IMG/VR virus record: IMGVR_UViG_3300048672_000363
Coordinates: 1-59,518 of that record
Reading direction: 5' to 3' (one strand)
DNA length: 59,518 bases
Source: a virus
The notes under the pieces were generated by a model that had not been told where the DNA came from, did not search any database, and was given only the letters and a program-made list of their open reading frames with translations. Shown here in pieces: positions 1-59,518 of the stretch (positions are counted from its first letter, which is position 1; each line of letters begins with the position of its first letter). The translations under genes were made by a program, and so were the position numbers.

Positions 1-1179
1 AGCGTCAGCTTTGCCAATCGCAAGGGCGGTATTGACCGCGTCCTGCATTGATGCGTAATTGCGCTTACCTTTGATTGCCGAGCCGAAGTCTGGGCGTGGC
101 GTTGGGATTTTGATAGGCTTGGTTTCAGATTCAAGTGCGGAGATGTGGTCATTCCACTCGACCGCTGCGGCATTGATCATGGCTTCTTTTTTGGCTAAGT
201 CGTTGGCTTTGCAGTCTTTTTCAATTTGCAATGCGTGTTTATTAGCCAATTCGGCGATGTAATCCAGCTTTTTCGCCATTTCGCCAAGCGACATCACCGC
301 GCCATCGTCAGATGGTTGGTTAATCATTTGCTCTTTTGCCGCAATCGCATCTTTGGCAAACTTGCGCATCGACTTCGCGTAAACGGACGCATCGGCAAAA
401 TCCGCATCAGTTACATAAAGCACCTTGCTTGCGCTCTCAATTTGCCGTTTGAGTGCCATTTCCGCTCGGTCAATGTCAGTTCGGATAATTCCGCCAGTCT
501 TTGCAGAAATGAAAATCGCAGGCAAGTCTTCGATTGGAGTGCCTTCTGGCTTTTCCGCAATCACTTCCAGCTCGCCCGACTTCATTTTGCGCTGGTATTC
601 CGCAACGTCTTTTTCAAACTGCGCCCAGCCGTTGATGATGCGATTAAACCAGTCAGCGTCAGGATAGACCTTCATCGAAGCCATATTTTCTTCCGTGCCG
701 TCAGAGACAGTGAAGATGCAGTATTCAGCACCGCTGATCAACAATCCTTGTTGCACTTGCGGGTAGTGATTTTCAGGCAAGATGCCATTTTGCACGGACT
801 GAAAAAGAGATTTGTTGAATTGTTTATGCTCCCATGCAAAGCGTTCATCGTCAGTAATTCCATCAAACGATGCGGACAATAACTTTTCAAATTCTGGTCT
901 AACATCTCGCCCAACGATAGGATAAAGTGCTTCACCGCCAAACTCGCGCACCTCAACAATAGGGCGCGCCATTGCTTCGGCTTCGTGCCCTTTCTCAAAA
1001 ATGCGCATGGTAGAATTACTGAATTCTGGCTGAATGCCTGTTGCATAACGCTTAATCAGATCATCGCGCTTGGTGTATGGGCTAATCCCAAGCATCGCCG
1101 CCGCTTCGGATGCGTTGTAGCAATTTGCGCGGTGCGCGTGCCATTCATTACTTCCCTGTGTCAAAAATACCTTTTTCAT
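1..1179 (-). CDS. YqaJ-type phage exonuclease, N-terminal part (runs off the left edge)
   Basis: Open reading frame of 393 codons from ATG at 1179, still open at position 1. It should be the 5'-3' exonuclease that makes 3' single strands for the annealing protein encoded just upstream. Visible PD-(D/E)XK residues are GHE at 64-66, D106 in SFDG, and E117/K119 in EHK. After the nuclease domain comes a lysine- and alanine-rich region of the kind seen in phage YqaJ proteins with long C-terminal extensions. The start overlaps the end of the RecT-like gene (ATGA). The fragment at 59047-59518 looks like its C-terminal part: it continues with a DDFTLTIKTRI-type segment typical of such extensions. Joined directly at the window ends the two are out of frame, so some bases are missing there. 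The family call is strong from the triad; the exact end is unknown. Confidence 0.85.
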   Translation of the reverse strand, partial: MKKVFLTQGSNEWHAHRANCYNASEAAAMLGISPYTKRDDLIKRYATGIQPEFSNSTMRIFEKGHEAEAMARPIVEVREFGGEALYPIVGRDVRPEFEKLLSASFDGITDDERFAWEHKQFNKSLFQSVQNGILPENHYPQVQQGLLISGAEYCIFTVSDGTEENMASMKVYPDADWFNRIINGWAQFEKDVAEYQRKMKSGELEVIAEKPEGTPIEDLPAIFISAKTGGIIRTDIDRAEMALKRQIESASKVLYVTDADFADASVYAKSMRKFAKDAIAAKEQMINQPSDDGAVMSLGEMAKKLDYIAELANKHALQIEKDCKANDLAKKEAMINAAAVEWNDHISALESETKPIKIPTPRPDFGSAIKGKRNYASMQDAVNTALAIGKADA

Positions 1180-1985
1180 TTCACTTCTCCCCATGCTTTT
1201 ATTTCGTCGATTTGCGCAGCCGTCAAAACGTAGCGCAGGCTTTGTTTTTGGATGATTTCTTGAGGTGTAGCTTCTTCGTTTTCAACCATAACCTTCCATT
1301 TAGGCGCGTTTCGGTCAAAAAACTCTTGCGGCATTTCTGTAAGTGAAAATTTCTTTTCTGGAGTCACATCGCGCACATTGTGTGTGGCTGCCTTTGCTTG
1401 TGTCACAACTCCATCCTCGTCAACGTCGTAAACGTCGTGCATTTCTTCTGCCGTGGACAAGCCCATGCCAAGCTCAGGAGCGTATGCGCGCTGCCAAAAT
1501 GCCGCTGCGCGATAAGTGAACATGATGTCAGGCATCGTTTTCCACTTTGACCCATTTTTATTATGCCAACCTTCAGCACGAACCATATCCCATGTCACCC
1601 AAACACCATCAAGACGTTCGCCTGTGTCACGCTCAATCGCCCATGCGCGGCAACCATACTCGCCACTCACTTTGTCACATTTTGCCCATTCGTAGCGTAA
1701 AGAAGAATAACGACCACATGAATTTACTGTTGCAATCAAAAACTTGCTTGACCACCCTGGGTTGCCATGCACGATGTACAAATTCTGCATGACCATGAGA
1801 GGTGATGCGCCGATGCGCTGCGCCATATCAATTGCAATCATGCAATCCGCAACCTTGCCTTGATACTGCTTAGGCACTAAATCTGTCGATGAAAATGCCT
1901 TGGCTACGCGCTGAATCAGCTCGAACGATTGTGCGTCAAAGAATCCAGCAACGGCATTGCTTGGCACTGTAATTTCTGTACTCAT
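1176..1985 (-). CDS. RecT-like single-strand annealing protein
   Basis: 269 residues from ATG at 1985, preceded by AAAGGAG at a good distance; a longer frame exists upstream but lacks this ribosome site. The protein resembles RecT-family recombinases: an N-terminal QSFELIQRVAKAF segment, GASPLMVMQNLYIVHGNPGW around residues 60-80 (the conserved 'availability and substrate' region of these proteins), then YRAAAFWQRAYAPELGMG near 170-185. It would coat single-stranded DNA and anneal complementary strands. Its gene overlaps the YqaJ exonuclease gene by four bases, the usual exonuclease/annealing pair. The family is recognised from sequence pattern only, so Erf- or Sak-type alternatives are not fully excluded, but the partnership with YqaJ supports the role. 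Confidence 0.75.
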   Translation of the reverse strand: MSTEITVPSNAVAGFFDAQSFELIQRVAKAFSSTDLVPKQYQGKVADCMIAIDMAQRIGASPLMVMQNLYIVHGNPGWSSKFLIATVNSCGRYSSLRYEWAKCDKVSGEYGCRAWAIERDTGERLDGVWVTWDMVRAEGWHNKNGSKWKTMPDIMFTYRAAAFWQRAYAPELGMGLSTAEEMHDVYDVDEDGVVTQAKAATHNVRDVTPEKKFSLTEMPQEFFDRNAPKWKVMVENEEATPQEIIQKQSLRYVLTAAQIDEIKAWGEVK

Positions 1986-2045
1986 TTTTTCTCCTTTATT
2001 GCGCCACAGCCTCAATATGGGCGGTGCAACGCCTTCCTATTTAAA

Positions 2046-2285
2046 TTAAGCAAGCAATTCGGCAAGCAATTGGTCATCGCTTAGATTGCAAACCGATTTT
2101 TTTGCCTTTCGTACCACATAACCAGCCTTGCGAAGCTGCAACAACACATTGTTAAGGTGTATTGTCAAAACCCTCGCATTCCCGCCGCCTTGTTCAGCAA
2201 TAACTCGCCAAGCGTCTTCACCATCCTTGGTCTCCGGCAGAAAGTTGGTGAAGATGCCGTCGGTGCGGTAGGTTAGGTCTGGCAT
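2046..2285 (-). CDS. small phage protein, first gene of the leftward recombination operon
   Basis: 79 residues, starting at the ATG at 2285 directly behind the leftward promoter. I do not recognise a named family. The sequence has a GEDAWRVIAEQ segment and a leucine-rich helix ending QLRKAGYVVRKAKK, then an acidic tail; the basic patch suggests nucleic-acid contact, which is inference only. It precedes the RecT-like gene by about 60 bp and should share its transcript. Confidence 0.7.
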   Translation of the reverse strand: MPDLTYRTDGIFTNFLPETKDGEDAWRVIAEQGGGNARVLTIHLNNVLLQLRKAGYVVRKAKKSVCNLSDDQLLAELLA

Positions 2286-2324
2286 CTTGCTTTCCTCTTT
2301 CAGTGTTTGGTTGGTATGTTGCGC

Positions 2325-2352
2325 ATTATATACAAGTGAAAATAAAAGTAAA
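2325..2352 (-). promoter_or_regulatory. leftward early promoter
   Basis: On the minus strand TTTACT and TATAAT are separated by 16 bases, with TATAAT at 2330-2325, about 40 bases before the start of the 79-residue gene. The -35 box lies inside the inverted repeat at 2350-2365 edge, so repressor binding there could control it. TATAATGCGC is shared with the promoter at 50365. Confidence 0.6.
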
Positions 2353-2365
2353 CATATTTATGTTT
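2350..2365. promoter_or_regulatory. inverted repeat, candidate operator in divergent control region
   Basis: AAACATA, two T bases, then TATGTTT: perfect 7-bp arms. It sits between the two divergent promoters and touches the -35 box of the leftward one, the classical position for a repressor. No repressor gene is recognised nearby. Confidence 0.5.
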
Positions 2366-2372
2366 TATTTTA

Positions 2373-2397
2373 ATCAAACCTAGCCATCAAACCTAGC
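2373..2397. repeat. 12-bp direct repeat ATCAAACCTAGC, two copies
   Basis: Exact copies at 2373-2384 and 2386-2397, spaced 13 bp apart start to start, immediately upstream of the rightward -35 box. Spacing of slightly more than one helical turn fits a protein-binding site on one face of DNA: activator, repressor or initiator are all possible. Confidence 0.6.
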
Positions 2398-2427
2398 TAG
2401 ACAAATTAAAACGAGGCGAGTTATAAT
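2398..2427 (+). promoter_or_regulatory. rightward early promoter
   Basis: TAGACA at 2398-2403, 18 bases, TATAAT at 2422-2427. Transcription would start near 2434, about 20 bases before the ATG at 2457. The -10 box is a perfect consensus. Confidence 0.7.
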
Positions 2428-2456
2428 GCACCAACTTAACCAACAAGAGGTGAAAA

Positions 2457-2939
2457 ATGGCAACACAACCACAAAAGAACTTCGCTGAGTTGCAGCGATT
2501 GCACGACTACTTTATGGGATTAAACGACCACCAAAAGGCTGACTTCGCAAAAGCAGTTGGAGCAAATTCTGCTGTAGGATTTGCGAGCAGCATCAAAAAG
2601 ATGCAGATGAGCTTTGACCGCGCTCGATTGATTGAATTACACACAAACGGGCTGTTTAGCCGTGTTGGGTTTTATGGCGATTATGCCTACGAAATGTGGG
2701 CGGACATTCCAAAGCCGTGCGCCAAGTTCCCGCCACCAAAGGACGGAACGCGAATTGATTTATTCTTCCGCGATGTTGGGCGAGTGACTAATTGCTATTG
2801 GTTTGAAGACCTATGGGAAGAGGGAGAGTGGCGCGAAGACATTAAGTGCTGGAAGAGTGATTCCAATGAGTCTTGGCAGAGCGAAGAAGAGCCTACGCAC
2901 TGGTTGCCAATTCCAACACCACCAAAGGACGCACCATGA
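2457..2939 (+). CDS. hypothetical protein with DUF551-like C-terminus
   Basis: 160 residues from ATG, with AGAGGTG ahead of it; first gene of the rightward unit. The N-terminal half is helical (LHDYFMGLNDHQKADFAKAVG). The C-terminal half has PKDGTRIDLFF, then a tryptophan- and glutamate-rich stretch, and ends HWLPIPTPPKD, the pattern of DUF551-type phage proteins. The minus-strand gene at 51796 has a related PMDGTSIDLY ... GWMPIL arrangement, so the genome carries two versions of this fold. No biochemical role is known to me. Confidence 0.75.
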   Translation: MATQPQKNFAELQRLHDYFMGLNDHQKADFAKAVGANSAVGFASSIKKMQMSFDRARLIELHTNGLFSRVGFYGDYAYEMWADIPKPCAKFPPPKDGTRIDLFFRDVGRVTNCYWFEDLWEEGEWREDIKCWKSDSNESWQSEEEPTHWLPIPTPPKDAP

Positions 2940-3003
2940 AAGGGCTAGGTATGGAGTTGTTTTGGTCGCTGTAATAGATTAAAATGCACCCGTGGCATTC
3001 TCC

Positions 3004-3092
3004 ACAACGACCAGCGTTGTTGATGGCTTCAGGGTGTCACAATTTGATGTACCTCCCAAGCTTGCAGAACATCGCAGCTCAAACGGGGAGGT
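3004..3092 (+). ncRNA. non-coding segment with two stem-loops ahead of the tRNA genes
   Basis: Between 2940 and 3135 there is no gene beyond a 12-codon frame at 2936. ACAACG (3004-3009) pairs with CGTTGT (3015-3020). ACCTCCC (3051-3057) pairs with GGGAGGT (3086-3092), and inside it GCTTGC can pair with GCAGC. A 12-bp palindrome GTCGAATTCGAC lies at 3108-3119. There is no U-run, so this is not a simple terminator; leader processing or a small RNA are possible. Confidence 0.35.
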
Positions 3093-3135
3093 CTCTATTC
3101 TAATTCTGTCGAATTCGACGGAATTAAAACGTATC

Positions 3136-3209
3136 GCGGGTATAGCCTAATGGTAAGGCATCTGTTTTCCAAACAGAGTATGGGGGTTCGATTCCGTTTA
3201 CCCGCTCCA
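3136..3209 (+). tRNA. tRNA-Gly (anticodon UCC), CCA encoded
   Basis: Acceptor arms GCGGGTA and TACCCGC pair perfectly; the anticodon loop TTTCCAA gives UCC; discriminator T at 3206 is followed by encoded CCA at 3207-3209. The T stem is imperfect: GGGGG faces CCGTT with one G-G opposition and two G-U pairs, which is unusual. Read codon: GGA. Confidence 0.85.
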
Positions 3210-3214
3210 AATTC

Positions 3215-3238
3215 AATTAGGTGGAATTCCACCCAATT
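3215..3238. repeat. 24-bp inverted repeat between two tRNA genes
   Basis: AATT, one base, GGTGGAATTCCACC (3220-3233, a perfect 14-bp palindrome), one base, AATT. It lies between tRNA-Gly and the tRNA-like element; it may be a processing stem or protein site. Confidence 0.6.
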
Positions 3239-3247
3239 AAACCAAAT

Positions 3248-3340
3248 AAGCAGGTGGGCGAGTGTTGAAGCCAATGGACTAAATGCAACAAGATGCCCAT
3301 ACACGGAAGGTCATCGCGGGTTTAAATCCCGCCCTGCTTA
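3248..3340 (+). tRNA. tRNA-like element with abnormal anticodon region
   Basis: Acceptor arms AAGCAGG (3248-3254) and CCTGCTT (3333-3339) pair perfectly. A perfect T arm GCGGG-TTTAAAT-CCCGC abuts the 3' acceptor strand, and GGC/GCC forms a D stem. The start closely resembles the tRNA-Ser at 6349 (GGTGGGCGAGTG). But no normal 5-bp anticodon stem with a 7-base loop can be drawn: only ATGG/CCAT around a 19-base loop. No CCA follows. It could be a degenerate class II tRNA, a tRNA with an insertion, or a tRNA mimic. Confidence 0.45.
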
Positions 3341-3403
3341 CTCTAAAACGTAGTAAAATGCAGCACAAATCAGCTATCAGCCCTTGGCGGGGACGCTGTA
3401 AAA

Positions 3404-3509
3404 AGGTGGTCATCCGTTTTTGCCTTGTTTAATCTTGGCTTTACACCTGACCGAATTCGGGGCGCAAAGCTCCAACCACCTGCGGTACGCCACGGGTGTA
3501 GAGTCAAGA
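3404..3509 (+). ncRNA. structured leader RNA upstream of the DUF1376 gene
   Basis: 3433-3447 and 3495-3509 form an uninterrupted 15-bp RNA helix containing two G-U pairs, which points to selection on RNA rather than on DNA. It encloses CCGAATTCGG (3451-3460) and GGGGC-GCAAA-GCTCC (3459-3473). AGGTGGT (3404-3410) is complementary to ACCACCT (3475-3481) inside the loop, so a pseudoknot or alternative fold is possible. The helix ends five bases before the ribosome site ACGAGGT of the next gene. A cis-regulatory role is inference; I recognise no known riboswitch class. Confidence 0.5.
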
Positions 3510-3526
3510 CTAAACGAGGTATAAAA

Positions 3527-4366
3527 ATGCTATTTTGGAAGCGCGACATTGAAAAATACCATAAGAAGTACGGACGACTTTCAATGCTTGAACACGGTGC
3601 TTGCATCCTTCTAATGGACGCGTGCTACGACCGAGAAAAATTCCCAACCGAAGAAGAGGCTTACGACTGGACTTTGACGCGCAGCGAGTCAGAGCGCGAA
3701 GCGATCAAGTACGTCCTGAAAGTATGCTTTCGACTGCAAGACGGCGTTTATGTCAATGACGAAATCATTGACGCTTTCAATGTTTACAAAAGTAATTGCA
3801 GCAAAAATACTGAAGTTGCCAAATTGCGGGAGGAGAAAAAAAGGGCGGCGAGGGGAGGTTATTCGCAAACACAAACAACTCACCAACCAGCACCAGACAA
3901 CCACGAGACAGCACGCGGCGTGAACGATTCGTGGCAAAGCGTACACCAACCAGCACCAGACAACCACGAAACAGCACGTAACCAAGTAACCAATAAACCA
4001 ATAAACCAAGTAACCAATAATAAAACAAAAACACCGCGCCAAGGCGCAGCGCAAGCGTTGCTTGCTGAATACGGTGTTAATGATCAGCAAATTATTGACG
4101 ATTGGCTAAAGCTGCGAAAATCAAAGAATCTGCCTGTCACAAAGACCGCACTTGATGGGATTGCGAAACAGGCTGAGTCCGCTGGCATGAGCCTAGAAAA
4201 TGCCATCCGCATATGCTGTGAGAATGGGTGGGGAGGGTTTAAAGCGGAATGGATTGGGAAAACCGAACTGCAAAAAAACAATAATCAAGGGTGCAATTTA
4301 AGCCAAATCGGACAACGCACCCACGACGCAGCGATGGAGTTTTTGAACGAGGGGGGTGCGCTGTGA
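3527..4366 (+). CDS. DUF1376 (YdaU-type) replication initiation protein
   Basis: 279 residues from ATG at 3527, behind ACGAGGT; an earlier TTG in frame would lie inside the structured leader. Residues 1-90 match DUF1376: a start LFWKRDIEKYHKKYGRLS, then EHGACILLMDACYD, and a helical LRLQDGVYV-type end. This domain is found in phage replisome organisers. Residues 115-180 are low complexity, with THQPAPDNHETAR present twice, then NQVTNKPINQVTNN. The C-terminal part (LLAEYGVNDQQIIDDWLKLRKSKN) is a small helical domain of the type linked to helicase loading. It overlaps the DUF6475 gene by GTGA. The pair replaces the usual O/P genes; no replicative helicase gene was seen. Confidence 0.75.
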   Translation: MLFWKRDIEKYHKKYGRLSMLEHGACILLMDACYDREKFPTEEEAYDWTLTRSESEREAIKYVLKVCFRLQDGVYVNDEIIDAFNVYKSNCSKNTEVAKLREEKKRAARGGYSQTQTTHQPAPDNHETARGVNDSWQSVHQPAPDNHETARNQVTNKPINQVTNNKTKTPRQGAAQALLAEYGVNDQQIIDDWLKLRKSKNLPVTKTALDGIAKQAESAGMSLENAIRICCENGWGGFKAEWIGKTELQKNNNQGCNLSQIGQRTHDAAMEFLNEGGAL

Positions 4367-5007
4367 TTGATTCGGACAAACATAAATTCGCCGCTGCCAT
4401 GACTGGATTATCCGAATACTATCAAAAGCCAATGTCAAAGTTTGTAATGCGGATTTACTGGGAAGGATTGCGAGAATTCGACTTTGAAGCTATAGAGCGC
4501 GCAATCATGGCGCACATAAATTCATCGGATGAATCTGGAAAGTGGATGCCGAAGGTTGCAGACCTAAAATTATACCTTGTTGGGAATAGCATAGACGCTG
4601 CCAGTGCGGCGTGGGCTAAGGTGTATAGCGCGCTCAGACTTCGCGGCACTGGGGATTCGGTGGTATTTGATGATCCAATTATTCACCGCGTAATTTCAGA
4701 CTTGGGAGGGTGGCAGATGCTTGGGACAAAAACCGAAGAAGAAATAAAATGGATTGGCAAGGTTTTTGAAACCCAATACAAAGGCTGGAGAATGCGCGGG
4801 GAGACCCCCGATTACCCACGCAAGCTGATCGGAAGTTATGAGGCTTACAACAGCGTGAAAGGGTTCGCCGTCGCTGACCCATACTTGATTGGTGACGTTG
4901 AAAAATCGCGTGCCGTGCTTATTGGCGGCAGTGATACTTGCTCGGTTGGGATGGTTAGATTGAGCATTGCCGACAAATCTCAAACACTTGCAATTGGTAT
5001 TAAATGA
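4363..5007 (+). CDS. DUF6475 phage replication-associated protein
   Basis: 214 residues from GTG at 4363, overlapping the previous stop. It matches DUF6475 throughout: FAAAMTGLSEYYQKPMS, IYWEGLREFDFEAIERA, WMPKVADLKLYL, then VISDLGGWQMLGTKTEEE and YPRKLIGSYEAYNSVKGF. The family accompanies DUF1376-type initiators and resembles the phage P / DnaT-like loaders in layout, so helicase recruitment is a reasonable but unproved role. Translationally coupled on both sides. Confidence 0.75.
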   Translation: MIDSDKHKFAAAMTGLSEYYQKPMSKFVMRIYWEGLREFDFEAIERAIMAHINSSDESGKWMPKVADLKLYLVGNSIDAASAAWAKVYSALRLRGTGDSVVFDDPIIHRVISDLGGWQMLGTKTEEEIKWIGKVFETQYKGWRMRGETPDYPRKLIGSYEAYNSVKGFAVADPYLIGDVEKSRAVLIGGSDTCSVGMVRLSIADKSQTLAIGIK

Positions 5008-5165
5008 AAAAGACACTAAACGAAATCCGCCTAGATAACGCCCTAAACGAGCTAGACCTAGCCAAATCAAGCCAAAAGGACTACGACGAACTGATTTGCA
5101 AGCTAGAGGCTAGAATCAAAGCACTGCGACAATTGATTAAACAAGAAAAGGAGACAACACCATGA
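5004..5165 (+). CDS. 53-residue coiled-coil peptide
   Basis: ATG at 5004 overlaps the previous TGA, and its own TGA overlaps the next ATG, so the frame is locked on both sides. The sequence is one long helix with leucines spaced for a coiled coil (LNEIRLDNALNELDLAKS, then YDELICKLEARIKALRQL). Small, charged, no known family. Confidence 0.7.
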   Translation: MKKTLNEIRLDNALNELDLAKSSQKDYDELICKLEARIKALRQLIKQEKETTP

Positions 5166-5635
5166 CAACAACAATTGACGAGACAATCAAATATAGAGGG
5201 CGAGATGTAAAGATAAAAAACAGCGACGCGATAAAAAAATCAATAATTGACGATCTTGACAGGATATACGCCGAGGGGCAAAGACTGGGTTTGAGTTTTG
5301 CTATAACGTACAGTAAGGCAAAACTATGCGCTCCTGTACGGAGCGGCAGGGAGTGGAGCTTTTATGGGGTCGGATCAAGCCACAATGGTGTTTTGAACCC
5401 TTGCACGGCGGGTAGTAGGTATGACCCACTTAGGCTTGGCTTGCAGATGGGAAAGGTCTTGAAAAGATACCGTGGGGCTAGACGTAGATTTGCGGATATA
5501 GTTTATTGGGAGTGGGAAAAATCTAAGCCAGAAATCGACACATCATTTTGGGGGCAAAAATCACAAAAAGAAATTGATACGGAGAATATCGACAAAATTA
5601 TTAAAGATTTTTATGCCACGGCGGTAAAAAAATGA
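5162..5635 (+). CDS. hypothetical protein, 157 residues
   Basis: Starts in an ATGA overlap, with AAAAGGAG upstream. An N-terminal YRGRDVKIKNS strand is followed by a helix DLDRIYAEGQRLGLSFAI and a glycine/serine-rich middle with NPCTAGSRYDPLRLGLQMGK, then a basic RYRGARRRFADIVYWEW. The basic centre could bind nucleic acid. Position (after the initiator genes, before the tRNAs) suits a regulator, but I do not recognise it. Confidence 0.7.
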   Translation: MTTTIDETIKYRGRDVKIKNSDAIKKSIIDDLDRIYAEGQRLGLSFAITYSKAKLCAPVRSGREWSFYGVGSSHNGVLNPCTAGSRYDPLRLGLQMGKVLKRYRGARRRFADIVYWEWEKSKPEIDTSFWGQKSQKEIDTENIDKIIKDFYATAVKK

Positions 5636-5919
5636 CACAACCAAAAGCGGGCGCAAAAGCGGGCGTGTGGCACAAATACTTGCTAATCGGCGAATTCGCA
5701 TCTGAAGTAATTCGTGACGGTCGTGAGATTCTGCGCGCCGACCTGACCGTTCAAATTGAAGGCGAGACAGTTCGCATCGCCGACTGTTGGACTGATTGTA
5801 TGAGCGAATCATATTTAGACGAAGGAATCCTTCGCTGGAAATACTCGCACGGAGGGGTGACGCTGACAGTGCCGTTTAAAATTCTCGCGTTTATGATCCC
5901 GTTGGAGTATCAGCCGTGA
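5632..5919 (+). CDS. hypothetical protein, 95 residues
   Basis: ATGA overlap at both ends. Predicted mostly beta: YLLIGEF, LRADLTVQIEGETVRIADCW, LRWKYSHGGVTLTVPF. Two cysteines and several tryptophans in the centre. No family recognised. Confidence 0.7.
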   Translation: MTQPKAGAKAGVWHKYLLIGEFASEVIRDGREILRADLTVQIEGETVRIADCWTDCMSESYLDEGILRWKYSHGGVTLTVPFKILAFMIPLEYQP

Positions 5920-6218
5920 CCGAAGTCAACGGGGGGACAAATAACCCCCCACTTGCCCTCAAAGCGGCGAATAACGACATAGCGCGCTGTGAGGGCGTTG
6001 GATATGAAGAAGACGGTGTAATCTCATGGCGCGAAGGTTGCGAAGACTGTGTGCGGAGAACCATGCAACCGTCAGACCCATAGGTGAGGCAATTGAACTC
6101 ATCAAGGAAAACGCGGACTTTGTGCGCGAAAGTGCTTGCGCCAAGCGCGGGATTTGATAGAATACAATTTCTGAAGTTGTGTTGTATCTGGTGGTTATGC
6201 CGCCAAAACCTAACCTGA
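5916..6218 (+). CDS. small cysteine-motif phage protein
   Basis: GTG at 5916 overlaps the previous stop. The frame stays open for 100 residues. The recognisable part is residues 23-48: ARCEGVGYEEDG ... SWREGCEDCVRR, a small motif common in phage proteins of replication and tRNA neighbourhoods (C...V.....WREGCE.CLRR). The sequence after residue 48 does not look like the usual continuation, and the last 30 residues (many Cys, Trp) may not be coding; a frameshift near 6060 would end the protein at about residue 55. Confidence 0.5.
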
Positions 6219-6269
6219 TCGGGTAAGCGTCAGGATTAACATTTAAAATCATTATCCGTGGTTTTCAAT

Positions 6270-6342
6270 GTTAGTGTAGTTCAGTCGGTAGAACGGTGGT
6301 CGCCCATGCTACGCGTCGCAGGTTCAAATCCTGCCACTAACG
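6270..6342 (+). tRNA. tRNA, apparent anticodon CCC (Gly), unusual loop
   Basis: Acceptor GTTAGTG/CACTAAC, D stem GTTC/GAAC and T arm GCAGG-TTCAAAT-CCTGC are all perfect. The anticodon stem GTGGT/GCTAC has two wobble pairs and the 7-base loop CGCCCAT would give CCC with a G instead of the invariant U at position 33. No CCA is encoded (ACA follows). The cloverleaf is convincing; the identity is not. Confidence 0.7.
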
Positions 6343-6348
6343 ACAATT

Positions 6349-6438
6349 TGAAAGGTGGGCGAGTGGTTTATGCCAGCGGTCTTGAAAACCGTCACCCCTT
6401 CGCAGGGGTCGTGGGTTCAAATCCCACCCTTTCAGCCA
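6349..6438 (+). tRNA. tRNA-Ser (anticodon UGA), CCA encoded
   Basis: Acceptor TGAAAGG/CCTTTCA, anticodon stem GCGGT/ACCGT with loop CTTGAAA (UGA), a long variable arm CACCCCTTCGCAGGGGTC, T arm TGGG-TTCAAAT-CCCA, discriminator G at 6435 and CCA at 6436-6438. A normal class II tRNA, six bases after the previous one. Reads UCA. Confidence 0.92.
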
Positions 6439-6548
6439 AGAGTTTGAAGATGCGAGAGCATGTTTAACTCCCCAGCGGTGCAGCCGAGCATCGCAGAATG
6501 GCACGATGCGCCACGGCGTAAGAAGTGAATAATCGTGCAATCGGAACA

Positions 6549-6592
6549 GAAAGACGCACAATCGAAAGAAAGTGCGTTTTTTTGCGTCTTTC
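6549..6592 (+). terminator. stem-loop, possible terminator behind the tRNA genes
   Basis: GAAAGACGCA (6549-6558) and TGCGTCTTTC (6583-6592) are perfect 10-bp arms around a loop containing seven T bases. No gene lies between 6439 and 6681 otherwise. The U-run is inside the loop, so termination is uncertain; RNA processing is an alternative. Confidence 0.4.
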
Positions 6593-6605
6593 TATCAAAA
6601 AACGC

Positions 6606-6633
6606 TTGACGGTCAATTGTTTTCTGGTAGAAT
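6606..6633 (+). promoter_or_regulatory. sigma70-like promoter
   Basis: TTGACG (6606-6611), 16 bases, TAGAAT (6628-6633). It lies directly behind the stem-loop and 50 bases before the next gene, so it restarts transcription for the accessory block from 6682. Confidence 0.7.
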
Positions 6634-6681
6634 TCAAATCGTCAGGCAAGCAACCGCAAGCCGCAAATCGGGAGAGATAGC

Positions 6682-6969
6682 ATGAAAGTAAATTTTGATG
6701 GGGTAGGTCACCTAGGATGGGTTCTTGTTGCAAAGAACAATAGAAAAGTCCGCGATGGTAGCGGATGGGGGCGCGCAGGCGTAAAGACCCTAAAAAAAGG
6801 GGATGTGCATTTTTGCACATGGCAAGGGTCGGCAGAATCTGAAAAGACCTCCAAAGGAAGGCTGAAAGAAGTCGTGACCAGAGGCGGTCAGACCGATTGG
6901 AGTAAGAATTGGGAAATTAAGCAATGCTGGTTGTCGTCATCAATCGGGCAAGATGCCCGCGAGGTTTAG
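6682..6969 (+). CDS. hypothetical protein, 95 residues
   Basis: ATG at 6682 behind GGGAGAG. Compact, basic sequence beginning MKVNFDGVGHLGWVLVAKNN, with many Gly, Trp and Lys and no cysteine cluster. It might be a small nucleic-acid-binding beta fold. First gene under the promoter at 6606. Confidence 0.6.
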   Translation: MKVNFDGVGHLGWVLVAKNNRKVRDGSGWGRAGVKTLKKGDVHFCTWQGSAESEKTSKGRLKEVVTRGGQTDWSKNWEIKQCWLSSSIGQDAREV

Positions 6970-7021
6970 TAATTCGCAACCACTGTCAAACCCCCTGCTT
7001 GATCAATTAAGGAGCGATTGC

Positions 7022-7669
7022 ATGAAAAATACGAAATATGAATTAACAGAAACAAAAAACAAATTTGGGGAATTTCAGATTCGTGCGCTGCGCGATTTTG
7101 GAGACGTAAAGGCAGGCGATCTTGGTGGGTTCGTTGACTCACAATTGTGTTTATCGTTTGAAGAACACGACGACTCATGGGTGTACGACAATTCCCGCGT
7201 GGACAACAATTCCCGCGTGTGCAACAACTCCCGCGTGGACAACAATTCCAGCGTGTGCAACAACTCCCGCGTGGACAATTCCCGCGTGGACAATTCCCGC
7301 GTGTACAACAATTCCCGCGTGTACAACAATTCCAGCGTGGACAACAATTCCAGCGTGGACAATTCCCGCGTGAACAATTCCAGCGTGGACAATTCCCGCG
7401 TGGACAATTCCAGCGTGGACAATTCCCGCGTGAACAATTCCAGCGTGGACAATTCCCGCGTTACGAAATCAACTAAGTCGATTTCTGGGCTTTTGTGGTT
7501 AGTCACGTTTACAGATCAGAATATCCAAATTGGGTGTCAGAACCACTCCACTTCAGAGTGGGAATCGTTTTCAGATTCTGAAATTCAAAAAATGAATAGA
7601 AGTGCATTAGATTTTTGGAATGAATACAAAGAAATCATCATTTCTATGGCTAAACTGCATCAAAAATGA
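7022..7669 (+). CDS. phage beta-helix-type repeat protein (DNSRV/DNNSRV repeats)
   Basis: 215 residues from ATG at 7022, behind AAGGAG. The N-terminus (ELTETKNKFGEFQIRALRDFGDVKAGDLGGFV) matches a common phage family in which a short head is followed by many VYGNA-like repeats thought to form a left-handed beta helix. Here residues 56-147 are some 17-18 units of D-N-S-R/S-V or D-N-N-S-R/S-V, varying mainly at R/S and at D/Y/C/N. The C-terminal 60 residues are a unique domain (LLWLVTFTDQNIQIGC, WNEYKEII). At DNA level the units are 15 or 18 bp and almost identical, so copy number may change by slippage without loss of frame. Role unknown. Confidence 0.75.
   Translation: MKNTKYELTETKNKFGEFQIRALRDFGDVKAGDLGGFVDSQLCLSFEEHDDSWVYDNSRVDNNSRVCNNSRVDNNSSVCNNSRVDNSRVDNSRVYNNSRVYNNSSVDNNSSVDNSRVNNSSVDNSRVDNSSVDNSRVNNSSVDNSRVTKSTKSISGLLWLVTFTDQNIQIGCQNHSTSEWESFSDSEIQKMNRSALDFWNEYKEIIISMAKLHQK
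7187..7462 (+). repeat. coding tandem repeat, 15- and 18-bp units
   Basis: Consecutive units GACAATTCCCGCGTG and GACAACAATTCCCGCGTG, with AGC for CGC at the Arg/Ser codon and TAC, TGC or AAC replacing GAC. All unit lengths are multiples of three, so all six frames stay open for long stretches, which creates spurious reading frames in this region. Confidence 0.9.
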
Positions 7670-7908
7670 CCTTCGCATCTAAACTGCGCCAAGTGTGTGA
7701 AATCTACACGGCGCACCAGTCAGGTCGTGTGTTCAAAACAACCTTTGCCAAAGCGATGGGTGTTCCTATTGGCACATTAAACGACTGGTTGACTGGGCGC
7801 GTAGTCCCTCCACCGGATCGGCAATTGATATTTATCATCATGGCAACACGCCCTGACCTGTCAGAGCAAATAGAAATCGTGGCGAAAGAATGGGGGATTA
7901 AAAAGTGA
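7666..7908 (+). CDS. small helix-turn-helix protein
   Basis: 80 residues starting in an ATGA overlap. Residues 22-50 (RVFKTTFAKAMGVPIGTLNDWLTGRVVPP) read as a helix-turn-helix in which a phage-type recognition helix follows GVPIGT. It may bind DNA as a Cro-like regulator of one of the palindromic operators at 8395 or 9503, but no evidence links them directly. Confidence 0.6.
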   Translation: MTFASKLRQVCEIYTAHQSGRVFKTTFAKAMGVPIGTLNDWLTGRVVPPPDRQLIFIIMATRPDLSEQIEIVAKEWGIKK

Positions 7909-8126
7909 CACTTATAAAATGGGGAAAAGCAATAGGTCGCGTCACCACGGGTACGTTTGAATCAATTGAGTTTAAGATATACCGCGATGTAGAGAGCTAC
8001 TACATGGAAATGACCGATAGCAGACGCGTCACCCTAATAGGGTGGAGATTGGAAAGAAGAGAAGCAAAAGAGCGATGCGAAGAGGTTGCGCGTGACATTC
8101 AAGCAAAACACGGGAGTAAAAAATGA
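7905..8126 (+). CDS. hypothetical protein, 73 residues
   Basis: GTG start in a GTGA overlap. N-terminal beta strands (GRVTTGTFESIEFKIYRD, YYMEMTDSRRVTLIGW) are followed by a charged helix RREAKERCEEVARDIQAKHG. A small alpha/beta fold; no family recognised. Confidence 0.65.
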   Translation: MTLIKWGKAIGRVTTGTFESIEFKIYRDVESYYMEMTDSRRVTLIGWRLERREAKERCEEVARDIQAKHGSKK

Positions 8127-8371
8127 GTTCTTTTGTATTAGCAAGATTGCGAGAAGACGGCGATGCAGATTTCCTCTGCGCTGTCGTTAGTGATTTTGAA
8201 GGCTTTGACTTCACCGCGCAATTAAAATCAGCGTGGGACGACGTGCGCGATTATTTTGGCGACGACCTGATCGTTGTGGAGCTTGCGAACGTGGATGACG
8301 TGATTAGTTCACTTACACTGGAGGATTGCGACGTTAAAAGTGCCGAAGAGTTCTTCAAGTACAGTTATTAA
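8123..8371 (+). CDS. acidic hypothetical protein, 82 residues
   Basis: ATGA overlap with the previous gene. Very acidic (DDVRDYFGDDLIVVELANVDDVIS). Last gene before the promoter at 8376. Small acidic phage proteins are sometimes DNA mimics or inhibitors; nothing specific supports this here. Confidence 0.65.
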   Translation: MSSFVLARLREDGDADFLCAVVSDFEGFDFTAQLKSAWDDVRDYFGDDLIVVELANVDDVISSLTLEDCDVKSAEEFFKYSY

Positions 8372-8375
8372 ATTA

Positions 8376-8409
8376 TTGATTTTTAACGCAAAACGCGCTA
8401 AAATAGCGC
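8376..8409 (+). promoter_or_regulatory. promoter with overlapping palindromic operator
   Basis: TTGATT (8376-8381), 17 bases, TAAAAT (8399-8404). The -10 box is covered by GCGCTA-AAA-TAGCGC (8395-8409), perfect 6-bp arms. A protein bound there would block RNA polymerase. A similar site lies at 9503. Confidence 0.7.
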
Positions 8410-8426
8410 ATATTCAGGAGAGTGGC

Positions 8427-9011
8427 ATGACAACAGAAACAGAAACAAAATTTGAACCGCAATGCAAAGACGTTGCAGCAGTTTATGAGAATATCGCACG
8501 CGTTTTGCGAATGTGTGAATCCGCCTCTGTTGAAACGGGGAATGCGTGGAAGCACTCAAATCAATTCGTGGCGGATGACGAGGGTAGTTATCCTGTCGTG
8601 TATGCCGCAAAGACTTACTACGCAGCAAGCAGGCTTGAGTTCGCCGTAGGGGTCGTTGATGGTGTGCCAGTATTCCGTGGCGATACTGTTTACTACGTTT
8701 ATCGCGGCTTGCGTGGTGGAAGTGAGGAGCATTTAAACGGAAAAAAATGCACAATTACTGGATGCGGTGCTGACGGTAAAACTATTTTCGCTGAGTCCGA
8801 TGGTGGAACATTTAGTGTTGACGGTTGTGGGTTTTCGCTAACACCACCAAAGCCAAAGACAAAAACCATCATCATCAAAGACGCGCCAATTCCGTATGCT
8901 GCAATAGTGGCATTAAGTGACAATAGCGGAACAGCAGGCGTTTACCTTCTTTTTGCAAGCCATCAAGATGCTCAAAAGTTTGTTGATTTGGTTCATAAAG
9001 GCGCAGCATGA
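8427..9011 (+). CDS. hypothetical protein, 194 residues
   Basis: ATG at 8427 behind CAGGAGAG; a longer frame starts inside the promoter and is unlikely. The N-terminal half is helical; the middle has GVPVFRGDTVYYVYRG and a small beta section (CTITGCGADGKTIFAESDGG), resembling phage proteins with an SH3-like strand set that carry a 'property' loop. Then TIIIKDAPIPYAAIVAL. No function known. Confidence 0.65.
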   Translation: MTTETETKFEPQCKDVAAVYENIARVLRMCESASVETGNAWKHSNQFVADDEGSYPVVYAAKTYYAASRLEFAVGVVDGVPVFRGDTVYYVYRGLRGGSEEHLNGKKCTITGCGADGKTIFAESDGGTFSVDGCGFSLTPPKPKTKTIIIKDAPIPYAAIVALSDNSGTAGVYLLFASHQDAQKFVDLVHKGAA

Positions 9012-9448
9012 CGCAATCATTACCACTAGCAAGAATCGGTGATTTAGGATGCGCCATTGAGGGAGGATTCCCGCACGCTAAGAACACATCGCGCAAATTG
9101 CGCCTTGCTTGGGTAAGTCGCCATGAGCTTTACACCGCCAACGTCCAAGGCATTGACGGCGTAAACAATCGCATCGTGACGCTCGTAGGGCTAATCAAAA
9201 GCACTACCTACGGCAAGAAAGCAAAGCCTGAGCCATTCATGCACGCATGGATGGATGCAATCACTGGAACGCTATACCTACCAGATGACGGTATATGCCT
9301 ATCCAGTAAATACCGCACGCTTGACGTGTCGAGCATTGCTAAACTTGCTGGCGAAAGAGAAGATATGAAAGCCAATGAAAAAGCCGCGCTGAGGATGAAA
9401 GCCCTCACGGATTCAATTTCGCCAAAGATGGCGAATAAAGAGGCTTAG
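9008..9448 (+). CDS. hypothetical protein, 146 residues
   Basis: ATGA overlap. Alpha/beta, with RIGDLGCAIEGGFPHAKN near the start and a lysine-rich helical tail. It is the last gene before terminase. Between it and 9518, GTCG ... CGAC followed by six T bases might terminate weakly. Confidence 0.6.
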   Translation: MTQSLPLARIGDLGCAIEGGFPHAKNTSRKLRLAWVSRHELYTANVQGIDGVNNRIVTLVGLIKSTTYGKKAKPEPFMHAWMDAITGTLYLPDDGICLSSKYRTLDVSSIAKLAGEREDMKANEKAALRMKALTDSISPKMANKEA

Positions 9449-9482
9449 TGGGTCGCAAAAAAATGAGCCGACGCTTTTTTGT

Positions 9483-9516
9483 TTGCATAAACAACACAAA
9501 TGCGCTAAATATAGCG
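9483..9516 (+). promoter_or_regulatory. promoter and palindrome before terminase
   Basis: TTGCAT (9483-9488), 17 bases, TAAATA (9506-9511), with CGCTA-AATA-TAGCG (9503-9516) over the -10 box. Same architecture as 8376-8409. Transcription would start at about 9518, the terminase ATG itself, giving a leaderless message. Confidence 0.5.
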
Positions 9517-9517
9517 A

Positions 9518-10051
9518 ATGGCACGCCCAGCTAAACTAACAGAAGAGATGAAGACAGAAGCCGCCCAGCGAATTGTTGATGGCGGCATTACCTATGAGGC
9601 TTTAGCAAAAGAGCTTGGCGTGTCCAAGCCGTGCCTGATAAAGAACGTTTCTGACCGAGTGAATAAATTAAAAGCCGCAGCGAATCAAATAGTTGCGACT
9701 GCAAACGCCCTTAGTTTATTACCAGTAAATGACCGAGGGTCAGCAATCAACCTAGCACAGACATTGCTTTACATGGCTAATAACATGGCAAGCACTTCCG
9801 GCAAAATGTCTAGAGCATCCGACCGCCTTGCATCGTTAGTCGAGAAACGAGTAGATACCCTAGAAGATATTGCACAAACAGGCGCGGGAATCACAACAGA
9901 GGATATTCAGCTAACGCTTGGGTCAATCCGTATGGTAAACGAAGCAAGCCAAACGCCGCTGAAGATGATGGACTTAGCCAAAGAGTCCATTAACAACCAA
10001 AAAGAATCCGTAAATACACCCACTAGAATCGTCGTGTGCGCGCCAGAATGA
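9518..10051 (+). CDS. terS: terminase small subunit
   Basis: 177 residues, starting MARPAKLTEEMKTEAAQRIVDGG, the usual opening of phage small terminases, followed by a helix-turn-helix (YEALAKELGVSKPCLIKNVSDRV, residues 28-50) that would recognise the packaging site. The central helices support oligomer formation. The start is unusual in having no visible Shine-Dalgarno sequence. It overlaps the large subunit by four bases (ATGA). Confidence 0.75.
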   Translation: MARPAKLTEEMKTEAAQRIVDGGITYEALAKELGVSKPCLIKNVSDRVNKLKAAANQIVATANALSLLPVNDRGSAINLAQTLLYMANNMASTSGKMSRASDRLASLVEKRVDTLEDIAQTGAGITTEDIQLTLGSIRMVNEASQTPLKMMDLAKESINNQKESVNTPTRIVVCAPE

Positions 10052-11337
10052 GCGACTTGATAGTCCCCATACCACCTAAGCTAATCCAAGTGTTCGCCCC
10101 TGAGCGCGGCGCGGTTAGGTATCGCTGGGCGTGTGGAGGTCGAAGCAGCGGAAAAAGTTTCACGTTTGCGATGATGGCAGCGATTTGGGGTGCGTGCGAA
10201 AAGCTGAAAATCTTGGTAGGTCGCGGACACTTCATCACCATCAAAGACTCATTCTTTGCTGAACTCAAGAACGCGATAGAATCAAACGAATGGCTTGCTA
10301 GTCAGTACGACGTTGGAGAGGATTATCTGCGCGGGTACAACGGCACACAGTTTCTGTTCCGTGGGCTGAATGTCAACCCTAAGTCGATCAAGTCAATCGC
10401 TCACGTCGATTTGTGCATCTTGGAAGAAGCTGAGGCAGTATCCGAGCAGGCATGGTTAAACTTAGAGCCAACGATCCGCGCCCACAAGAGCGAGATATGG
10501 TGCATCTGGAATCCTGAGCGCGAGGATTCTCCTGTTGATATTCGCATGGTGCAAAATAAGCCGGATAATTCAGTAGGATGCGCTATGAACTACACGGACA
10601 ACCCGTGGTTCACCGATGTTATGGAAGCGCAGCGTTTGCGAGATTTGCAGATACTTGATCGCGGAACGTACAACAACATTTGGCTGGGAGAGTACCTAAA
10701 GAACACAGAGGGCGATTATTACCGCAACGAATTCACTCGCATAGACTCCGAGGGCAGAATTTGCAACGTGCCGATAATGGATAATCCCGTGTTTACTTTT
10801 TGGGATATTGGCAATAGCGATGGTACTGCGATATGGTTCATCCAAAAATTCGGGCTTGAAACGCGTTGTATAGACTACTTTGAGGCGCACTATGAGAAGC
10901 TGGGACACTATGCCGCAATTCTCAAAGAGAAGGGCTATAATTACGCGAAGCATTTTTTGCCGCACGATGCAGATTACAAGAGATTATCCGACTCAAACAA
11001 ATCCACCCGTGAAATGCTTGAGGATTTAGGCTTAAAAGACATTGAGGTATTGCCTCGCATAACTTCACTATTTCAAGGTATCGAGATTACGCGTCGCCAC
11101 TTCCCCGCGCTTTGGTTCGATAAGAACCGCTGCGCATTAGGTATCAAGCGGCTGCGAAATTACCGCAGAAGGTGGAACAAAACAGATAACCGATTTGTGG
11201 ATGAGCCGGATAAAAATAATGGCAGTTCCGAAGCTGCTGACGCGATTCGGCAATGGGCGCAAGCCGAAGATTTAGGGCTTGTTGAAATTAGAGAGCGTTC
11301 GACATACAGACCCCCACCGCAAGATTGGAGAGCTTAA
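10048..11337 (+). CDS. terL: terminase large subunit
   Basis: 429 residues from ATG at 10048. The ATPase has Walker A GGRSSGKS at residues 30-37 and Walker B CILEEAE near 123-129. The nuclease domain begins at VFTFWDIGNSDGTA (aspartate near 253) and has further acidic residues in LPHDADYKR and SSEAADAIRQ. This is the PBSX/Terminase_3 type that translocates DNA into the prohead through the portal encoded next and cuts it, typical of headful or cos-independent packaging, which fits the permuted genome ends. Confidence 0.93.
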   Translation: MSDLIVPIPPKLIQVFAPERGAVRYRWACGGRSSGKSFTFAMMAAIWGACEKLKILVGRGHFITIKDSFFAELKNAIESNEWLASQYDVGEDYLRGYNGTQFLFRGLNVNPKSIKSIAHVDLCILEEAEAVSEQAWLNLEPTIRAHKSEIWCIWNPEREDSPVDIRMVQNKPDNSVGCAMNYTDNPWFTDVMEAQRLRDLQILDRGTYNNIWLGEYLKNTEGDYYRNEFTRIDSEGRICNVPIMDNPVFTFWDIGNSDGTAIWFIQKFGLETRCIDYFEAHYEKLGHYAAILKEKGYNYAKHFLPHDADYKRLSDSNKSTREMLEDLGLKDIEVLPRITSLFQGIEITRRHFPALWFDKNRCALGIKRLRNYRRRWNKTDNRFVDEPDKNNGSSEAADAIRQWAQAEDLGLVEIRERSTYRPPPQDWRA

Positions 11338-11393
11338 ACGCGTTTATACAAAGCGATTTGAGCGATTAAAATAAGCTAGTCAACACCTACCCC

Positions 11394-11408
11394 TCGCCGA
11401 TATGGCGA
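11394..11408 (+). promoter_or_regulatory. intercistronic hairpin ahead of the portal gene
   Basis: TCGCC-GATAT-GGCGA, followed by CATGAAAGG as ribosome site. A related hairpin occurs at 19211 with a compensating base-pair change. No U-run, so it is not a terminator. Confidence 0.55.
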
Positions 11409-11423
11409 CATGAAAGGCTAAAA

Positions 11424-13751
11424 ATGGAAAACGAAAAAGAACAAGAAGAACATCCAGACACCGGAATGAGTGTTGATAAGTTCCGTGAAATCATCGAAAC
11501 GATCAAAGCACAGCCAAACTTTAGAGCCGCCGCCGACAAAGAGCATCGCTACTACGATGGCAAGCAACTTGATGATGATGTTGTTCGCCTTTACCAAAGC
11601 CTTGGGCGACAACCTTACATTGAAAACAACACAGCCCCAGCAATCAACCAAGCAATGTCTGTGGTGTTTACAGATGAGCGCGATTACCTAATCACCGCCG
11701 AAACGCCGGACGAAGAAGCCGAGCAACTCGCCCAAGCAATCAATCAAGAGCTACACCAAGTCGAATCAAGAACGTATGCCGACAATGCGTGCCGAGATGC
11801 CGCGCATGAAATGGGTGTGTGTGGGTTCGCGTTTGTAGAAGTGTCCCGCAACAAAGACCCGTTTGAGTACCCATACCGTGTAGAGGTTGCGCCGCGCAAT
11901 GAGATTTACTGGGATATGTTGTCAGTCGGCAAAGGCAAAGACCTTTCAAAAGCGCGTTGGATCGCCCGAAGACGCTGGTTAGATTGGCAAGATGTCGCCG
12001 CGCAGTTCCCAGATTTTCACGAGCAAATCAAAAATATGGCAGCACGCGGATCGGTGTTCGATGAATTCGAGCTACTGAGCGCGCAACTTTCAGGCGCGGG
12101 GCAAAATTCATTAAACGTACCCGTGCAAATGGAAGCTGTTGTTGGGCAGACTGGCGCGCCTTCAGCCGTAGCGTTTGCCTCACAGAATGCAATCCAGAAC
12201 GCATTTATTGGGCTGGAGCAGCAAGAATGGCGCGATGCCACTAAGTCTCGCGTGTTATTGCACGAATGCTGGTATCGAGTAAACGAAGACGTTAAGGTAA
12301 TTAAATACATTGACGGACGGGTTGAAGAGTTTGACGAAGACGATCCGCTCCACATGACCGAAGTCTCACTGTTCACCCAAGGCGATTCAAGCCTAATTTC
12401 AGAACTATCAATCACACGAACCAAGAAGATGCGGGTAAGCTACTGGCTTAATTCGCTGCGATTGCACGACGATTACAGCCCATTCCCACACAACGAATAC
12501 CCTTACGCGCCTTTCTTCGCAATTTCTGAGGATGCGACTGGCATTAAGTACGGACTTGCGCGCCCAATGATCCCAATGCAAGACGCGATTAACACCCTAA
12601 CCGCGAAGTTGATGCAAGGATTAGGCTCTGTTCGCGTCACGCGCACCGAAGGCGCGGTACGAATGACTGACGACCAAGTGCGTGAAAGTGCCGGATTAAC
12701 TAACGCGGATTTCGTGTTGGACGAACACTTCACCCGTGACGGACATATCTTTAAGCTGGAACGTGATTACGAGCTATCAAGTCAGCACTTGCAGGTGCTA
12801 AACGAATCCCGCGCAGCAATCAAAGCCGTTGCTGGTGTTTACAACAGCGAAGGGCAAAACAAGCTCCAGCAGTCAGGTTTAGCCATTGCCACACTTGCAG
12901 AACAAGGCGACAAGGCATTAGCAATCATCATGGATGCCGCTGGGCGCGGGCGTAGAGCGGTCGGCGAATTGTTGTTGTCGTTGATTATTGAGGATTTTAA
13001 GCGCAAGGAAAACGCGCAGATTGTCATTAAGGGCGACGCATTCAAGGAGAGCGCGACCATTACGATCAACGAATCGGGCATTGACGATGAAGGCGGGGAA
13101 TATCGACGCAACGACCTATCGAAAGCGCGATTGCTGTTGAGCTTGTCGGATACACCGACAAGCTCAAGCTTCAAGAATCAGCAACTAGCAGCCATGAGCG
13201 AGGCTTATAAATCATCCCCGCCAGAATATCAGCGTGCGATGTTCCCTGAAATGCTGCGCCTAATGAACATCCCGAACAAGGATGAGATTATGAAAGCCGC
13301 ACGCGATGCAAGCGCAGCCGCAACACCTGAGCAGGTGCAACAACAAATTGATTCCGCTGTATCTCAAGCATTACAAAAGGCACAGACAGAGGCGAAAATG
13401 CGCGAGCTTGACCTCAAAGCTATGCTGAACGATGCGCAAATTAAGCTTGTTAATGCGCAAGCCGTTGAGGTTGGCGTAAAAGCAAGCTATGCCGCGATGC
13501 AAGCTGGTCAAGCCGTAGCAACGATGCCACAAATTGCGCCGATTGCCGACGTTGTAATGCAGACAGCAGGCTATCAACCACCCAATCCGTTAGGTGTTGA
13601 CCCAAACTTCCCACAGCCTAGCGGTGTAGTTGCACCAGCACCGGAAGTGGCGGAGAATACCAGCCCAGTCATGCCGCCCGTAGCACCAACACCAGAATCA
13701 CCGTTGCAAGGCGCGGAGCATGGGGTTGAAACTATGAGGAGCGATGCGTAA
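11424..13751 (+). CDS. P22-type portal protein
   Basis: 775 residues from ATG behind GAAAGG. Matches the P22 portal family: N-terminal RYYDGKQLDDDVVRLYQSLGRQPYIENNTAPAINQAMSVV; YRVEVAPRNEIYWDM and ARWIARRRWLD; HNEYPYAPFFAISEDATGIKYGLARPM; then the long alpha-helical C-terminal 'barrel' (KAQTEAKMRELDLKAM). It forms the dodecameric ring that terminase docks on and that carries the short tail. Proline-rich tail from about residue 715. Length is normal for this family. Confidence 0.93.
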   Translation: MENEKEQEEHPDTGMSVDKFREIIETIKAQPNFRAAADKEHRYYDGKQLDDDVVRLYQSLGRQPYIENNTAPAINQAMSVVFTDERDYLITAETPDEEAEQLAQAINQELHQVESRTYADNACRDAAHEMGVCGFAFVEVSRNKDPFEYPYRVEVAPRNEIYWDMLSVGKGKDLSKARWIARRRWLDWQDVAAQFPDFHEQIKNMAARGSVFDEFELLSAQLSGAGQNSLNVPVQMEAVVGQTGAPSAVAFASQNAIQNAFIGLEQQEWRDATKSRVLLHECWYRVNEDVKVIKYIDGRVEEFDEDDPLHMTEVSLFTQGDSSLISELSITRTKKMRVSYWLNSLRLHDDYSPFPHNEYPYAPFFAISEDATGIKYGLARPMIPMQDAINTLTAKLMQGLGSVRVTRTEGAVRMTDDQVRESAGLTNADFVLDEHFTRDGHIFKLERDYELSSQHLQVLNESRAAIKAVAGVYNSEGQNKLQQSGLAIATLAEQGDKALAIIMDAAGRGRRAVGELLLSLIIEDFKRKENAQIVIKGDAFKESATITINESGIDDEGGEYRRNDLSKARLLLSLSDTPTSSSFKNQQLAAMSEAYKSSPPEYQRAMFPEMLRLMNIPNKDEIMKAARDASAAATPEQVQQQIDSAVSQALQKAQTEAKMRELDLKAMLNDAQIKLVNAQAVEVGVKASYAAMQAGQAVATMPQIAPIADVVMQTAGYQPPNPLGVDPNFPQPSGVVAPAPEVAENTSPVMPPVAPTPESPLQGAEHGVETMRSDA

Positions 13752-13927
13752 TGGAAATGAACGAATACAAAATAAAGCTACAAGCGATACGGATGGACTT
13801 ATGGGTGAGGGTGTTTATGATTGATGTTCAGAAGCATGGCAATGGTTATGCGGCACGGGAAGCAGATGAGGCACTGGCGCGATTTGATGCGAATTTTGGC
13901 GAAGCAAAAACATTGACGCAAAAATAA
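13751..13927 (+). CDS. small protein behind portal, 58 residues
   Basis: ATG at 13751 overlaps the portal stop by one base (TAATG). A single helical sequence (YKIKLQAIRMDLWVRVFMID ... READEALARFDANFG). Small genes of this kind often follow P22-type portals in podoviruses; role unknown. Confidence 0.65.
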   Translation: MEMNEYKIKLQAIRMDLWVRVFMIDVQKHGNGYAAREADEALARFDANFGEAKTLTQK

Positions 13928-13941
13928 AAGTATAGTAGAAC
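13913..13941 (+). promoter_or_regulatory. promoter for scaffold and capsid genes
   Basis: TTGACG (13913-13918), 17 bases, TAGAAC (13936-13941), overlapping the end of the 58-residue gene. It gives a leader of about 185 bases before the scaffold start. Confidence 0.6.
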
Positions 13942-14132
13942 GCTAAATAGTTTCACCTCGTCGCCTGAAAAGGTAAAGCCCCAACGGGAATAGATGACGA
14001 ACATCCTTAGATCGAAGTAATTTTTATTCGCTCGGTGGCTCAAAAAGCCATAGCCAAGCCCTTCGGGTGCGGCAAAAACGGAGGGCGGCGGTTGCTTAGT
14101 CGCCCAGTCTCAACCACCTTATGAGGTGCGCA
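13942..14132 (+). ncRNA. structured leader of the scaffold gene with hidden ribosome site
   Basis: No gene is seen in 13928-14132. Several stems are visible: TGGCT-CAAAA-AGCCA, CCC-TTCG-GGG-type loop near 14070, GGGCG/CGCCC around 14086-14105, and CACCT-TATG-AGGTG (14115-14128). The last one buries AGGTG, the Shine-Dalgarno sequence for the ATG at 14133. This could delay or couple translation of the scaffold. Regulation is inference. Confidence 0.5.
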
Positions 14133-14957
14133 ATGCTAGAATTAGTACTCAACCAAGACAACTACTTGGACGCGGATTACCCAGTTGAAGATTTAACCGA
14201 TGAACAGTTAATCGCTATCAGCAATGGCGAAGACGTTGTGATTAAGCGGGATGATGAACCAGTAGAAGACGCAAAGCCTGACGAAGAAGTGGCTTCAACG
14301 GAAGAGCAAGAACAACAAGAATCTGAACGTCGCGCCGAAGCAGAAACGGCTATTGCAGCAGCGACGGAAGAATTCAAGGCGACTGGTGACGACACTAAAA
14401 TCAAGGCTTTATTCGCCGATTACGCGGGCGATTACCCTGAATTCTTTTCCGAAATGGATAAGCAGTTAGCCCCTGTAATTGCAGAAATGCAAAAGCAAGC
14501 TGACGAAAACACCAAGGCACTGGCTGAATTAAAGGCTGAAAAAGCTCATGCCGAATATATGGCGCAAGTCGTCAAGGCTATTCCAGACTTCTATGAGTTA
14601 GGTTTGGTTGGCAAGGATAATCGCCCTTCTGACGCATTCACCGCATGGACGCAAGACCTGCCATACAAGCAAGTCCTCAAGTATCAGCAAGTCTTTGAGC
14701 GCGGTACTATCCAGCAAATCGCAGACATGGCGGCTGATTTTCGCGCATCAAAAGAACCTCAAAAGACTGACAAGCCGACCTTCAAGCAGGGAAAGCAAAA
14801 CCCATCCACAATTTCAGATATTGGCGCACCCGCTGGCAATCAATCGGCTGGTATTAGCCCGTTGGATATGACACCAGACCAAGCCCAAGCCTTTTACGCC
14901 AAGCAGTTCGCGGCTGGCGCGAGCTTTGCCGACCTACTGAAACGCACTGGGCTGTAG
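14133..14957 (+). CDS. scaffolding protein
   Basis: 274 residues from ATG at 14133 (AGGTG five bases upstream; an ATG at 14121 lacks one). Very acidic N-terminal third (VEDAKPDEEVASTEEQEQQ), central coiled coil (EMQKQADENTKALAELKAEK) and lysine-containing tail with PTFKQGKQNPS, as in podovirus scaffolds. It lies between portal and capsid, the expected place, and would direct prohead assembly and be absent from the virion. Confidence 0.8.
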   Translation: MLELVLNQDNYLDADYPVEDLTDEQLIAISNGEDVVIKRDDEPVEDAKPDEEVASTEEQEQQESERRAEAETAIAAATEEFKATGDDTKIKALFADYAGDYPEFFSEMDKQLAPVIAEMQKQADENTKALAELKAEKAHAEYMAQVVKAIPDFYELGLVGKDNRPSDAFTAWTQDLPYKQVLKYQQVFERGTIQQIADMAADFRASKEPQKTDKPTFKQGKQNPSTISDIGAPAGNQSAGISPLDMTPDQAQAFYAKQFAAGASFADLLKRTGL

Positions 14958-15052
14958 GAAAAGGAGGGGCAAAATGAAGTGATCTCTCTAAATAAGCAAT
15001 AGCAAAACCACATAACGTCGTGATGACGTGATAATCCTTTAAGGAGCATAAA

Positions 15053-16384
15053 ATGGTAGCAACTTTCATACCGTGGGGCGACCCCAAGGCAATCGTCAAG
15101 CAGTCCGCAATGCTGACTGCGGCAACTCGCCAACCAACCACAGCACTTGCCCGCTTGCAAGGCGCAATGCCACAAGATGCGGATGTCCTACGCGACATGA
15201 GCAAGTATTCAACCAGCCCAAATTACCCTATCGTGCTGCACACTGACTTCACAAAAGTTGCTGGCGACACGGTGCGCGTTGACAACCTTGACCCGTTGGT
15301 TGGTTATCCGGTAATGGGCGGTCAATATATTTCCGGCACTGGCAATGCCATGACGTTTAGCACTGATTCGTTGCGAATTGAGGTATCCCGTAAGGCGATT
15401 AACCTTGGTACAGCGATGACGCAACAACGTACCATCCACCAGTTGCGAGCGATTGCGCTGGAAATGGCGAAGAGCTACTTCGTCGGCGTACAGGATCAGC
15501 GCGCATTTGTTCACATGGCTGGTGCGCGTGGCTTCCATCAAGGCGCGGAGTGGAATGTGCCTTTAGCCTCGCATCCTGAATTCGCCAACATCATGGTTAA
15601 CCCAGTCGCAGCACCTGTAAACGTGCGCCACTATGTCGCCAATGCAACAACCGGACTGGCTAAAGTTGCGCCCGTGGCAGGTGTAATGAACTTGGCTACG
15701 ACCGACGTGCTGAATACAAACGTGCTGGATGCGTTGCGTGGACTGATTGATTCTGACCACTTCACCATCCCCCCAGTTCGCTTTGACGGTGATCCGTTGG
15801 CGTATGACGACCCGCTGCGCGTGCTGCTGGTATCCCCGCAACAATACACCACGTTTATCCAGTCTGGCACTGGCACAAATGCGGTTCGTACCCTGATCGG
15901 CGCATCATTGGAACGCGCAAGCTCAATGAACAAACATCCTTTGTTTTTGGGCGGCTCGTTGCTGTGGAACGGCATCCTGATTGTGAAGATGCCTAAGGCT
16001 ATTCGCTTCTACGGTGCAGACCCTATCCAGTATTGCGCAGACCCTGCGACAGTTGTTGAATCTACCGCGACAGTTCCGGCGGCTTTCACTGCGGCTAATT
16101 TCGCAGTTGACCGCGCTATCCTGTTGGGCGGCAATGCTTTGGCTCATGCCGTCGGCAAACTGAAGCTGCAATCGACAATCGCGGAAGAGGATATTCTCGG
16201 CAAGTTATCCATCATGGTGACGGAAGAAGTGACCGACCACATGATGCGCAATGAAATCGCCGTCACCTCTTTGGACGGGTACAAGAAAATGCGTTTCTTG
16301 CAAAACATCGGCAACAATCAAAGCCGCTGGATTGAGAACTGCATCGTCATTGACACCGCCGTTCCGGTTGTAGCTGGCGTTTAA
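15053..16384 (+). CDS. major capsid protein, N4 gp56-like (DUF4043)
   Basis: 443 residues from ATG behind AAGGAG. Matches the N4 gp56-like capsid family: VLHTDFTKVAGDTVRVDNLDPL, TAMTQQRTIHQLRAIALEMAK, then VPPVRFDGDPLAYDD-type P-domain region, LLVSPQQYTTFI, LGGSLLWNGILIVKM and the C-terminal DILGKLSIMVTEEVTDHM. An HK97-fold shell protein. An ACGTC-GTGAT-GACGT hairpin lies at 15015-15029 in the leader. Adenine/cytosine-rich codon use is like the neighbours. Confidence 0.9.
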   Translation: MVATFIPWGDPKAIVKQSAMLTAATRQPTTALARLQGAMPQDADVLRDMSKYSTSPNYPIVLHTDFTKVAGDTVRVDNLDPLVGYPVMGGQYISGTGNAMTFSTDSLRIEVSRKAINLGTAMTQQRTIHQLRAIALEMAKSYFVGVQDQRAFVHMAGARGFHQGAEWNVPLASHPEFANIMVNPVAAPVNVRHYVANATTGLAKVAPVAGVMNLATTDVLNTNVLDALRGLIDSDHFTIPPVRFDGDPLAYDDPLRVLLVSPQQYTTFIQSGTGTNAVRTLIGASLERASSMNKHPLFLGGSLLWNGILIVKMPKAIRFYGADPIQYCADPATVVESTATVPAAFTAANFAVDRAILLGGNALAHAVGKLKLQSTIAEEDILGKLSIMVTEEVTDHMMRNEIAVTSLDGYKKMRFLQNIGNNQSRWIENCIVIDTAVPVVAGV

Positions 16385-16392
16385 CCAAAATA

Positions 16393-16413
16393 GGGCGGGA
16401 TAATCTCCCGCTC
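16393..16413 (+). promoter_or_regulatory. intercistronic hairpin behind capsid gene
   Basis: GGGCGGGA-TAATC-TCCCGCTC: eight pairs including one G-U. No U-run, so it is more likely to stabilise the upstream message end than to terminate. TTGAAAGG, the next gene's ribosome site, follows as with the other two hairpins. Confidence 0.5.
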
Positions 16414-16433
16414 TAATTGAAAGGAAAAGAATC

Positions 16434-16913
16434 ATGGCTATCGTTAATCCTATTGGTGCATTTGACCGCACCTATTCAAACAAAGCACAGGGCAATGCCG
16501 TCAACATTAACGGCGCGCTGGCGACAACACTTGGTATTGTTGCATCAAATCAAGCAACCGCCCTGCAAATTGGCGACGTTGTAAACGTGGCGGTTATCCC
16601 AGCAGGTACTCGCATCGTTGACTTTATTGCCACGGTATCGGCTGCATTTACCGCATTAACCACCTGCTCTATTGGTTATGCGGACTGCGTGCCAACCGAT
16701 CCCGCCGCTGTTGTTGCTGATCCCGCATATTTTGCCGCCGCCGGTGCGGTGCTGAATGCTGTGGGTGTGTTGCGAAAAACCACTACTACCGCCCCCGTTG
16801 TTTTGGCGCGTGACGTTTTTGTGACAGTCACACTGGCAGGCGCGGCACAAGCTGCTACAAGTCGCTTGGATATTGACATTCGTGGTCAAATCGTTGGACA
16901 TGTAAACAGCTAA
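16434..16913 (+). CDS. head decoration or minor structural protein
   Basis: 159 residues from ATG behind GAAAGG. Nearly all beta, Ala/Val/Thr rich (NINGALATTLGIVASNQATALQIGDVVNVAVIPAG at residues 25-60). Proteins of this kind sit directly behind N4 gp56-like capsid genes. It could be a decoration trimer or a small head fibre; the function is inferred from context only. Confidence 0.6.
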   Translation: MAIVNPIGAFDRTYSNKAQGNAVNINGALATTLGIVASNQATALQIGDVVNVAVIPAGTRIVDFIATVSAAFTALTTCSIGYADCVPTDPAAVVADPAYFAAAGAVLNAVGVLRKTTTTAPVVLARDVFVTVTLAGAAQAATSRLDIDIRGQIVGHVNS

Positions 16914-16919
16914 TAAATC

Positions 16920-16945
16920 GGGGTGGGTTCGCTCACCCCTTTTTT
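16920..16945 (+). terminator. intrinsic terminator behind the head genes
   Basis: GGGGTGGG, tetraloop TTCG, CTCACCCC, then six T bases: 8-bp stem with one G-U pair and UUCG loop. A standard rho-independent terminator that should lower expression of the genes downstream relative to capsid. Confidence 0.85.
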
Positions 16946-16947
16946 GT

Positions 16948-17322
16948 ATGGGGCATTCAATGAAGAACGTAAAATATATTCACTACCGACCAGTGATGAC
17001 CGACAATATGTACGGTACTGGCGAATGGACTTCCAATGAAGTAAAAGAAGTGCCAGACAACATCGCAGCAAGCCTAGCGCGGCATTGTGATTGCTGGGAA
17101 ATTACCAAAGAAAAAGCAACCCAAACGGTAGAGGTTGTAAAAAAAGACACGTCAGAAGACGATGATTTAGACCAGACAGAGCAGGATTTACGCCTGATGG
17201 ACAAAGAACATTTGCTTGACTACGCAGCGCGTGAATTCCCCGCGATGAATTTCGACAAGCGAAAATCCGTTGATAACCTGCGTGAAGACGTAATCACGCA
17301 TATTCGCCGATTTAGAACATGA
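16948..17322 (+). CDS. hypothetical head protein with HeH/LEM-like tail
   Basis: 124 residues, starting at ATG 16948 or 16960 just behind the terminator. The N-terminal half has aromatic strands (YIHYRPVMTDNMYG). The C-terminal 40 residues (LRLMDKEHLLDYAAREFPAMNFDKRKSVDNL...) fit the small HeH/LEM helical fold found at the ends of phage head proteins. A role at the head-tail connector is likely by position. Confidence 0.6.
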   Translation: MGHSMKNVKYIHYRPVMTDNMYGTGEWTSNEVKEVPDNIAASLARHCDCWEITKEKATQTVEVVKKDTSEDDDLDQTEQDLRLMDKEHLLDYAAREFPAMNFDKRKSVDNLREDVITHIRRFRT

Positions 17323-17987
17323 CACTCTCACAGTTAATCGCGCAGTTCCGCACCGAAGTTATGGATACGGCAGCAGTTCCGTTTTGGACTGATGCCGAGG
17401 TGATGATGTGGCTTAATGAGGCGCAGGACGAGGCTTGTATCCGCAAGCGTTTAATCCGCGACCGTTCCACAACAGCAATTTGCACGATTAACATTGTGGC
17501 GGGAACACCAACTTACGCGATTGATAGCCGCATTATCTGTATTGAGCGCGCTGAAATTGTCATTGCAGGGTCGGTGGGCATGATGCCGTGGGTGCTTGTA
17601 CAGACTAGCCATGCAACTATGGATAGACTAACTCCTAATTGGCGTTGGCTTACCGTCATTCCGTCAGGGTTTATCCACAATGACACAACCATTGAGGTAT
17701 GCGGCAAGCCAAACAACAACTACACCATGACGCTTGACGTGTTTAGGTTGCCAATCGCGCCTATGGCACTGCCTACAGACGCGCCGGAGATTAGCGCAAA
17801 ACATCATCGCCACTTGGTTAAGTGGGCAAAGTACCGCGCCTATGAGAAACAGGATAGCGACACCCAAGACGTAGCAAAATCTGCGCAATTCTTGGCGCAA
17901 TTCGAGGACGTTTTCGGCAAACAAGTTGACGCAGACACTCACCGCCAAGAATATGCCAACACACCCCACCGGACGCGGACTTATTAG
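17319..17987 (+). CDS. head-tail adaptor protein (DUF6682-like)
   Basis: 222 residues in an ATGA overlap. Typical features of podovirus adaptors: opening SQLIAQFRTEVMDTAAVPFWTDAEVMMWLNEAQDEAC, a central beta domain, and the C-terminal helix APEISAKHHRHLVKWAKYRAYEKQDSDT. It should form the ring below the portal (P22 gp4-like place). Confidence 0.75.
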   Translation: MTLSQLIAQFRTEVMDTAAVPFWTDAEVMMWLNEAQDEACIRKRLIRDRSTTAICTINIVAGTPTYAIDSRIICIERAEIVIAGSVGMMPWVLVQTSHATMDRLTPNWRWLTVIPSGFIHNDTTIEVCGKPNNNYTMTLDVFRLPIAPMALPTDAPEISAKHHRHLVKWAKYRAYEKQDSDTQDVAKSAQFLAQFEDVFGKQVDADTHRQEYANTPHRTRTY

Positions 17988-17989
17988 CT

Positions 17990-19207
17990 ATGCCTAAGCC
18001 ATACTACGACACGGAGAACCAGCGCGACACGTTCAACATGGAGGCTTTCGCAGGGTTGCGGAACGACACCACCCCTGAACGGTTTACCCGTGCCGATTTA
18101 TCCGTGGCGAATAATGTGGACATTGATAATACTGGGCAAATTTCACTCAGAAGCGGCTATACGTTGGTATCAGCGGGCGCGTTTCATTCGCTCTACGGCG
18201 ATCCTACGAGGCGCGTTGCGGTTGTAAATGGCGTTTTCAGTAGCATTGACGCTGCAAATGCGATTACTCCATTGAAAAGCCTGACAGATGCGGTTAGTAA
18301 AATCGGCTATTCCGTATCGGATAATCGCCTATTCTTTTCAAACGGAACGGATAGCGGCGTGCTGCAAAACGGATCGGTTAGAACTTGGGGGCTTACACCA
18401 CCTACCGCATTAGGCGCGATAGCAACAATCGGCAACCTTCCGGCTGGAAGCTATCAATTCACCATGACTTACGTTAGGAATGACGGGCAAGAATCCGGCG
18501 CGGGGCTTGGTGGCATTTTGACACTTCCATTAGGTAGTGGTTTGACATTTGCCCTCCCAGTTTCAAGCGATCCAAGCGTGACCAGCAAGAATATCTACCT
18601 AACTACGCCAAACGGCGGCGTGCTTTATTTGGCAATGTCCGTGCCGAATGCGCAAACAACAGCAAGCTATGTTGGCGATACAAAAGAACTCAACCTAGAA
18701 TTGATTACCCAGTTCATGGAAAACGCGCCAAGCGGTCAGCTATCCGTTGTTTACAAGGGTAGAATGTACGTTGCCAGCGGTTCTATGCTGTACCCAAGTC
18801 AACCATTCAACTATGAATTGTTTAACTTGCGCGAGGCGATTGCCCTAGACGGCAGAATCACAATGCTTGCGGCGATTGAAGAGGATAACAACCTGTTCAT
18901 CGGCACAGATAAGAGTGTGGGCATTGTCGTAGGCGACACGCTTGAGGAATTTAAGTATATTCCAAAGCTGAACTATGGCGCGATTGAAGGCGCATTGACG
19001 TTTGTGGACGGCTCGCTGTGGGGTGATAACTCAACGAATGCCCGTATGCTGCCAGTGTTTCTAACTACACGCGGAATTTGCGTAGCCATTCCGCAAGGTG
19101 AAATCAAGAACACGCACCGGACACGGTACAGCTTCACCACGTCAGGACAAGGCGCGGCATTGTTTAACCCAGTTTCAAACAGGCTGATTTTGTCGGCTTA
19201 TCATTAA
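17990..19207 (+). CDS. tail nozzle / stabilisation-type protein
   Basis: 405 residues. The start RDTFNMEAFAGLRNDTTPERF and repeated beta blades (GDPTRRVAVVNGVFSSID; NRLFFSNGTDSGVLQNG; YKGRMYVASGSMLYPSQPFNYE; DNNLFIGTDKSVGIVVGD) fit a beta-propeller of the tail hub or nozzle as in P22 gp10-like proteins. The gene at 21380 has the matching C-terminal-type domain, so the two may be separated parts of one tail assembly. Confidence 0.65.
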   Translation: MPKPYYDTENQRDTFNMEAFAGLRNDTTPERFTRADLSVANNVDIDNTGQISLRSGYTLVSAGAFHSLYGDPTRRVAVVNGVFSSIDAANAITPLKSLTDAVSKIGYSVSDNRLFFSNGTDSGVLQNGSVRTWGLTPPTALGAIATIGNLPAGSYQFTMTYVRNDGQESGAGLGGILTLPLGSGLTFALPVSSDPSVTSKNIYLTTPNGGVLYLAMSVPNAQTTASYVGDTKELNLELITQFMENAPSGQLSVVYKGRMYVASGSMLYPSQPFNYELFNLREAIALDGRITMLAAIEEDNNLFIGTDKSVGIVVGDTLEEFKYIPKLNYGAIEGALTFVDGSLWGDNSTNARMLPVFLTTRGICVAIPQGEIKNTHRTRYSFTTSGQGAALFNPVSNRLILSAYH

Positions 19208-19210
19208 CTC

Positions 19211-19225
19211 TCGCTGAGATAGCGA
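19211..19225 (+). promoter_or_regulatory. intercistronic hairpin, same type as at 11394
   Basis: TCGCT-GAGAT-AGCGA followed by CACGAAAGG. Compared with 11394 the fifth pair changed from C-G to T-A on both sides, which supports an RNA stem. Confidence 0.55.
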
Positions 19226-19241
19226 CACGAAAGGAAACATC

Positions 19242-20012
19242 ATGGCATTGCGATACTCTACCGCTGCGCTCAACTTCTTCGCTCAAGAAGGCTCTTTGAA
19301 GGATGCTTTCACGGGCGGACGAATCGAAATCTACACCGGAACGCAACCAGCAAGCGCGGACGCTGCCGCCACTGGAACGCTACTGTGTACAATCACCAAT
19401 AACTCACTTGCTCACACCCCCGCTGTTTTGGCGACTGGAACGGTTACGCTGACAGCGGGCGCGGCTGGTTCTGTTGATACGGTCACGGTAAACGGCGTGA
19501 ACATCTTGGGCGCAGCAGTCCCTTTCAATGCGACCTTGACGCAAACCGCCGCCGACGTTGCAACAGCAATCAATCGCACAATCTCAACCACAGATTACAA
19601 TGCAAGCTCTGCTGGTGCGGTCGTGACAATTCGAGCGCGCCGTGGCAGTGGTGTCGCTCCAAATGGCTTGGTGGTTGCGGCTACTTCCACCACAATCACT
19701 ACGTCAACTACCAACATGGCGGGCGGTGTAGTTGCGGTGAACGGACTTAATCTTGGCGTTGCATCCGCCGGAACAATTGACAAAGACCCTACTCAAGTTT
19801 GGTCTGGCGTTAATGTTGCGACTGGTGTTGCGGGCTGGTATCGCCGCTATTCATGCCTTGCGGATTCTGGCGCGCTGGATTCTGCGGCTCAATTTGTACG
19901 CGAAGACGGTGCTTACCAAACAAGCGGTGGCGAATTGAACGGCTCTACAACCTTCACAATTGGCTTACCTTCGTTCATTGGTCAATTGGCTACAACCGAA
20001 ACAACACTGTAA
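19242..20012 (+). CDS. tail structural protein A
   Basis: 256 residues behind GAAAGG. Starts MALRYSTAALNFFAQEG, then RIEIYTGTQPASADAAATGTLL near residues 27-48, a Thr/Ala-rich beta middle containing VTLTAGAAGSVDTVTVNG (similar to flagellin/fibre Ig-like inserts), and a closing WSGVNVATGVAGWYRRYS. The PASAD ... GTLLC block occurs also in the next gene, so both have a shared domain. Likely part of the tail or a head fibre. Confidence 0.6.
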   Translation: MALRYSTAALNFFAQEGSLKDAFTGGRIEIYTGTQPASADAAATGTLLCTITNNSLAHTPAVLATGTVTLTAGAAGSVDTVTVNGVNILGAAVPFNATLTQTAADVATAINRTISTTDYNASSAGAVVTIRARRGSGVAPNGLVVAATSTTITTSTTNMAGGVVAVNGLNLGVASAGTIDKDPTQVWSGVNVATGVAGWYRRYSCLADSGALDSAAQFVREDGAYQTSGGELNGSTTFTIGLPSFIGQLATTETTL

Positions 20013-20018
20013 TCAATC

Positions 20019-20861
20019 ATGCCGTCAACATTCCACACAGTAAACTTTACTGACGCAACCGTTAATATGCTTACGGGTGTAGTGTTGACCGCGCCTAGCC
20101 CAATTGCCTACGCTAATCCGTACAGCGGGGCGCAAACAGCAGACCCAAGCGTTGCGCCTTCCGGCTCTTTTGTGTGGGCTAATTACCTAGATAGTGTTTC
20201 ATTGTCTGGAATGTTTGCCCCCGCGTCTGCCGGAGCGGTTAATGTGACCGGAACTTGCTCGCCAGTGGTTGCGGCTAATGCCTTGGCTGTTTCAGGCATT
20301 ACAACCGTTAGGGTTTATGATGCCGCTGGCAATGCGCTTTTCGATATCCCTGCCATTGGCGTGACAAGCTCAAGCGTGTCCGTCGCAGGAGTTGGCGTTT
20401 CAATAACCGCGTTGCCTATTTCTATTGCAAAAGATACGGCAACCGCGTCATTTAGCGTAAGCACTGTAAACCAAGTACTAGACAATTGGTGCGGGACTTC
20501 TCCAACGGCGATTGAGTTTTTCGCAAGCACATTATCGGCAAGCAATCTTGATATTTACGACGGTGTAATGCCCGCAAGCGCAGATGATCCTCCAGTCGGT
20601 ACGCTGCTATGCCAAATCCCCTTGTACTCTTTTGGTGCTTCGTCAATTGGCACGGCTTACCTAGTTTCTGTAATGACTGGCACAGCTATTGCGACGGGAA
20701 CGGCTACATACTGCCGAATCTCAAAAACGATAGGCGCAAAGACGTACACGCTGCAATGCGTGGCAACTAACGGGTGGGGTGCTGGATTGATGCTTGACAA
20801 CTTATCCGTGTCAAATGGTGCGCCACTATCTTTGATTTACGCGCAATTTAGCTCGCCATGA
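20019..20861 (+). CDS. tail structural protein B, related to protein A
   Basis: 280 residues, seven bases behind the previous gene. Beta rich. Residues 180-205 (LDIYDGVMPASADDPPVGTL) repeat the signature block of protein A; the N-terminal 170 residues are distinct. Paralogy by partial duplication is the simplest reading. Confidence 0.6.
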   Translation: MPSTFHTVNFTDATVNMLTGVVLTAPSPIAYANPYSGAQTADPSVAPSGSFVWANYLDSVSLSGMFAPASAGAVNVTGTCSPVVAANALAVSGITTVRVYDAAGNALFDIPAIGVTSSSVSVAGVGVSITALPISIAKDTATASFSVSTVNQVLDNWCGTSPTAIEFFASTLSASNLDIYDGVMPASADDPPVGTLLCQIPLYSFGASSIGTAYLVSVMTGTAIATGTATYCRISKTIGAKTYTLQCVATNGWGAGLMLDNLSVSNGAPLSLIYAQFSSP

Positions 20862-21379
20862 TTAACTTCAACCTACCTTCCGCTGGTGTTTCGGTTGCAA
20901 TTGGTAGCAACTCTCGGAGCGCGGCGACTGCAAACGGCGGCATGATGATTGCTGGTTTAAATAATCGGCAACCATTTTCAGGCTTAGGCGTTTCTATGCC
21001 TTCGGCAATTAACATCCGGCTAAGGACAAACAACCGCACAAGCGCAACGACCGAAAAGGTTGTCACTGGGGCGCAATCCCAAAAGGCAAAGCTATCAACT
21101 GGGAGTCTTTCCGTTGCATCGGTTGCGAATGGTTCAAATAGTAAACAACTAGCAACGTCTCTAGGATTCGCTATAGGCGCGGCAATCGGGCGAGGCGGAA
21201 CTCAGTACCGGCAATCAACGGGCGCGCTACATTCAAACGTGTACGCGACTGGCACTTCATACCGCAGCCAATCAACCGAAAGCGGGGCGATGTTGTTTGT
21301 CTTTTCTGGGGGAGGCACTAAGCAAAACAAGGTTGCTTTAGGCTTTGGCGGGCAGGCAAACATCATAGTCGGGGGATAA
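20858..21379 (+). CDS. hypothetical Ser/Ala/Gly-rich structural protein
   Basis: 173 residues in an ATGA overlap. Low-complexity, rich in Ser, Ala, Gly and Asn (GSNSRSAATANGGMMIAGL); no charged core and no coiled coil. Repeated SV/SG units suggest a beta fibre. Between two tail genes, so virion-associated by position. Confidence 0.55.
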   Translation: MINFNLPSAGVSVAIGSNSRSAATANGGMMIAGLNNRQPFSGLGVSMPSAINIRLRTNNRTSATTEKVVTGAQSQKAKLSTGSLSVASVANGSNSKQLATSLGFAIGAAIGRGGTQYRQSTGALHSNVYATGTSYRSQSTESGAMLFVFSGGGTKQNKVALGFGGQANIIVGG

Positions 21380-21901
21380 ATGCGCGCACTTCAATTTGTA
21401 AGAAGCTCAGGCGTGGCAATCGTAAACGCAAAGGTGTTTACGACATATTCAATGCACACGGAACGGCAAGCGTTATCCACTTACACAAACTTTCCGTTTA
21501 ATTCGTTTTGCGAGTTCAACGGTAAATTTTACGGCGCAAGCGATGCGGGACTATTTGAAATCACGGGCGCAACCGACAACAACACACCCATTGCCGCAAT
21601 CTTTACCACTGGCATTACTGATTTTGACAGCGCAAAAACGAAGCGCGTGGATCGTGTTTATTCCAATATGCGAGGCGGCGCGTTGAATGTTCGCGTGATT
21701 GCCGACGAATCATCAAGCAACAGCTACACAATTCAAGGTGGTGCGACACTGCATCCTGTTCGTGCAATACTTGGGCGCGGCGTGACTGGGCGTAATTGGC
21801 AGTTTGAGATAACCAATGTGTCCGGCTCTTCATTCACGATTCAAGGGTTAGAGGTTAAGCCGCAAATCCTAGACAGACGACTGGGCGGGCGGTATGCGTG
21901 A
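21380..21901 (+). CDS. tail protein with nozzle C-terminal-type domain
   Basis: 173 residues, starting directly behind the previous stop. The second half (FDSAKTKRVDRVYSNMRGG, LGRGVTGRNWQFEITNVSG, FTIQGLEVKPQILDRR) is the domain usually found at the C-terminal end of podovirus tail hub/nozzle proteins. The gene may be the second part of the tail started at 17990. Confidence 0.6.
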   Translation: MRALQFVRSSGVAIVNAKVFTTYSMHTERQALSTYTNFPFNSFCEFNGKFYGASDAGLFEITGATDNNTPIAAIFTTGITDFDSAKTKRVDRVYSNMRGGALNVRVIADESSSNSYTIQGGATLHPVRAILGRGVTGRNWQFEITNVSGSSFTIQGLEVKPQILDRRLGGRYA

Positions 21902-23477
21902 TACTGGAGTAGTCCGCAAGCGAACAAATGACGCGGGCGCGCCTTACATTCCAATGGCGCGGCTTCAATTGGGCATCTTGAAAAACCTCATGGCACTGGG
22001 CGAGATTCAATCAAACTCGCGCAGCATTACGCTAGACAACGGTGTTGTCATTCACGTTTCATCCGTAATGGGGCAGGACACAATAAAAATAACCGTGCCA
22101 GAATCGTTGCAAGGTCAGGAAGAGCAGCTATTTGTAGAGGTCGGACAGCCTGACCATTTTAAACTTTACTGCGCGCTTTCAACGGATGGCTATGTAGCTT
22201 ACTCAAAGGACGGTATCGGGTGGGTTGTTGCTCCACTTCCAAAACTAACCACCAATTGGGTATCTATCGCCTCAAACGACAGCAGCATTATGGCTGTATC
22301 AAGTGACGGCTATTACGCTATGACCCGCGACGGCATGACGTGGCGCACAGGGACGATCCCACTAGCAAACATTAGAAGCGTGGCAAAGCATGGCGGCGCA
22401 TGGTTCGTTGTTGCGAATGCTGACGGTAAAGCCGCCTATCAATCGGCTAACGGCTGGACTGTGATAGATACCGCGCCAACGTCACCATTTGTTGCATCCA
22501 ATGGCGCGAGCGTAGTCGCTTCGCAATATCCGGTTGTCTGGAATACAAAGGCATTTGTCACCACTGATTACAAGCGCAGCGGATTCGTTCCTGCTTTCTC
22601 TATTGTGGATGGTGTTGTATCAGGCGCGCCTAATCCAATCGTTTATGACACCATCCCCCGCGCCGCAATGATTCGCACGGTAGATTACTACGGATGCCCT
22701 CCACTTCCATCCGTTAAAGAGTTTGTGTCTTGGACTGATTACAAGTCTATCGGGTATATCAACACCATTCATAACCAGCAATTTATCACCTCAACCGATC
22801 AATCAACCGAGGTTTTCGGCGCATTCCCAACTTATCCAGACGGCTTTGTGCCTATGTACCTTGACATTACTAGGGTTGAAAACTTCCCGCTTTCGCCGTG
22901 TGGCGTTGGCGTGACGACAATCGAATACGCCCAGCACATTGACGCTTATGGAGTTAGAGGGGTTGAATTCCTGTATAGAACGGCATCCGTAGTATCAAGA
23001 GCGGGCGGTTATTACGAGTTCCTTGGTGAGCTAATAGGCGGCACGGCGTGGCAACCAATTGAGCGCAATCACTCAAACGGCGCAAAGCTGACCGTAAATA
23101 AGGCGACGATTGCCGCGATTGTCCCGCTATCAACCGCCACATATAGCCCGCCATTTATTGATAGCTATGGATATGTCAACCAAAACGCCATAGCAACAAA
23201 GTACAAATACGCATTCTTTACTAGTGCCGATAATGGCTTAACATGGCTACAAGGCTCTGACTTAAACAACGATACTGATACAATGGCAGGGGGAAGCGTG
23301 ACCGCGATTGCCTCCAATGATGCGACATATTGCGTATTGGCAATTGACGGAAGAACCGAGGTATCTGGCGACGGGTTTAAGTGGTCTAATGGCTTGATAC
23401 TAACGGCAGGTGGTCAAGATAAATTTTGGGTATCGCTATGCGCAAGCCCTTTGATTACAAAGCAACGAGCAGTTTAA
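21894..23477 (+). CDS. tail protein with beta-propeller (sialidase-like) repeats
   Basis: 527 residues, overlapping the previous gene by eight bases. The opening (VVRKRTNDAGAPYIPMARLQLGILKNL) is shared with small tail-end proteins. Residues 90-200 contain blades such as YVAYSKDGIGWVVAPLPKLTTNW and YYAMTRDGMTWRTGTI, and near the C-terminus FTSADNGLTWLQGSD and DGRTEVSGDGFKWSNG: the S-x-D-x-G-x-x-W Asp-box pattern of sialidase-type propellers. It might contact host glycans or be purely structural; catalytic residues cannot be judged. Confidence 0.6.
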   Translation: MRDTGVVRKRTNDAGAPYIPMARLQLGILKNLMALGEIQSNSRSITLDNGVVIHVSSVMGQDTIKITVPESLQGQEEQLFVEVGQPDHFKLYCALSTDGYVAYSKDGIGWVVAPLPKLTTNWVSIASNDSSIMAVSSDGYYAMTRDGMTWRTGTIPLANIRSVAKHGGAWFVVANADGKAAYQSANGWTVIDTAPTSPFVASNGASVVASQYPVVWNTKAFVTTDYKRSGFVPAFSIVDGVVSGAPNPIVYDTIPRAAMIRTVDYYGCPPLPSVKEFVSWTDYKSIGYINTIHNQQFITSTDQSTEVFGAFPTYPDGFVPMYLDITRVENFPLSPCGVGVTTIEYAQHIDAYGVRGVEFLYRTASVVSRAGGYYEFLGELIGGTAWQPIERNHSNGAKLTVNKATIAAIVPLSTATYSPPFIDSYGYVNQNAIATKYKYAFFTSADNGLTWLQGSDLNNDTDTMAGGSVTAIASNDATYCVLAIDGRTEVSGDGFKWSNGLILTAGGQDKFWVSLCASPLITKQRAV

Positions 23478-23489
23478 CGGAGGCTAATC

Positions 23490-24791
23490 ATGGCTTTTGA
23501 GACAGTACCGATTTTACCAACACCGCCATTTATCAACACAACCTACACCGGATTGCCTACGCCACCAAGCGCGCCAAATAACGGCGCACGGGCATCTGTT
23601 GAAAGTAGCTTGGCGTTATCGCATGGGTACGCAAAGAACGCGGTTGATTCGGCTAATCAATTCATTGCCAGCCTAAGCGGGTTGAGTAATCAGATTGTGA
23701 GTGTTGGCGCAGTCAATACAGCACTAAACGCCCCTCCAGCTTTATCACTCGCCGCGCTTGACCAGTTAATTTCAGCACGACCCGCGCCGTTGAATTTCAC
23801 CTCGCCCGTTCCCGTACCGGACTTAGCTTTAATATCCAACATGATCGCCGCCCCCGCTGGTAATGCGGGTGTGTTTACTGAGGCGCAATTTGTCGGGTAC
23901 GCTAATCAAGCAATGACGGTGATTATGTCATGGATTAACGGGGCTTCAACAGGGTTATCCCCAACAGTAGAACAGGCACTATGGGACAGGGCGCGCAGCC
24001 GCGAGTATGTAAGCTCGCAGCGGAAGATCGGCGATATTGTCCGGCAATATGCGTCTAAGGGGTTCCCAGCCCCGCAAGGAGCAATGTTCGTCGCCATGCA
24101 ATCAGCCTTGCAAGAATCGCAGTCTGCCGTGTCGGAGGTAAATCGTGACGTTGCAATTAAGCAGGCGGAATTGGAGCAAGCTAACCGACACTTCGCGCTA
24201 GAAATGGCTGCGAAGTTTGAGCAGATTCTTTCTGACGCATGGACTGCACACATGGGCAGATTGTTGGAAGACGCTAAACGATTGCAACAGTACACCATCG
24301 ACCTATTTCAGCAGCAGGTCGCGCTAGAAGGAATGAAGACGCAGCGGTTTTCGGCGAAACTAGGCGCGGCGGTTGACGTTTACAAGGCGGATGCGGATGT
24401 TGGTATCGCAAAACTTAGGGCGGATACAGAGGTTTACACAGCGGGCGCACAGGTTTATGGTGCAAAAGCGCAAGCCATGACAGCGGAATTTAAGGCGAAC
24501 ATTGATCTAGAGATTGCCCGTGCATCGAACGCAATTGAGGCATCAAAAGCCAACGTACAAGCGATGATTCAAAAGGTCGGGCTACAGGTTGAAGCGGTAA
24601 AAGCTGGTGCAACCGTGGCGGCGCAACTCGCGGCGGCATCATTAAGCGCGGTGAATGTAAGTGCTGGTATCAGTCAATCAAGCAACGATAGCGCAAGCAT
24701 GGGGCAAAGTTGGAGCTTTGGAATTTCCAAACATGAAAGCTCTAGCGTTTCTGTTTCGCAATCTAGAAGCGATAATGCGACATTGGTATAA
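23490..24791 (+). CDS. virion coiled-coil protein
   Basis: 433 residues from ATG behind CGGAGG. Proline-rich N-terminus, then residues 180-390 form a long helix array (SAVSEVNRDVAIKQAELEQANRHFALEMA, repeated AKLRADTEVYTAGAQVYGAKA). The tail is serine-rich. This is typical of internal or tail-needle-like proteins placed ahead of the ejection proteins. Confidence 0.6.
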   Translation: MAFETVPILPTPPFINTTYTGLPTPPSAPNNGARASVESSLALSHGYAKNAVDSANQFIASLSGLSNQIVSVGAVNTALNAPPALSLAALDQLISARPAPLNFTSPVPVPDLALISNMIAAPAGNAGVFTEAQFVGYANQAMTVIMSWINGASTGLSPTVEQALWDRARSREYVSSQRKIGDIVRQYASKGFPAPQGAMFVAMQSALQESQSAVSEVNRDVAIKQAELEQANRHFALEMAAKFEQILSDAWTAHMGRLLEDAKRLQQYTIDLFQQQVALEGMKTQRFSAKLGAAVDVYKADADVGIAKLRADTEVYTAGAQVYGAKAQAMTAEFKANIDLEIARASNAIEASKANVQAMIQKVGLQVEAVKAGATVAAQLAAASLSAVNVSAGISQSSNDSASMGQSWSFGISKHESSSVSVSQSRSDNATLV

Positions 24792-24803
24792 AGGAAAATA
24801 ATC

Positions 24804-25850
24804 ATGGCAATGCAAGAGATAGGTTTAGATATTCGTGACGCTGCAATCAAAGCAAAAGAGGCTGGTAAGCGTGGGCTAGAGGCTGTAGCGGGCGCGCCAC
24901 GAGCAGGGATGGAGACAATCAAAGGCGGGCTTAATGCGTACAAGGAGGGAGTTCACAACCTTGCGCAAGGGTTGCGAGGAATTCCGGTTGCCGCCGCGCC
25001 AATTGTCGCAGGTCAACAAGCTAATGCCGCCGCTGGGCAACAACAAATGCCCGCGCCAAAAGCCGCAAAACCCGCCGCACCACAAGTTGAAAAGCCCGCC
25101 GTTGATTTAGGCATTCCAAAAACGCAAGGCGCAAACAATGTTTACGACAACGAGCGCGCACAAGGGCTGACAAGTCGCGTGAACACTGTTTCATACGCCC
25201 CATACCTAAAAGAAGCCGCCGCAATTGACGCAAAGAAAGCCGCCGAAGATGCGACGAACCCACTGGAAGAAGGGATGAAATACCAGCAAGCGCAGCAAGC
25301 GCAGAATCTAGCCACAGCAAAAGCTGTGTATGACGCGGCACTGGCAGAGAATCCAAACGTCCCGCGCATCGCCATGATGAAATACCAAGAGGCATTGCAA
25401 GCTGGTGGTCAAAATAACATGGCAGGGTTGAATGTTGGGATGGCTGAAAAGTCAGCCGGAGAACAAGCTGCAACAGAGCGGCTAGGCTTACAAGAGGCTG
25501 GGCAGAATCAGCGCAGTGCCGCACAATTGGCGCAAGCTGGTGAGCAGCACGCTGGATTATTGGGATTGCGTAGCGCGGAACTTGAACAGCAACGGCGCGC
25601 ATGGGAAAATCAACTGCAAGGAACTGGGCGCAAGGTAATCAAGGAAGACCCAATGACTGGCGAAAAGACCGTTTCCGAGGAAATGCAGTCCAATCGTGAA
25701 ATCGCACAAAAGGCGGAGCAAAACGCAGCGCGCAAAGGTCTAGTGTCTAACCGCACAGAAAAGGCAAAAGCGGAGTATGATTCTATTTATGGAAAAGGAA
25801 GTGCGGACAAGTTCCTGAACTTCTATGATGAGCGCGTAAAAGCCCAATAA
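24804..25850 (+). CDS. internal virion (ejection) protein
   Basis: 348 residues. Ala/Gln-rich with an amphipathic N-terminus (GLDIRDAAIKAKEAGKRGLEAVAGAPRAG) and long helices. It stands directly before the giant polyvalent protein; proteins of this composition are usually carried in the head and ejected with DNA. Identity rests on composition and position. Confidence 0.6.
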   Translation: MAMQEIGLDIRDAAIKAKEAGKRGLEAVAGAPRAGMETIKGGLNAYKEGVHNLAQGLRGIPVAAAPIVAGQQANAAAGQQQMPAPKAAKPAAPQVEKPAVDLGIPKTQGANNVYDNERAQGLTSRVNTVSYAPYLKEAAAIDAKKAAEDATNPLEEGMKYQQAQQAQNLATAKAVYDAALAENPNVPRIAMMKYQEALQAGGQNNMAGLNVGMAEKSAGEQAATERLGLQEAGQNQRSAAQLAQAGEQHAGLLGLRSAELEQQRRAWENQLQGTGRKVIKEDPMTGEKTVSEEMQSNREIAQKAEQNAARKGLVSNRTEKAKAEYDSIYGKGSADKFLNFYDERVKAQ

Positions 25851-25869
25851 TAACCAAGATAAAACAGCC

Positions 25870-28800
25870 ATGCCTACACCAGATATTGATTCGATTATTA
25901 ACGACTTCGACAATCTAGACAAGCCACAGCAATCACCCGCGCCTGTAGTAAATGGCAAGGGACTAAAACCAAAGAGCTCAGGGCTATACGAGTTCGGAAA
26001 GCAGCTAGTTGGTGGTGCTGTTAATGCAGTCCCTGAAATGGTTAGTGCCGCTGGCATGGGTTTGACGCGCTCTGCACTTGGCGAGGACAACGAGGCGTTT
26101 AGAGCTTTTGAGAGTGGACGCATTGCAGCAAAAGAGCGAGCAAAAGAATGGGCTCCTGATTTAGAAGGTCGCGGCGAAGTATCAAAGGCGTTTATCAATG
26201 CGGCGGGTGCGATTGCCCCATCTGTTGCGCCTTTAGTGGCACTTGCCAATCCTATGGCTGCGGCTGGTGGAAGTGGCTTATTGTTTGGTGCGCAAGCATA
26301 CGAAGACGCACGAGAAAAAGCATTAGCCGCTGGGTTATCTAAGGATGAAGCGCATTCCTTGGGGATGAAAGAGGCTGCAATTCAAGGCGGCGGCGAGGCG
26401 GTTGCAAATAGATTGACCGCTGGATTATTTGGCGCGGGCAAAAACGCGGCAGCAGCAGGGATGAGGGGGTTAATCGGAAAGGCTACCGAGCAAGGCGTAG
26501 CAAAGCAATTCCTGAAGGCAGCCGCAGAAGCAGCTATTGGTGAACCACTAACAGAAATCGCGCAGGACACCGGAACAGCCGCCGTTGAGCGTTCTTATGG
26601 TCTAAAGACTGACGATTACGGGAAAATCGCATACGACAGCGGTACAACCGCGCTTGCGATGACTGCAATCCTAGCCCCGTTTGGCTTGCGATCCCACTAC
26701 AAAAACTCGGCGCAAGCAAAGTCGGTTGACACGGCGTTAAGCGACCCGACAGCGGCAACACGCGAACAGCGCGAACAAGTAGTTAATGACCTGTACAGCA
26801 AAGGAAAAGAGCAAGGCGCGAAAGATGCTGACGCTTGGTACGTAGGCGCAATGCAAGACGTTGCGGAAAACAAACCAATCCGCCGAGACGTTGTTGCCCC
26901 TGTCGTCACCCCAGAAGCCGAAGCCGCCGCAAAAGAACAAGCCGCATTAGGATTGCCTACGCTCAAAGACAATCCAGCTTATGTGTTTTCTGATGGCTCT
27001 ATCGGGACACAAGCCGACATTGATAATGAAGTTGCAAAGGCTGCACCAGCAGAGCGTGAAGCCAAACGCGCCGAAATCATGGCGGGTGGGCGGTATGTTG
27101 ACGATGCGCTTAATGTCGTACCCGAAACAATTGACTACACCAAGCCAAGCAAAGAAAAAGCAGAACTTGGATTAGCTCCAAAGGGTGCAACAATCACCCC
27201 GCAACAGGTAGATATTCCTGTAATTCCATACGTTCAAACGCCCACGTTAGACGCTGTGCGCAAAGAAAATCCGTTCGCTGGCGCAACACCGCAAACGCCT
27301 CTATCCTTGGCAGCAAGTGCCGCACACGTTAGTGGGGCAATCGAACAAGCGGCTACCGCAGCAACCACCCCGACAAGTACCCCGACAAGTACCCCGACAA
27401 GTACCCCGACAAGTACCCCGCTAGTAGGTCGTGACGCGCAAGCAGCCGCCGCATACAAAGCCCAACAAGCCGCCGACAAAGCACAAGGTAAACAGTTCGC
27501 AGCAGACTTGCAAGCAGAACAACGCCGTGCCAAAGAAAAAGCAACGGTTGAGGCAATGCGTGCCAAAGCCGCACAAGCTAAAGCAGATAGAGCCGCAGCA
27601 GCACAAACACAGGCGACCAAAGCACAACAGACTGGTCAGCTTATCGCGCAAGAATTAGCCAAGCGCAAAGCCGCGAAAGAACAACCGCAACCGCAAGGCG
27701 AATTCATTGATCGTGAAGAACCAACCACCACAAACCCACAAGACCTAATCAAGCCAAAGAAAGGCGCGGTTCAACAGCCGCAGCTTTCAGCAAGCGAAAA
27801 CGAAGTAATCGCCAAGGTTCAAACACGCGCCGACCAATTGGGCGCGCAGGTTAAGCGTGTTGGTTCAACCAAACTATTTGGTTATTTTGTCGGGAAGAAG
27901 AACAAAGGCTATTTAAACAGCACAGAAAGTGCCGTGTATGCCAAACAATTAAAGGCTAACGACGAAGCCAATAATCAACCTATCGCAACACCTGCGCCCA
28001 CCGCTACGCCTGCCGTAGTAGATGAAGAGTACAGTCAACAGACATTCGTCAATAAGACGCGCATGACTGGAAGAATGGGCGAGCCTGACACGCACTTCAT
28101 TATTGTAAAAAAAGGAACTGGAGAGGCTGTTAGTGGCGAAATTGAAAATACACCGCGCAACATAAACGCGTTAAACGCTAAGAAGTTGAATCGTGAAAAA
28201 TACGAAGCTATATCATTAGAGGAACGCCAACAGAGAATGGCGAAAGAGATTGAAAGCGGGTCAACTGCATACTACACGAAGCCACCACAGGAAGCCGCAC
28301 AAGCCGCTGAACCAGTCGCGACCGTAGCAAAGCAAGCAGAGAAAGAAGCGGAAGCCTTGCCGATCCGTGACGTAAGGATTGGCGATGAGCTGTTGCTTGA
28401 CGGTGAGACATACAAAGTAACTGGAACAATTAAAGACGGGGTGAAAGCTGAAAGAGATTCAGGCGAGTATCAAACAACAGTACGCCTTGTGCATGGCGAT
28501 GACGTAATCCGCGCAAAGATTGCCGCAGAAAATTCCGCGCCAGTAGAGCAACCAGAAGCAAAAGCAGCGAAAGAATCTGGCAATGCAAACCTTCTCGAAG
28601 CCGCAAAGGAGATGGGAAACATTGAGTTTATTGGCTTTGGCGATAAGCAAAAGAAAGCAGAAGCAACACCAGCGTCAGCAATCGAATCAATTAAGGAATC
28701 GACTGAGCTTTCAAAAATTGAAAAGCTGCAAACAATCGCCGCCGTGAACAAGGGCGAGTTATCACCTTCCGATGTGCAGGGTATTATTGGAGAACAAAAT

Positions 28801-31800
28801 GCAAGCGATACACAAGCGGAATCTGTACCCAGCGGAACTAATCAAGCTGATCGAATCGGAGAGCGCGACGGGAATAAGTCGGGCGAACACTTGGATGCTG
28901 GGCTGGGAGAAGCGCGTCAAGGAACTGATCGCAGTGGGACAGTACGCGACAGCATTCAAGAACCAAGTGGAACAGGACAGGCAAGCGGACTTGCCGAATC
29001 TGAGTCACCTAACTCCACGGGAAAAACGGGAGATGCTGGGAATGACGGAAGAGTGTCCGATGCCGAGCTAAACCACGAAATAACCGAAGAGGACAGCGTA
29101 GGTAGTGGGACAAAAGACAAGAAGTTTAACGATAACATTGAGGCTATCAAGATACTCAAAGAGTTGGATGACGAAAACCGACCCGCTACACCAGCAGAGC
29201 GTAAGTCTTTGGCGAGATATGTTGGCTTTGGCGGGTACGCTTCGGCATTCGACTCGCAAAACAAAGCATTTGCGAAGCATTACCAAACACTCAAAGGCTT
29301 GTTAAACGACGACGAGTTTAAATCAGCCCGTGCGTCCGTCAATAACGCCTACTACACCAGCAAAACCATTGTTGATGCCATGTATAAAGCGGTTAGCGGC
29401 TTTGGTTTTAATGGTGGGCGCATCCTTGAGCCTTCTTTGGGGTCTGGAAACTTCTTTGGCATGATGCCAAGCACAATGCGCAATGCGTCAAACCTGCGCG
29501 GCGTAGAGCTTGACCTGTTGACCAGTAAGATAGCAAAAGCACTTTATCCTAAAGCTAATGTGGCAGTTGCTACAGGATTTCAGGAATACCAAGTGCCAAG
29601 CGGTCATTTTGATATGGCTATCGGCAATCCGCCTTTTGGCAATGAGAGCGTCCCAACCAGAGAAAAGACCGAGTATTCAGGTTTTAGTATTCACAACTAC
29701 TTTATTTCGCGCATGATAGACAAGGTGCGCGACGGCGGGATTGTTCCTGTTATCGTATCGCATAGCTTTATGGATTCCCTTGATCCAAAAGCGCGGCAAT
29801 ACATCGCAAGCAAAGCAAACCTCATCGGCGCGGTACGCTTGCCTAGTTCAGCTTTTAAAGAAAATGCTGGTACTGAGGTAATCACTGACATTCTTTTCTT
29901 CCAAAAGACCGCCACTCCTGAAAAGAACCCATCTTGGGTGAATTCTAGCGACATCTACCTAACAGAAGCAAAGACTGGCACAGAGCAGCGCGTCACTGAA
30001 AACACATACTTTGCCAAAAACCCACAAAACATCTTGGGCGAAAAGGGCTTGGCTAACTCTCAATTCGGCTTTAAGTACAACGTAAAATCAAACGGCGACC
30101 TCAATAAACAACTAGCATCGTTTATTGAGTCATTGCCTAAAAATATCTACACGCCCATTGAGCGCACAACAAGCGAGCTGGATAGCGTAGATAACACTAT
30201 TCCTGATGGCGTAAAGCAAGGTTCGTTCTATGTGGCAGAAGATGGGACTGTAAAGCAGCGAGGCGAAGATATTGCTGGTGAGAAAACAGCAACGTTATGG
30301 ACTCCAAAAAACGAAATGGCAGCGGATCGCATGAAGGGTATGATTCGGCTTCGTGAAAAACTGCGCACGTTAATGTCTTTAGAGCAAGATGCTAACGCGA
30401 GTGAAAAGCAAATTGAGCTTCATCGCCAGTTATTGAATACCTCCTATGACAACTTCAAGAAGAAATACGGCTTTGTAAATAGCCAACTAAATCGCATCCT
30501 GTTTATGGATGATACTGAGGCGGCATTATTGCAGTCCATAGAGTTCGACTATGACAAAGGCGTTTCAAAGGCTGTTGCGGCTTCACGCGGCACAGAAGAG
30601 CGCGCACCTTCTGCCACTAAGGCGGACATCATGCAACGCCGTGTCTTATTCCCTTACGCTCAAAGAACCAAAACAACTAATGCGAAGGATGCCCTGCTTG
30701 CATCATTGGATGAAAAAGGGCGTATTGATATTGATTACATGGCTGAACTTTACAACAAGCCGAAAGATGAGATCGTCAAAGAGCTTGGTGATTTGGTTTA
30801 TTTTGACCCTGCAACTGATGACTATGTTTCCAGCGATGAGTACCTATCAGGCGATGTTAAAAGCGCATTGGAACTTGCTAAGAAGTCTGCATTAGAAAAT
30901 CCTGCATACAACCGTAATGTGAAAGCACTGGAAAAGGTTATCCCGTCTGACAAGATTCCAAGCGAGATTCATGCGCCTATTGGTGCGGGGTGGATACCAA
31001 GCAAGGTTTATAGCGACTTTGTGAAGTCACTTATTGGCGGAAATCCAAAGGTTGACTATAACCATGTATCAGCAACAGGTGGGTGGGTTAATAGTGGAAT
31101 CTTGGGCAATGCTGATTCTGCAAAAATGAACACAGACTTTGGCACTGAAAAGATAAGTGCGTTTGATATTTTCAACTTGCTTATGGATGGCAAGTCCCCT
31201 GACTTGAAAAAAACAATAGGTAGCGGACAAGACAAACGCACTGTTTCTGACGTTGAAGGAACAGAGGCGGCGCGGGACAAAGCGAATAAAATTAAGGATG
31301 CGTGGAGTACATGGCTATGGCAGGACGGCGATAGATCAACGCAGTTGTCTGACATATTTAACGAAAAGTACAACCGCATCATTAACCGAAAATATGACGG
31401 GCAACACTTGGTACTTCATGGCGCATCGCCTGTTATCAAGATGTATAAACACCAAAAGAATGCGGTGTGGCGCATCGTGCAAGATGGCAAGACGTTATTG
31501 GATCATGTTGTAGGGGCTGGTAAAACTTTTGTTATGGTTGCCTCAGTCATGGAAAACAAACGGCTAGGAAAGGCGCGTAAGCAGCTCATAGTCGTGCCTA
31601 ATCACTTGACCATGCAGATACGCAGCGACTTTGCACGTCTTTACCCATCCGCTAATGTATTGGCGGCTACTCCAGAAGATTTTAGCAAAGATAACCGCGA
31701 GCGGATGTTTGCTAAAATTGCACTGGGTGATTACGACGCTGTGATTATCGGGCATTCTTCGTTGGCTAAAATCGGATTATCTGTAGAGATTCAAGAGCAG

Positions 31801-34800
31801 ATTTATGGCGAACAGCTAGACGAAATAACCGACGCTATTGAAGCCGCTAAACGCGCCAATGGTGATCGCGGGATTGTTGGCGCAATGGAAAAGATTAAAG
31901 CCAATTTGCAAACAAAAATGACCAAGCTGATTGATAAAATTGGCGAGAGCGACAAGGTTGTGACATTCAACGAGTTAGGTATTGACGGATTGTATGTAGA
32001 TGAAATGCACGAATTCAAAAACCTATTTTTTAGAACATCCATGAACCGCGTGGCAGGTTTAGGAAATCCAGAAGGATCGGGCAAGGCATTTGACCTGTTC
32101 GCTAAAATCACATGGCTGAATAAAACCTATAATGGCAAAGCTCCGTTAGTAGCTGCCACAGGAACGCCAGTGTCAAACTCATTGGCTGAAATGTACACCA
32201 TGCAGCGGTATATGCAGTACGACCACATGAAAGCACAAGGTACGCACTTGTTTGATGATTGGGCGCGTATGTTTGGCGAGGTTGAAACGCTTTACGAGGT
32301 GTCAACTTCTGGTGTTGGATATAGGCAGTCGCAACGGTTCTCTAAGTTCAAGAACCTACCTACGCTTATGGCTGACTACAACACATTCACCGATACAGTC
32401 ACGCTTGACGACCTGAAACAAAACTCAAAAGACGAAGGCAAGATTTTCCCTGTGCCAAAGATCGAAGGTGGAAAGCCGACAAACATTGTCGCAGAACGCT
32501 CACCAGACCAAGAGAGATACTTCGGCATTCCTTTTGTGGCACGGCTTGAGGATGACAACAGCATTATCTATAAAATAAACTACGAAAATGCAAAGGTAGA
32601 GCAAAGCAAAGACGGAAAGTGGATTTTAAGCGACGGACGCACATCGTCTTCCTACGAAACAAAAGAAGAGGCTGATGTTGCGCTGGTTGAAGGTGCGCTA
32701 ACGCCTGTTGTTGAGATCGACCCGAATACATTGCTTGGTAAATTTGCAAACCTAGCCGAGCTTACAAGGCAATCAAAAGGAAAGATTAACGCCCTTTCGC
32801 TTACCAGCCTAGCAAGCAAGGCGGGTTTGGATATGCGAATTATCGACCCTGCAATGCCTGACTTTGAGGGCAGCAAGATAAATAAAGCAATAGGTCAGCT
32901 CATGCGCCTATACAAGAGGTTTGATAAGGTAAAAGGCACTCAGATTGTATTTTGTGATTCATCCGTCCCACTATCAGCGCGTAAAGCAATGGGAGCTAAA
33001 GAGCGCAGGTTGTTTGTGCGTGATGACAACGGAGATATTATCCATAAAAAAGGCACTGTAAACACAATAGAAGGCTACGAGGGCTTTCCGTTCTATCTGG
33101 TAAAGACTGGTAAAGGCGAGAGCGCGAAGATTACCGCTTATGAGCCTGTGTCTGGTTCGGTATTGTTTAGTGGCGTAGATAGAAAAAGCGTCATGGAAAC
33201 TATTGATAACTCACTGACCAATGAAAGAATGCGCGAAAGATGGCTGGACATTAGAGGTCGCCGCCCAGCAATCACCGAAGAGGAATTGGCAGAATACCGC
33301 GAAGCCAAAGAGCTTGATGTAGCAGAAGACGGAAGCAACGAAATTAGCTTGGATGACGTAGAAGCGGTATCTGGCTCTAGCCAATTCTCAGTGTATGACG
33401 ATATGCGCGACAAGCTGATTGCGCAAGGTGTACCAGAAAACGAAATCGCTTTCATTCACGATTACGATACTCCAGCCAAAAAGGACGCGCTATTTAAAAG
33501 CATGAAGCGCGGCGGTGTGCGGTTCTTATTTGGATCAACTCCAAAACTAGGCGCGGGAACTAACGTGCAAGACCTTATCGTCGGTATTCATCATATAGAT
33601 GCGCCGTGGAGACCGTCCGACTTGGAGCAGCGCGAAGGGCGCGGCATACGTCAAGGGAATAAATTAGCCTATGATGAAAACGGCAAACCTATAGCTGGCT
33701 TTGAGTTGTTTATTGGGCGTTATGCAACATCACAAACTTATGACACTCGCCGTTGGCAGTTATTGCAACACAAGGCGACTGGAATTGAGCAACTGCGCAA
33801 GTATGATGGTCAGTTGGAGATTGACGACGTAGCTGGTGAAGCATCTAACAGTGCTGATATGAAAGCCGCAACGTCAGGTAATCCGTTGATACTTGAGGAA
33901 ACGCGCCTTAATAATGAGGTTAAACGCTTAGTATCATTGCAAAAAGCACACGCTGATAGTATGCAATCAATGCACCGCCAGTTGAATAACAACAAGGCAA
34001 TGGTTGACAAGATACTACCAAGGAATGCACAAGAGCTTACTGCAAACATTGCCGCGTCTGAGAAGCACCCAAAGAAAACAGGGAAGGATATAGCGCAGTT
34101 TTCAAGCGGAAGCAGCAAAGCTAAAACACGCGAAGCGGCAGAAAAGATCATCAAAGAGTTTGCATATAAACTACGCTTAGGTTCAATAATTTCATCAAAT
34201 GTTAATTATCGCGGGGTTGATTTCATTGTTGAAAGCCATAGAACAAGTGAGATAACTATTTCTGCTGGCGAAAATACGTTTGCAGTGTATGGCTTGAAAG
34301 ATGACATATCACCTAGTGGATTTATTACCCGCCTAGATAACTACATCGAAAGTATGGGAGCGCGTCTTTCTGCCGTTAATCGTGAAATTGAAAAGGCACA
34401 AGAAGAGATTAAAAGTGTGTCTAGCAGAATCAATGCGCCGTTTGAAGAGCTTGGGACACTGGAAAGAGCTAGATCAGCACACGCATGGACACGCCGCCGA
34501 CTGTTGAAATCAACTCAGCTAGATTCAATTCCTGTTAATGAGCGTCCAGCATTTGAGAGAGAGCAAGAATCGCGCAAGGCTGAATTAAGGAAGCGTGGTT
34601 TTGGTGCGGCTATTGATGAATTAGAAAAACAGTCTTCGCACGAAGGCGTTAAGTTTAGCAAAGGCGATACATCATCAAACAACCACACAATCCAATCCGC
34701 CACGTCATCCATTGAACAATCGGTAAGCGGCATTGAAGGCGGCGCGGTTAATGCCATGCTGCAATCAGGCAAGCTAAAGGTAATCAGCCGTGCAAAGTCT

Positions 34801-37800
34801 CGCTTGATGATCGGCGCGAACCGTTCAATCAGCGACGCAATGATTAAGCAGGGCGTTAAAACTGGGATGTGGAACAGGGTTCAAGGGTTCTACAATCCAA
34901 CTGACGGCATAACCTATGTGGTATCTGAAAACATCCCAAAGAATTACACCGCCCAACAGTGGCGCGGCTTGCTTCGCCATGAGATAGCTGTTCACGCTTA
35001 CTACTTAGGCAAAGATAACGCTGAATTCGCGGGTGTGTTGCGTCAAGTCAAGTCATTGCGCAAGATTGATAGCCGCGTAAATGCCGCGTATGTGCGCGCA
35101 GAAATGGCTAAGACATCCGCCGATATGATGGATGAAGAGGCTCTAGCCTACTTGGTTCAACACAATAAAGACCTGCCACTGGTTAAGCGCGTGTTCGCAT
35201 GGTTCAAAAACGCATTGCGCGAACTTGGCTTGAAACTTCCAGTAATGCAGCGCGCCCCGTTTATGAAGTGGGCGAATAGCTTGACAGTGGATGACTTGCA
35301 ATTTATGGCGGAACAGGCGATGAGCGGCGGGCAGTTTAATCCAGATGGCGAGGTTGCATTCTCACAAGCCACTGATGAAGAGGTGCGGGAAACCGAAGTC
35401 CCAAAAGAAACACGTCCGCAAATCGCGCAACGCGTCGTACAGGACAAGATGAACCGCTTCCGCACCATCGCCGAATGGGCGAAGACGCAAGGAAAAGAAA
35501 TATCCGAAGCGGCTAATGTGTGGCTACATGAAGGCAACATGGCGGCGAAGATTGCTAACCGTCAGGAAGACTTCAATACCAAGGTACAAGAGCCGTTAAT
35601 CGCACGGATGCAAAAGGCTGGATATACCCAAGCACAGGTTGAAGAGTTCATGCTGGCACAGCATACCGCCGAGGCGAACAAACGCGCCCGTTTAATCCAC
35701 CGCGACCCAAACAAAACAGCGTTTGGAGTGACCGATGAAGAAGCCGCCGAAGTGTTAGCGGAATATGCCAAGACTGCGAACTTCAAAGAGCTTGAAAGTA
35801 TCGCGGCGGACACGCGCAAGATTACCAAGGAAACACAACGCATTCAGTTGAAATTCGGCTTGAAGTCGCAGGAAGAAATTGACGCACAGAATGCTACCTA
35901 TGAATTCTATGTGCCAGTGAAGGGCGACGGAAAGGACAACGCAAGCGGCACAGGTAAAGGATTGTCGGTCAATGCCAAGGATAAACGCCGCATGGGTCAT
36001 GGCTTGCGCGATGAGTATGTGCTAGAGAACATTTTTCGCGACCACATGAGAGCGATCTCACTTTCTGAAAAAAACGTAATCAGCGGCATCGTGGCGCAGT
36101 TCCTGAATGAAATCGGTGATGCGCGTATCGGCACAGTCGGTCAGCCCGTCAAAAAGCAAGTCTTTGTTGATGGCGCGACGCATTACATGGTGACATACCA
36201 CGGAAGCGACGTAAACGGCTTTGCTAACCTCAAGGATGCGCGGCAATACATTGAGCTGGAATCTGCGCGTTACGGTCGTGGCAAGGCTGATTTTTCAATC
36301 CAGACCACTAAGGATGCTGGGCGCGTGCGGCTGGTTGCCTCGCCCATGCTTGCAGAAAACGAGATCATCTACTACCAAGACGGTAAGGAGGTGCGCATCC
36401 AGTTGAACGACGCTACCCTAGCCCGTGCCGCGACTAACCTTGGCGTGGAACATTTAGGCTTGTTGCTGTCAGGGGCGAAGCGCGTAAACCGCTTTTTGTC
36501 CATCGCTTACACTGGCTGGAATCCTGAATTCGCACTAAAGAACCTGACACGCGACTTTATTGCTGGGGCGATTAACCTTGCGGGTGATTACGGCGTAGGT
36601 ATGACCGCCAAGATTTACGGCAACTACGGCAAGGCATTCAAGGAGCTGATTAAGCACATAGGCGATCCGTCAAAATCCGAACTGCTGACCAACTACCGCG
36701 CAGATGGCGGGAACACGGGCGGCGCATGGTTGCCAGACATCGAACGAATCAGCACCGAGTTTCAAGCCAAGTACAACGAGTTCGCGGGGTTTATGGCTAC
36801 ACATCAAAACGTGTACGAACGTGCCATTGATGAAGGCAAAAGCAAGACCGTTGCTGAATTGAAAGCATACGCGGCGGCATCGGCGGCACAGGCTAAACGA
36901 CTTCCTGTTATCGGTCACTTCCTGAAATTGATGGAAAAGGTAAACGCGGTGACGGAAAATTCACTACGCCTAGCCACATACATGACGTTGCGCGAGAATG
37001 GCTTTAGCCGTGCCGAATCTGCCAAAGCAGCCAAGCAATCCACGGTGAACTTTAACCGCAAGGGTGAGATAGGCGCACAAGCGGGTGCGTTGTATCTGTT
37101 CTTTAACCCTTCCGTTCAAGGCACAGCACGGGTATTTGAAACGCTTGCAACCTCGAAACACAAAGGACAGGCACAGGCTTTAGTCGGCATGATGGCTTTG
37201 TCCGCATTCGCACTTGCCGAGGCTATGCGCGGTGGCGACGATGACGACGAGGACAAGTGGAAAAAAATACCTGACGGCATCAAGGATAGAAATCTGGTAT
37301 TTAAGTTTGGCGATACCGAGTTTATGATCCCTATTCCTTATGGCTACGGCGTAGCGCACACCCTTGGAAATGTGTTGTCTGACGTAATGCACGGGGAGAA
37401 CAAGTGGAAAGCAAGCATCCGCATGACGGACGCTATTCTTGGCAACTTCTCGCCAGTTGGCAATCCATTTGAAGGCGGTGAAGCTACGCCAACCAACCTA
37501 ATGCCGACGCTTTCAAAAATGGCAACTGCGCCAGAAATGAACAAGAACAACTTCGGCAATCCTATTCAGCCCGACAAGTTCAACGAGTTCGCGCCCGATA
37601 GTTGGAATATGTACCGAAAGACAAAAGGCACGTTGTACGCTGACGTGGCGGCTGGAATGAACGCCATGACGGGCGGGTCGAGCTACGAAAAAGGCAAGAT
37701 TGATATTTCCCCCGAAGTGCTGCGCTTTTGGGTGGAATCATTGACGGGCGGCACAGGGCGGTTCTTTGCTGACACGTTAAGCCTTGGCAGTGTGGCATTA

Positions 37801-38193
37801 CAAGGCGGGGTGGACACGGTAGAATTAAAAGAAGTGCCTATCGCCCGTGGTTTTGTGAGAACTGAAAGCATCACAGATTCCCGTGCAGCGTTCTACAAAT
37901 CGGCAACCGAAGCCAAAGAAGCAGCGGCAGAATTCAAAGGCGCGATTAAAGCCAAAGATTTTGAAGCAGCCAAGGCTATGCGAGAAGAGCGCGGCGACCT
38001 AATCGCCCTTGCAAGCTACGCAACAAAAGTGCAAACTATGGCGCGAGCAAAACGTGATATGATTGACGCAATAAAAGCCGACGAATCATTGACATTATCG
38101 CAACAACGTGAGCGCATGAAGTTCGTTGAGGCGCAAGAGCAAGCGGCATATGATACTTTCTTAAAGGTCTTCAATGACAGAGCCTCAAAATAA
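25870..38193 (+). CDS. giant polyvalent protein: methylase, helicase, zincin-like, LPD38-like domains
   Basis: 4107 residues in one frame, a fifth of the window. Visible domains: Ala/Gln-rich linker 430-900 with TPTS repeats at 499-517; N6-adenine methyltransferase with ILEPSLGSGNFFG (1185-1197) and GNPPFG (1252-1257); SF2/SNF2 helicase with GAGKT (1882-1886), DEMH (2044-2047), ATGTPVSN, and QREGRGIRQ (2587-2595); HEIAVH (3037-3042) followed by an EEALAYL acidic helix, a zincin-like arrangement; and an LPD38-like domain from 3538 (NPEFALKNLTRDF), with a hydrophobic helix near 3770-3788. Such proteins (DarB and related) are packed in the head, enter the cell with DNA and protect it from restriction. 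The ribosome site is poor (AGATAAAACAGCC before ATG). Whether all activities remain is not known. Confidence 0.85.
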   Translation: MPTPDIDSIINDFDNLDKPQQSPAPVVNGKGLKPKSSGLYEFGKQLVGGAVNAVPEMVSAAGMGLTRSALGEDNEAFRAFESGRIAAKERAKEWAPDLEGRGEVSKAFINAAGAIAPSVAPLVALANPMAAAGGSGLLFGAQAYEDAREKALAAGLSKDEAHSLGMKEAAIQGGGEAVANRLTAGLFGAGKNAAAAGMRGLIGKATEQGVAKQFLKAAAEAAIGEPLTEIAQDTGTAAVERSYGLKTDDYGKIAYDSGTTALAMTAILAPFGLRSHYKNSAQAKSVDTALSDPTAATREQREQVVNDLYSKGKEQGAKDADAWYVGAMQDVAENKPIRRDVVAPVVTPEAEAAAKEQAALGLPTLKDNPAYVFSDGSIGTQADIDNEVAKAAPAEREAKRAEIMAGGRYVDDALNVVPETIDYTKPSKEKAELGLAPKGATITPQQVDIPVIPYVQTPTLDAVRKENPFAGATPQTPLSLAASAAHVSGAIEQAATAATTPTSTPTSTPTSTPTSTPLVGRDAQAAAAYKAQQAADKAQGKQFAADLQAEQRRAKEKATVEAMRAKAAQAKADRAAAAQTQATKAQQTGQLIAQELAKRKAAKEQPQPQGEFIDREEPTTTNPQDLIKPKKGAVQQPQLSASENEVIAKVQTRADQLGAQVKRVGSTKLFGYFVGKKNKGYLNSTESAVYAKQLKANDEANNQPIATPAPTATPAVVDEEYSQQTFVNKTRMTGRMGEPDTHFIIVKKGTGEAVSGEIENTPRNINALNAKKLNREKYEAISLEERQQRMAKEIESGSTAYYTKPPQEAAQAAEPVATVAKQAEKEAEALPIRDVRIGDELLLDGETYKVTGTIKDGVKAERDSGEYQTTVRLVHGDDVIRAKIAAENSAPVEQPEAKAAKESGNANLLEAAKEMGNIEFIGFGDKQKKAEATPASAIESIKESTELSKIEKLQTIAAVNKGELSPSDVQGIIGEQNASDTQAESVPSGTNQADRIGERDGNKSGEHLDAGLGEARQGTDRSGTVRDSIQEPSGTGQASGLAESESPNSTGKTGDAGNDGRVSDAELNHEITEEDSVGSGTKDKKFNDNIEAIKILKELDDENRPATPAERKSLARYVGFGGYASAFDSQNKAFAKHYQTLKGLLNDDEFKSARASVNNAYYTSKTIVDAMYKAVSGFGFNGGRILEPSLGSGNFFGMMPSTMRNASNLRGVELDLLTSKIAKALYPKANVAVATGFQEYQVPSGHFDMAIGNPPFGNESVPTREKTEYSGFSIHNYFISRMIDKVRDGGIVPVIVSHSFMDSLDPKARQYIASKANLIGAVRLPSSAFKENAGTEVITDILFFQKTATPEKNPSWVNSSDIYLTEAKTGTEQRVTENTYFAKNPQNILGEKGLANSQFGFKYNVKSNGDLNKQLASFIESLPKNIYTPIERTTSELDSVDNTIPDGVKQGSFYVAEDGTVKQRGEDIAGEKTATLWTPKNEMAADRMKGMIRLREKLRTLMSLEQDANASEKQIELHRQLLNTSYDNFKKKYGFVNSQLNRILFMDDTEAALLQSIEFDYDKGVSKAVAASRGTEERAPSATKADIMQRRVLFPYAQRTKTTNAKDALLASLDEKGRIDIDYMAELYNKPKDEIVKELGDLVYFDPATDDYVSSDEYLSGDVKSALELAKKSALENPAYNRNVKALEKVIPSDKIPSEIHAPIGAGWIPSKVYSDFVKSLIGGNPKVDYNHVSATGGWVNSGILGNADSAKMNTDFGTEKISAFDIFNLLMDGKSPDLKKTIGSGQDKRTVSDVEGTEAARDKANKIKDAWSTWLWQDGDRSTQLSDIFNEKYNRIINRKYDGQHLVLHGASPVIKMYKHQKNAVWRIVQDGKTLLDHVVGAGKTFVMVASVMENKRLGKARKQLIVVPNHLTMQIRSDFARLYPSANVLAATPEDFSKDNRERMFAKIALGDYDAVIIGHSSLAKIGLSVEIQEQIYGEQLDEITDAIEAAKRANGDRGIVGAMEKIKANLQTKMTKLIDKIGESDKVVTFNELGIDGLYVDEMHEFKNLFFRTSMNRVAGLGNPEGSGKAFDLFAKITWLNKTYNGKAPLVAATGTPVSNSLAEMYTMQRYMQYDHMKAQGTHLFDDWARMFGEVETLYEVSTSGVGYRQSQRFSKFKNLPTLMADYNTFTDTVTLDDLKQNSKDEGKIFPVPKIEGGKPTNIVAERSPDQERYFGIPFVARLEDDNSIIYKINYENAKVEQSKDGKWILSDGRTSSSYETKEEADVALVEGALTPVVEIDPNTLLGKFANLAELTRQSKGKINALSLTSLASKAGLDMRIIDPAMPDFEGSKINKAIGQLMRLYKRFDKVKGTQIVFCDSSVPLSARKAMGAKERRLFVRDDNGDIIHKKGTVNTIEGYEGFPFYLVKTGKGESAKITAYEPVSGSVLFSGVDRKSVMETIDNSLTNERMRERWLDIRGRRPAITEEELAEYREAKELDVAEDGSNEISLDDVEAVSGSSQFSVYDDMRDKLIAQGVPENEIAFIHDYDTPAKKDALFKSMKRGGVRFLFGSTPKLGAGTNVQDLIVGIHHIDAPWRPSDLEQREGRGIRQGNKLAYDENGKPIAGFELFIGRYATSQTYDTRRWQLLQHKATGIEQLRKYDGQLEIDDVAGEASNSADMKAATSGNPLILEETRLNNEVKRLVSLQKAHADSMQSMHRQLNNNKAMVDKILPRNAQELTANIAASEKHPKKTGKDIAQFSSGSSKAKTREAAEKIIKEFAYKLRLGSIISSNVNYRGVDFIVESHRTSEITISAGENTFAVYGLKDDISPSGFITRLDNYIESMGARLSAVNREIEKAQEEIKSVSSRINAPFEELGTLERARSAHAWTRRRLLKSTQLDSIPVNERPAFEREQESRKAELRKRGFGAAIDELEKQSSHEGVKFSKGDTSSNNHTIQSATSSIEQSVSGIEGGAVNAMLQSGKLKVISRAKSRLMIGANRSISDAMIKQGVKTGMWNRVQGFYNPTDGITYVVSENIPKNYTAQQWRGLLRHEIAVHAYYLGKDNAEFAGVLRQVKSLRKIDSRVNAAYVRAEMAKTSADMMDEEALAYLVQHNKDLPLVKRVFAWFKNALRELGLKLPVMQRAPFMKWANSLTVDDLQFMAEQAMSGGQFNPDGEVAFSQATDEEVRETEVPKETRPQIAQRVVQDKMNRFRTIAEWAKTQGKEISEAANVWLHEGNMAAKIANRQEDFNTKVQEPLIARMQKAGYTQAQVEEFMLAQHTAEANKRARLIHRDPNKTAFGVTDEEAAEVLAEYAKTANFKELESIAADTRKITKETQRIQLKFGLKSQEEIDAQNATYEFYVPVKGDGKDNASGTGKGLSVNAKDKRRMGHGLRDEYVLENIFRDHMRAISLSEKNVISGIVAQFLNEIGDARIGTVGQPVKKQVFVDGATHYMVTYHGSDVNGFANLKDARQYIELESARYGRGKADFSIQTTKDAGRVRLVASPMLAENEIIYYQDGKEVRIQLNDATLARAATNLGVEHLGLLLSGAKRVNRFLSIAYTGWNPEFALKNLTRDFIAGAINLAGDYGVGMTAKIYGNYGKAFKELIKHIGDPSKSELLTNYRADGGNTGGAWLPDIERISTEFQAKYNEFAGFMATHQNVYERAIDEGKSKTVAELKAYAAASAAQAKRLPVIGHFLKLMEKVNAVTENSLRLATYMTLRENGFSRAESAKAAKQSTVNFNRKGEIGAQAGALYLFFNPSVQGTARVFETLATSKHKGQAQALVGMMALSAFALAEAMRGGDDDDEDKWKKIPDGIKDRNLVFKFGDTEFMIPIPYGYGVAHTLGNVLSDVMHGENKWKASIRMTDAILGNFSPVGNPFEGGEATPTNLMPTLSKMATAPEMNKNNFGNPIQPDKFNEFAPDSWNMYRKTKGTLYADVAAGMNAMTGGSSYEKGKIDISPEVLRFWVESLTGGTGRFFADTLSLGSVALQGGVDTVELKEVPIARGFVRTESITDSRAAFYKSATEAKEAAAEFKGAIKAKDFEAAKAMREERGDLIALASYATKVQTMARAKRDMIDAIKADESLTLSQQRERMKFVEAQEQAAYDTFLKVFNDRASK
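27368..27420 (+). repeat. 12-bp tandem repeat in the giant gene
   Basis: About four and a half copies of CCGACAAGTACC, encoding Thr-Pro-Thr-Ser units at residues 499-517. Unit length keeps frame, so the linker may vary in length. Confidence 0.85.
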
Positions 38194-38482
38194 AAGCATA
38201 GATGACAAGTGCGATTACTTGCTAAATAACAGAGCGGCATTTGACGCGTTTTTTGAAGCCAGTTGGAAAAAAACCATAGATGATATTAGAAAACCTTATG
38301 GTATAATTCCATTGGATGAATTTATAACTGCATATGATGCAACGATATTTCCGCCAAGTACCGTCAATGAGTTCAATGAGCTTATGCTAAGGGTTCAACC
38401 AAGGCGCACTGGTATTTATTATGCAATCAAGAAGATGTTTAGTGCATTCTTAAAGATATTTAATGAAAGGACAAAGCAATGA
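38174..38482 (+). CDS. hypothetical protein, 102 residues
   Basis: ATG at 38174 lies 20 bases inside the end of the giant gene. Helical and lysine/phenylalanine rich, ending with an amphipathic helix (YYAIKKMFSAFLKIFNERTKQ). Lower-GC codon use than its neighbours hints at later acquisition. No family recognised. Confidence 0.6.
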   Translation: MTEPQNKSIDDKCDYLLNNRAAFDAFFEASWKKTIDDIRKPYGIIPLDEFITAYDATIFPPSTVNEFNELMLRVQPRRTGIYYAIKKMFSAFLKIFNERTKQ

Positions 38483-38877
38483 CTCACTTGGAAAATCTCA
38501 CAGGAGTACAACTTGAAGAATCAGGAATGATTGCGGTTGACTTAAATCCTGACGTAAACGCGTCAGAATTCCCAAAGGTAATCGAAATCAGCGAACAGCC
38601 TGAGTTATTTTTGGTTGATACTGGCATTGCAATTGCCCGCGCTGTGACGATTGAACATGAAGACGGCAAGCGCGAAAAGGTTATGGAAGATGCCAACATG
38701 GAAGGGTTCGCGTCAAACAAATGCCCTCTTAGCTTGATCGCTGATATGCTAATGCACCGAATCCAGACCGAAGACAGTCTCTCGCAGTTATACCGTCGCG
38801 GCTTGGCGGCGCGCTTGGAATTACTGCGCATTGTAATCGAGGTGCTTGAAGACAGCGAAGACCAGCAAACCCAGTAA
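38479..38877 (+). CDS. hypothetical protein, 132 residues
   Basis: ATGA overlap. Acidic alpha/beta protein, first half beta (FPKVIEISEQPELFLVDTGIAIARAVTIEHEDG), second half helical (LIADMLMHRIQTEDSLSQLYRRGLAARLELLRIVIEVLEDSE). It precedes the tail fibre gene and may be an assembly factor; not recognised. Confidence 0.6.
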   Translation: MTHLENLTGVQLEESGMIAVDLNPDVNASEFPKVIEISEQPELFLVDTGIAIARAVTIEHEDGKREKVMEDANMEGFASNKCPLSLIADMLMHRIQTEDSLSQLYRRGLAARLELLRIVIEVLEDSEDQQTQ

Positions 38878-38926
38878 ACCCAAAGCGCAGCGTCGAACGA
38901 TGCAGCAATCCTTCTTGGAGTAGTAA

Positions 38927-41827
38927 ATGGCACTGATTACACGGGCAGTAACGAACGTAGGCGCACCACTTTATTCGCCAAGTGGTGCGCTTCTTGTTGG
39001 CGTAGAGGTGACGTTCACCCTTGTTAATCAGCTTGACCAGCCTGTTTCCGTGTTCGATGCCATAACTGGCGAGCGCGTGACGGGGGTAGTGAAAGTTGTC
39101 ACGGATTCCGCTGGTCAATTCACGGCTAATCTTTGGTGTAATGACCGTGGGCAAGAAATCACAAAATATATCTGCTCATACCTTGGAAGCCCGTCTTTTT
39201 CTGCATTCCTTGCTAGTGGCGCAACCGCCCTATCTTGGCAGCAATTCCAAAATCAAGGCGTTATCGTTCCCGCTGTTGGGTCGCCATTGTTTGCAACCAT
39301 TGCGCAAATGAATGATGAGGCACTCGCTAGAACCAATGCGGACGTTGCACTTGGCGCACGAATTGACGCGCTTGCTCTTGCCGCTGGAATAGGCAATCAA
39401 ACCTATTTATCAGCTACGCCACCTACTGGAATCGCCCTCGCTAACGCGGGGAATTTGTGGTTCGATACCGCAAACGGGAATAAGCCATTTAGAAGTGACG
39501 GGTTATCGTGGGTCGCTATTAGCGATACCTCTATCGCAACCGCGCAAGCCGCAGCAAATGCAGCCCAAGCAACAGCAAATGCCGCGCAGATTACGGCTAA
39601 TGCCGCCGAAGTGGCTGGTGTTGCTGCGAACATGGATGCGCAACACTTAGTAAGCCCAACCGTTAAGCACCTGACCGTAGCAGAGCTTGCCGTAGTACAA
39701 GCGACAAGCGGAACAAACACGGGCGACAATGCGCCAAATTCAAACTATGCAAGCGATTATCGTGTTGCGAATTTCATTGCGGGGACGCATTACCTCGCGC
39801 CAAACGGTAGCGCGGCACTGCTAACCAACTTCCCAATCCTAAACCAAAACACAACTGGAACGGCAGCGGGTATTACTGGCGTTTATTCCGGTTCACTTAT
39901 TGCTGGTCAAATTACGGGCGCGCTAGGGTTCACCCCTTATAGTGCATCTAACCCCAACGGGTACACCTCAAACGCCGGAACAGTGACTTCAGTATCCGCG
40001 CTGACAATCGGAACAACTGGCACAGACGTATCATCTACCGTTGCCAATGGGACGACAACGCCAGTCATTGCCTTGCAAATCCCGACGGCATCGGCAACTT
40101 CTCGCGGCGCATTGAGTGCGGCGGACTGGGTGACATTCAACAGCAAACAACCAGCCGGAACTTATGCCACTGGCACGGGTTCAGCAACTGGGGTAAATAC
40201 CGGAGACAATGCCGTTAATTCGCTCTATTCTGGGCTGGTTAGCAATGCAACACATACGGGTGACGCGACTGGTTCAGGCGCATTGACCGTGGTTGCAGTG
40301 AATGGGCAGAACTTAGCCGCGCTTGCAACTGGGCTTTTGAAAAATACAACAGGCACTGGCGTGCCTAGCATTGCTGTTGCCGGAACGGACTACCTCGCGC
40401 CGAATGGGAATGGATCAGCTTTGACCGGAATTACCTCGTCACAAGTCGGGGCTGACGCTTCAGGGGCGGCAGCAAATTCTCAAGCGTTTGCAATCCAGCG
40501 CGCTAACCACACTGGCACGCAATCAGCCGATACACTAACGGACGGCACGACAAACAAAGCGTTCACAGCCGCCGAACGAACAAAGCTATCTGGATTGCCT
40601 ACATCCGTATCCATTGTAAAAACGGCGACAATGTCAGGCAATGCAGGAGCTGTGACAATATCCACGGCGCAACATAACATCGTTGAAATCACTGGCACAA
40701 ACACCGCGCAAGGGAATATCACGGCATCGCTTGATGCGTCTGGCGTTTCTTTCTTGGTGACGTTCGACAATGTCAGTGGTTATGCCAACACAGTAAATTC
40801 CAACTCGTCATGGCTAATTCCGGTCGGGCGTAGCAATTGGTATTACAACGCGTCGCTGGCACAATTCGAGCAAGTAAGCTACACCCAACAACAGGTTGAC
40901 GCTCTGATTACCCAGATTTACACCAATTCCGCGACGTTTTCCGGTGCGGTGACGCTTTCGGGTGGGATGATGCAAGCCCCTCTAACCGTATCAAATGGAA
41001 CTCAAGGCGGCATCGCAACCTACCGTAGGTCTTGGTACGTCCCATCGTCTCCAATATATACACTTGTTGCCGTACTACCTCCTACATCTACCTCCTTGAC
41101 AGGAGATCACACAATTATTGACCTGCTTATGGCAGGGCAGTTTAGCACCGCATGGACTGCTTTAACGGTAAAGATTGCAAACAACAATTCATTTTCTGCT
41201 GAAGTTCTAACATCCGAAAGCGGGGTTAATAGCGTGACTTCTCGTGGAGGGGTTGCGGTTTACACTCAAGCTGACGGCTCGCAAAATGTATATTTATACT
41301 CAACGGGTGCGTCTGCATCGCTATCAATCTTAGCTAGTGTAAAGTCCGGTGGTATTTTTGCTGCTGCGACACTAATTCATCCATCGTCAACAACTGATAC
41401 AACTACAACACCAGCCGGAACGCTGGCATTTAGCACAGTCACGGCAACGCCTCGCCGCTTGATTTCGCCGACCTCAAACCTGAATTCAATTGTTTATGGC
41501 TATCAATCCGGTCAAGGCGGAACTGTGACGCAAGCAACGAGCAAGTCCACTGGTGTCACGCTTAATAAATTTACTGGCGACATCACGCTTAATGCCGCTT
41601 CATTGGCAGCGGGAACGGTGGTGAGCTTTGTGCTAACCAATAGCAACATCGCAGCATCATCGCTGGTGAACGTGGTACATAACTCGGCTGGCACAATGGC
41701 GGGATATACCGTAGCAGCAACACCAGCGGCTGGCAGCGCGACGATTTACGTCCGCAATAACACGGCGGGTGCGTTAGCTGAGGCGATTGTGCTGCGCTTC
41801 GCCATTACACAAGCCCAAACAGCATAA
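38927..41827 (+). CDS. tail fibre / receptor-binding protein
   Basis: 966 residues from ATG, TTGGAG upstream. N-terminal virion-attachment part (residues 1-120) followed by an Ala-rich stalk (ATAQAAANAAQATANAAQITANAAE-type coil near 205-225) and collagen-like fibre repeats with LAPNGNGSALTGI, HTGTQSADTLTDG and KAFTAAERTKLSGL, common in fibres. The C-terminal third, from about residue 690 (MMQAPLTVSNG), differs and should carry the receptor-binding tip. No lyase, sialidase or intramolecular chaperone signature is recognised. Confidence 0.8.
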   Translation: MALITRAVTNVGAPLYSPSGALLVGVEVTFTLVNQLDQPVSVFDAITGERVTGVVKVVTDSAGQFTANLWCNDRGQEITKYICSYLGSPSFSAFLASGATALSWQQFQNQGVIVPAVGSPLFATIAQMNDEALARTNADVALGARIDALALAAGIGNQTYLSATPPTGIALANAGNLWFDTANGNKPFRSDGLSWVAISDTSIATAQAAANAAQATANAAQITANAAEVAGVAANMDAQHLVSPTVKHLTVAELAVVQATSGTNTGDNAPNSNYASDYRVANFIAGTHYLAPNGSAALLTNFPILNQNTTGTAAGITGVYSGSLIAGQITGALGFTPYSASNPNGYTSNAGTVTSVSALTIGTTGTDVSSTVANGTTTPVIALQIPTASATSRGALSAADWVTFNSKQPAGTYATGTGSATGVNTGDNAVNSLYSGLVSNATHTGDATGSGALTVVAVNGQNLAALATGLLKNTTGTGVPSIAVAGTDYLAPNGNGSALTGITSSQVGADASGAAANSQAFAIQRANHTGTQSADTLTDGTTNKAFTAAERTKLSGLPTSVSIVKTATMSGNAGAVTISTAQHNIVEITGTNTAQGNITASLDASGVSFLVTFDNVSGYANTVNSNSSWLIPVGRSNWYYNASLAQFEQVSYTQQQVDALITQIYTNSATFSGAVTLSGGMMQAPLTVSNGTQGGIATYRRSWYVPSSPIYTLVAVLPPTSTSLTGDHTIIDLLMAGQFSTAWTALTVKIANNNSFSAEVLTSESGVNSVTSRGGVAVYTQADGSQNVYLYSTGASASLSILASVKSGGIFAAATLIHPSSTTDTTTTPAGTLAFSTVTATPRRLISPTSNLNSIVYGYQSGQGGTVTQATSKSTGVTLNKFTGDITLNAASLAAGTVVSFVLTNSNIAASSLVNVVHNSAGTMAGYTVAATPAAGSATIYVRNNTAGALAEAIVLRFAITQAQTA

Positions 41828-41837
41828 GGAGCATAAA

Positions 41838-42092
41838 ATGCCAAGAGTCGCTATCAGGACAATCACCTACGACAAATTACTGGACGATAACCTTAATCAG
41901 GTTGGTGTGTCAGTCACGGTGTCATGGGTTGCGCAGAAGTTAGATTACAATGCGCAGCCGTGCGGCATTGAACCGATCAAAACGCATTCATACAGCAAAG
42001 ACCAAGTTGATTTATTCGCGGCAGACTGCGCAGCGTTTGGCACGCCCGATGCCGAGCGCGATTTAATCCTGTCTAGCGTGGGGTGGCGGTAA
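41838..42092 (+). CDS. small protein behind fibre, 84 residues
   Basis: ATG at 41838 behind AAGGAGC; a longer frame overlaps the fibre end and is not favoured. Beta-rich N-terminus (RVAIRTITYDKLLDDNLNQ), alternating strands, ends IKTHSYSKDQVDLFAADCAA. Might assist fibre assembly. Confidence 0.6.
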   Translation: MPRVAIRTITYDKLLDDNLNQVGVSVTVSWVAQKLDYNAQPCGIEPIKTHSYSKDQVDLFAADCAAFGTPDAERDLILSSVGWR

Positions 42093-42253
42093 TGTGTGAT
42101 TACAAATTTGATGATGATGACAAAGTAGAGTGGGATTTAGTTGTCCTGTCGTTCTTTGTAATGCTTGTGGTTGCGGGTATGGCGTTCTTTGTTGGAATTG
42201 AAATCGGGAAAGAAGACGCACTGGAAAAGGCGAGGTACTCATGCTCAAAATAA
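42092..42253 (+). CDS. 53-residue membrane peptide
   Basis: ATG overlaps the previous stop (TAATG). A short acidic start (YKFDDDDKVEWD) is followed by one transmembrane helix (LVVLSFFVMLVVAGMAFFVG, residues 17-36) and a charged end. Position suits a holin-like, antiholin or spanin partner in the lysis cluster. Confidence 0.6.
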   Translation: MCDYKFDDDDKVEWDLVVLSFFVMLVVAGMAFFVGIEIGKEDALEKARYSCSK

Positions 42254-42441
42254 AGCTCTTGTTTGCCATTGTAGGCGTTTCGCTAATCACCTACGGCGTG
42301 CTTAAATCTTACGATTGCGGACATTCAGCAGGTTGGGAAGCGCGGGACATAATCGCGGTAAAGCAATTCGCTGAAATTCAAGCGCATAATCAAGCTGAAT
42401 GCGCTGCAAAGCTGTGCGCATTCGCCAAGTGCGCGCCATGA
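42241..42441 (+). CDS. 66-residue membrane-anchored protein, spanin-like
   Basis: Starts 12 bases inside the previous gene. N-terminal membrane anchor (residues 3-22) then a periplasmic part with four cysteines (CGHSAGWEARDI, CAAKLCAFAKC). The order and overlap resemble small Rz-type genes but the protein is too short for a full inner-membrane spanin, so the call is tentative. Confidence 0.5.
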   Translation: MLKIKLLFAIVGVSLITYGVLKSYDCGHSAGWEARDIIAVKQFAEIQAHNQAECAAKLCAFAKCAP

Positions 42442-42451
42442 AGGGGTGAAA

Positions 42452-42829
42452 ATGCCGGAAAAATACACAAAATTACTCGACATTCTCTTAATGGCTGGTG
42501 CTGGGGTGCTAATTGCTCTGTCGGCATGGCTTGGGAAGGCAAAAAAGGTAAATACAAAGCCTTCGGCGCGTGAAAAATTACTCACAAGTGCATTATTCGG
42601 CATCGCCGCGTTTGCGATCATGCTTGATTATTGTAGGGATTCTGTAGGCATTCCGCTTGGTGTTGGAATGTTTGTGGCGTTTTTCAGTGGGGTTTTGATC
42701 CCAGTAGGGTTTAGGGTGATTCGATATGCAGAGGCGACACTTGAGGTCGCAATTAGCACAAAAGCTGGCGTTAAGAATGAGGACGTAATCGCCATGCTCA
42801 ATGAAAATAAACAAGACGAAAAGAGTTGA
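42452..42829 (+). CDS. holin candidate
   Basis: 125 residues from ATG at 42452 behind AAGGGGTG. Three hydrophobic segments (LLDILLMAGAGVLIALSAWL; LLTSALFGIAAFAIML; GVGMFVAFFSGVLIPVGF) and a charged tail (IAMLNENKQDEKS): a holin layout. It would permeabilise the inner membrane at lysis. No endolysin gene follows. Confidence 0.65.
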   Translation: MPEKYTKLLDILLMAGAGVLIALSAWLGKAKKVNTKPSAREKLLTSALFGIAAFAIMLDYCRDSVGIPLGVGMFVAFFSGVLIPVGFRVIRYAEATLEVAISTKAGVKNEDVIAMLNENKQDEKS

Positions 42830-42908
42830 CACGGACAAGGCAAATAGACATAATTCGTTTGCGTTTCATGCGCAATCTCCTCCTCCCCCTAGCCGAAAGG
42901 CTGGTTGA

Positions 42909-42937
42909 CCCACCAGAGCATCGGTGGGTATTTTTTT
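42909..42937 (+). terminator. intrinsic terminator of the late operon
   Basis: CCCACC-AGAGCATC-GGTGGG then TA and seven T bases. It ends the rightward late transcript, just ahead of the HNH gene whose best start is three bases after the T-run. Confidence 0.8.
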
Positions 42938-42939
42938 AT

Positions 42940-43293
42940 ATGCTCACAATAATTAGATTCTTCATAAATCACTTCAACGACCGCGAATTTATTGCATCGC
43001 GCCAATTCCTAGACACCGAAGCATGGCACAAGGTTCGGAATTCTGCGCGGGTAAAAAATCGTAGGCAATACGGAAAATTGACTTGTGAGGCGTGCGGTTT
43101 CAGCGATGGATCGGCATTGTGTGTTGACCATATTTTGCCTAGAAAGCACTACCCAAGACTAGCACTCTTTGGCTTCAATTTTCAAATGCTTTGCGATTAC
43201 TGCAATGAGGTGAAGGGGAGCGAATACTCTGACGACTTTAGGTCGTGGTGGAGGTATCCGCTCGCTGTGTTTATTGTTGCTATTTTACGGTAG
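42940..43293 (+). CDS. HNH endonuclease
   Basis: 117 residues if started at ATG 42940; the same frame is open back to 42826, which would put the terminator inside the gene. HNH core: CEACG, then CVDHILPRKHY, then NFQMLCDYCNEVKGS, with two CxxC zinc pairs. It would cut double-stranded DNA; near terminase such proteins help packaging, but here it is isolated behind the lysis genes, so a homing or accessory role is equally likely. Start and expression are uncertain because of the terminator. Confidence 0.75.
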   Translation: MLTIIRFFINHFNDREFIASRQFLDTEAWHKVRNSARVKNRRQYGKLTCEACGFSDGSALCVDHILPRKHYPRLALFGFNFQMLCDYCNEVKGSEYSDDFRSWWRYPLAVFIVAILR

Positions 43294-43516
43294 TGGCGGT
43301 AGATGCCAATCCTAAAGGTACGCCGCTTGCTGGATATTCCGTGTATGCTTCTTCAAAGACATCTTTTGGAGACCAAGACTGATAGCCGTCTTGATATTCG
43401 ACTAAATACCCATCACCTGTTTTTTTACCACCGACATCGCGTTTAAGCAATGCTTCCGCAGCATCGCGGGTCATAGGCTTGGCTTTAATTACTTTTGTTC
43501 CGATGTATTGTTTCAT
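43280..43516 (-). CDS. conserved small phage protein, 78 residues
   Basis: ATG at 43516 behind GAAAGGG; converges on and overlaps the HNH gene by 14 bp. Starts MKQYIGTKVIKAKPMTRDAAEA and continues DGYLVEYQDGYQSWSPKDVFEEAY, a pattern widespread in phages of proteobacteria, function unknown. Last gene of the leftward unit; no terminator is visible at the convergence. Confidence 0.75.
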   Translation of the reverse strand: MKQYIGTKVIKAKPMTRDAAEALLKRDVGGKKTGDGYLVEYQDGYQSWSPKDVFEEAYTEYPASGVPLGLASTATTVK

Positions 43517-43627
43517 TTTTAATACCCTTTCAAAATTACCACGGAATCCGCCGTAGATACGGTGTTGCAACATGTTAAAATCACGCTTCCCCGCGACGCT
43601 TAGAGCATAGTCCTGAAATTGTATAGG

Positions 43628-43954
43628 CTATGTGCTGGATTGCTCATGTGGTCGGTGCAACTCGCGGGACTTACCCTTTTTATCATTGCTTTTCCCGAAA
43701 TAAGGCAGCCAAATTGAAGTTATACGCTTGCCTGTATATCCGCATTCTTTGCACCCACTCGCACCATGTCCGCACGCGTAAGGCATCGAACACTCACACG
43801 AACAGCCAGAACATGCGCTAGTAAATGTGCAAAGTTCAAAAATCTTCGCGCCAGAATCATGTGGAGACTCATTATCGTGAGACGCGTATTTTTTTCGCCT
43901 GTCAACTCTAGAACCATGTAGCCGCTCTGCGTCTGCAATTGATAGCTGTTTCAT
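43628..43954 (-). CDS. cysteine-rich zinc-binding protein
   Basis: 108 residues. Residues 43-75 hold CTFTSACSGCSCEC and CGHGASGCKECGYTGKR, including CxxCGYTG of DnaJ-type zinc ribbons. The flanks are charged. It may bind nucleic acid or chaperone proteins. One-base overlap with the next gene. Confidence 0.6.
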   Translation of the reverse strand: MKQLSIADAERLHGSRVDRRKKYASHDNESPHDSGAKIFELCTFTSACSGCSCECSMPYACGHGASGCKECGYTGKRITSIWLPYFGKSNDKKGKSRELHRPHEQSST

Positions 43955-44328
43955 TATTGAAAATCCTCATAATTTAAGTCAATACAACGCTGCAACATAT
44001 AAGCACCATGACCAGCAACAGCTTTTCGCGTGCTTCGATAACCATTGAATCCTACTTGATCCATTGATTGATCACTAAGCTTAACGATCCGCTTCTTTAG
44101 ATTCTCAACATCTTTTTGCGACATCTTAGCCTTTTTTTCAACTACAGCGTGCGCGGTAGAATCAACTTTTCTTCTTCGTTCGATAGCTTCGCGTTCTCCA
44201 ACTCTTCGCAACCCAAGCTGCTTAATAAGCGCGCTTCGCTGAAGAATCCCAAGCTTATTGAACTCCTCCATCTTCAAATGTTGCCAGTCGCAAACAAGAA
44301 ACGTGCCTTTGATTACCTCGTTATCCAT
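43954..44328 (-). CDS. hypothetical protein, 124 residues
   Basis: Helical, basic, with EAIERRRKVDSTAHAVVEKK and a C-terminal GYRSTRKAVAGHGAYMLQRC. One-base overlaps on both sides, so it is translated with its neighbours. No family recognised. Confidence 0.6.
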   Translation of the reverse strand: MDNEVIKGTFLVCDWQHLKMEEFNKLGILQRSALIKQLGLRRVGEREAIERRRKVDSTAHAVVEKKAKMSQKDVENLKKRIVKLSDQSMDQVGFNGYRSTRKAVAGHGAYMLQRCIDLNYEDFQ

Positions 44329-44735
44329 TACTTTAACCTCGCATTCTTCTGCTTAACCTTTGAACACCAGTCCCCGTGTCTAGGGTCTTTCCGGCTCTTG
44401 CTTCCACATACAGAACAAAAGCTAGTTTCAAATGGTGGCATCGTGTCGGTTCTAGAGCGTATTTTCTCGCGGTCTGCTTTCACCGCCGCAAATAATTCAG
44501 CCGCAACCTTGCGCGCCATTGCCACATCCTCAATATCGCGCATAACAGCCGCTACGCCTTCAATAGCCGATAACGTGGCAACATGTCGCTTAATCGCCTC
44601 TTCGCGCTCTATGCGCTTCTTAGAGCGGAATTTGCGCGCACGTGCGGATGTTTGCTCGCGCACCTTGTCAATTTTTGGCGATGATGCGCGGGTGCGTTGG
44701 CGACAAATCTTATTCTTCTCTTGCATCTGGGTCAT
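44328..44735 (-). CDS. basic coiled-coil protein with small zinc ribbon
   Basis: 135 residues. Very basic N-terminus (RTRASSPKIDKVREQTSARARKF), long central helix, and a C-terminal CSVCGSKSRKDPRHGDWC that can hold zinc. Possibly a nucleic-acid-binding regulator. Confidence 0.6.
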   Translation of the reverse strand: MTQMQEKNKICRQRTRASSPKIDKVREQTSARARKFRSKKRIEREEAIKRHVATLSAIEGVAAVMRDIEDVAMARKVAAELFAAVKADREKIRSRTDTMPPFETSFCSVCGSKSRKDPRHGDWCSKVKQKNARLK

Positions 44736-45192
44736 ATCCTAAAAGTTCAATACACAGATTTTTTTTGTCTTCCTGATTTGATTGTTGCTTGTTAGTGCGG
44801 GATTCTCCGTCCCATTTTTCGATACCCCAGTAATTATGCCCCTCCTCAAAATACCGATGTTCAAATGGAATTTTGAACTTGTTGCAAAATGCCGAGATCA
44901 CTGGGTACGGAATAGACCAAGCCGTATCAAACAAGATAAAAGCCATGCCATCTTCAATTCCCACACTGCCGCTATACGCATTCCATTTCGTACCCCAATT
45001 TTCCGTGTTCCAATTAAGCCAATTTAACTTGAAGTCCTTTTGGTCTTCCATCGTTAAATTTCCTCGATAAATTCCACATGGAGGGGCGATAAGCAAGCTA
45101 AAATCAAATTTCCCATTTGGGCAAACCTGATCAAAAACAATATGTGAGCTTGATTGGTCAAACAAAATTTTGTGTGTTACATGGTTTGGCAT
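44710..45192 (-). CDS. DUF1281 / YubB ferredoxin-like fold protein
   Basis: 160 residues, beginning MPNHVTHKI and containing NWNTENWGTKWNAYSG and FDTAWSIPYPVISAFCNKF, the signature of DUF1281/Api92-like proteins of phages and plasmids. First gene of the unit; ATG behind AGGAGAT. The family's role is not established. Confidence 0.75.
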   Translation of the reverse strand: MPNHVTHKILFDQSSSHIVFDQVCPNGKFDFSLLIAPPCGIYRGNLTMEDQKDFKLNWLNWNTENWGTKWNAYSGSVGIEDGMAFILFDTAWSIPYPVISAFCNKFKIPFEHRYFEEGHNYWGIEKWDGESRTNKQQSNQEDKKNLCIELLGYDPDAREE

Positions 45193-45244
45193 GTTTATCT
45201 CCTTTGTGTTGTGTTATTCAGTTCGCGCATCTTACCAAAGCGAC

Positions 45245-45269
45245 GCGTTATTGTAAATAAGCATAACGC
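45245..45269. promoter_or_regulatory. inverted repeat with -10 box, start of the DUF1281 unit
   Basis: GCGTTAT and ATAACGC, perfect 7-bp arms 11 bases apart. On the minus strand TACAAT (45255-45250) lies inside, with TTGCAA 19 bases upstream, a weak promoter. A protein binding the repeat would cover the -10 region. Confidence 0.45.
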
Positions 45270-45288
45270 AAAAATTGCAAAAAAATTA

Positions 45289-45750
45289 TCAAACCTCTTT
45301 CAGCATCAATTTAATGCTTTCAGGTGTTTCGGATTTCCAATAATTGCTAATCACGACCTCAATTAGCCTGTCGAATACCGCGCTAAATTCGTCGTCGTCC
45401 ATCATGTCGAATGCAAGGCTGCGCGGTATCATCATAGGGATCATGCCGTGACCTTTCAAAAAGAAAGAAAACTCCTCGCACTCAATCATCCCCTCGCGCT
45501 GTAGTCGCTTCAATGCCTTGTGAGAGTCCATACCCTCAAAGCTTTCGATATTCTCTTTAACAAGCGTCCCTAATCGGTGAGCAAGTCCCCATAACGCGGG
45601 ATTGCGAGGGACTGTAACGTCAACTGATACAATCTGCCCAACGCTTAACTTTTTCGCTCGCAAAGCTTCAACGCCAAAGTTGTCTGCTGGGACTAATCCG
45701 CCCTTGATAACGCGCATCATAATGCGCTTGCGCTGCGATTTGATAGCCAT
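45289..45750 (-). CDS. DUF1367 / NinB-like protein
   Basis: 153 residues from ATG at 45750, overlapping the 50-residue gene upstream. The block VSVDVTVPRNPALWGLAHRLG, SHKALKRLQREGMIECEEF and MIPRSLAFDMMDDDEF matches DUF1367-type phage proteins, often next to recombination genes. NinB-like recombination modulation is possible but not shown. Confidence 0.65.
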   Translation of the reverse strand: MAIKSQRKRIMMRVIKGGLVPADNFGVEALRAKKLSVGQIVSVDVTVPRNPALWGLAHRLGTLVKENIESFEGMDSHKALKRLQREGMIECEEFSFFLKGHGMIPMMIPRSLAFDMMDDDEFSAVFDRLIEVVISNYWKSETPESIKLMLKEV

Positions 45751-45902
45751 CACCCGATCCGCCCACCAACAAACCGCCTCACGCAAGCGCGGCGAATTCC
45801 TCCGAAGACGTAAACCAACACCCCGCCGTCATACTCTTCACAGGTGTATTCTTGCGGGTCGTAGTAGTGCGCTACTCCCCGCGCATCAAACACTGTAATC
45901 AT
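45750..45902 (-). CDS. 50-residue protein
   Basis: ATG at 45902 behind GGGAG, TGA overlapping the next ATG. Starts MITVFDARGVAHYYDPQEYT, acidic centre (CEEYDGG), then a beta strand and a basic end. The tight coupling supports expression. Confidence 0.6.
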   Translation of the reverse strand: MITVFDARGVAHYYDPQEYTCEEYDGGVLVYVFGGIRRACVRRFVGGRIG

Positions 45903-45915
45903 GCTTATCTCCCAG

Positions 45916-46989
45916 TTAGTTAATCAAACATTCTCGCCTGCGCCGTTGCTGCGCGCAGCTAAAAATCCCGCCGTGAGCATCTATGATAATGCCGTACGCA
46001 ACATTTAAAATATCTCGCGCTTGGCGAAAATCTAGTCTTCTGCGATATTTCCCATCTGATCTCAATCCTTTGAATGAGGTCATAAACACGTCTTTTGTTT
46101 CTTTTCTGCGTTCCATGAGTAGTTTGTTGCACGCTTCAATGAGTGGCTCGACTAAGTTTGAGGGTAATTCAGGTAATGAAATTCGGGTGATTGAGCGGCT
46201 ACTTTCTTTGATGTTAGTCGGCAAAATCGTTTCTCCGCGCACAAATTTAATTGATCCGCTACCTACTTTACTATCTACGCAATGCAACCCAATCAGCCCG
46301 TTAGGGTCGTTGAATTTCCAAGAATAGGTATCTTGGGCAGGCAAGATGTATTGGGCGAGCGTTTTGAATGTGCCAATTTGTCGATTTCCCCCCCAAATTT
46401 CAAAATCATCTTTTGTTGCTTTAATTTTTTCTGGCACGAACAAAGCAAGACACACAGGGACTTCTGTGTCTTCAAACATACGGCAAGTGAGGCTAACAAC
46501 GGCATAAAGCCGATTGTGGAACAAATTTTGAGTGAGGAAACTCTCAGGGATAATTGCTGCGACATATGGAGTATGGGTCAGCATTATTTCTAGAGCTTTT
46601 TTATACACATCGTCATATTGACCACCTGAATAAGGCAATTTCCGTCTTGTCGCACTATTTTTCGCCAAATAAGGTGGGTTAGTGATTGCGATCTGATAAT
46701 TCTGAGGATAGTTTTTAAACGTATCTTGGCAAGTAATTGCTATTTCTTGAAATGCGTTTGCCGTTTCTTCCATTACGGGGTCAATATCGAAGCACGCCCA
46801 ATCATTGTCATAATTTAAGTCTCGAATCATCCATACGATGTTGTTTGCACCTGCGAATGGCTCAAGTATCGTTGCATTAGGTGGTGTCGACTTGAACCAG
46901 CGAACAAACGCCTCATTTACAAAAGGGTTTGTTGTGGTGAAAAACTGACCATAAATTCTCTTGCGTGTCTCGATTGGTATAGTCTTCAT
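45916..46989 (-). CDS. N6-adenine DNA methyltransferase
   Basis: 357 residues. Starts with RIYGQFFTTTNPFV; AdoMet motif I ILEPFAGANN at 41-50; catalytic NPPY at 104-107; VAAIIPESFL near 140. The C-terminal half should be the target-recognition domain. The layout fits type II or orphan phage enzymes. No cognate endonuclease is adjacent, so protection against host restriction is the likely use. Confidence 0.85.
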   Translation of the reverse strand: MKTIPIETRKRIYGQFFTTTNPFVNEAFVRWFKSTPPNATILEPFAGANNIVWMIRDLNYDNDWACFDIDPVMEETANAFQEIAITCQDTFKNYPQNYQIAITNPPYLAKNSATRRKLPYSGGQYDDVYKKALEIMLTHTPYVAAIIPESFLTQNLFHNRLYAVVSLTCRMFEDTEVPVCLALFVPEKIKATKDDFEIWGGNRQIGTFKTLAQYILPAQDTYSWKFNDPNGLIGLHCVDSKVGSGSIKFVRGETILPTNIKESSRSITRISLPELPSNLVEPLIEACNKLLMERRKETKDVFMTSFKGLRSDGKYRRRLDFRQARDILNVAYGIIIDAHGGIFSCAQQRRRRECLIN

Positions 46990-48539
46990 GGCTTGTCCTT
47001 TGAAATTTTAACCATCGCAACCTGAATGCTCACGCCTTCAAAGCTCACAGGCTCGCGCCATTCATGCGAGTACCCTTTGATTAACTGCTTACCGTGGAAG
47101 CTTGCCGGAACGATTGCGACAACGCACCCGCCCGCATTCAATAATCTGACCGCATGAGTGACGTGCAATTCTGCGCGCCCTTGGTCAAAGGGCGGGTTCA
47201 TCACAATTTTGTCGAAGCTTCCAACCTTTGCAGTTATGAAGTCGCCGCAAATAATGTCATAAAATCCGCGCCCCTTTAACACCTCGCAATGAAGCGGTGA
47301 AATTTCCACGCATTTTGTCGCGTGCTTTGGCATGAATTTAGCGATGCCACCTTGACCCGCGCTTGGTTCTAAGCACTTGTCCCCAGCTTTGATTTCAGCC
47401 CACGCTACAGCCTCTTTTGCTAGTGATTCTGGCGTAGGGTAATACTGGTGAGATTTGACGTGCGGAAGTGTGCCGTCAATTCGTAGGTGTTGTAATGCGT
47501 GAGTGAAGTCATAGTCAAAGCTGATCGAAAACCAACTGTTGAACTTCCCGCCCAAGAATTCAATAATTCGCTTGAATTCGTCCTTCACGCTCTTGTCGTC
47601 AATCGAGGAGGTCGCCCAATCAGGGCTGGCAGATGAGCGGTGCATGAATGTGAATTGACTGCGAACCACAAACGGGATTGTGTTTTCCAGATACTGGAAT
47701 TCCTTGCTTACCTTTTCGGGCTTCGTCCTAAATTCAGATGGGATTGCGTACTTGTTCGCCTTTGCAAGTTGGTTGTTAAGCAGGTACACAACTTCGGGGT
47801 GGATGCGAAAATGGATATTGCCATTAGCATAGCAACGAATCTGGAGTGCCCCGCCGTCAATTCGCACCCATTCCCCGCGCTTGTTGGCGCGAAGGTAATC
47901 AATCTGGTTGTCAACATCGAATTCGTGAAGACCATCAATGATGTTTCCGATCAGTCGACCGATTACAACGCGAAGCTCTCTGATTTGTTGTGTCGCAGAC
48001 AGCCGCGCTTCGTAGATTCCTTTTGGTTGGAATCCCCATTGGCTATTTGTCTTATGCACCTTACTAAGACTGTGGAACAGCTCATCCACGCGCTTTGTGA
48101 ATAGGTCTTCACTTCCACTAATTAGCGTTAGCAGAGTTTCCTCTACATATTCATCGAATTTCGGGCATTTGTTGTAGGATATAGCGTAATCAAAATATGC
48201 CTGCGATACTTCCGGCTCTTGCCCTGCACCTGATTCCATTGAGCTAAATTTCCGCACATTACCGACTGGAAGATAGGAGCGCATACCTGTTTGTTTCAGC
48301 GCGGCTTCCCAGTATTTAGAATCAAGGTGTTTGATAATGTCGTCTAGCTGCTTCTCGCGCTCACTCTCCGTTTTCATTATGCGCATATAGCCATTGCTCG
48401 TGACTTTTCCGATTGCCTCAAGCAATTTCTGGTTATCGCATAGCATCTTGAATGTTGCCGTTGCTGATTCAACATCTTGTTGATAAGCCTGTATCAGCCG
48501 ATCAATCAGCGGCTTTCTTTCCTGTATTTCGCTTTTCAT
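46986..48539 (-). CDS. DUF4942 - adenine methyltransferase fusion
   Basis: 517 residues. N-terminal 360 residues match DUF4942 (RANKRGEWVRIDGGALQIRCYANGN-type beta part; helical rest); then HQYYPTP (364-370), motif I CLEPSAGQGG (389-398) and MNPPF (447-451) make a class I methyltransferase. DUF4942 fusions of this kind are common on plasmids and phages. Four-base overlaps join it to both neighbours. Together with the giant protein, three adenine methylase modules are present. Confidence 0.85.
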   Translation of the reverse strand: MKSEIQERKPLIDRLIQAYQQDVESATATFKMLCDNQKLLEAIGKVTSNGYMRIMKTESEREKQLDDIIKHLDSKYWEAALKQTGMRSYLPVGNVRKFSSMESGAGQEPEVSQAYFDYAISYNKCPKFDEYVEETLLTLISGSEDLFTKRVDELFHSLSKVHKTNSQWGFQPKGIYEARLSATQQIRELRVVIGRLIGNIIDGLHEFDVDNQIDYLRANKRGEWVRIDGGALQIRCYANGNIHFRIHPEVVYLLNNQLAKANKYAIPSEFRTKPEKVSKEFQYLENTIPFVVRSQFTFMHRSSASPDWATSSIDDKSVKDEFKRIIEFLGGKFNSWFSISFDYDFTHALQHLRIDGTLPHVKSHQYYPTPESLAKEAVAWAEIKAGDKCLEPSAGQGGIAKFMPKHATKCVEISPLHCEVLKGRGFYDIICGDFITAKVGSFDKIVMNPPFDQGRAELHVTHAVRLLNAGGCVVAIVPASFHGKQLIKGYSHEWREPVSFEGVSIQVAMVKISKDKP

Positions 48540-49018
48540 TTGTACACCCGCAAAAATCCATCAATAGGTAAAAACGCGGTTTCAAACGCTTTCATAATCG
48601 TCTTCTTTGCAACTGGTGGAGGGATTACAACCTTTGCCTTTGCTGATGCCTTGCGAACAGAAAGATGTACGTTATCCATCTTTCTAATACGCTCTATAGC
48701 TCGATACAACTCAGTTCGTTTTGTTGTTCGCAGCACCTCGTCAAAATCAAGGCACGCCTTGCGCACGGCAATCAACCCCTCGCCATCGAATCCGGCGCGC
48801 TTATGCCGTTCGTATCGCACACGAGCGCGCTCAATGGCTCTTAGTGCATCATCAAAGCTGCCGTCAGCTTTTACCACCATTCCGATTGTGAACCCTTGGG
48901 CTAGGTCTGAAATGTTTTTGAACGTACCTTTCCCGCTGCAAATGGCTACTCTAGCCATGTGCAATTTAGTGGCGAGCGTTTGATACTCGCTATTATTGAC
49001 TCGTGAGCTATTTGGCAT
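48536..49018 (-). CDS. hypothetical protein, 160 residues
   Basis: ATG at 49018, GGTGA upstream. Helical and basic (RAIERARVRYERHKRAGFDGEGLIAVRKACLDFDEV), then a proline hinge VVIPPPVAKK. Adjacent to the methyltransferases; no family recognised. Confidence 0.6.
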   Translation of the reverse strand: MPNSSRVNNSEYQTLATKLHMARVAICSGKGTFKNISDLAQGFTIGMVVKADGSFDDALRAIERARVRYERHKRAGFDGEGLIAVRKACLDFDEVLRTTKRTELYRAIERIRKMDNVHLSVRKASAKAKVVIPPPVAKKTIMKAFETAFLPIDGFLRVYK

Positions 49019-49382
49019 TTTCAATCACCGCAAAAGTCACTTCTGCAACTCCCGCCGCTTGAGGAATTCCGAGCCGGTCAAATACCGCTGGCGTAAGGTT
49101 CGCAACGCGTTTTGTTGGCGAAATGATGAAGCCTGCAACCTCGGCGGTTGCGCATCGCTCATCTTTGATGCCGGACGTGCAAATAACAACTCGCGCCCCA
49201 ATCTTGATTCCAGACTTAACAGGGACGGTGATCGCCATCTTGTCGGGGTCGTATCCCTCTCCAGTCGTGTAAGGCGTTGCACGGTCTCCAATGCTTGCAA
49301 CTTGACCGTAGAACACTTCAGCATTTGCTGCAAACGATGCCACCAGTGCTAGTGCTGCGATTACTTTTAATACGTGTTTCAT
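49008..49382 (-). CDS. secreted RlpA-like double-psi beta-barrel protein
   Basis: 124 residues from ATG at 49382, behind AAGGAGAG; a longer frame upstream is a shadow of the HTH gene. Signal peptide of 22 residues (KHVLKVIAALALVASFAANA, cut before EVF). The mature part reads as a double-psi barrel: VPVKSGIKIGARVVI, then RVANLTPAVFDRLGIPQAAG and VAEVTFAVI, as in RlpA/expansin-like proteins. The C-terminal half matches better than the N-terminal half and the RlpA catalytic acid is not evident. It should act in the periplasm on or near peptidoglycan. Confidence 0.6.
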   Translation of the reverse strand: MKHVLKVIAALALVASFAANAEVFYGQVASIGDRATPYTTGEGYDPDKMAITVPVKSGIKIGARVVICTSGIKDERCATAEVAGFIISPTKRVANLTPAVFDRLGIPQAAGVAEVTFAVIENAK

Positions 49383-49612
49383 TTTGCCTCTCCTTTTTTG
49401 ACTGCTTCTTTTTGCTCGCATAGCGCGGTTAATGCCTGAATGTATGCTCTTCTTACACCACCCACCTTGTAATTCACAAGATTGCTCAAATGGCTCTTTG
49501 TAATCCCAAGGTGGGCGCAGACCTCTTTGCGCTTCATTTCGTGGATCACGCACAGTCGATGAACCAAAATCGCTAAGTGTTCGTGGTCGGTTAAAATTGG
49601 CTGTTTAATCAT
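49379..49612 (-). CDS. small helix-turn-helix regulator
   Basis: 77 residues. MKRKEVCAHLGITKSHLSNLVNYKVGGVRRAY is a helix-turn-helix of the XRE type. Overlaps the secreted protein gene by four bases. Possible regulator of this early unit. Confidence 0.7.
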   Translation of the reverse strand: MIKQPILTDHEHLAILVHRLCVIHEMKRKEVCAHLGITKSHLSNLVNYKVGGVRRAYIQALTALCEQKEAVKKGEAK

Positions 49613-49830
49613 GGCAATTCACCAACGATGTCATAGGTGCTCTCTTTTCTATTAGAATCTTTCCCATATCCACGCCATGTGTTATGGCAAACGAACGCTC
49701 CAGACGCATCACGAATCACTCCAGCAACTGGGGAGTAGGCGTTGTCTGATTCTGGAAGTACATAATGCACTTCCGCATAAAACAAATCATCGCGCAGAGC
49801 GTATTTTTTACCTGCTTCAATCTTAATCAT
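49609..49830 (-). CDS. hypothetical protein, 73 residues
   Basis: ATG at 49830 behind GGGGAAG. MIKIEAGKKYALRDDLFYAEV then strands, with WRGYGKDSNRKESTYDIVGEL at the end: small phage all-beta protein type, role unknown. ATGA overlaps on both sides. Confidence 0.65.
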   Translation of the reverse strand: MIKIEAGKKYALRDDLFYAEVHYVLPESDNAYSPVAGVIRDASGAFVCHNTWRGYGKDSNRKESTYDIVGELP

Positions 49831-50108
49831 GCTGCTTCCCCTTTGTGCAATTCCTGAAACTTCGCCCACTCGCGATCAACTGTGGATAAGAATTCAGGCA
49901 ATTCATTAGATAGCACATCAGATATCTCAAATGCTCGAACAGCATTTACTGTGTGCGTGATGGTGAACGAAAGCTCACCTAATTTTGGCTCCGACTGGTC
50001 AACATACATTTCGCATTCAGCCAAGCGATCAGGATATTTATTACCTGACCGGTGAACTAAAAGTTGCACGGAAACCCCTCGCCCAACTGCAAACACCTTA
50101 ATCATCAT
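49827..50108 (-). CDS. hypothetical protein, 93 residues
   Basis: Start at ATG 50108 or 50105, overlapping the previous stop. MIKVFAVGRGVSVQLLVHRS, then ELSFTITHTVNAVRAFEISD: two beta sheets and a final helix. Not recognised. Confidence 0.6.
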   Translation of the reverse strand: MMIKVFAVGRGVSVQLLVHRSGNKYPDRLAECEMYVDQSEPKLGELSFTITHTVNAVRAFEISDVLSNELPEFLSTVDREWAKFQELHKGEAA

Positions 50109-50334
50109 TCTCTCCAAGCAGTTTTTCAATAACGTAAGCAACACCTCCGTCAAAGAACTTGTCCATTACCATGTTGTAGAACATAACTACGTCATCAGCA
50201 TCCGAGGGATCAAACTTTGAATGCCCGCTCCCATTTCGGTATTTGTTTTCATTAAAATTCTCCATCATGGAGAGCATATTTTTCAGCGCGTCAACCTCGT
50301 CTTCATCCAATACGACATCAATCTTAGTTCCCAT
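50098..50334 (-). CDS. acidic hypothetical protein, 78 residues
   Basis: ATG at 50334 with GGGAG upstream. First gene of its unit. Acidic and helical (VVLDEDEVDALKNMLSMMEN). Role unknown. Confidence 0.6.
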   Translation of the reverse strand: MGTKIDVVLDEDEVDALKNMLSMMENFNENKYRNGSGHSKFDPSDADDVVMFYNMVMDKFFDGGVAYVIEKLLGENDD

Positions 50335-50364
50335 TTTTATCTCCCGTTTCGTTAATCATGGCGC

Positions 50365-50393
50365 ATTATAGCCCAAAAAACGCCACCGTGTTG
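50365..50393 (-). promoter_or_regulatory. leftward promoter with TATAATGCGC
   Basis: Minus-strand TATAAT at 50370-50365, followed by GCGC as at the 2325 promoter. The -35 region (CAACAC) is poor, so an activator may be needed. It starts the methyltransferase unit. Confidence 0.45.
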
Positions 50394-50403
50394 TACTTTT
50401 TCG

Positions 50404-50429
50404 CAAAAAAAAGCGCACTGTTGGGTGCG
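50404..50429 (-). terminator. intrinsic terminator behind rusA
   Basis: On the minus strand GCGCAC-CCAACA-GTGCGC followed by eight T bases. Ends the unit that starts near 52970; it lies directly upstream of the next promoter. Confidence 0.85.
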
Positions 50430-50450
50430 CTTGGGTGTGTTGGTTGTGAG

Positions 50451-50900
50451 CTACGGCAAAAGCAACAAATCAATCTCAAATTGTACCGACTCAATAGTGA
50501 TCGGCTGGATAATCGCCACCACCCGCTCGCCAAAATCGTCAGGTTCGGCAACCAACCCAAGTAAGCGATGATTCATGCGGTCATCGGCAACCACGACCTT
50601 GTTTAGCGCATCCTCAAGCACCTTTGGGATGTTGCCATTGTCCAGCCTGCGGATTGAGTCTGCCCATAGCGGCGACTTCTTGGCGCGCTTCTGCCAGTCT
50701 TTGGGACGCGCTGGGTAATAGATGCACGTCAGCGAATATCTGCCCTGTAGCGGCTCTTTAATCCCCGCTATGCGCGCAATATCCGCGACGTGTTTGAAAT
50801 AATCAGTCACCTTTTTGGGTTTGAAGTGAATCCCGCCAGTGGTGTGGCGTGCCGCCAAGTTGCCAGATGGTGGGCGATCAAGCGTTAGGATGATTCTCAT
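50451..50900 (-). CDS. rusA: RusA-type Holliday junction resolvase
   Basis: 149 residues. Starts with the RusA pattern IILTLDRPPSGN, has DSIRRLDNGNIPKVLEDALNKVVVADDRMN (residues 86-115), in which the paired aspartates and lysine of the RusA active site can be seen (D..N..K...D......DD). It resolves four-way junctions left by the RecT/exonuclease pathway. Last gene before the terminator. Confidence 0.85.
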   Translation of the reverse strand: MRIILTLDRPPSGNLAARHTTGGIHFKPKKVTDYFKHVADIARIAGIKEPLQGRYSLTCIYYPARPKDWQKRAKKSPLWADSIRRLDNGNIPKVLEDALNKVVVADDRMNHRLLGLVAEPDDFGERVVAIIQPITIESVQFEIDLLLLP

Positions 50901-51088
50901 AATGCCAGAAAATCATTGTAGTCCTGCTCAGATTTAAACTCGTTCCAGCCTGTTATAACAATTTTTTCTAGACTAGTCTCTTTTTTAATTAGAGCGTTTA
51001 GGTCTTTTAAAGCCGGAAAAATGGCGCACTTGCACGGTAAATTCCCATTCGCGCCAAGAGCTGCGTATTGAAATAAAAAGTACCTCAT
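50897..51088 (-). CDS. hypothetical protein, 63 residues
   Basis: ATGA overlaps on both sides. CKCAIFPALKDLNALIKKETS then KIVITGWNEFKSEQDYNDFLAL. Alpha/beta; not recognised. Confidence 0.6.
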   Translation of the reverse strand: MRYFLFQYAALGANGNLPCKCAIFPALKDLNALIKKETSLEKIVITGWNEFKSEQDYNDFLAL

Positions 51089-51537
51089 AACACCCCCAAT
51101 AATTGATTTTGATAAGCAAGCAATTTCTCTTGTGTCCCGTACCGATTAGAAAACGCATCCGGCGTTTTGTGCGCCGACATTGGCGAGTTGTCGTGGTGGT
51201 ACGGGCATAGCCCGATTGAATGCTCAGGGTTTGCGCGCCTGCCAGTGCCACGGTACTTTTGCCCAAGCAAATGATGAACCACTGGCGTAGTGTGAATTCC
51301 ATCCTTCAGGCAAGCAACGCACCCAATCGCTACGATAGCCTCGTAGCGCGCCCGCACTTCCGGCGTGATTACTTGACGCGACTTGCGAACGCTCGCCTTC
51401 TTTTGCTTCTTCGCTTTCGCTTGAATGGCATTAAAGCATTCCAAGCTGCACGCTTTAGATTGCCAAGGCTTCGGGTGTGTTTCGCGGGCGGGCGGGTAGA
51501 AGTACACCCCGCAATGGCATTGTTTACGCCGCGCCAT
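51085..51537 (-). CDS. Ref-type HNH nuclease with NinG-like N-terminus
   Basis: 150 residues. N-terminal zinc section CHCGVYFYPPARE ... CSLEC recalls NinG; a lysine-rich linker; then CVACLKDGIHTTPVVHHLLG, GRRANPEHSIGLCPYHHDNSP, the HNH core of P1 Ref-like proteins, and the end GTQEKLLAYQ. Ref cuts DNA in the presence of RecA filaments; here it stands beside rusA in a recombination unit. Confidence 0.75.
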   Translation of the reverse strand: MARRKQCHCGVYFYPPARETHPKPWQSKACSLECFNAIQAKAKKQKKASVRKSRQVITPEVRARYEAIVAIGCVACLKDGIHTTPVVHHLLGQKYRGTGRRANPEHSIGLCPYHHDNSPMSAHKTPDAFSNRYGTQEKLLAYQNQLLGVL

Positions 51538-51799
51538 TTTGCTTTTCTTTGAACATGGATGGAGTCATCAAGAGTCCGCGCTCCAAAATAATTTCAATCC
51601 CGCGCATTAAGCATTCAGCGCACTCAAATCGACTGCTAGCTGAAAGCCCTAGCTTAGAGAATGGGATGGTAATTTTCCCGTGCTTTGTCGTTGCCTGAAA
51701 GCACCACTCGCCGTCTTCACCATCGGTCACTTCGTAGCCGTAGTAAAAGGCTATGCCACCGCCGCTTAGTACAGCGTAATCGCTTGCAATTGAACTCAT
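51524..51799 (-). CDS. hypothetical protein, 91 residues
   Basis: Overlaps the Ref gene by 14 bp and the upstream gene by four. Beta-rich (GGGIAFYYGYEVTDGEDGEW) then helix CAECLMRGIEIILERG. No family recognised. Confidence 0.6.
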   Translation of the reverse strand: MSSIASDYAVLSGGGIAFYYGYEVTDGEDGEWCFQATTKHGKITIPFSKLGLSASSRFECAECLMRGIEIILERGLLMTPSMFKEKQNGAA

Positions 51800-52149
51800 T
51801 TCGTCACCTCCAAAATAGGCATCCAGCCAAGAAGCTCAACTTTCTTGCCTTTGTAGTGGTGCAAAATACTAAGCCCGCTATTGAATACCCACCCTTTGCC
51901 CTCGTTGTTGCAATCGGCTAGGCGAAACGGCTTGCTGCCGTTAATTTTGACGTACAAGTCAATAGACGTTCCATCCATTGGCGCGTCTGCCATGTCGCGC
52001 AATGCAGGCTCTGAATTTGCATCTCGCCACGCATCCATCATCAGCCCAGCCTCTTCCCACCAGCTAAATGACTTCATAATAAATACAATAGCATCTAACC
52101 CGCTCATCCCATTCCAGTTTTTAGAACTACTTGCTTGTTTTGGTGTCAT
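51796..52149 (-). CDS. hypothetical protein with DUF551-like segment
   Basis: 117 residues. APMDGTSIDLYVKING, then FRLADC, and LLGWMPIL near the end: same scheme as the protein at 2457. Helical N-terminus with a methionine- and tryptophan-rich stretch. Confidence 0.6.
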   Translation of the reverse strand: MTPKQASSSKNWNGMSGLDAIVFIMKSFSWWEEAGLMMDAWRDANSEPALRDMADAPMDGTSIDLYVKINGSKPFRLADCNNEGKGWVFNSGLSILHHYKGKKVELLGWMPILEVTK

Positions 52150-52619
52150 ACACCCCCCTTGATTCTGTTAATTTCAGTAAGCGGAATCTTACCGTTCCAG
52201 TCCGCTTTGATCATGCCAGTCTTAACCCAATTGGCTAAAGTGTGGCGATGAACACCCAACTCACGCGCCGCTTCCGCCTTGCTCAAGTTGAATTCAACGC
52301 GCTTGAGCAGTTCAAATTCCAGCACAAATACCGTCGGGTTGCGGTCAGGTAGTACTATTGGATTGTAGGCGTGAGGTACAGAACATTCCTCAATAAAATC
52401 GGAGCGGGTTTTGAATCCTTCCGCCAAAACGTCAGCGTAAGAAATGTCCAGCAGCCGCTCTTTGCGAACGTCCTTGACGTGTAGGAAATAACCCTTCGCG
52501 CCAAACTCTACAACGTCGCCTTCTTCAATCCATGTGTTGTAATCCCGCCGCGTTTGCGTTTTAGCCCCGCTCAAAATCAGCGGGATGTATTGGTCTTTGA
52601 ATGGTAGAGTTTTCATCAT
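52146..52619 (-). CDS. ASCH domain - helix-turn-helix fusion
   Basis: 157 residues from ATG at 52619, behind AAAGGT. N-terminal ASCH-like domain: LPFKDQYIPLILSGAKTQTRR, the characteristic start, then EGDVVEFGAKGYFLHVKDVR. The C-terminal 50 residues are a helix-turn-helix (LSKAEAARELGVHRHTLANWVKTG). ASCH domains bind RNA or modified nucleotides; fusion to a DNA-binding helix-turn-helix suggests a regulator responding to RNA or nucleotides, which is inference. Confidence 0.7.
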   Translation of the reverse strand: MMKTLPFKDQYIPLILSGAKTQTRRDYNTWIEEGDVVEFGAKGYFLHVKDVRKERLLDISYADVLAEGFKTRSDFIEECSVPHAYNPIVLPDRNPTVFVLEFELLKRVEFNLSKAEAARELGVHRHTLANWVKTGMIKADWNGKIPLTEINRIKGGV

Positions 52620-52627
52620 ATTACCTT

Positions 52628-52936
52628 TCAATCTTCTACTCTGCATTGGCGGACAGCACATTTGAATGCTATAGAACGCGTGCGTCCTTTGCCCTTATAA
52701 AAGAGCAAATGAGGGGTGCATGGGAAACCTTCAATTTTTGTTCTGAGTGGATACTGTTTGTTTGAATAGTAATACCCCTTGTTTATTCCAGTGCTTTCGT
52801 GGAATAGCTTCATATTTTTCAGCACATAATTCAATGATTCATTGTGGGTGCGGATTGAGCGCGGAATTTGGTCACGCTTTATTTTGTGCCTATAGACTTT
52901 TTGGACGGTGAATTTATTGATTTTTGCCGTTTTCAT
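52628..52936 (-). CDS. basic hypothetical protein, 102 residues
   Basis: ATG at 52936 behind GGAG. Strongly basic (KINKFTVQKVYRHKIKRDQI; KGKGRTRSIAFKCAVRQC), so probably nucleic-acid binding. First gene of the unit from the promoter at 52968. Confidence 0.6.
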   Translation of the reverse strand: MKTAKINKFTVQKVYRHKIKRDQIPRSIRTHNESLNYVLKNMKLFHESTGINKGYYYSNKQYPLRTKIEGFPCTPHLLFYKGKGRTRSIAFKCAVRQCRVED

Positions 52937-52967
52937 GTTTTTCTCCGGTTGGTTAATTTATGGGGGT

Positions 52968-52996
52968 ATCATACCACTACACTTTGGACATTACAA
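52968..52996 (-). promoter_or_regulatory. leftward promoter
   Basis: Minus-strand TTGTAA (52996-52991), 17 bases, TATGAT (52973-52968). It lies between the terminator at 53035 and the gene starting at 52936. Confidence 0.7.
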
Positions 52997-53027
52997 TAGT
53001 TATTTATACTATTTAGACAAATAAATG

Positions 53028-53056
53028 AAAATAAAAAGGCGACCGAAGCCGCCTTT
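53028..53056 (-). terminator. intrinsic terminator, copy 1
   Basis: Minus strand AAAGGCG-GCTTCGGT-CGCCTTT then further T bases: 7-bp stem. The core GGCGACCGAAGCCGCC also occurs at 56751. Ends the membrane-protein unit. Confidence 0.8.
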
Positions 53057-53063
53057 CTAAATC

Positions 53064-53147
53064 TCACGCGTTCCTGCGATTTCGCTCATTCCTCTTGCGT
53101 TCGTGCCACTGATTGCGCCGCCGCTGTGTTGCTGTTCGCTTCTTCAT
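53064..53147 (-). CDS. 27-residue arginine-rich peptide
   Basis: ATG at 53147 overlaps the previous stop (ATGA), with GAGGTGA upstream, and ends at 53064, eight bases before the terminator stem. The sequence is MKKRTATQRRRNQWHERKRN followed by ERNRRNA: about half Arg/Lys. It resembles the arginine-rich boxB-binding motif at the start of lambdoid N proteins but lacks an N-type C-terminal part. RNA binding is a plausible inference. Confidence 0.5.
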   Translation of the reverse strand: MKKRTATQRRRNQWHERKRNERNRRNA

Positions 53148-53341
53148 TCGCTCACCTCTTGCATCGGCGGGTACAGGAGGCTGATTAACCTCGCGGCTTC
53201 GATCAGCTCGTCATTATTGCCAGTTCGATAGGCGTTTGCCACCTGCTGAAGCCTGCCGCTCTGCTCTTTAATCACGCCTAGTCGCACATTGGCAAGTTCT
53301 TCTAGCTCTTTTGCAAGTTTTTCTAGTTCTTTGTATGTCAT
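53144..53341 (-). CDS. coiled-coil protein, 65 residues
   Basis: Heptad-like start YKELEKLAKELEELANVRLG, then helices. Likely oligomeric adaptor. Overlaps the arginine-rich peptide by four bases. Confidence 0.6.
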   Translation of the reverse strand: MTYKELEKLAKELEELANVRLGVIKEQSGRLQQVANAYRTGNNDELIEAARLISLLYPPMQEVSE

Positions 53342-53353
53342 TTTTTACCTCGT

Positions 53354-53557
53354 TTATCTCGCCTGAAATTTATCGCACGTCGTTTGCTTGGGTTTGCTCA
53401 CCTCGAATCCGCCAATAGCGCAACGCTCAAGAGGCTTATCGTACTGGTCGCACCTTGCGCACGGGCTTTGAATTGACTTTGCCGTAGTGGTGCGCGCACC
53501 TTGGCGAATTTGCTCTACCCCTTTTAGGAATGAGACTTGACTACGCCGTCTATCCAC
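53354..53557 (-). CDS. cysteine-containing small protein, 67 residues
   Basis: Start GTG at 53557 is uncertain. CARCDQYDKPLERCAIGGF and CDKF give four cysteines spaced for metal binding. Overlaps the gene at 53524 by 34 bases. Confidence 0.5.
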   Translation of the reverse strand: MDRRRSQVSFLKGVEQIRQGARTTTAKSIQSPCARCDQYDKPLERCAIGGFEVSKPKQTTCDKFQAR

Positions 53558-53886
53558 CGGAGTAGAAGCATTGGCACGAACAGAACGCCCAGAACAAGGA
53601 ATTTTAGGCTTAGGCGGATCGCGTCCATCGTCAACCCGACTACGAACAGAACCATGTTCGACAGGGATTCGGCGGCGCGGGCGGCTGCTGTTTTCGCTTC
53701 TGGGGCTGGACTGAAGAGAATCCAGCCCGAAATAAAAACCGCTGCGACCAATGCCGCGATAACCAAAGCCGGTGCTATCCAGTCCGCCCCTTCCGCTTTA
53801 GTCATTTTGCACACTTGAACCCCTTGTTCAATGTGGCAACTGGTGAAGCGCGTGCCAGCTTCAAATTTATGTTGTGGGCTAGACAT
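53524..53886 (-). CDS. membrane protein, 120 residues
   Basis: Two or three hydrophobic segments (ADWIAPALVIAALVAAVFISGWILF; SNMVLFVVGLTMDAIRLSL; LVLGVLFVPMLLL). N-terminal 30 residues hydrophilic with two Cys. ATG at 53886 behind GGAAAGG. Unknown role at the inner membrane. Confidence 0.65.
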   Translation of the reverse strand: MSSPQHKFEAGTRFTSCHIEQGVQVCKMTKAEGADWIAPALVIAALVAAVFISGWILFSPAPEAKTAAARAAESLSNMVLFVVGLTMDAIRLSLKFLVLGVLFVPMLLLRWIDGVVKSHS

Positions 53887-54016
53887 GATCCTTTCCTTTC
53901 CGGCGTTTTGGCTCGTCTTTCAACCGCGCATCATCTTTTTTCGCCATTATTAGCAGCGCGAAAAGCGCAAACATCAAAACCGCGCCACCACCAGATAACC
54001 ACAAAATCGCTTCCAT
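53879..54016 (-). CDS. 45-residue membrane peptide
   Basis: ATG at 54016 with a strong AAGGAGG. One transmembrane helix (residues 3-24, ILWLSGGGAVLMFALFALLI) followed by a lysine/arginine-rich cytoplasmic tail. Overlaps the next gene by eight bases. Confidence 0.65.
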   Translation of the reverse strand: MEAILWLSGGGAVLMFALFALLIMAKKDDARLKDEPKRRKGKDHV

Positions 54017-54025
54017 GTTCCCTCC

Positions 54026-54238
54026 TTAAATTCCAGTAGATGCCATTTGTGAATTCAGCCGATTTTTCCACGCCACCACGCAAAGCCCCTTAACCTGCTC
54101 TACCGTCGCATTAGCTGGGATGTTGACCTCGTAAATCGCGCTAGGCTGTAGCTGCTGCATCATTTCAACCTCTTCTTTATCGGTTGAAATTTCACAGTCC
54201 CCGTGCGCATCGCTTACAAAAAAAACCTTAGTAGTCAT
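54026..54238 (-). CDS. hypothetical protein, 70 residues
   Basis: Begins MTTKVFFVSDAHGDCEISTD, acidic middle, then NIPANATVEQVKGLCVVAW. Small alpha/beta protein. Seven bases from the 627-residue gene. Confidence 0.6.
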   Translation of the reverse strand: MTTKVFFVSDAHGDCEISTDKEEVEMMQQLQPSAIYEVNIPANATVEQVKGLCVVAWKNRLNSQMASTGI

Positions 54239-54244
54239 AGCAGA

Positions 54245-56128
54245 TTATCCCTTCTTCATCTTTTCGTTAAAATCATTAACCAGCATATATGCACGCAACT
54301 TGCCAAGGTTGCCAGCAGGTCTTCCAGTCGCCTTACAAACATCAATCAACTCACCCTCTTTGCGACGTGCAATGTTTCTGAGGCACATTTTAGCAAGGCG
54401 GTCAGCGTGTGGATTGCTGCACGTTCTACCGTCACCTTTAAACACGGCATCAACGTATTCTCGCGCATATTCGCGTGTCGCTTTGGCGGTTGTATCAAGT
54501 TCGCCGGACAGAATTCTACCCTCAAAATCAGCCAAAAAAGCCATGAAATTAAACTCGACTTTTTTAGTACTGCCTAAATTTTGCGCAGATTCATTTTCTC
54601 CTACTGTGGATAACTTCTGCGCGCTTTCTTGGGTGTATTGCAGTGTTTGCGGTGCTGTGTTTTCGGCTGTGTTTTGTGTTTCGCTAGTCTGGCATTTTTG
54701 TGTTTCAGGCTGTGTTTGTGGGTACGCGTACCCAGTGACATCGGAAGACACGGGCGCAGCCATAACATTTCCGCCCCCAGCCGCGCCAAGGCTAAACAAT
54801 GTACCTAAGCCCCATTTTTTCACCTTTGTTGCACGCTGCTTTGCCAAGTTATCCACAACACCCTGTTGATAAGTATGAAATAGGTTGCTAGAGGTATGCA
54901 CGCCTTCTTTAGCTTCCATATCTTCTAATGCCTTTAGCTCTGCCAGCAATCCAGCAAGCACGCGCATAAGCGAAGCGTGACCCGCCTCGAAGAAGATAGC
55001 AAAGAGCAACATGATAAGAACTGTTGCCGTGGCGGTCTTCACCCCTAAGTTTTCATGCAATGTTTGCACCGCCGGATTGGATGACCGATCAAGCAGTACA
55101 TCTTTGCGGGCGTTGGCAGAATCAAAAGCAACTTTGCTCATTTCGATATTGTGCTTATAAAATTCCGCATCAGCAGATTTCAAAGCCGCCACTTTTGCCT
55201 CCAATTCCCGAACCTTTTGATGGGCAGAACTAACTCCCCCGTATTGCGCGCCGCACTTTAGTTTTGCCGCCATCGAGGGGGAGGGGCTAAGACAAATAGA
55301 CTTAATGGATGCAATCTCGCCATTCTTTGCCGCTATTTCAGCGGCAGACGGTGACAGCGAAGTTGCTGGGGAAAACCCGATTTTGTTTAGCTCCGCGACC
55401 TCGGATTTTTTACTGTAAATAGATTCCGCTTTGCCCTGCTGGTTTGCGGATGATGTGAATACCTCGGCGACCAAAGCCAAGATGATGAACGGGATAGCTG
55501 CTTGCCATCTAAAACCTGTCTTTGAGATGTGCAGGTAATTGATATGCTTCGCGCTTGACATAGTAATAGCCAACAAAGCAACCACTACTAGGTAGAACCA
55601 TGATCCGATAGAGCCTAATCCTGAGAAAAACAGCTCTTTGAATCGCCCCGTGTCCATCATATCGCCAACATACAAGGCATAACCAAATGCGAAATAGAGC
55701 ATCTTTGTCAGCCATTTGTGGTACTCAAATGAATTCAGCACATAGCGAATATGCTTCTTCTTTAGCTCATCAATCTTATCTTGCCGAATGATACTTGCGC
55801 GGGATGCGTTGCAAAAGTCAGCGTGCGCGGCTTGAGCCTTCGCCACCTCAAGTTCAATCTTTGCGATTGCCTCAGCTTGCTCTTGGTTCATGCCTTTGAT
55901 CGCGTCGCCGGAATCGCGCACGATAATTGAAAGCTCACGCGCAGATATGTCGATCCCCAACGAAAGGGCATCCTGACGTTTAATCCGTCCGCTTGCTTCC
56001 GCATCGCGGATTTCAGCCTTGTCTTTGTCGATTAGCTTTCTGCACAATTCAGAAAGTTCCGCGCCAGTAAGCTTTGAACTTTCAATCTGCGCATGGCTTG
56101 ATTTGATTTCCTCTAGCAGCTTTTTCAT
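54245..56128 (-). CDS. large four-helix membrane protein with coiled coils
   Basis: 627 residues. Residues 1-130 form a charged coiled coil (LEEIKSSHAQIESSKLTGAE). Hydrophobic helices near 141-156, 175-193, 209-226 and 364-384 frame a 137-residue loop with heptads (KVRELEAKVAALKSADAEF) and two Cys. The C-terminal 240 residues are soluble: a Gln/Thr-rich linker (470-510) and a helical end with RTCSNPHADRLAKMCLRNIARRKEGELIDVC (568-598). I recognise no family. An early-expressed membrane protein of this size suggests exclusion, membrane anchoring of replication, or defence against host systems; none is proved. Confidence 0.75.
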   Translation of the reverse strand: MKKLLEEIKSSHAQIESSKLTGAELSELCRKLIDKDKAEIRDAEASGRIKRQDALSLGIDISARELSIIVRDSGDAIKGMNQEQAEAIAKIELEVAKAQAAHADFCNASRASIIRQDKIDELKKKHIRYVLNSFEYHKWLTKMLYFAFGYALYVGDMMDTGRFKELFFSGLGSIGSWFYLVVVALLAITMSSAKHINYLHISKTGFRWQAAIPFIILALVAEVFTSSANQQGKAESIYSKKSEVAELNKIGFSPATSLSPSAAEIAAKNGEIASIKSICLSPSPSMAAKLKCGAQYGGVSSAHQKVRELEAKVAALKSADAEFYKHNIEMSKVAFDSANARKDVLLDRSSNPAVQTLHENLGVKTATATVLIMLLFAIFFEAGHASLMRVLAGLLAELKALEDMEAKEGVHTSSNLFHTYQQGVVDNLAKQRATKVKKWGLGTLFSLGAAGGGNVMAAPVSSDVTGYAYPQTQPETQKCQTSETQNTAENTAPQTLQYTQESAQKLSTVGENESAQNLGSTKKVEFNFMAFLADFEGRILSGELDTTAKATREYAREYVDAVFKGDGRTCSNPHADRLAKMCLRNIARRKEGELIDVCKATGRPAGNLGKLRAYMLVNDFNEKMKKG

Positions 56129-56131
56129 TTT

Positions 56132-56392
56132 TTACACCAAAATGGATTGCAGAAACACAACGAATGCAATTACAAGGGGTACACCTCTAAGACCTATGCG
56201 CCAATAGGTGTAGGACAGACTTGTTGAAGCAAACATAAACGCAAGCATCATGCTCGTGTGGCGACCTTCGATAGTTTTATTTATCGCTATTACCCACGCT
56301 GCTGCCAGTAGTCCAAACGCAAAGAGCCGTGCCATATTTTCATGGCTTAGATTTAAGTAGGCACGACCAGCGAACAGCTTGCGCTTAATCAT
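56132..56392 (-). CDS. membrane protein, 86 residues
   Basis: ATG at 56392 behind GGAG. Basic N-terminus (KRKLFAGRAYLN) and two to three hydrophobic segments (LFAFGLLAAAWVIAI; MMLAFMFASTSLSY; GVPLVIAFVVFLQSIL). Three bases upstream of the large membrane protein; the two may work together. Confidence 0.65.
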   Translation of the reverse strand: MIKRKLFAGRAYLNLSHENMARLFAFGLLAAAWVIAINKTIEGRHTSMMLAFMFASTSLSYTYWRIGLRGVPLVIAFVVFLQSILV

Positions 56393-56657
56393 TTTTCTCC
56401 ACCTGTTTTTTTGCCTTCTCTCTTTTAGCCTTGTCAGCGGCGCGTGCTGCTGCGCGGTACTTTTCAGCGATTTCAATTTGCAGACGGTCAAGTTCTTCTA
56501 ACTTGTCAGCGCGCTTTGCTTGCCATAGACCGATTAGCTCGTAGAATTGCTTGCTGTTTCGCCGCATACCAGACGCGACGAAACTGTCAATCTTTCCGTT
56601 CTCATGCACGCTGGCATGAGGGGATCGTTTGAAGCTTGGGTTTAGTTTTTTAGCCAT
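56385..56657 (-). CDS. basic coiled-coil protein, 90 residues
   Basis: First gene of the membrane unit. Starts KKLNPSFKRSPHASVHENGK, then a long charged helix (LDRLQIEIAEKYRAAARAADKAK). Overlaps the next gene by eight bases. Confidence 0.6.
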   Translation of the reverse strand: MAKKLNPSFKRSPHASVHENGKIDSFVASGMRRNSKQFYELIGLWQAKRADKLEELDRLQIEIAEKYRAAARAADKAKREKAKKQVEKND

Positions 56658-56670
56658 GTTATAACTCCAA

Positions 56671-56736
56671 AGTGTGTAAAGTCACACTGTAGTTTATTTT
56701 GTGCATAAATCATAATTAGTTCTTTCAATACAAAAG
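56671..56736 (-). promoter_or_regulatory. promoter with inverted repeat in the leader
   Basis: Minus strand CTTTTG (56736-56731), 16 bases, TATGAT (56714-56709). Downstream of it AGTGTG-TAAAGT-CACACT (56671-56688), 6-bp arms, lies between start site and ATG and may be an operator or leader hairpin. Confidence 0.5.
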
Positions 56737-56744
56737 CTTAGGCG

Positions 56745-56770
56745 CACAAAAAAGGCGACCGAAGCCGCCC
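56745..56770 (-). terminator. intrinsic terminator, copy 2
   Basis: Minus strand GGCGGC-TTCG-GTCGCC then TTTTTT. Same core as the terminator at 53035. It ends the recombination operon behind the RdgC gene. Confidence 0.8.
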
Positions 56771-56791
56771 TGATTTATGGTTGTGGTTTGC

Positions 56792-57604
56792 TTACCCGAA
56801 GAGTTTGTTAATCATCTGCGCGACAGTTCCAGCGAATACGCGGAAGTCCGTCGTAAGGTCGCCTTCGGGCTTAACGCCAATTTTTAAGCTCTTGATTAAG
56901 CCTGTAGATGTCAAGGTAAATGCCGTTGGCGCGCCGTCGTCATAAATCATTCCAAGTTCCAGCACGTCACTATGCAGCAAAACCTCATCGCTCAGTCCAA
57001 ATAGGTTGAACACCTTGTACGCAGCCCGCGAAGAATCCTCTTCGGGCGACTTGATAACCACTGAATCGCCGCGATCAAAGCCGTCCGGCAATGAAGAATC
57101 GTCGAGCATATAGCTCTTTAACTTCGCTGGCAGGTCGCCACGATTCGGCAATTCCAGACCAAGCCCGTCAACCGCACCTGAAAGGAGTTCAACCACTAAA
57201 TCGGCAACGGCAGAACTTGACGTGTCAACCATCACGCGCTTGTTTGCAATGTCCATCCATACCATAACCGTCTTGATAGAGGGTAGGGTCTTAGCCAAGA
57301 ATTCCAGCTCAACTTGCTCACACATATCGCGGATCATTCGCTTGCTTGGTTCTTGCCCTTGCAAACGCTTCTGCGCCTCGCGCTTGACGGCTTTCGCATT
57401 AACCCGCCGGGTTTGGATTTCAACAGCGGCTAGTAGGTGCTTCGCGTCGATGGACAAAAGATAATTGCCCTCATCATCAGCCGGAACGAACCCGGCTGAT
57501 TGCTTTTCTGTTTTTGGACATTCAAGGCATTTTCGCTTTTCCAGTTTTGATGCGGTCACTCCGTTCGCCCCGTTTGGTGCAAAAAGAATCGTTAGGTTTT
57601 TCAT
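56792..57604 (-). CDS. rdgC: RdgC-like DNA-binding protein
   Basis: 270 residues. Starts MKNLTILFAPN; the middle has KREAQKRLQGQEPSKRMIRDMCEQVELEFL with TLPSIKTVMVWMDIANKRVMVDTSSSAVAD, corresponding to the 'lysine/arginine helix - IWID ... VD.ss...ae' block of RdgC; the end FRVFAGTVAQMINKLFG also fits. RdgC forms a ring on double-stranded DNA and limits RecA loading. Directly behind ssb in the recombination operon. Confidence 0.75.
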   Translation of the reverse strand: MKNLTILFAPNGANGVTASKLEKRKCLECPKTEKQSAGFVPADDEGNYLLSIDAKHLLAAVEIQTRRVNAKAVKREAQKRLQGQEPSKRMIRDMCEQVELEFLAKTLPSIKTVMVWMDIANKRVMVDTSSSAVADLVVELLSGAVDGLGLELPNRGDLPAKLKSYMLDDSSLPDGFDRGDSVVIKSPEEDSSRAAYKVFNLFGLSDEVLLHSDVLELGMIYDDGAPTAFTLTSTGLIKSLKIGVKPEGDLTTDFRVFAGTVAQMINKLFG

Positions 57605-57622
57605 TTTCTACCCCTCTGTTAT

Positions 57623-57640
57623 GTGCGCCGCTAGGCGCAC
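57623..57640 (-). promoter_or_regulatory. hairpin between ssb and rdgC
   Basis: GTGCGCC-GCTA-GGCGCAC: perfect 7-bp arms, no U-run. Between the two genes (about 64 bases apart). It may protect the ssb message end or hinder rdgC translation. Confidence 0.55.
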
Positions 57641-57668
57641 TGGTTATTGATAGCTAAGGTTATCAAGC

Positions 57669-58130
57669 CTAATTAAAAGGAATGTCGTCGTCGAAGTCGT
57701 CAAAATTATTTTTAGGCGCAGGTGCAGGTGCAGGGCGGCTTGCTGGTGGTCGTGCCGATCCGCCGCTTGCATTTGCATAATTCTTTCCGCTGTCCGCGCC
57801 TTCACCTTGCTTGTCTTTAGGCTTTGACACGAATTCAAAGTGAATTACGTCGCCCTTTAACGTCACTCCTCCTTTGCCATCTTTGCTCCACTCTTCGTTG
57901 TGCAAATCTTTCAGCGTCACAGAAATTCGTGCGCCCTTTTGGAGATATGGGTGCAACTTTTCAGCTTGCTTTCCCCAAAACGTGGCGACGTACCACTGTG
58001 TTGGCTTATTGCCTTCGTTGTCCTTCATGCCGTAAGGAACTGCGAGGTTTACAGCCATTACTTGCATCCCGCTTTGCGTGAAGCGAAGCTCAGGGTCTTT
58101 GCCGATTGTTCCGATAATTGTGGTTGACAT
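57669..58130 (-). CDS. ssb: single-strand DNA-binding protein
   Basis: 153 residues. OB-fold start STTIIGTIGKDPELRFTQSG with VNLAVPYG and WYVATFWGKQAEKL; glycine/proline-rich linker from about residue 110; acidic tip DDFDDDIPFN, the protein-docking tail, though ending in N rather than F. AGGAG precedes the start. Works with the RecT-like protein. Confidence 0.93.
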   Translation of the reverse strand: MSTTIIGTIGKDPELRFTQSGMQVMAVNLAVPYGMKDNEGNKPTQWYVATFWGKQAEKLHPYLQKGARISVTLKDLHNEEWSKDGKGGVTLKGDVIHFEFVSKPKDKQGEGADSGKNYANASGGSARPPASRPAPAPAPKNNFDDFDDDIPFN

Positions 58131-58160
58131 TCTAATTACTCCTAGTTTTGTTTCAATTTT

Positions 58161-58200
58161 AAATACGGCACACGTTCAATGTGCCGTGCTGTCATCATTG
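58161..58200. repeat. 40-bp direct repeat, left copy
   Basis: 36 of 40 bases identical to 58888-58927. Read on the minus strand it encodes MMTARHIERVP immediately behind the FGE-type gene's stop codon and ends in a short frame before ssb. Confidence 0.9.
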
Positions 58201-58872
58201 CTACGGGATCGTTCTGGCAAGACGGAAGCCGCCGTTTCCGTCCCGTAACGAGGGTACACCGTAGAGGCGATACGCCGCACGCATATTACATGTCCTGCTG
58301 CTCCACGAACCGCCGCGCAGCACACGCGTATTGGAGCTTTCACCCTCCCAAGCACTGCCGTCACTTGGTGCGTCTTTGTAGTCGCTGTGATAGCCGTCTT
58401 GCACCCATTCCCATACGTTGCCACTCATGTCGTGCAGTCCCCAAGCATTGGCTTGTTTTTGTCCGACAGGGTGAGTTCGATCGCCACTGTTGCCGTCATA
58501 CCACGCCACTTGGTCGATGTCGTTGCTGCCAGCATACAAGTGATTTTCGCCGCCGCGACAGGCATATTCCCATTCCGCTTCGCTGGGTAAACGATAGGTT
58601 TTGCCGCTCAGGGCATTGAGCTTTTGGATAAATTGCTGCGCCATGTCCCAACTTACCCGCTCAACGGGACAGGTGTCACCACCATCTTGGAAGTGACTGG
58701 GGTTGTCACCCATCACCGCCCGCCATTGCGCTTGCGTCACAGGATATTTGCCGAGTTCAAAAGCGGCAATTTGCACGGGATGGGCGTTTTCACCGAAATA
58801 ACCCGCACCATCACGCTCTTTCACCCATCCCATTACGAAACTACCACTCTTAACTTTTACCATTTCAATCAT
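58201..58872 (-). CDS. FGE-sulfatase / C-type-lectin-fold protein
   Basis: 223 residues from ATG at 58872 (GGGAGAG upstream), overlapping the previous gene by four bases. Family marks: VKVKSGSFVMG, YPVTQAQWRAVMG, CPVERVSWDMAQQF, YRLPSEAEWEYACRGG, GLHDMSGNVWEW, TRVLRGGSW and GFRLART. The fold is shared by formylglycine-generating enzymes, EgtB-type oxidases and the variable proteins of diversity-generating retroelements. The 3' end (SSRTCNMRAAYRLYGVPSLR) has many codons that differ from AAC/AAT only at A positions, as in retroelement targets, but no reverse transcriptase or template repeat is present. Location between exonuclease and ssb genes is atypical, and a 40-bp repeat flanks it. A binding role is more likely than catalysis. 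Confidence 0.85.
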   Translation of the reverse strand: MIEMVKVKSGSFVMGWVKERDGAGYFGENAHPVQIAAFELGKYPVTQAQWRAVMGDNPSHFQDGGDTCPVERVSWDMAQQFIQKLNALSGKTYRLPSEAEWEYACRGGENHLYAGSNDIDQVAWYDGNSGDRTHPVGQKQANAWGLHDMSGNVWEWVQDGYHSDYKDAPSDGSAWEGESSNTRVLRGGSWSSRTCNMRAAYRLYGVPSLRDGNGGFRLARTIP

Positions 58873-59060
58873 TTTGCTCTCCCTGTTAAATCCGGCATAC
58901 GCTCAATGTGCCGTGCTGTCATCATCGACTTGCGCCATGCTGTGCGCTTGCGGGCTTGTAAAAATCGCTCTAGTGCCGTTTGTGGTGCTTCTGGTGGGTA
59001 TCCGTCAGGAATAAACTCGCACCCACCATTAGGCACAAATGGGAATTTATGCGCTCGCAT
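58869..59060 (-). CDS. small basic protein, 63 residues
   Basis: Starts MRAHKFPFVPNGGCEFIPDG, then a basic stretch ARKRTAWRKSMMTARHIER and a short end. Overlaps the exonuclease end by 14 bases. Its C-terminal codons form the right copy of the 40-bp repeat, so the protein may be a form truncated or rebuilt when the FGE-type gene was inserted. Confidence 0.6.
   Translation of the reverse strand: MRAHKFPFVPNGGCEFIPDGYPPEAPQTALERFLQARKRTAWRKSMMTARHIERMPDLTGRAK
58888..58927. repeat. 40-bp direct repeat, right copy
   Basis: Lies inside the 63-residue gene, encoding MMTARHIERMP. With the copy at 58161 it brackets the FGE-type gene (distance 727 bp). Confidence 0.9.
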
Positions 59061-59518
59061 TTAAAGACTCGCTGAATTTACAGAACTCAACTAGTACCGC
59101 ACGAATCTTTCCTTCTTGATCTCCAAAGTTGCGCGATTTCAAGAATTCAGCGATAACCTTTTGATGCCCAATGACTGCATTTTCTGGCGATGTTTTTTGT
59201 GCGGGTGCTTCCGCCTCCGCGCCAGCTTCTTCCTTTTGCTTTTTCGCAAGTGAATCAGCTTCGGCTTTTGCTTTGGCTTGCTCCTCGGCACGAATGCGCG
59301 CCTCTTCTTGGGCTAATTTCAATTTAGCATCAGCTTCGGCTTTTGCTTTGGCTTCTGCTTCAATCCGTACCAAGTCATCTGCACGTTGCTTTTCAATCGC
59401 CGCATCCGCATCCGCAATTCGCGTTTTGATGGTCAATGTGAAATCATCCATTGTCTTTGCGATAATTTGCGCCAAGTCAGGGAAAAGATTGCTGCGACCA
59501 GCCGCGTTTTCTTTGCAC
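59047..59518 (-). CDS. C-terminal part of the YqaJ-type exonuclease (runs off the right edge)
   Basis: Frame open from the window edge: residues CKENAAGRSNLFPDLAQII, then MDDFTLTIKTRIADADAAIEK, a long Ala/Glu/Lys helix (AEAKAKAEADAKLKLAQEE), and VIAEFLKSRNFGDQEGKIRAVLVEF. A TTG at 59475 could be misread as a start. The pattern (acidic PDL..II..DDFTL.IK.RI followed by a KAEAEA coil) is the usual tail of phage YqaJ proteins and the gene at position 1 lacks exactly this part. Frame at the join is off, so a few tens of bases are probably absent. Confidence 0.75.
   Translation of the reverse strand, partial: CKENAAGRSNLFPDLAQIIAKTMDDFTLTIKTRIADADAAIEKQRADDLVRIEAEAKAKAEADAKLKLAQEEARIRAEEQAKAKAEADSLAKKQKEEAGAEAEAPAQKTSPENAVIGHQKVIAEFLKSRNFGDQEGKIRAVLVEFCKFSESLNASA

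Follow-up and report, generated by a model that had tools for sequence, protein, structure and literature searches.

The window, which is the whole virus record of 59,518 bp, is very probably an effectively complete (~99.9%) circular or circularly permuted phage genome that was opened by the assembler in an exonuclease gene with the loss of ~38 nt. This agrees with the original prediction of a near-complete circular or permuted genome and is supported by the complementary ends of the record, the gene order of its relatives across the join, and the genome size, which would be about 59,556 bp if the gap is taken as 38 nt. The same prediction regarded the two ends as parts of one gene. Comparison of the translated frames with protein profiles confirms that they represent the predicted N- and C-terminal parts of a single RecE-like/YqaJ exonuclease, on the basis of complementary and adjacent profile regions, a 13-residue spacing, and agreement in reading frame:

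1..1194, minus strand: N-terminal part of the exonuclease, RecE-like/YqaJ, 398 residues (PF09588, phrog_7655), cut by the left contig end.
59047..59518, minus strand: C-terminal part of the exonuclease, 156 residues and, before them, the final base of a codon (phrog_7655 and a profile made from homologues), cut by the right contig end.

As had been described, the left-end frame (1-1194, minus strand, 398 aa) has no stop before base 1, its last residues being ...NTALAIGKADA, while a second minus-strand frame (59517-59047, 156 aa) comes in open at the right end with CKENAAGRSNLFPDLAQ as its first residues and stops after ...NASA. These are the longest open runs among the 12 terminal frames, with 427 and 156 codons, the next being 118. 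Direct end-to-end joining leaves them out of frame, with a stop 13 codons on, and a gap of 3n+2 bases produces a single open frame through to the natural stop, in line with the offset by one noticed before. Thirteen codons of the exonuclease frame fall beyond the contig, which is compatible with one frame across a 3n+2 gap. Since the last base of the 13th absent codon is present at 59518, the missing sequence amounts to 12 codons and 2 bases, that is, 38 nt, a figure that sharpens the earlier estimate of about a dozen residues to exactly 13 in the light of 162/162 homologues. Moreover, the two sides of the join have negative GC skew and negative AT skew alike, as is expected of one leftward operon.

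The left piece matches the Pfam YqaJ family PF09588 (2.3e-8, 34.9 bits, cut-off 22) as an N-terminal YqaJ-type nuclease domain, and covers positions 1-372 of phrog_7655, a RecE-like exonuclease profile of 551 positions, at 1.9e-96. It is 31-39% identical to aligned relatives of the phrog_7655 type, and the nuclease-type residues S109-x-D111-G112 and E122-x-K124 are invariant between it and nine homologues. The right piece, scanned alone, matches profile positions 388-499 (2e-9), corresponding to the C-terminal extension. When the whole record is searched with phrog_7655, just two places match, with the same adjacent coordinates, the right piece now at 4.6e-12. Both pieces therefore match adjacent regions of the PHROG 7655 exonuclease (YqaJ plus a long C-terminal extension), and the gene differs from its relatives in being interrupted, by the contig ends only.

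A set of 169 homologous loci was gathered from phage records, viral contigs, and bacterial genomes, and a profile made from 163 homologues only was searched against all 706 open reading frames of at least 40 codons in the window. The left piece covers positions 1-376 of this profile, the match ending on the last residue before base 1, and the right piece covers positions 390-537 from the first residue after base 59518, with 54.4 bits; none of the other frames passed the inclusion threshold. The best score among 2,000 shuffled versions of the right piece was 8.7 bits. A coiled-coil artefact behind this homology was rejected, as the first 42 residues, which precede a charged coiled-coil-like tail, score 36.7 bits alone with zero bias (best of 5,000 shuffles, 7.0). 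The right piece alone gave no match in tblastn searches against phages, probably owing to divergent and partly low-complexity sequence; the homology was resolved by profile methods. In addition, the spacing between profile positions 376 and 390 is exactly 13 residues in 162/162 usable homologues, where the sequence follows a pattern like xxIAxxVRxRLxW, and all 163 homologues with a visible stop continue for 125 residues or more after the left-piece match ends. Full relatives measure 543-654 aa, and about 567 aa (398+13+156) would be expected here.

Across the join, the leftward operon reads RecT-like gene, exonuclease, 63-aa protein, FGE-domain protein, SSB, and RdgC, the unbroken order that had been anticipated, and the named neighbours hold up, the RecT-like gene with a weak Pfam match and clear DNA similarity:

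1176..2015, minus strand: RecT-like single-strand annealing protein, encoded immediately upstream of the exonuclease (DNA identity; weak PF03837).
58869..59060, minus strand: 63-aa small protein whose start overlaps the exonuclease stop (open reading frame only).
58201..58872, minus strand: FGE-sulfatase-domain protein with a formylglycine-generating-enzyme-like fold (PF03781, 5e-45).
57669..58130, minus strand: single-stranded DNA-binding protein, SSB (PF00436, 1.9e-16).
56792..57604, minus strand: RdgC-like protein (PF04381, 7.4e-24).

The RecT-like gene is 67-72% identical in DNA to annotated phage RecT genes, with its protein below the PF03837 cut-off (0.002), and no family was found for the 63-aa protein. 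In 59 of the homologous loci, the gene before the exonuclease is RecT-like and shares its strand in every case, while an SSB like the one in the window follows the exonuclease in 19 and RdgC in 9.

The mechanism proposed for such ends starts from phage DNA that would be circular or circularly permuted, so that its assembly map would be a circle. F116 has terminally redundant, circularly permuted DNA, and in an F116-like phage the mapped reads reveal no fixed ends (PMC5217972); the headful packaging with circular permutation for which F116 is known may likewise operate here. The assembler would have cut this circle inside the exonuclease gene, as assemblies of circular templates open at an arbitrary point (PMC8116208), and the ~38 nt between the ends would not have been recovered. 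The gap could result from thin coverage, with the assembly dropping out, or from strains that differ over a short stretch, given that de Bruijn assemblers halt at positions with several paths and contigs with orphan ends tend to low coverage (PMC10914622). The record resembles the circular contigs recognized by CheckV (terminal repeat) and COBRA (self-circular) in having a circular map that assembly cut open at no particular place, and differs from them in that no terminal repeat is left and a ~38-nt gap stands in place of the usual k-mer overlap.

An unbroken circle from a k-mer assembler usually leaves a terminal overlap. The ends of the window do not overlap: the best end/start overlap is at random level, the first and last 500 bases have no 13-mer in common on either strand, and no direct terminal repeat of at least 20 bp is present. 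A 24-mer from the right end found no match in viral contigs, a set that may lack near copies, and no independent record spans the join; single-protein searches of viral contigs with the exonuclease and the head protein likewise found no close relative spanning it. The absent terminal overlap, the lack of an independent record over the join, and an integrase that was not found (PF00589 without a match in the record) point against a complete circle.

Among the alternatives, one retains both the single gene and the circle, and places extra sequence in the unassembled interval (an intron, a homing element, or a hypervariable insert), which would bring the genome above 59,556 bp. The assembly did stop exactly at this interval, and three unrelated phage contigs break off no more than about 80 nt downstream of the corresponding codon. 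However, a single insertion would not take coding sequence off the ends and would leave none missing, yet 13 conserved codons are absent, and 162/162 homologues read through without insertion, so this explanation is very unlikely. The three contigs (L012, L086, and L088) stop 70-77 nt beyond the codon that corresponds to the left-end break, against about 0.44 ends expected from contig-end density; the comparison was chosen post hoc, and the cluster is within the range of chance. They are unrelated at the DNA level and end at different bases; given also the weak excess, a shared contig breakpoint in other phages was rejected. The cluster possibly reflects chance or a stretch that breaks assemblies. 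A genuine hot spot in these 38 nt, where strains vary or insertions occur and where several unrelated phages would have their assemblies broken around one and the same codon, is unlikely.

It is highly improbable that the contig is an incomplete fragment whose ends only look complementary, either as a chimera of two phages carrying the gene or through two exonuclease copies in a longer genome. RecE-like genes of this family are common, with 576 relatives among the scanned viral contigs, but the two pieces show no profile overlap and exactly the usual spacing, the record holds one N-part and one C-part only, neither circular gene order nor strand nor base skew is interrupted at the join, and the record size agrees with that of relatives. 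Finally, it is scarcely credible that the contig ends are the physical termini of a linear virion DNA: the record indeed has no end repeat, but a conserved gene would then be destroyed with no terminal repeat to restore it, and an F116-like relative lacks fixed ends in read mapping (PMC5217972).

Despite its lack of end repeats, the record can be handled as a practically complete genome, which makes its gene counts and genome size usable and absences such as that of an integrase informative. Terminal-repeat criteria need a repeat of at least 20 bp (PMC8116208), and a record with a gap instead of a repeat is missed by them; a gene split over both contig ends could serve as a simple completeness test for such linear viral contigs. 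The split gene itself is assembly bookkeeping, and the biology is ordinary, the phage being a divergent relative of a known group.

This relationship is seen when gene order is anchored on the terminase large subunit, with the following genes and tRNAs outside the operon:

10036..11337, plus strand: terminase large subunit, TerL, anchor of the circular gene order (phrog_3717, 1.7e-48; phrog_2, 1.5e-38).
11424..13751, plus strand: portal protein of F116/8P type (phrog_156, 3.4e-127).
15053..16384, plus strand: major head protein (phrog_334, 1.7e-76).
25870..38193, plus strand: 4107-aa large polyvalent protein with Eco57I-type methylase, ResIII/helicase, and LPD38 (PF18857, 9.6e-31; PF07669; PF04851).
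3136-3209, 6269-6344, and 6349-6438: tRNA genes Gly-TCC, Gly-CCC, and Ser-TGA.

Portal, terminase, head, head-closure, and large polyvalent proteins are held in common with F116/H66/LKA5 (Hollowayvirus), CF63a, and 8P-type Pseudomonas podoviruses. The portal, terminase, and head genes are homologous and in the same order as in F116/8P-like phages, with the portal protein 39% identical over 96-97% to those of F116, H66, and 8P, and 8P encodes a 5145-aa counterpart of the 4107-aa protein at the same place. With each of 8P and CF63a, the record has nine genes in common, arranged in the same circular order, and the exonuclease lies at 49.5 kb on the TerL-anchored map here, versus 47.3 kb in 8P and 53.1 kb in CF63a. 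In the same comparison, F116 gave no match to the exonuclease type of the record, and strict order was broken by one methyltransferase match only, inside the large late-gene region of F116.

The leftward RdgC-SSB-exonuclease-annealing operon also has the same circular order in F116/CF63a/8P-type podoviruses, with the late module following RdgC. The genes for exonuclease, SSB, and RdgC lie together in a leftward operon next to the replication region, an arrangement that appears in the record only once its two ends are joined. In CF63a, a gene in the position of the annealing protein is followed by exonuclease, a polymerase III-like gene, SSB, and RdgC; F116 has exonuclease, further genes, SSB, and a recombination-associated exonuclease in the RdgC position, in the same orientation; 8P has ERF, exonuclease, further genes, and SSB. 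The genome size of 59.5 kb agrees with this group, whose genomes run to about 60-65 kb and whose records compared here measure 61-65 kb. Nevertheless, proteins are mostly <40% identical to those of this group, with little DNA similarity, the annealing protein is RecT instead of the ERF type annotated in 8P, and the record is set apart by the FGE gene in its operon and by the three tRNA genes. F116 and 8P carry an integrase and none was found here, so that either the phage differs or something is missing; for this reason, it is placed as related to the group and not as a Hollowayvirus member. The phage is best read as a new, divergent podovirus-like relative of the F116/8P/CF63a group.

The FGE gene (58201-58872) is flanked almost exactly by a 53-nt direct repeat, 83% identical, at 58146-58198 and 58873-58925, in which the 3' end of the small gene preceding the FGE gene is duplicated after it. 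This copy behind the gene suggests that the FGE gene came in as a cassette. A diversity-generating retroelement acting on the FGE protein was rejected, since no reverse transcriptase was found in the record and there is accordingly no sign of such an element. An 84-bp stretch of the gene (58394-58477) shows about 80-82% DNA identity to Microcystis phages (MaMV-type, LMM01), and is the only phage DNA match within the right-hand 7.5 kb. Elsewhere in the window, an array of 15/18-nt repeats occupies 7170-7491 within the open reading frame 6953-7669, which is pentapeptide- or hexapeptide-repeat-like and has a weak Hexapep match.
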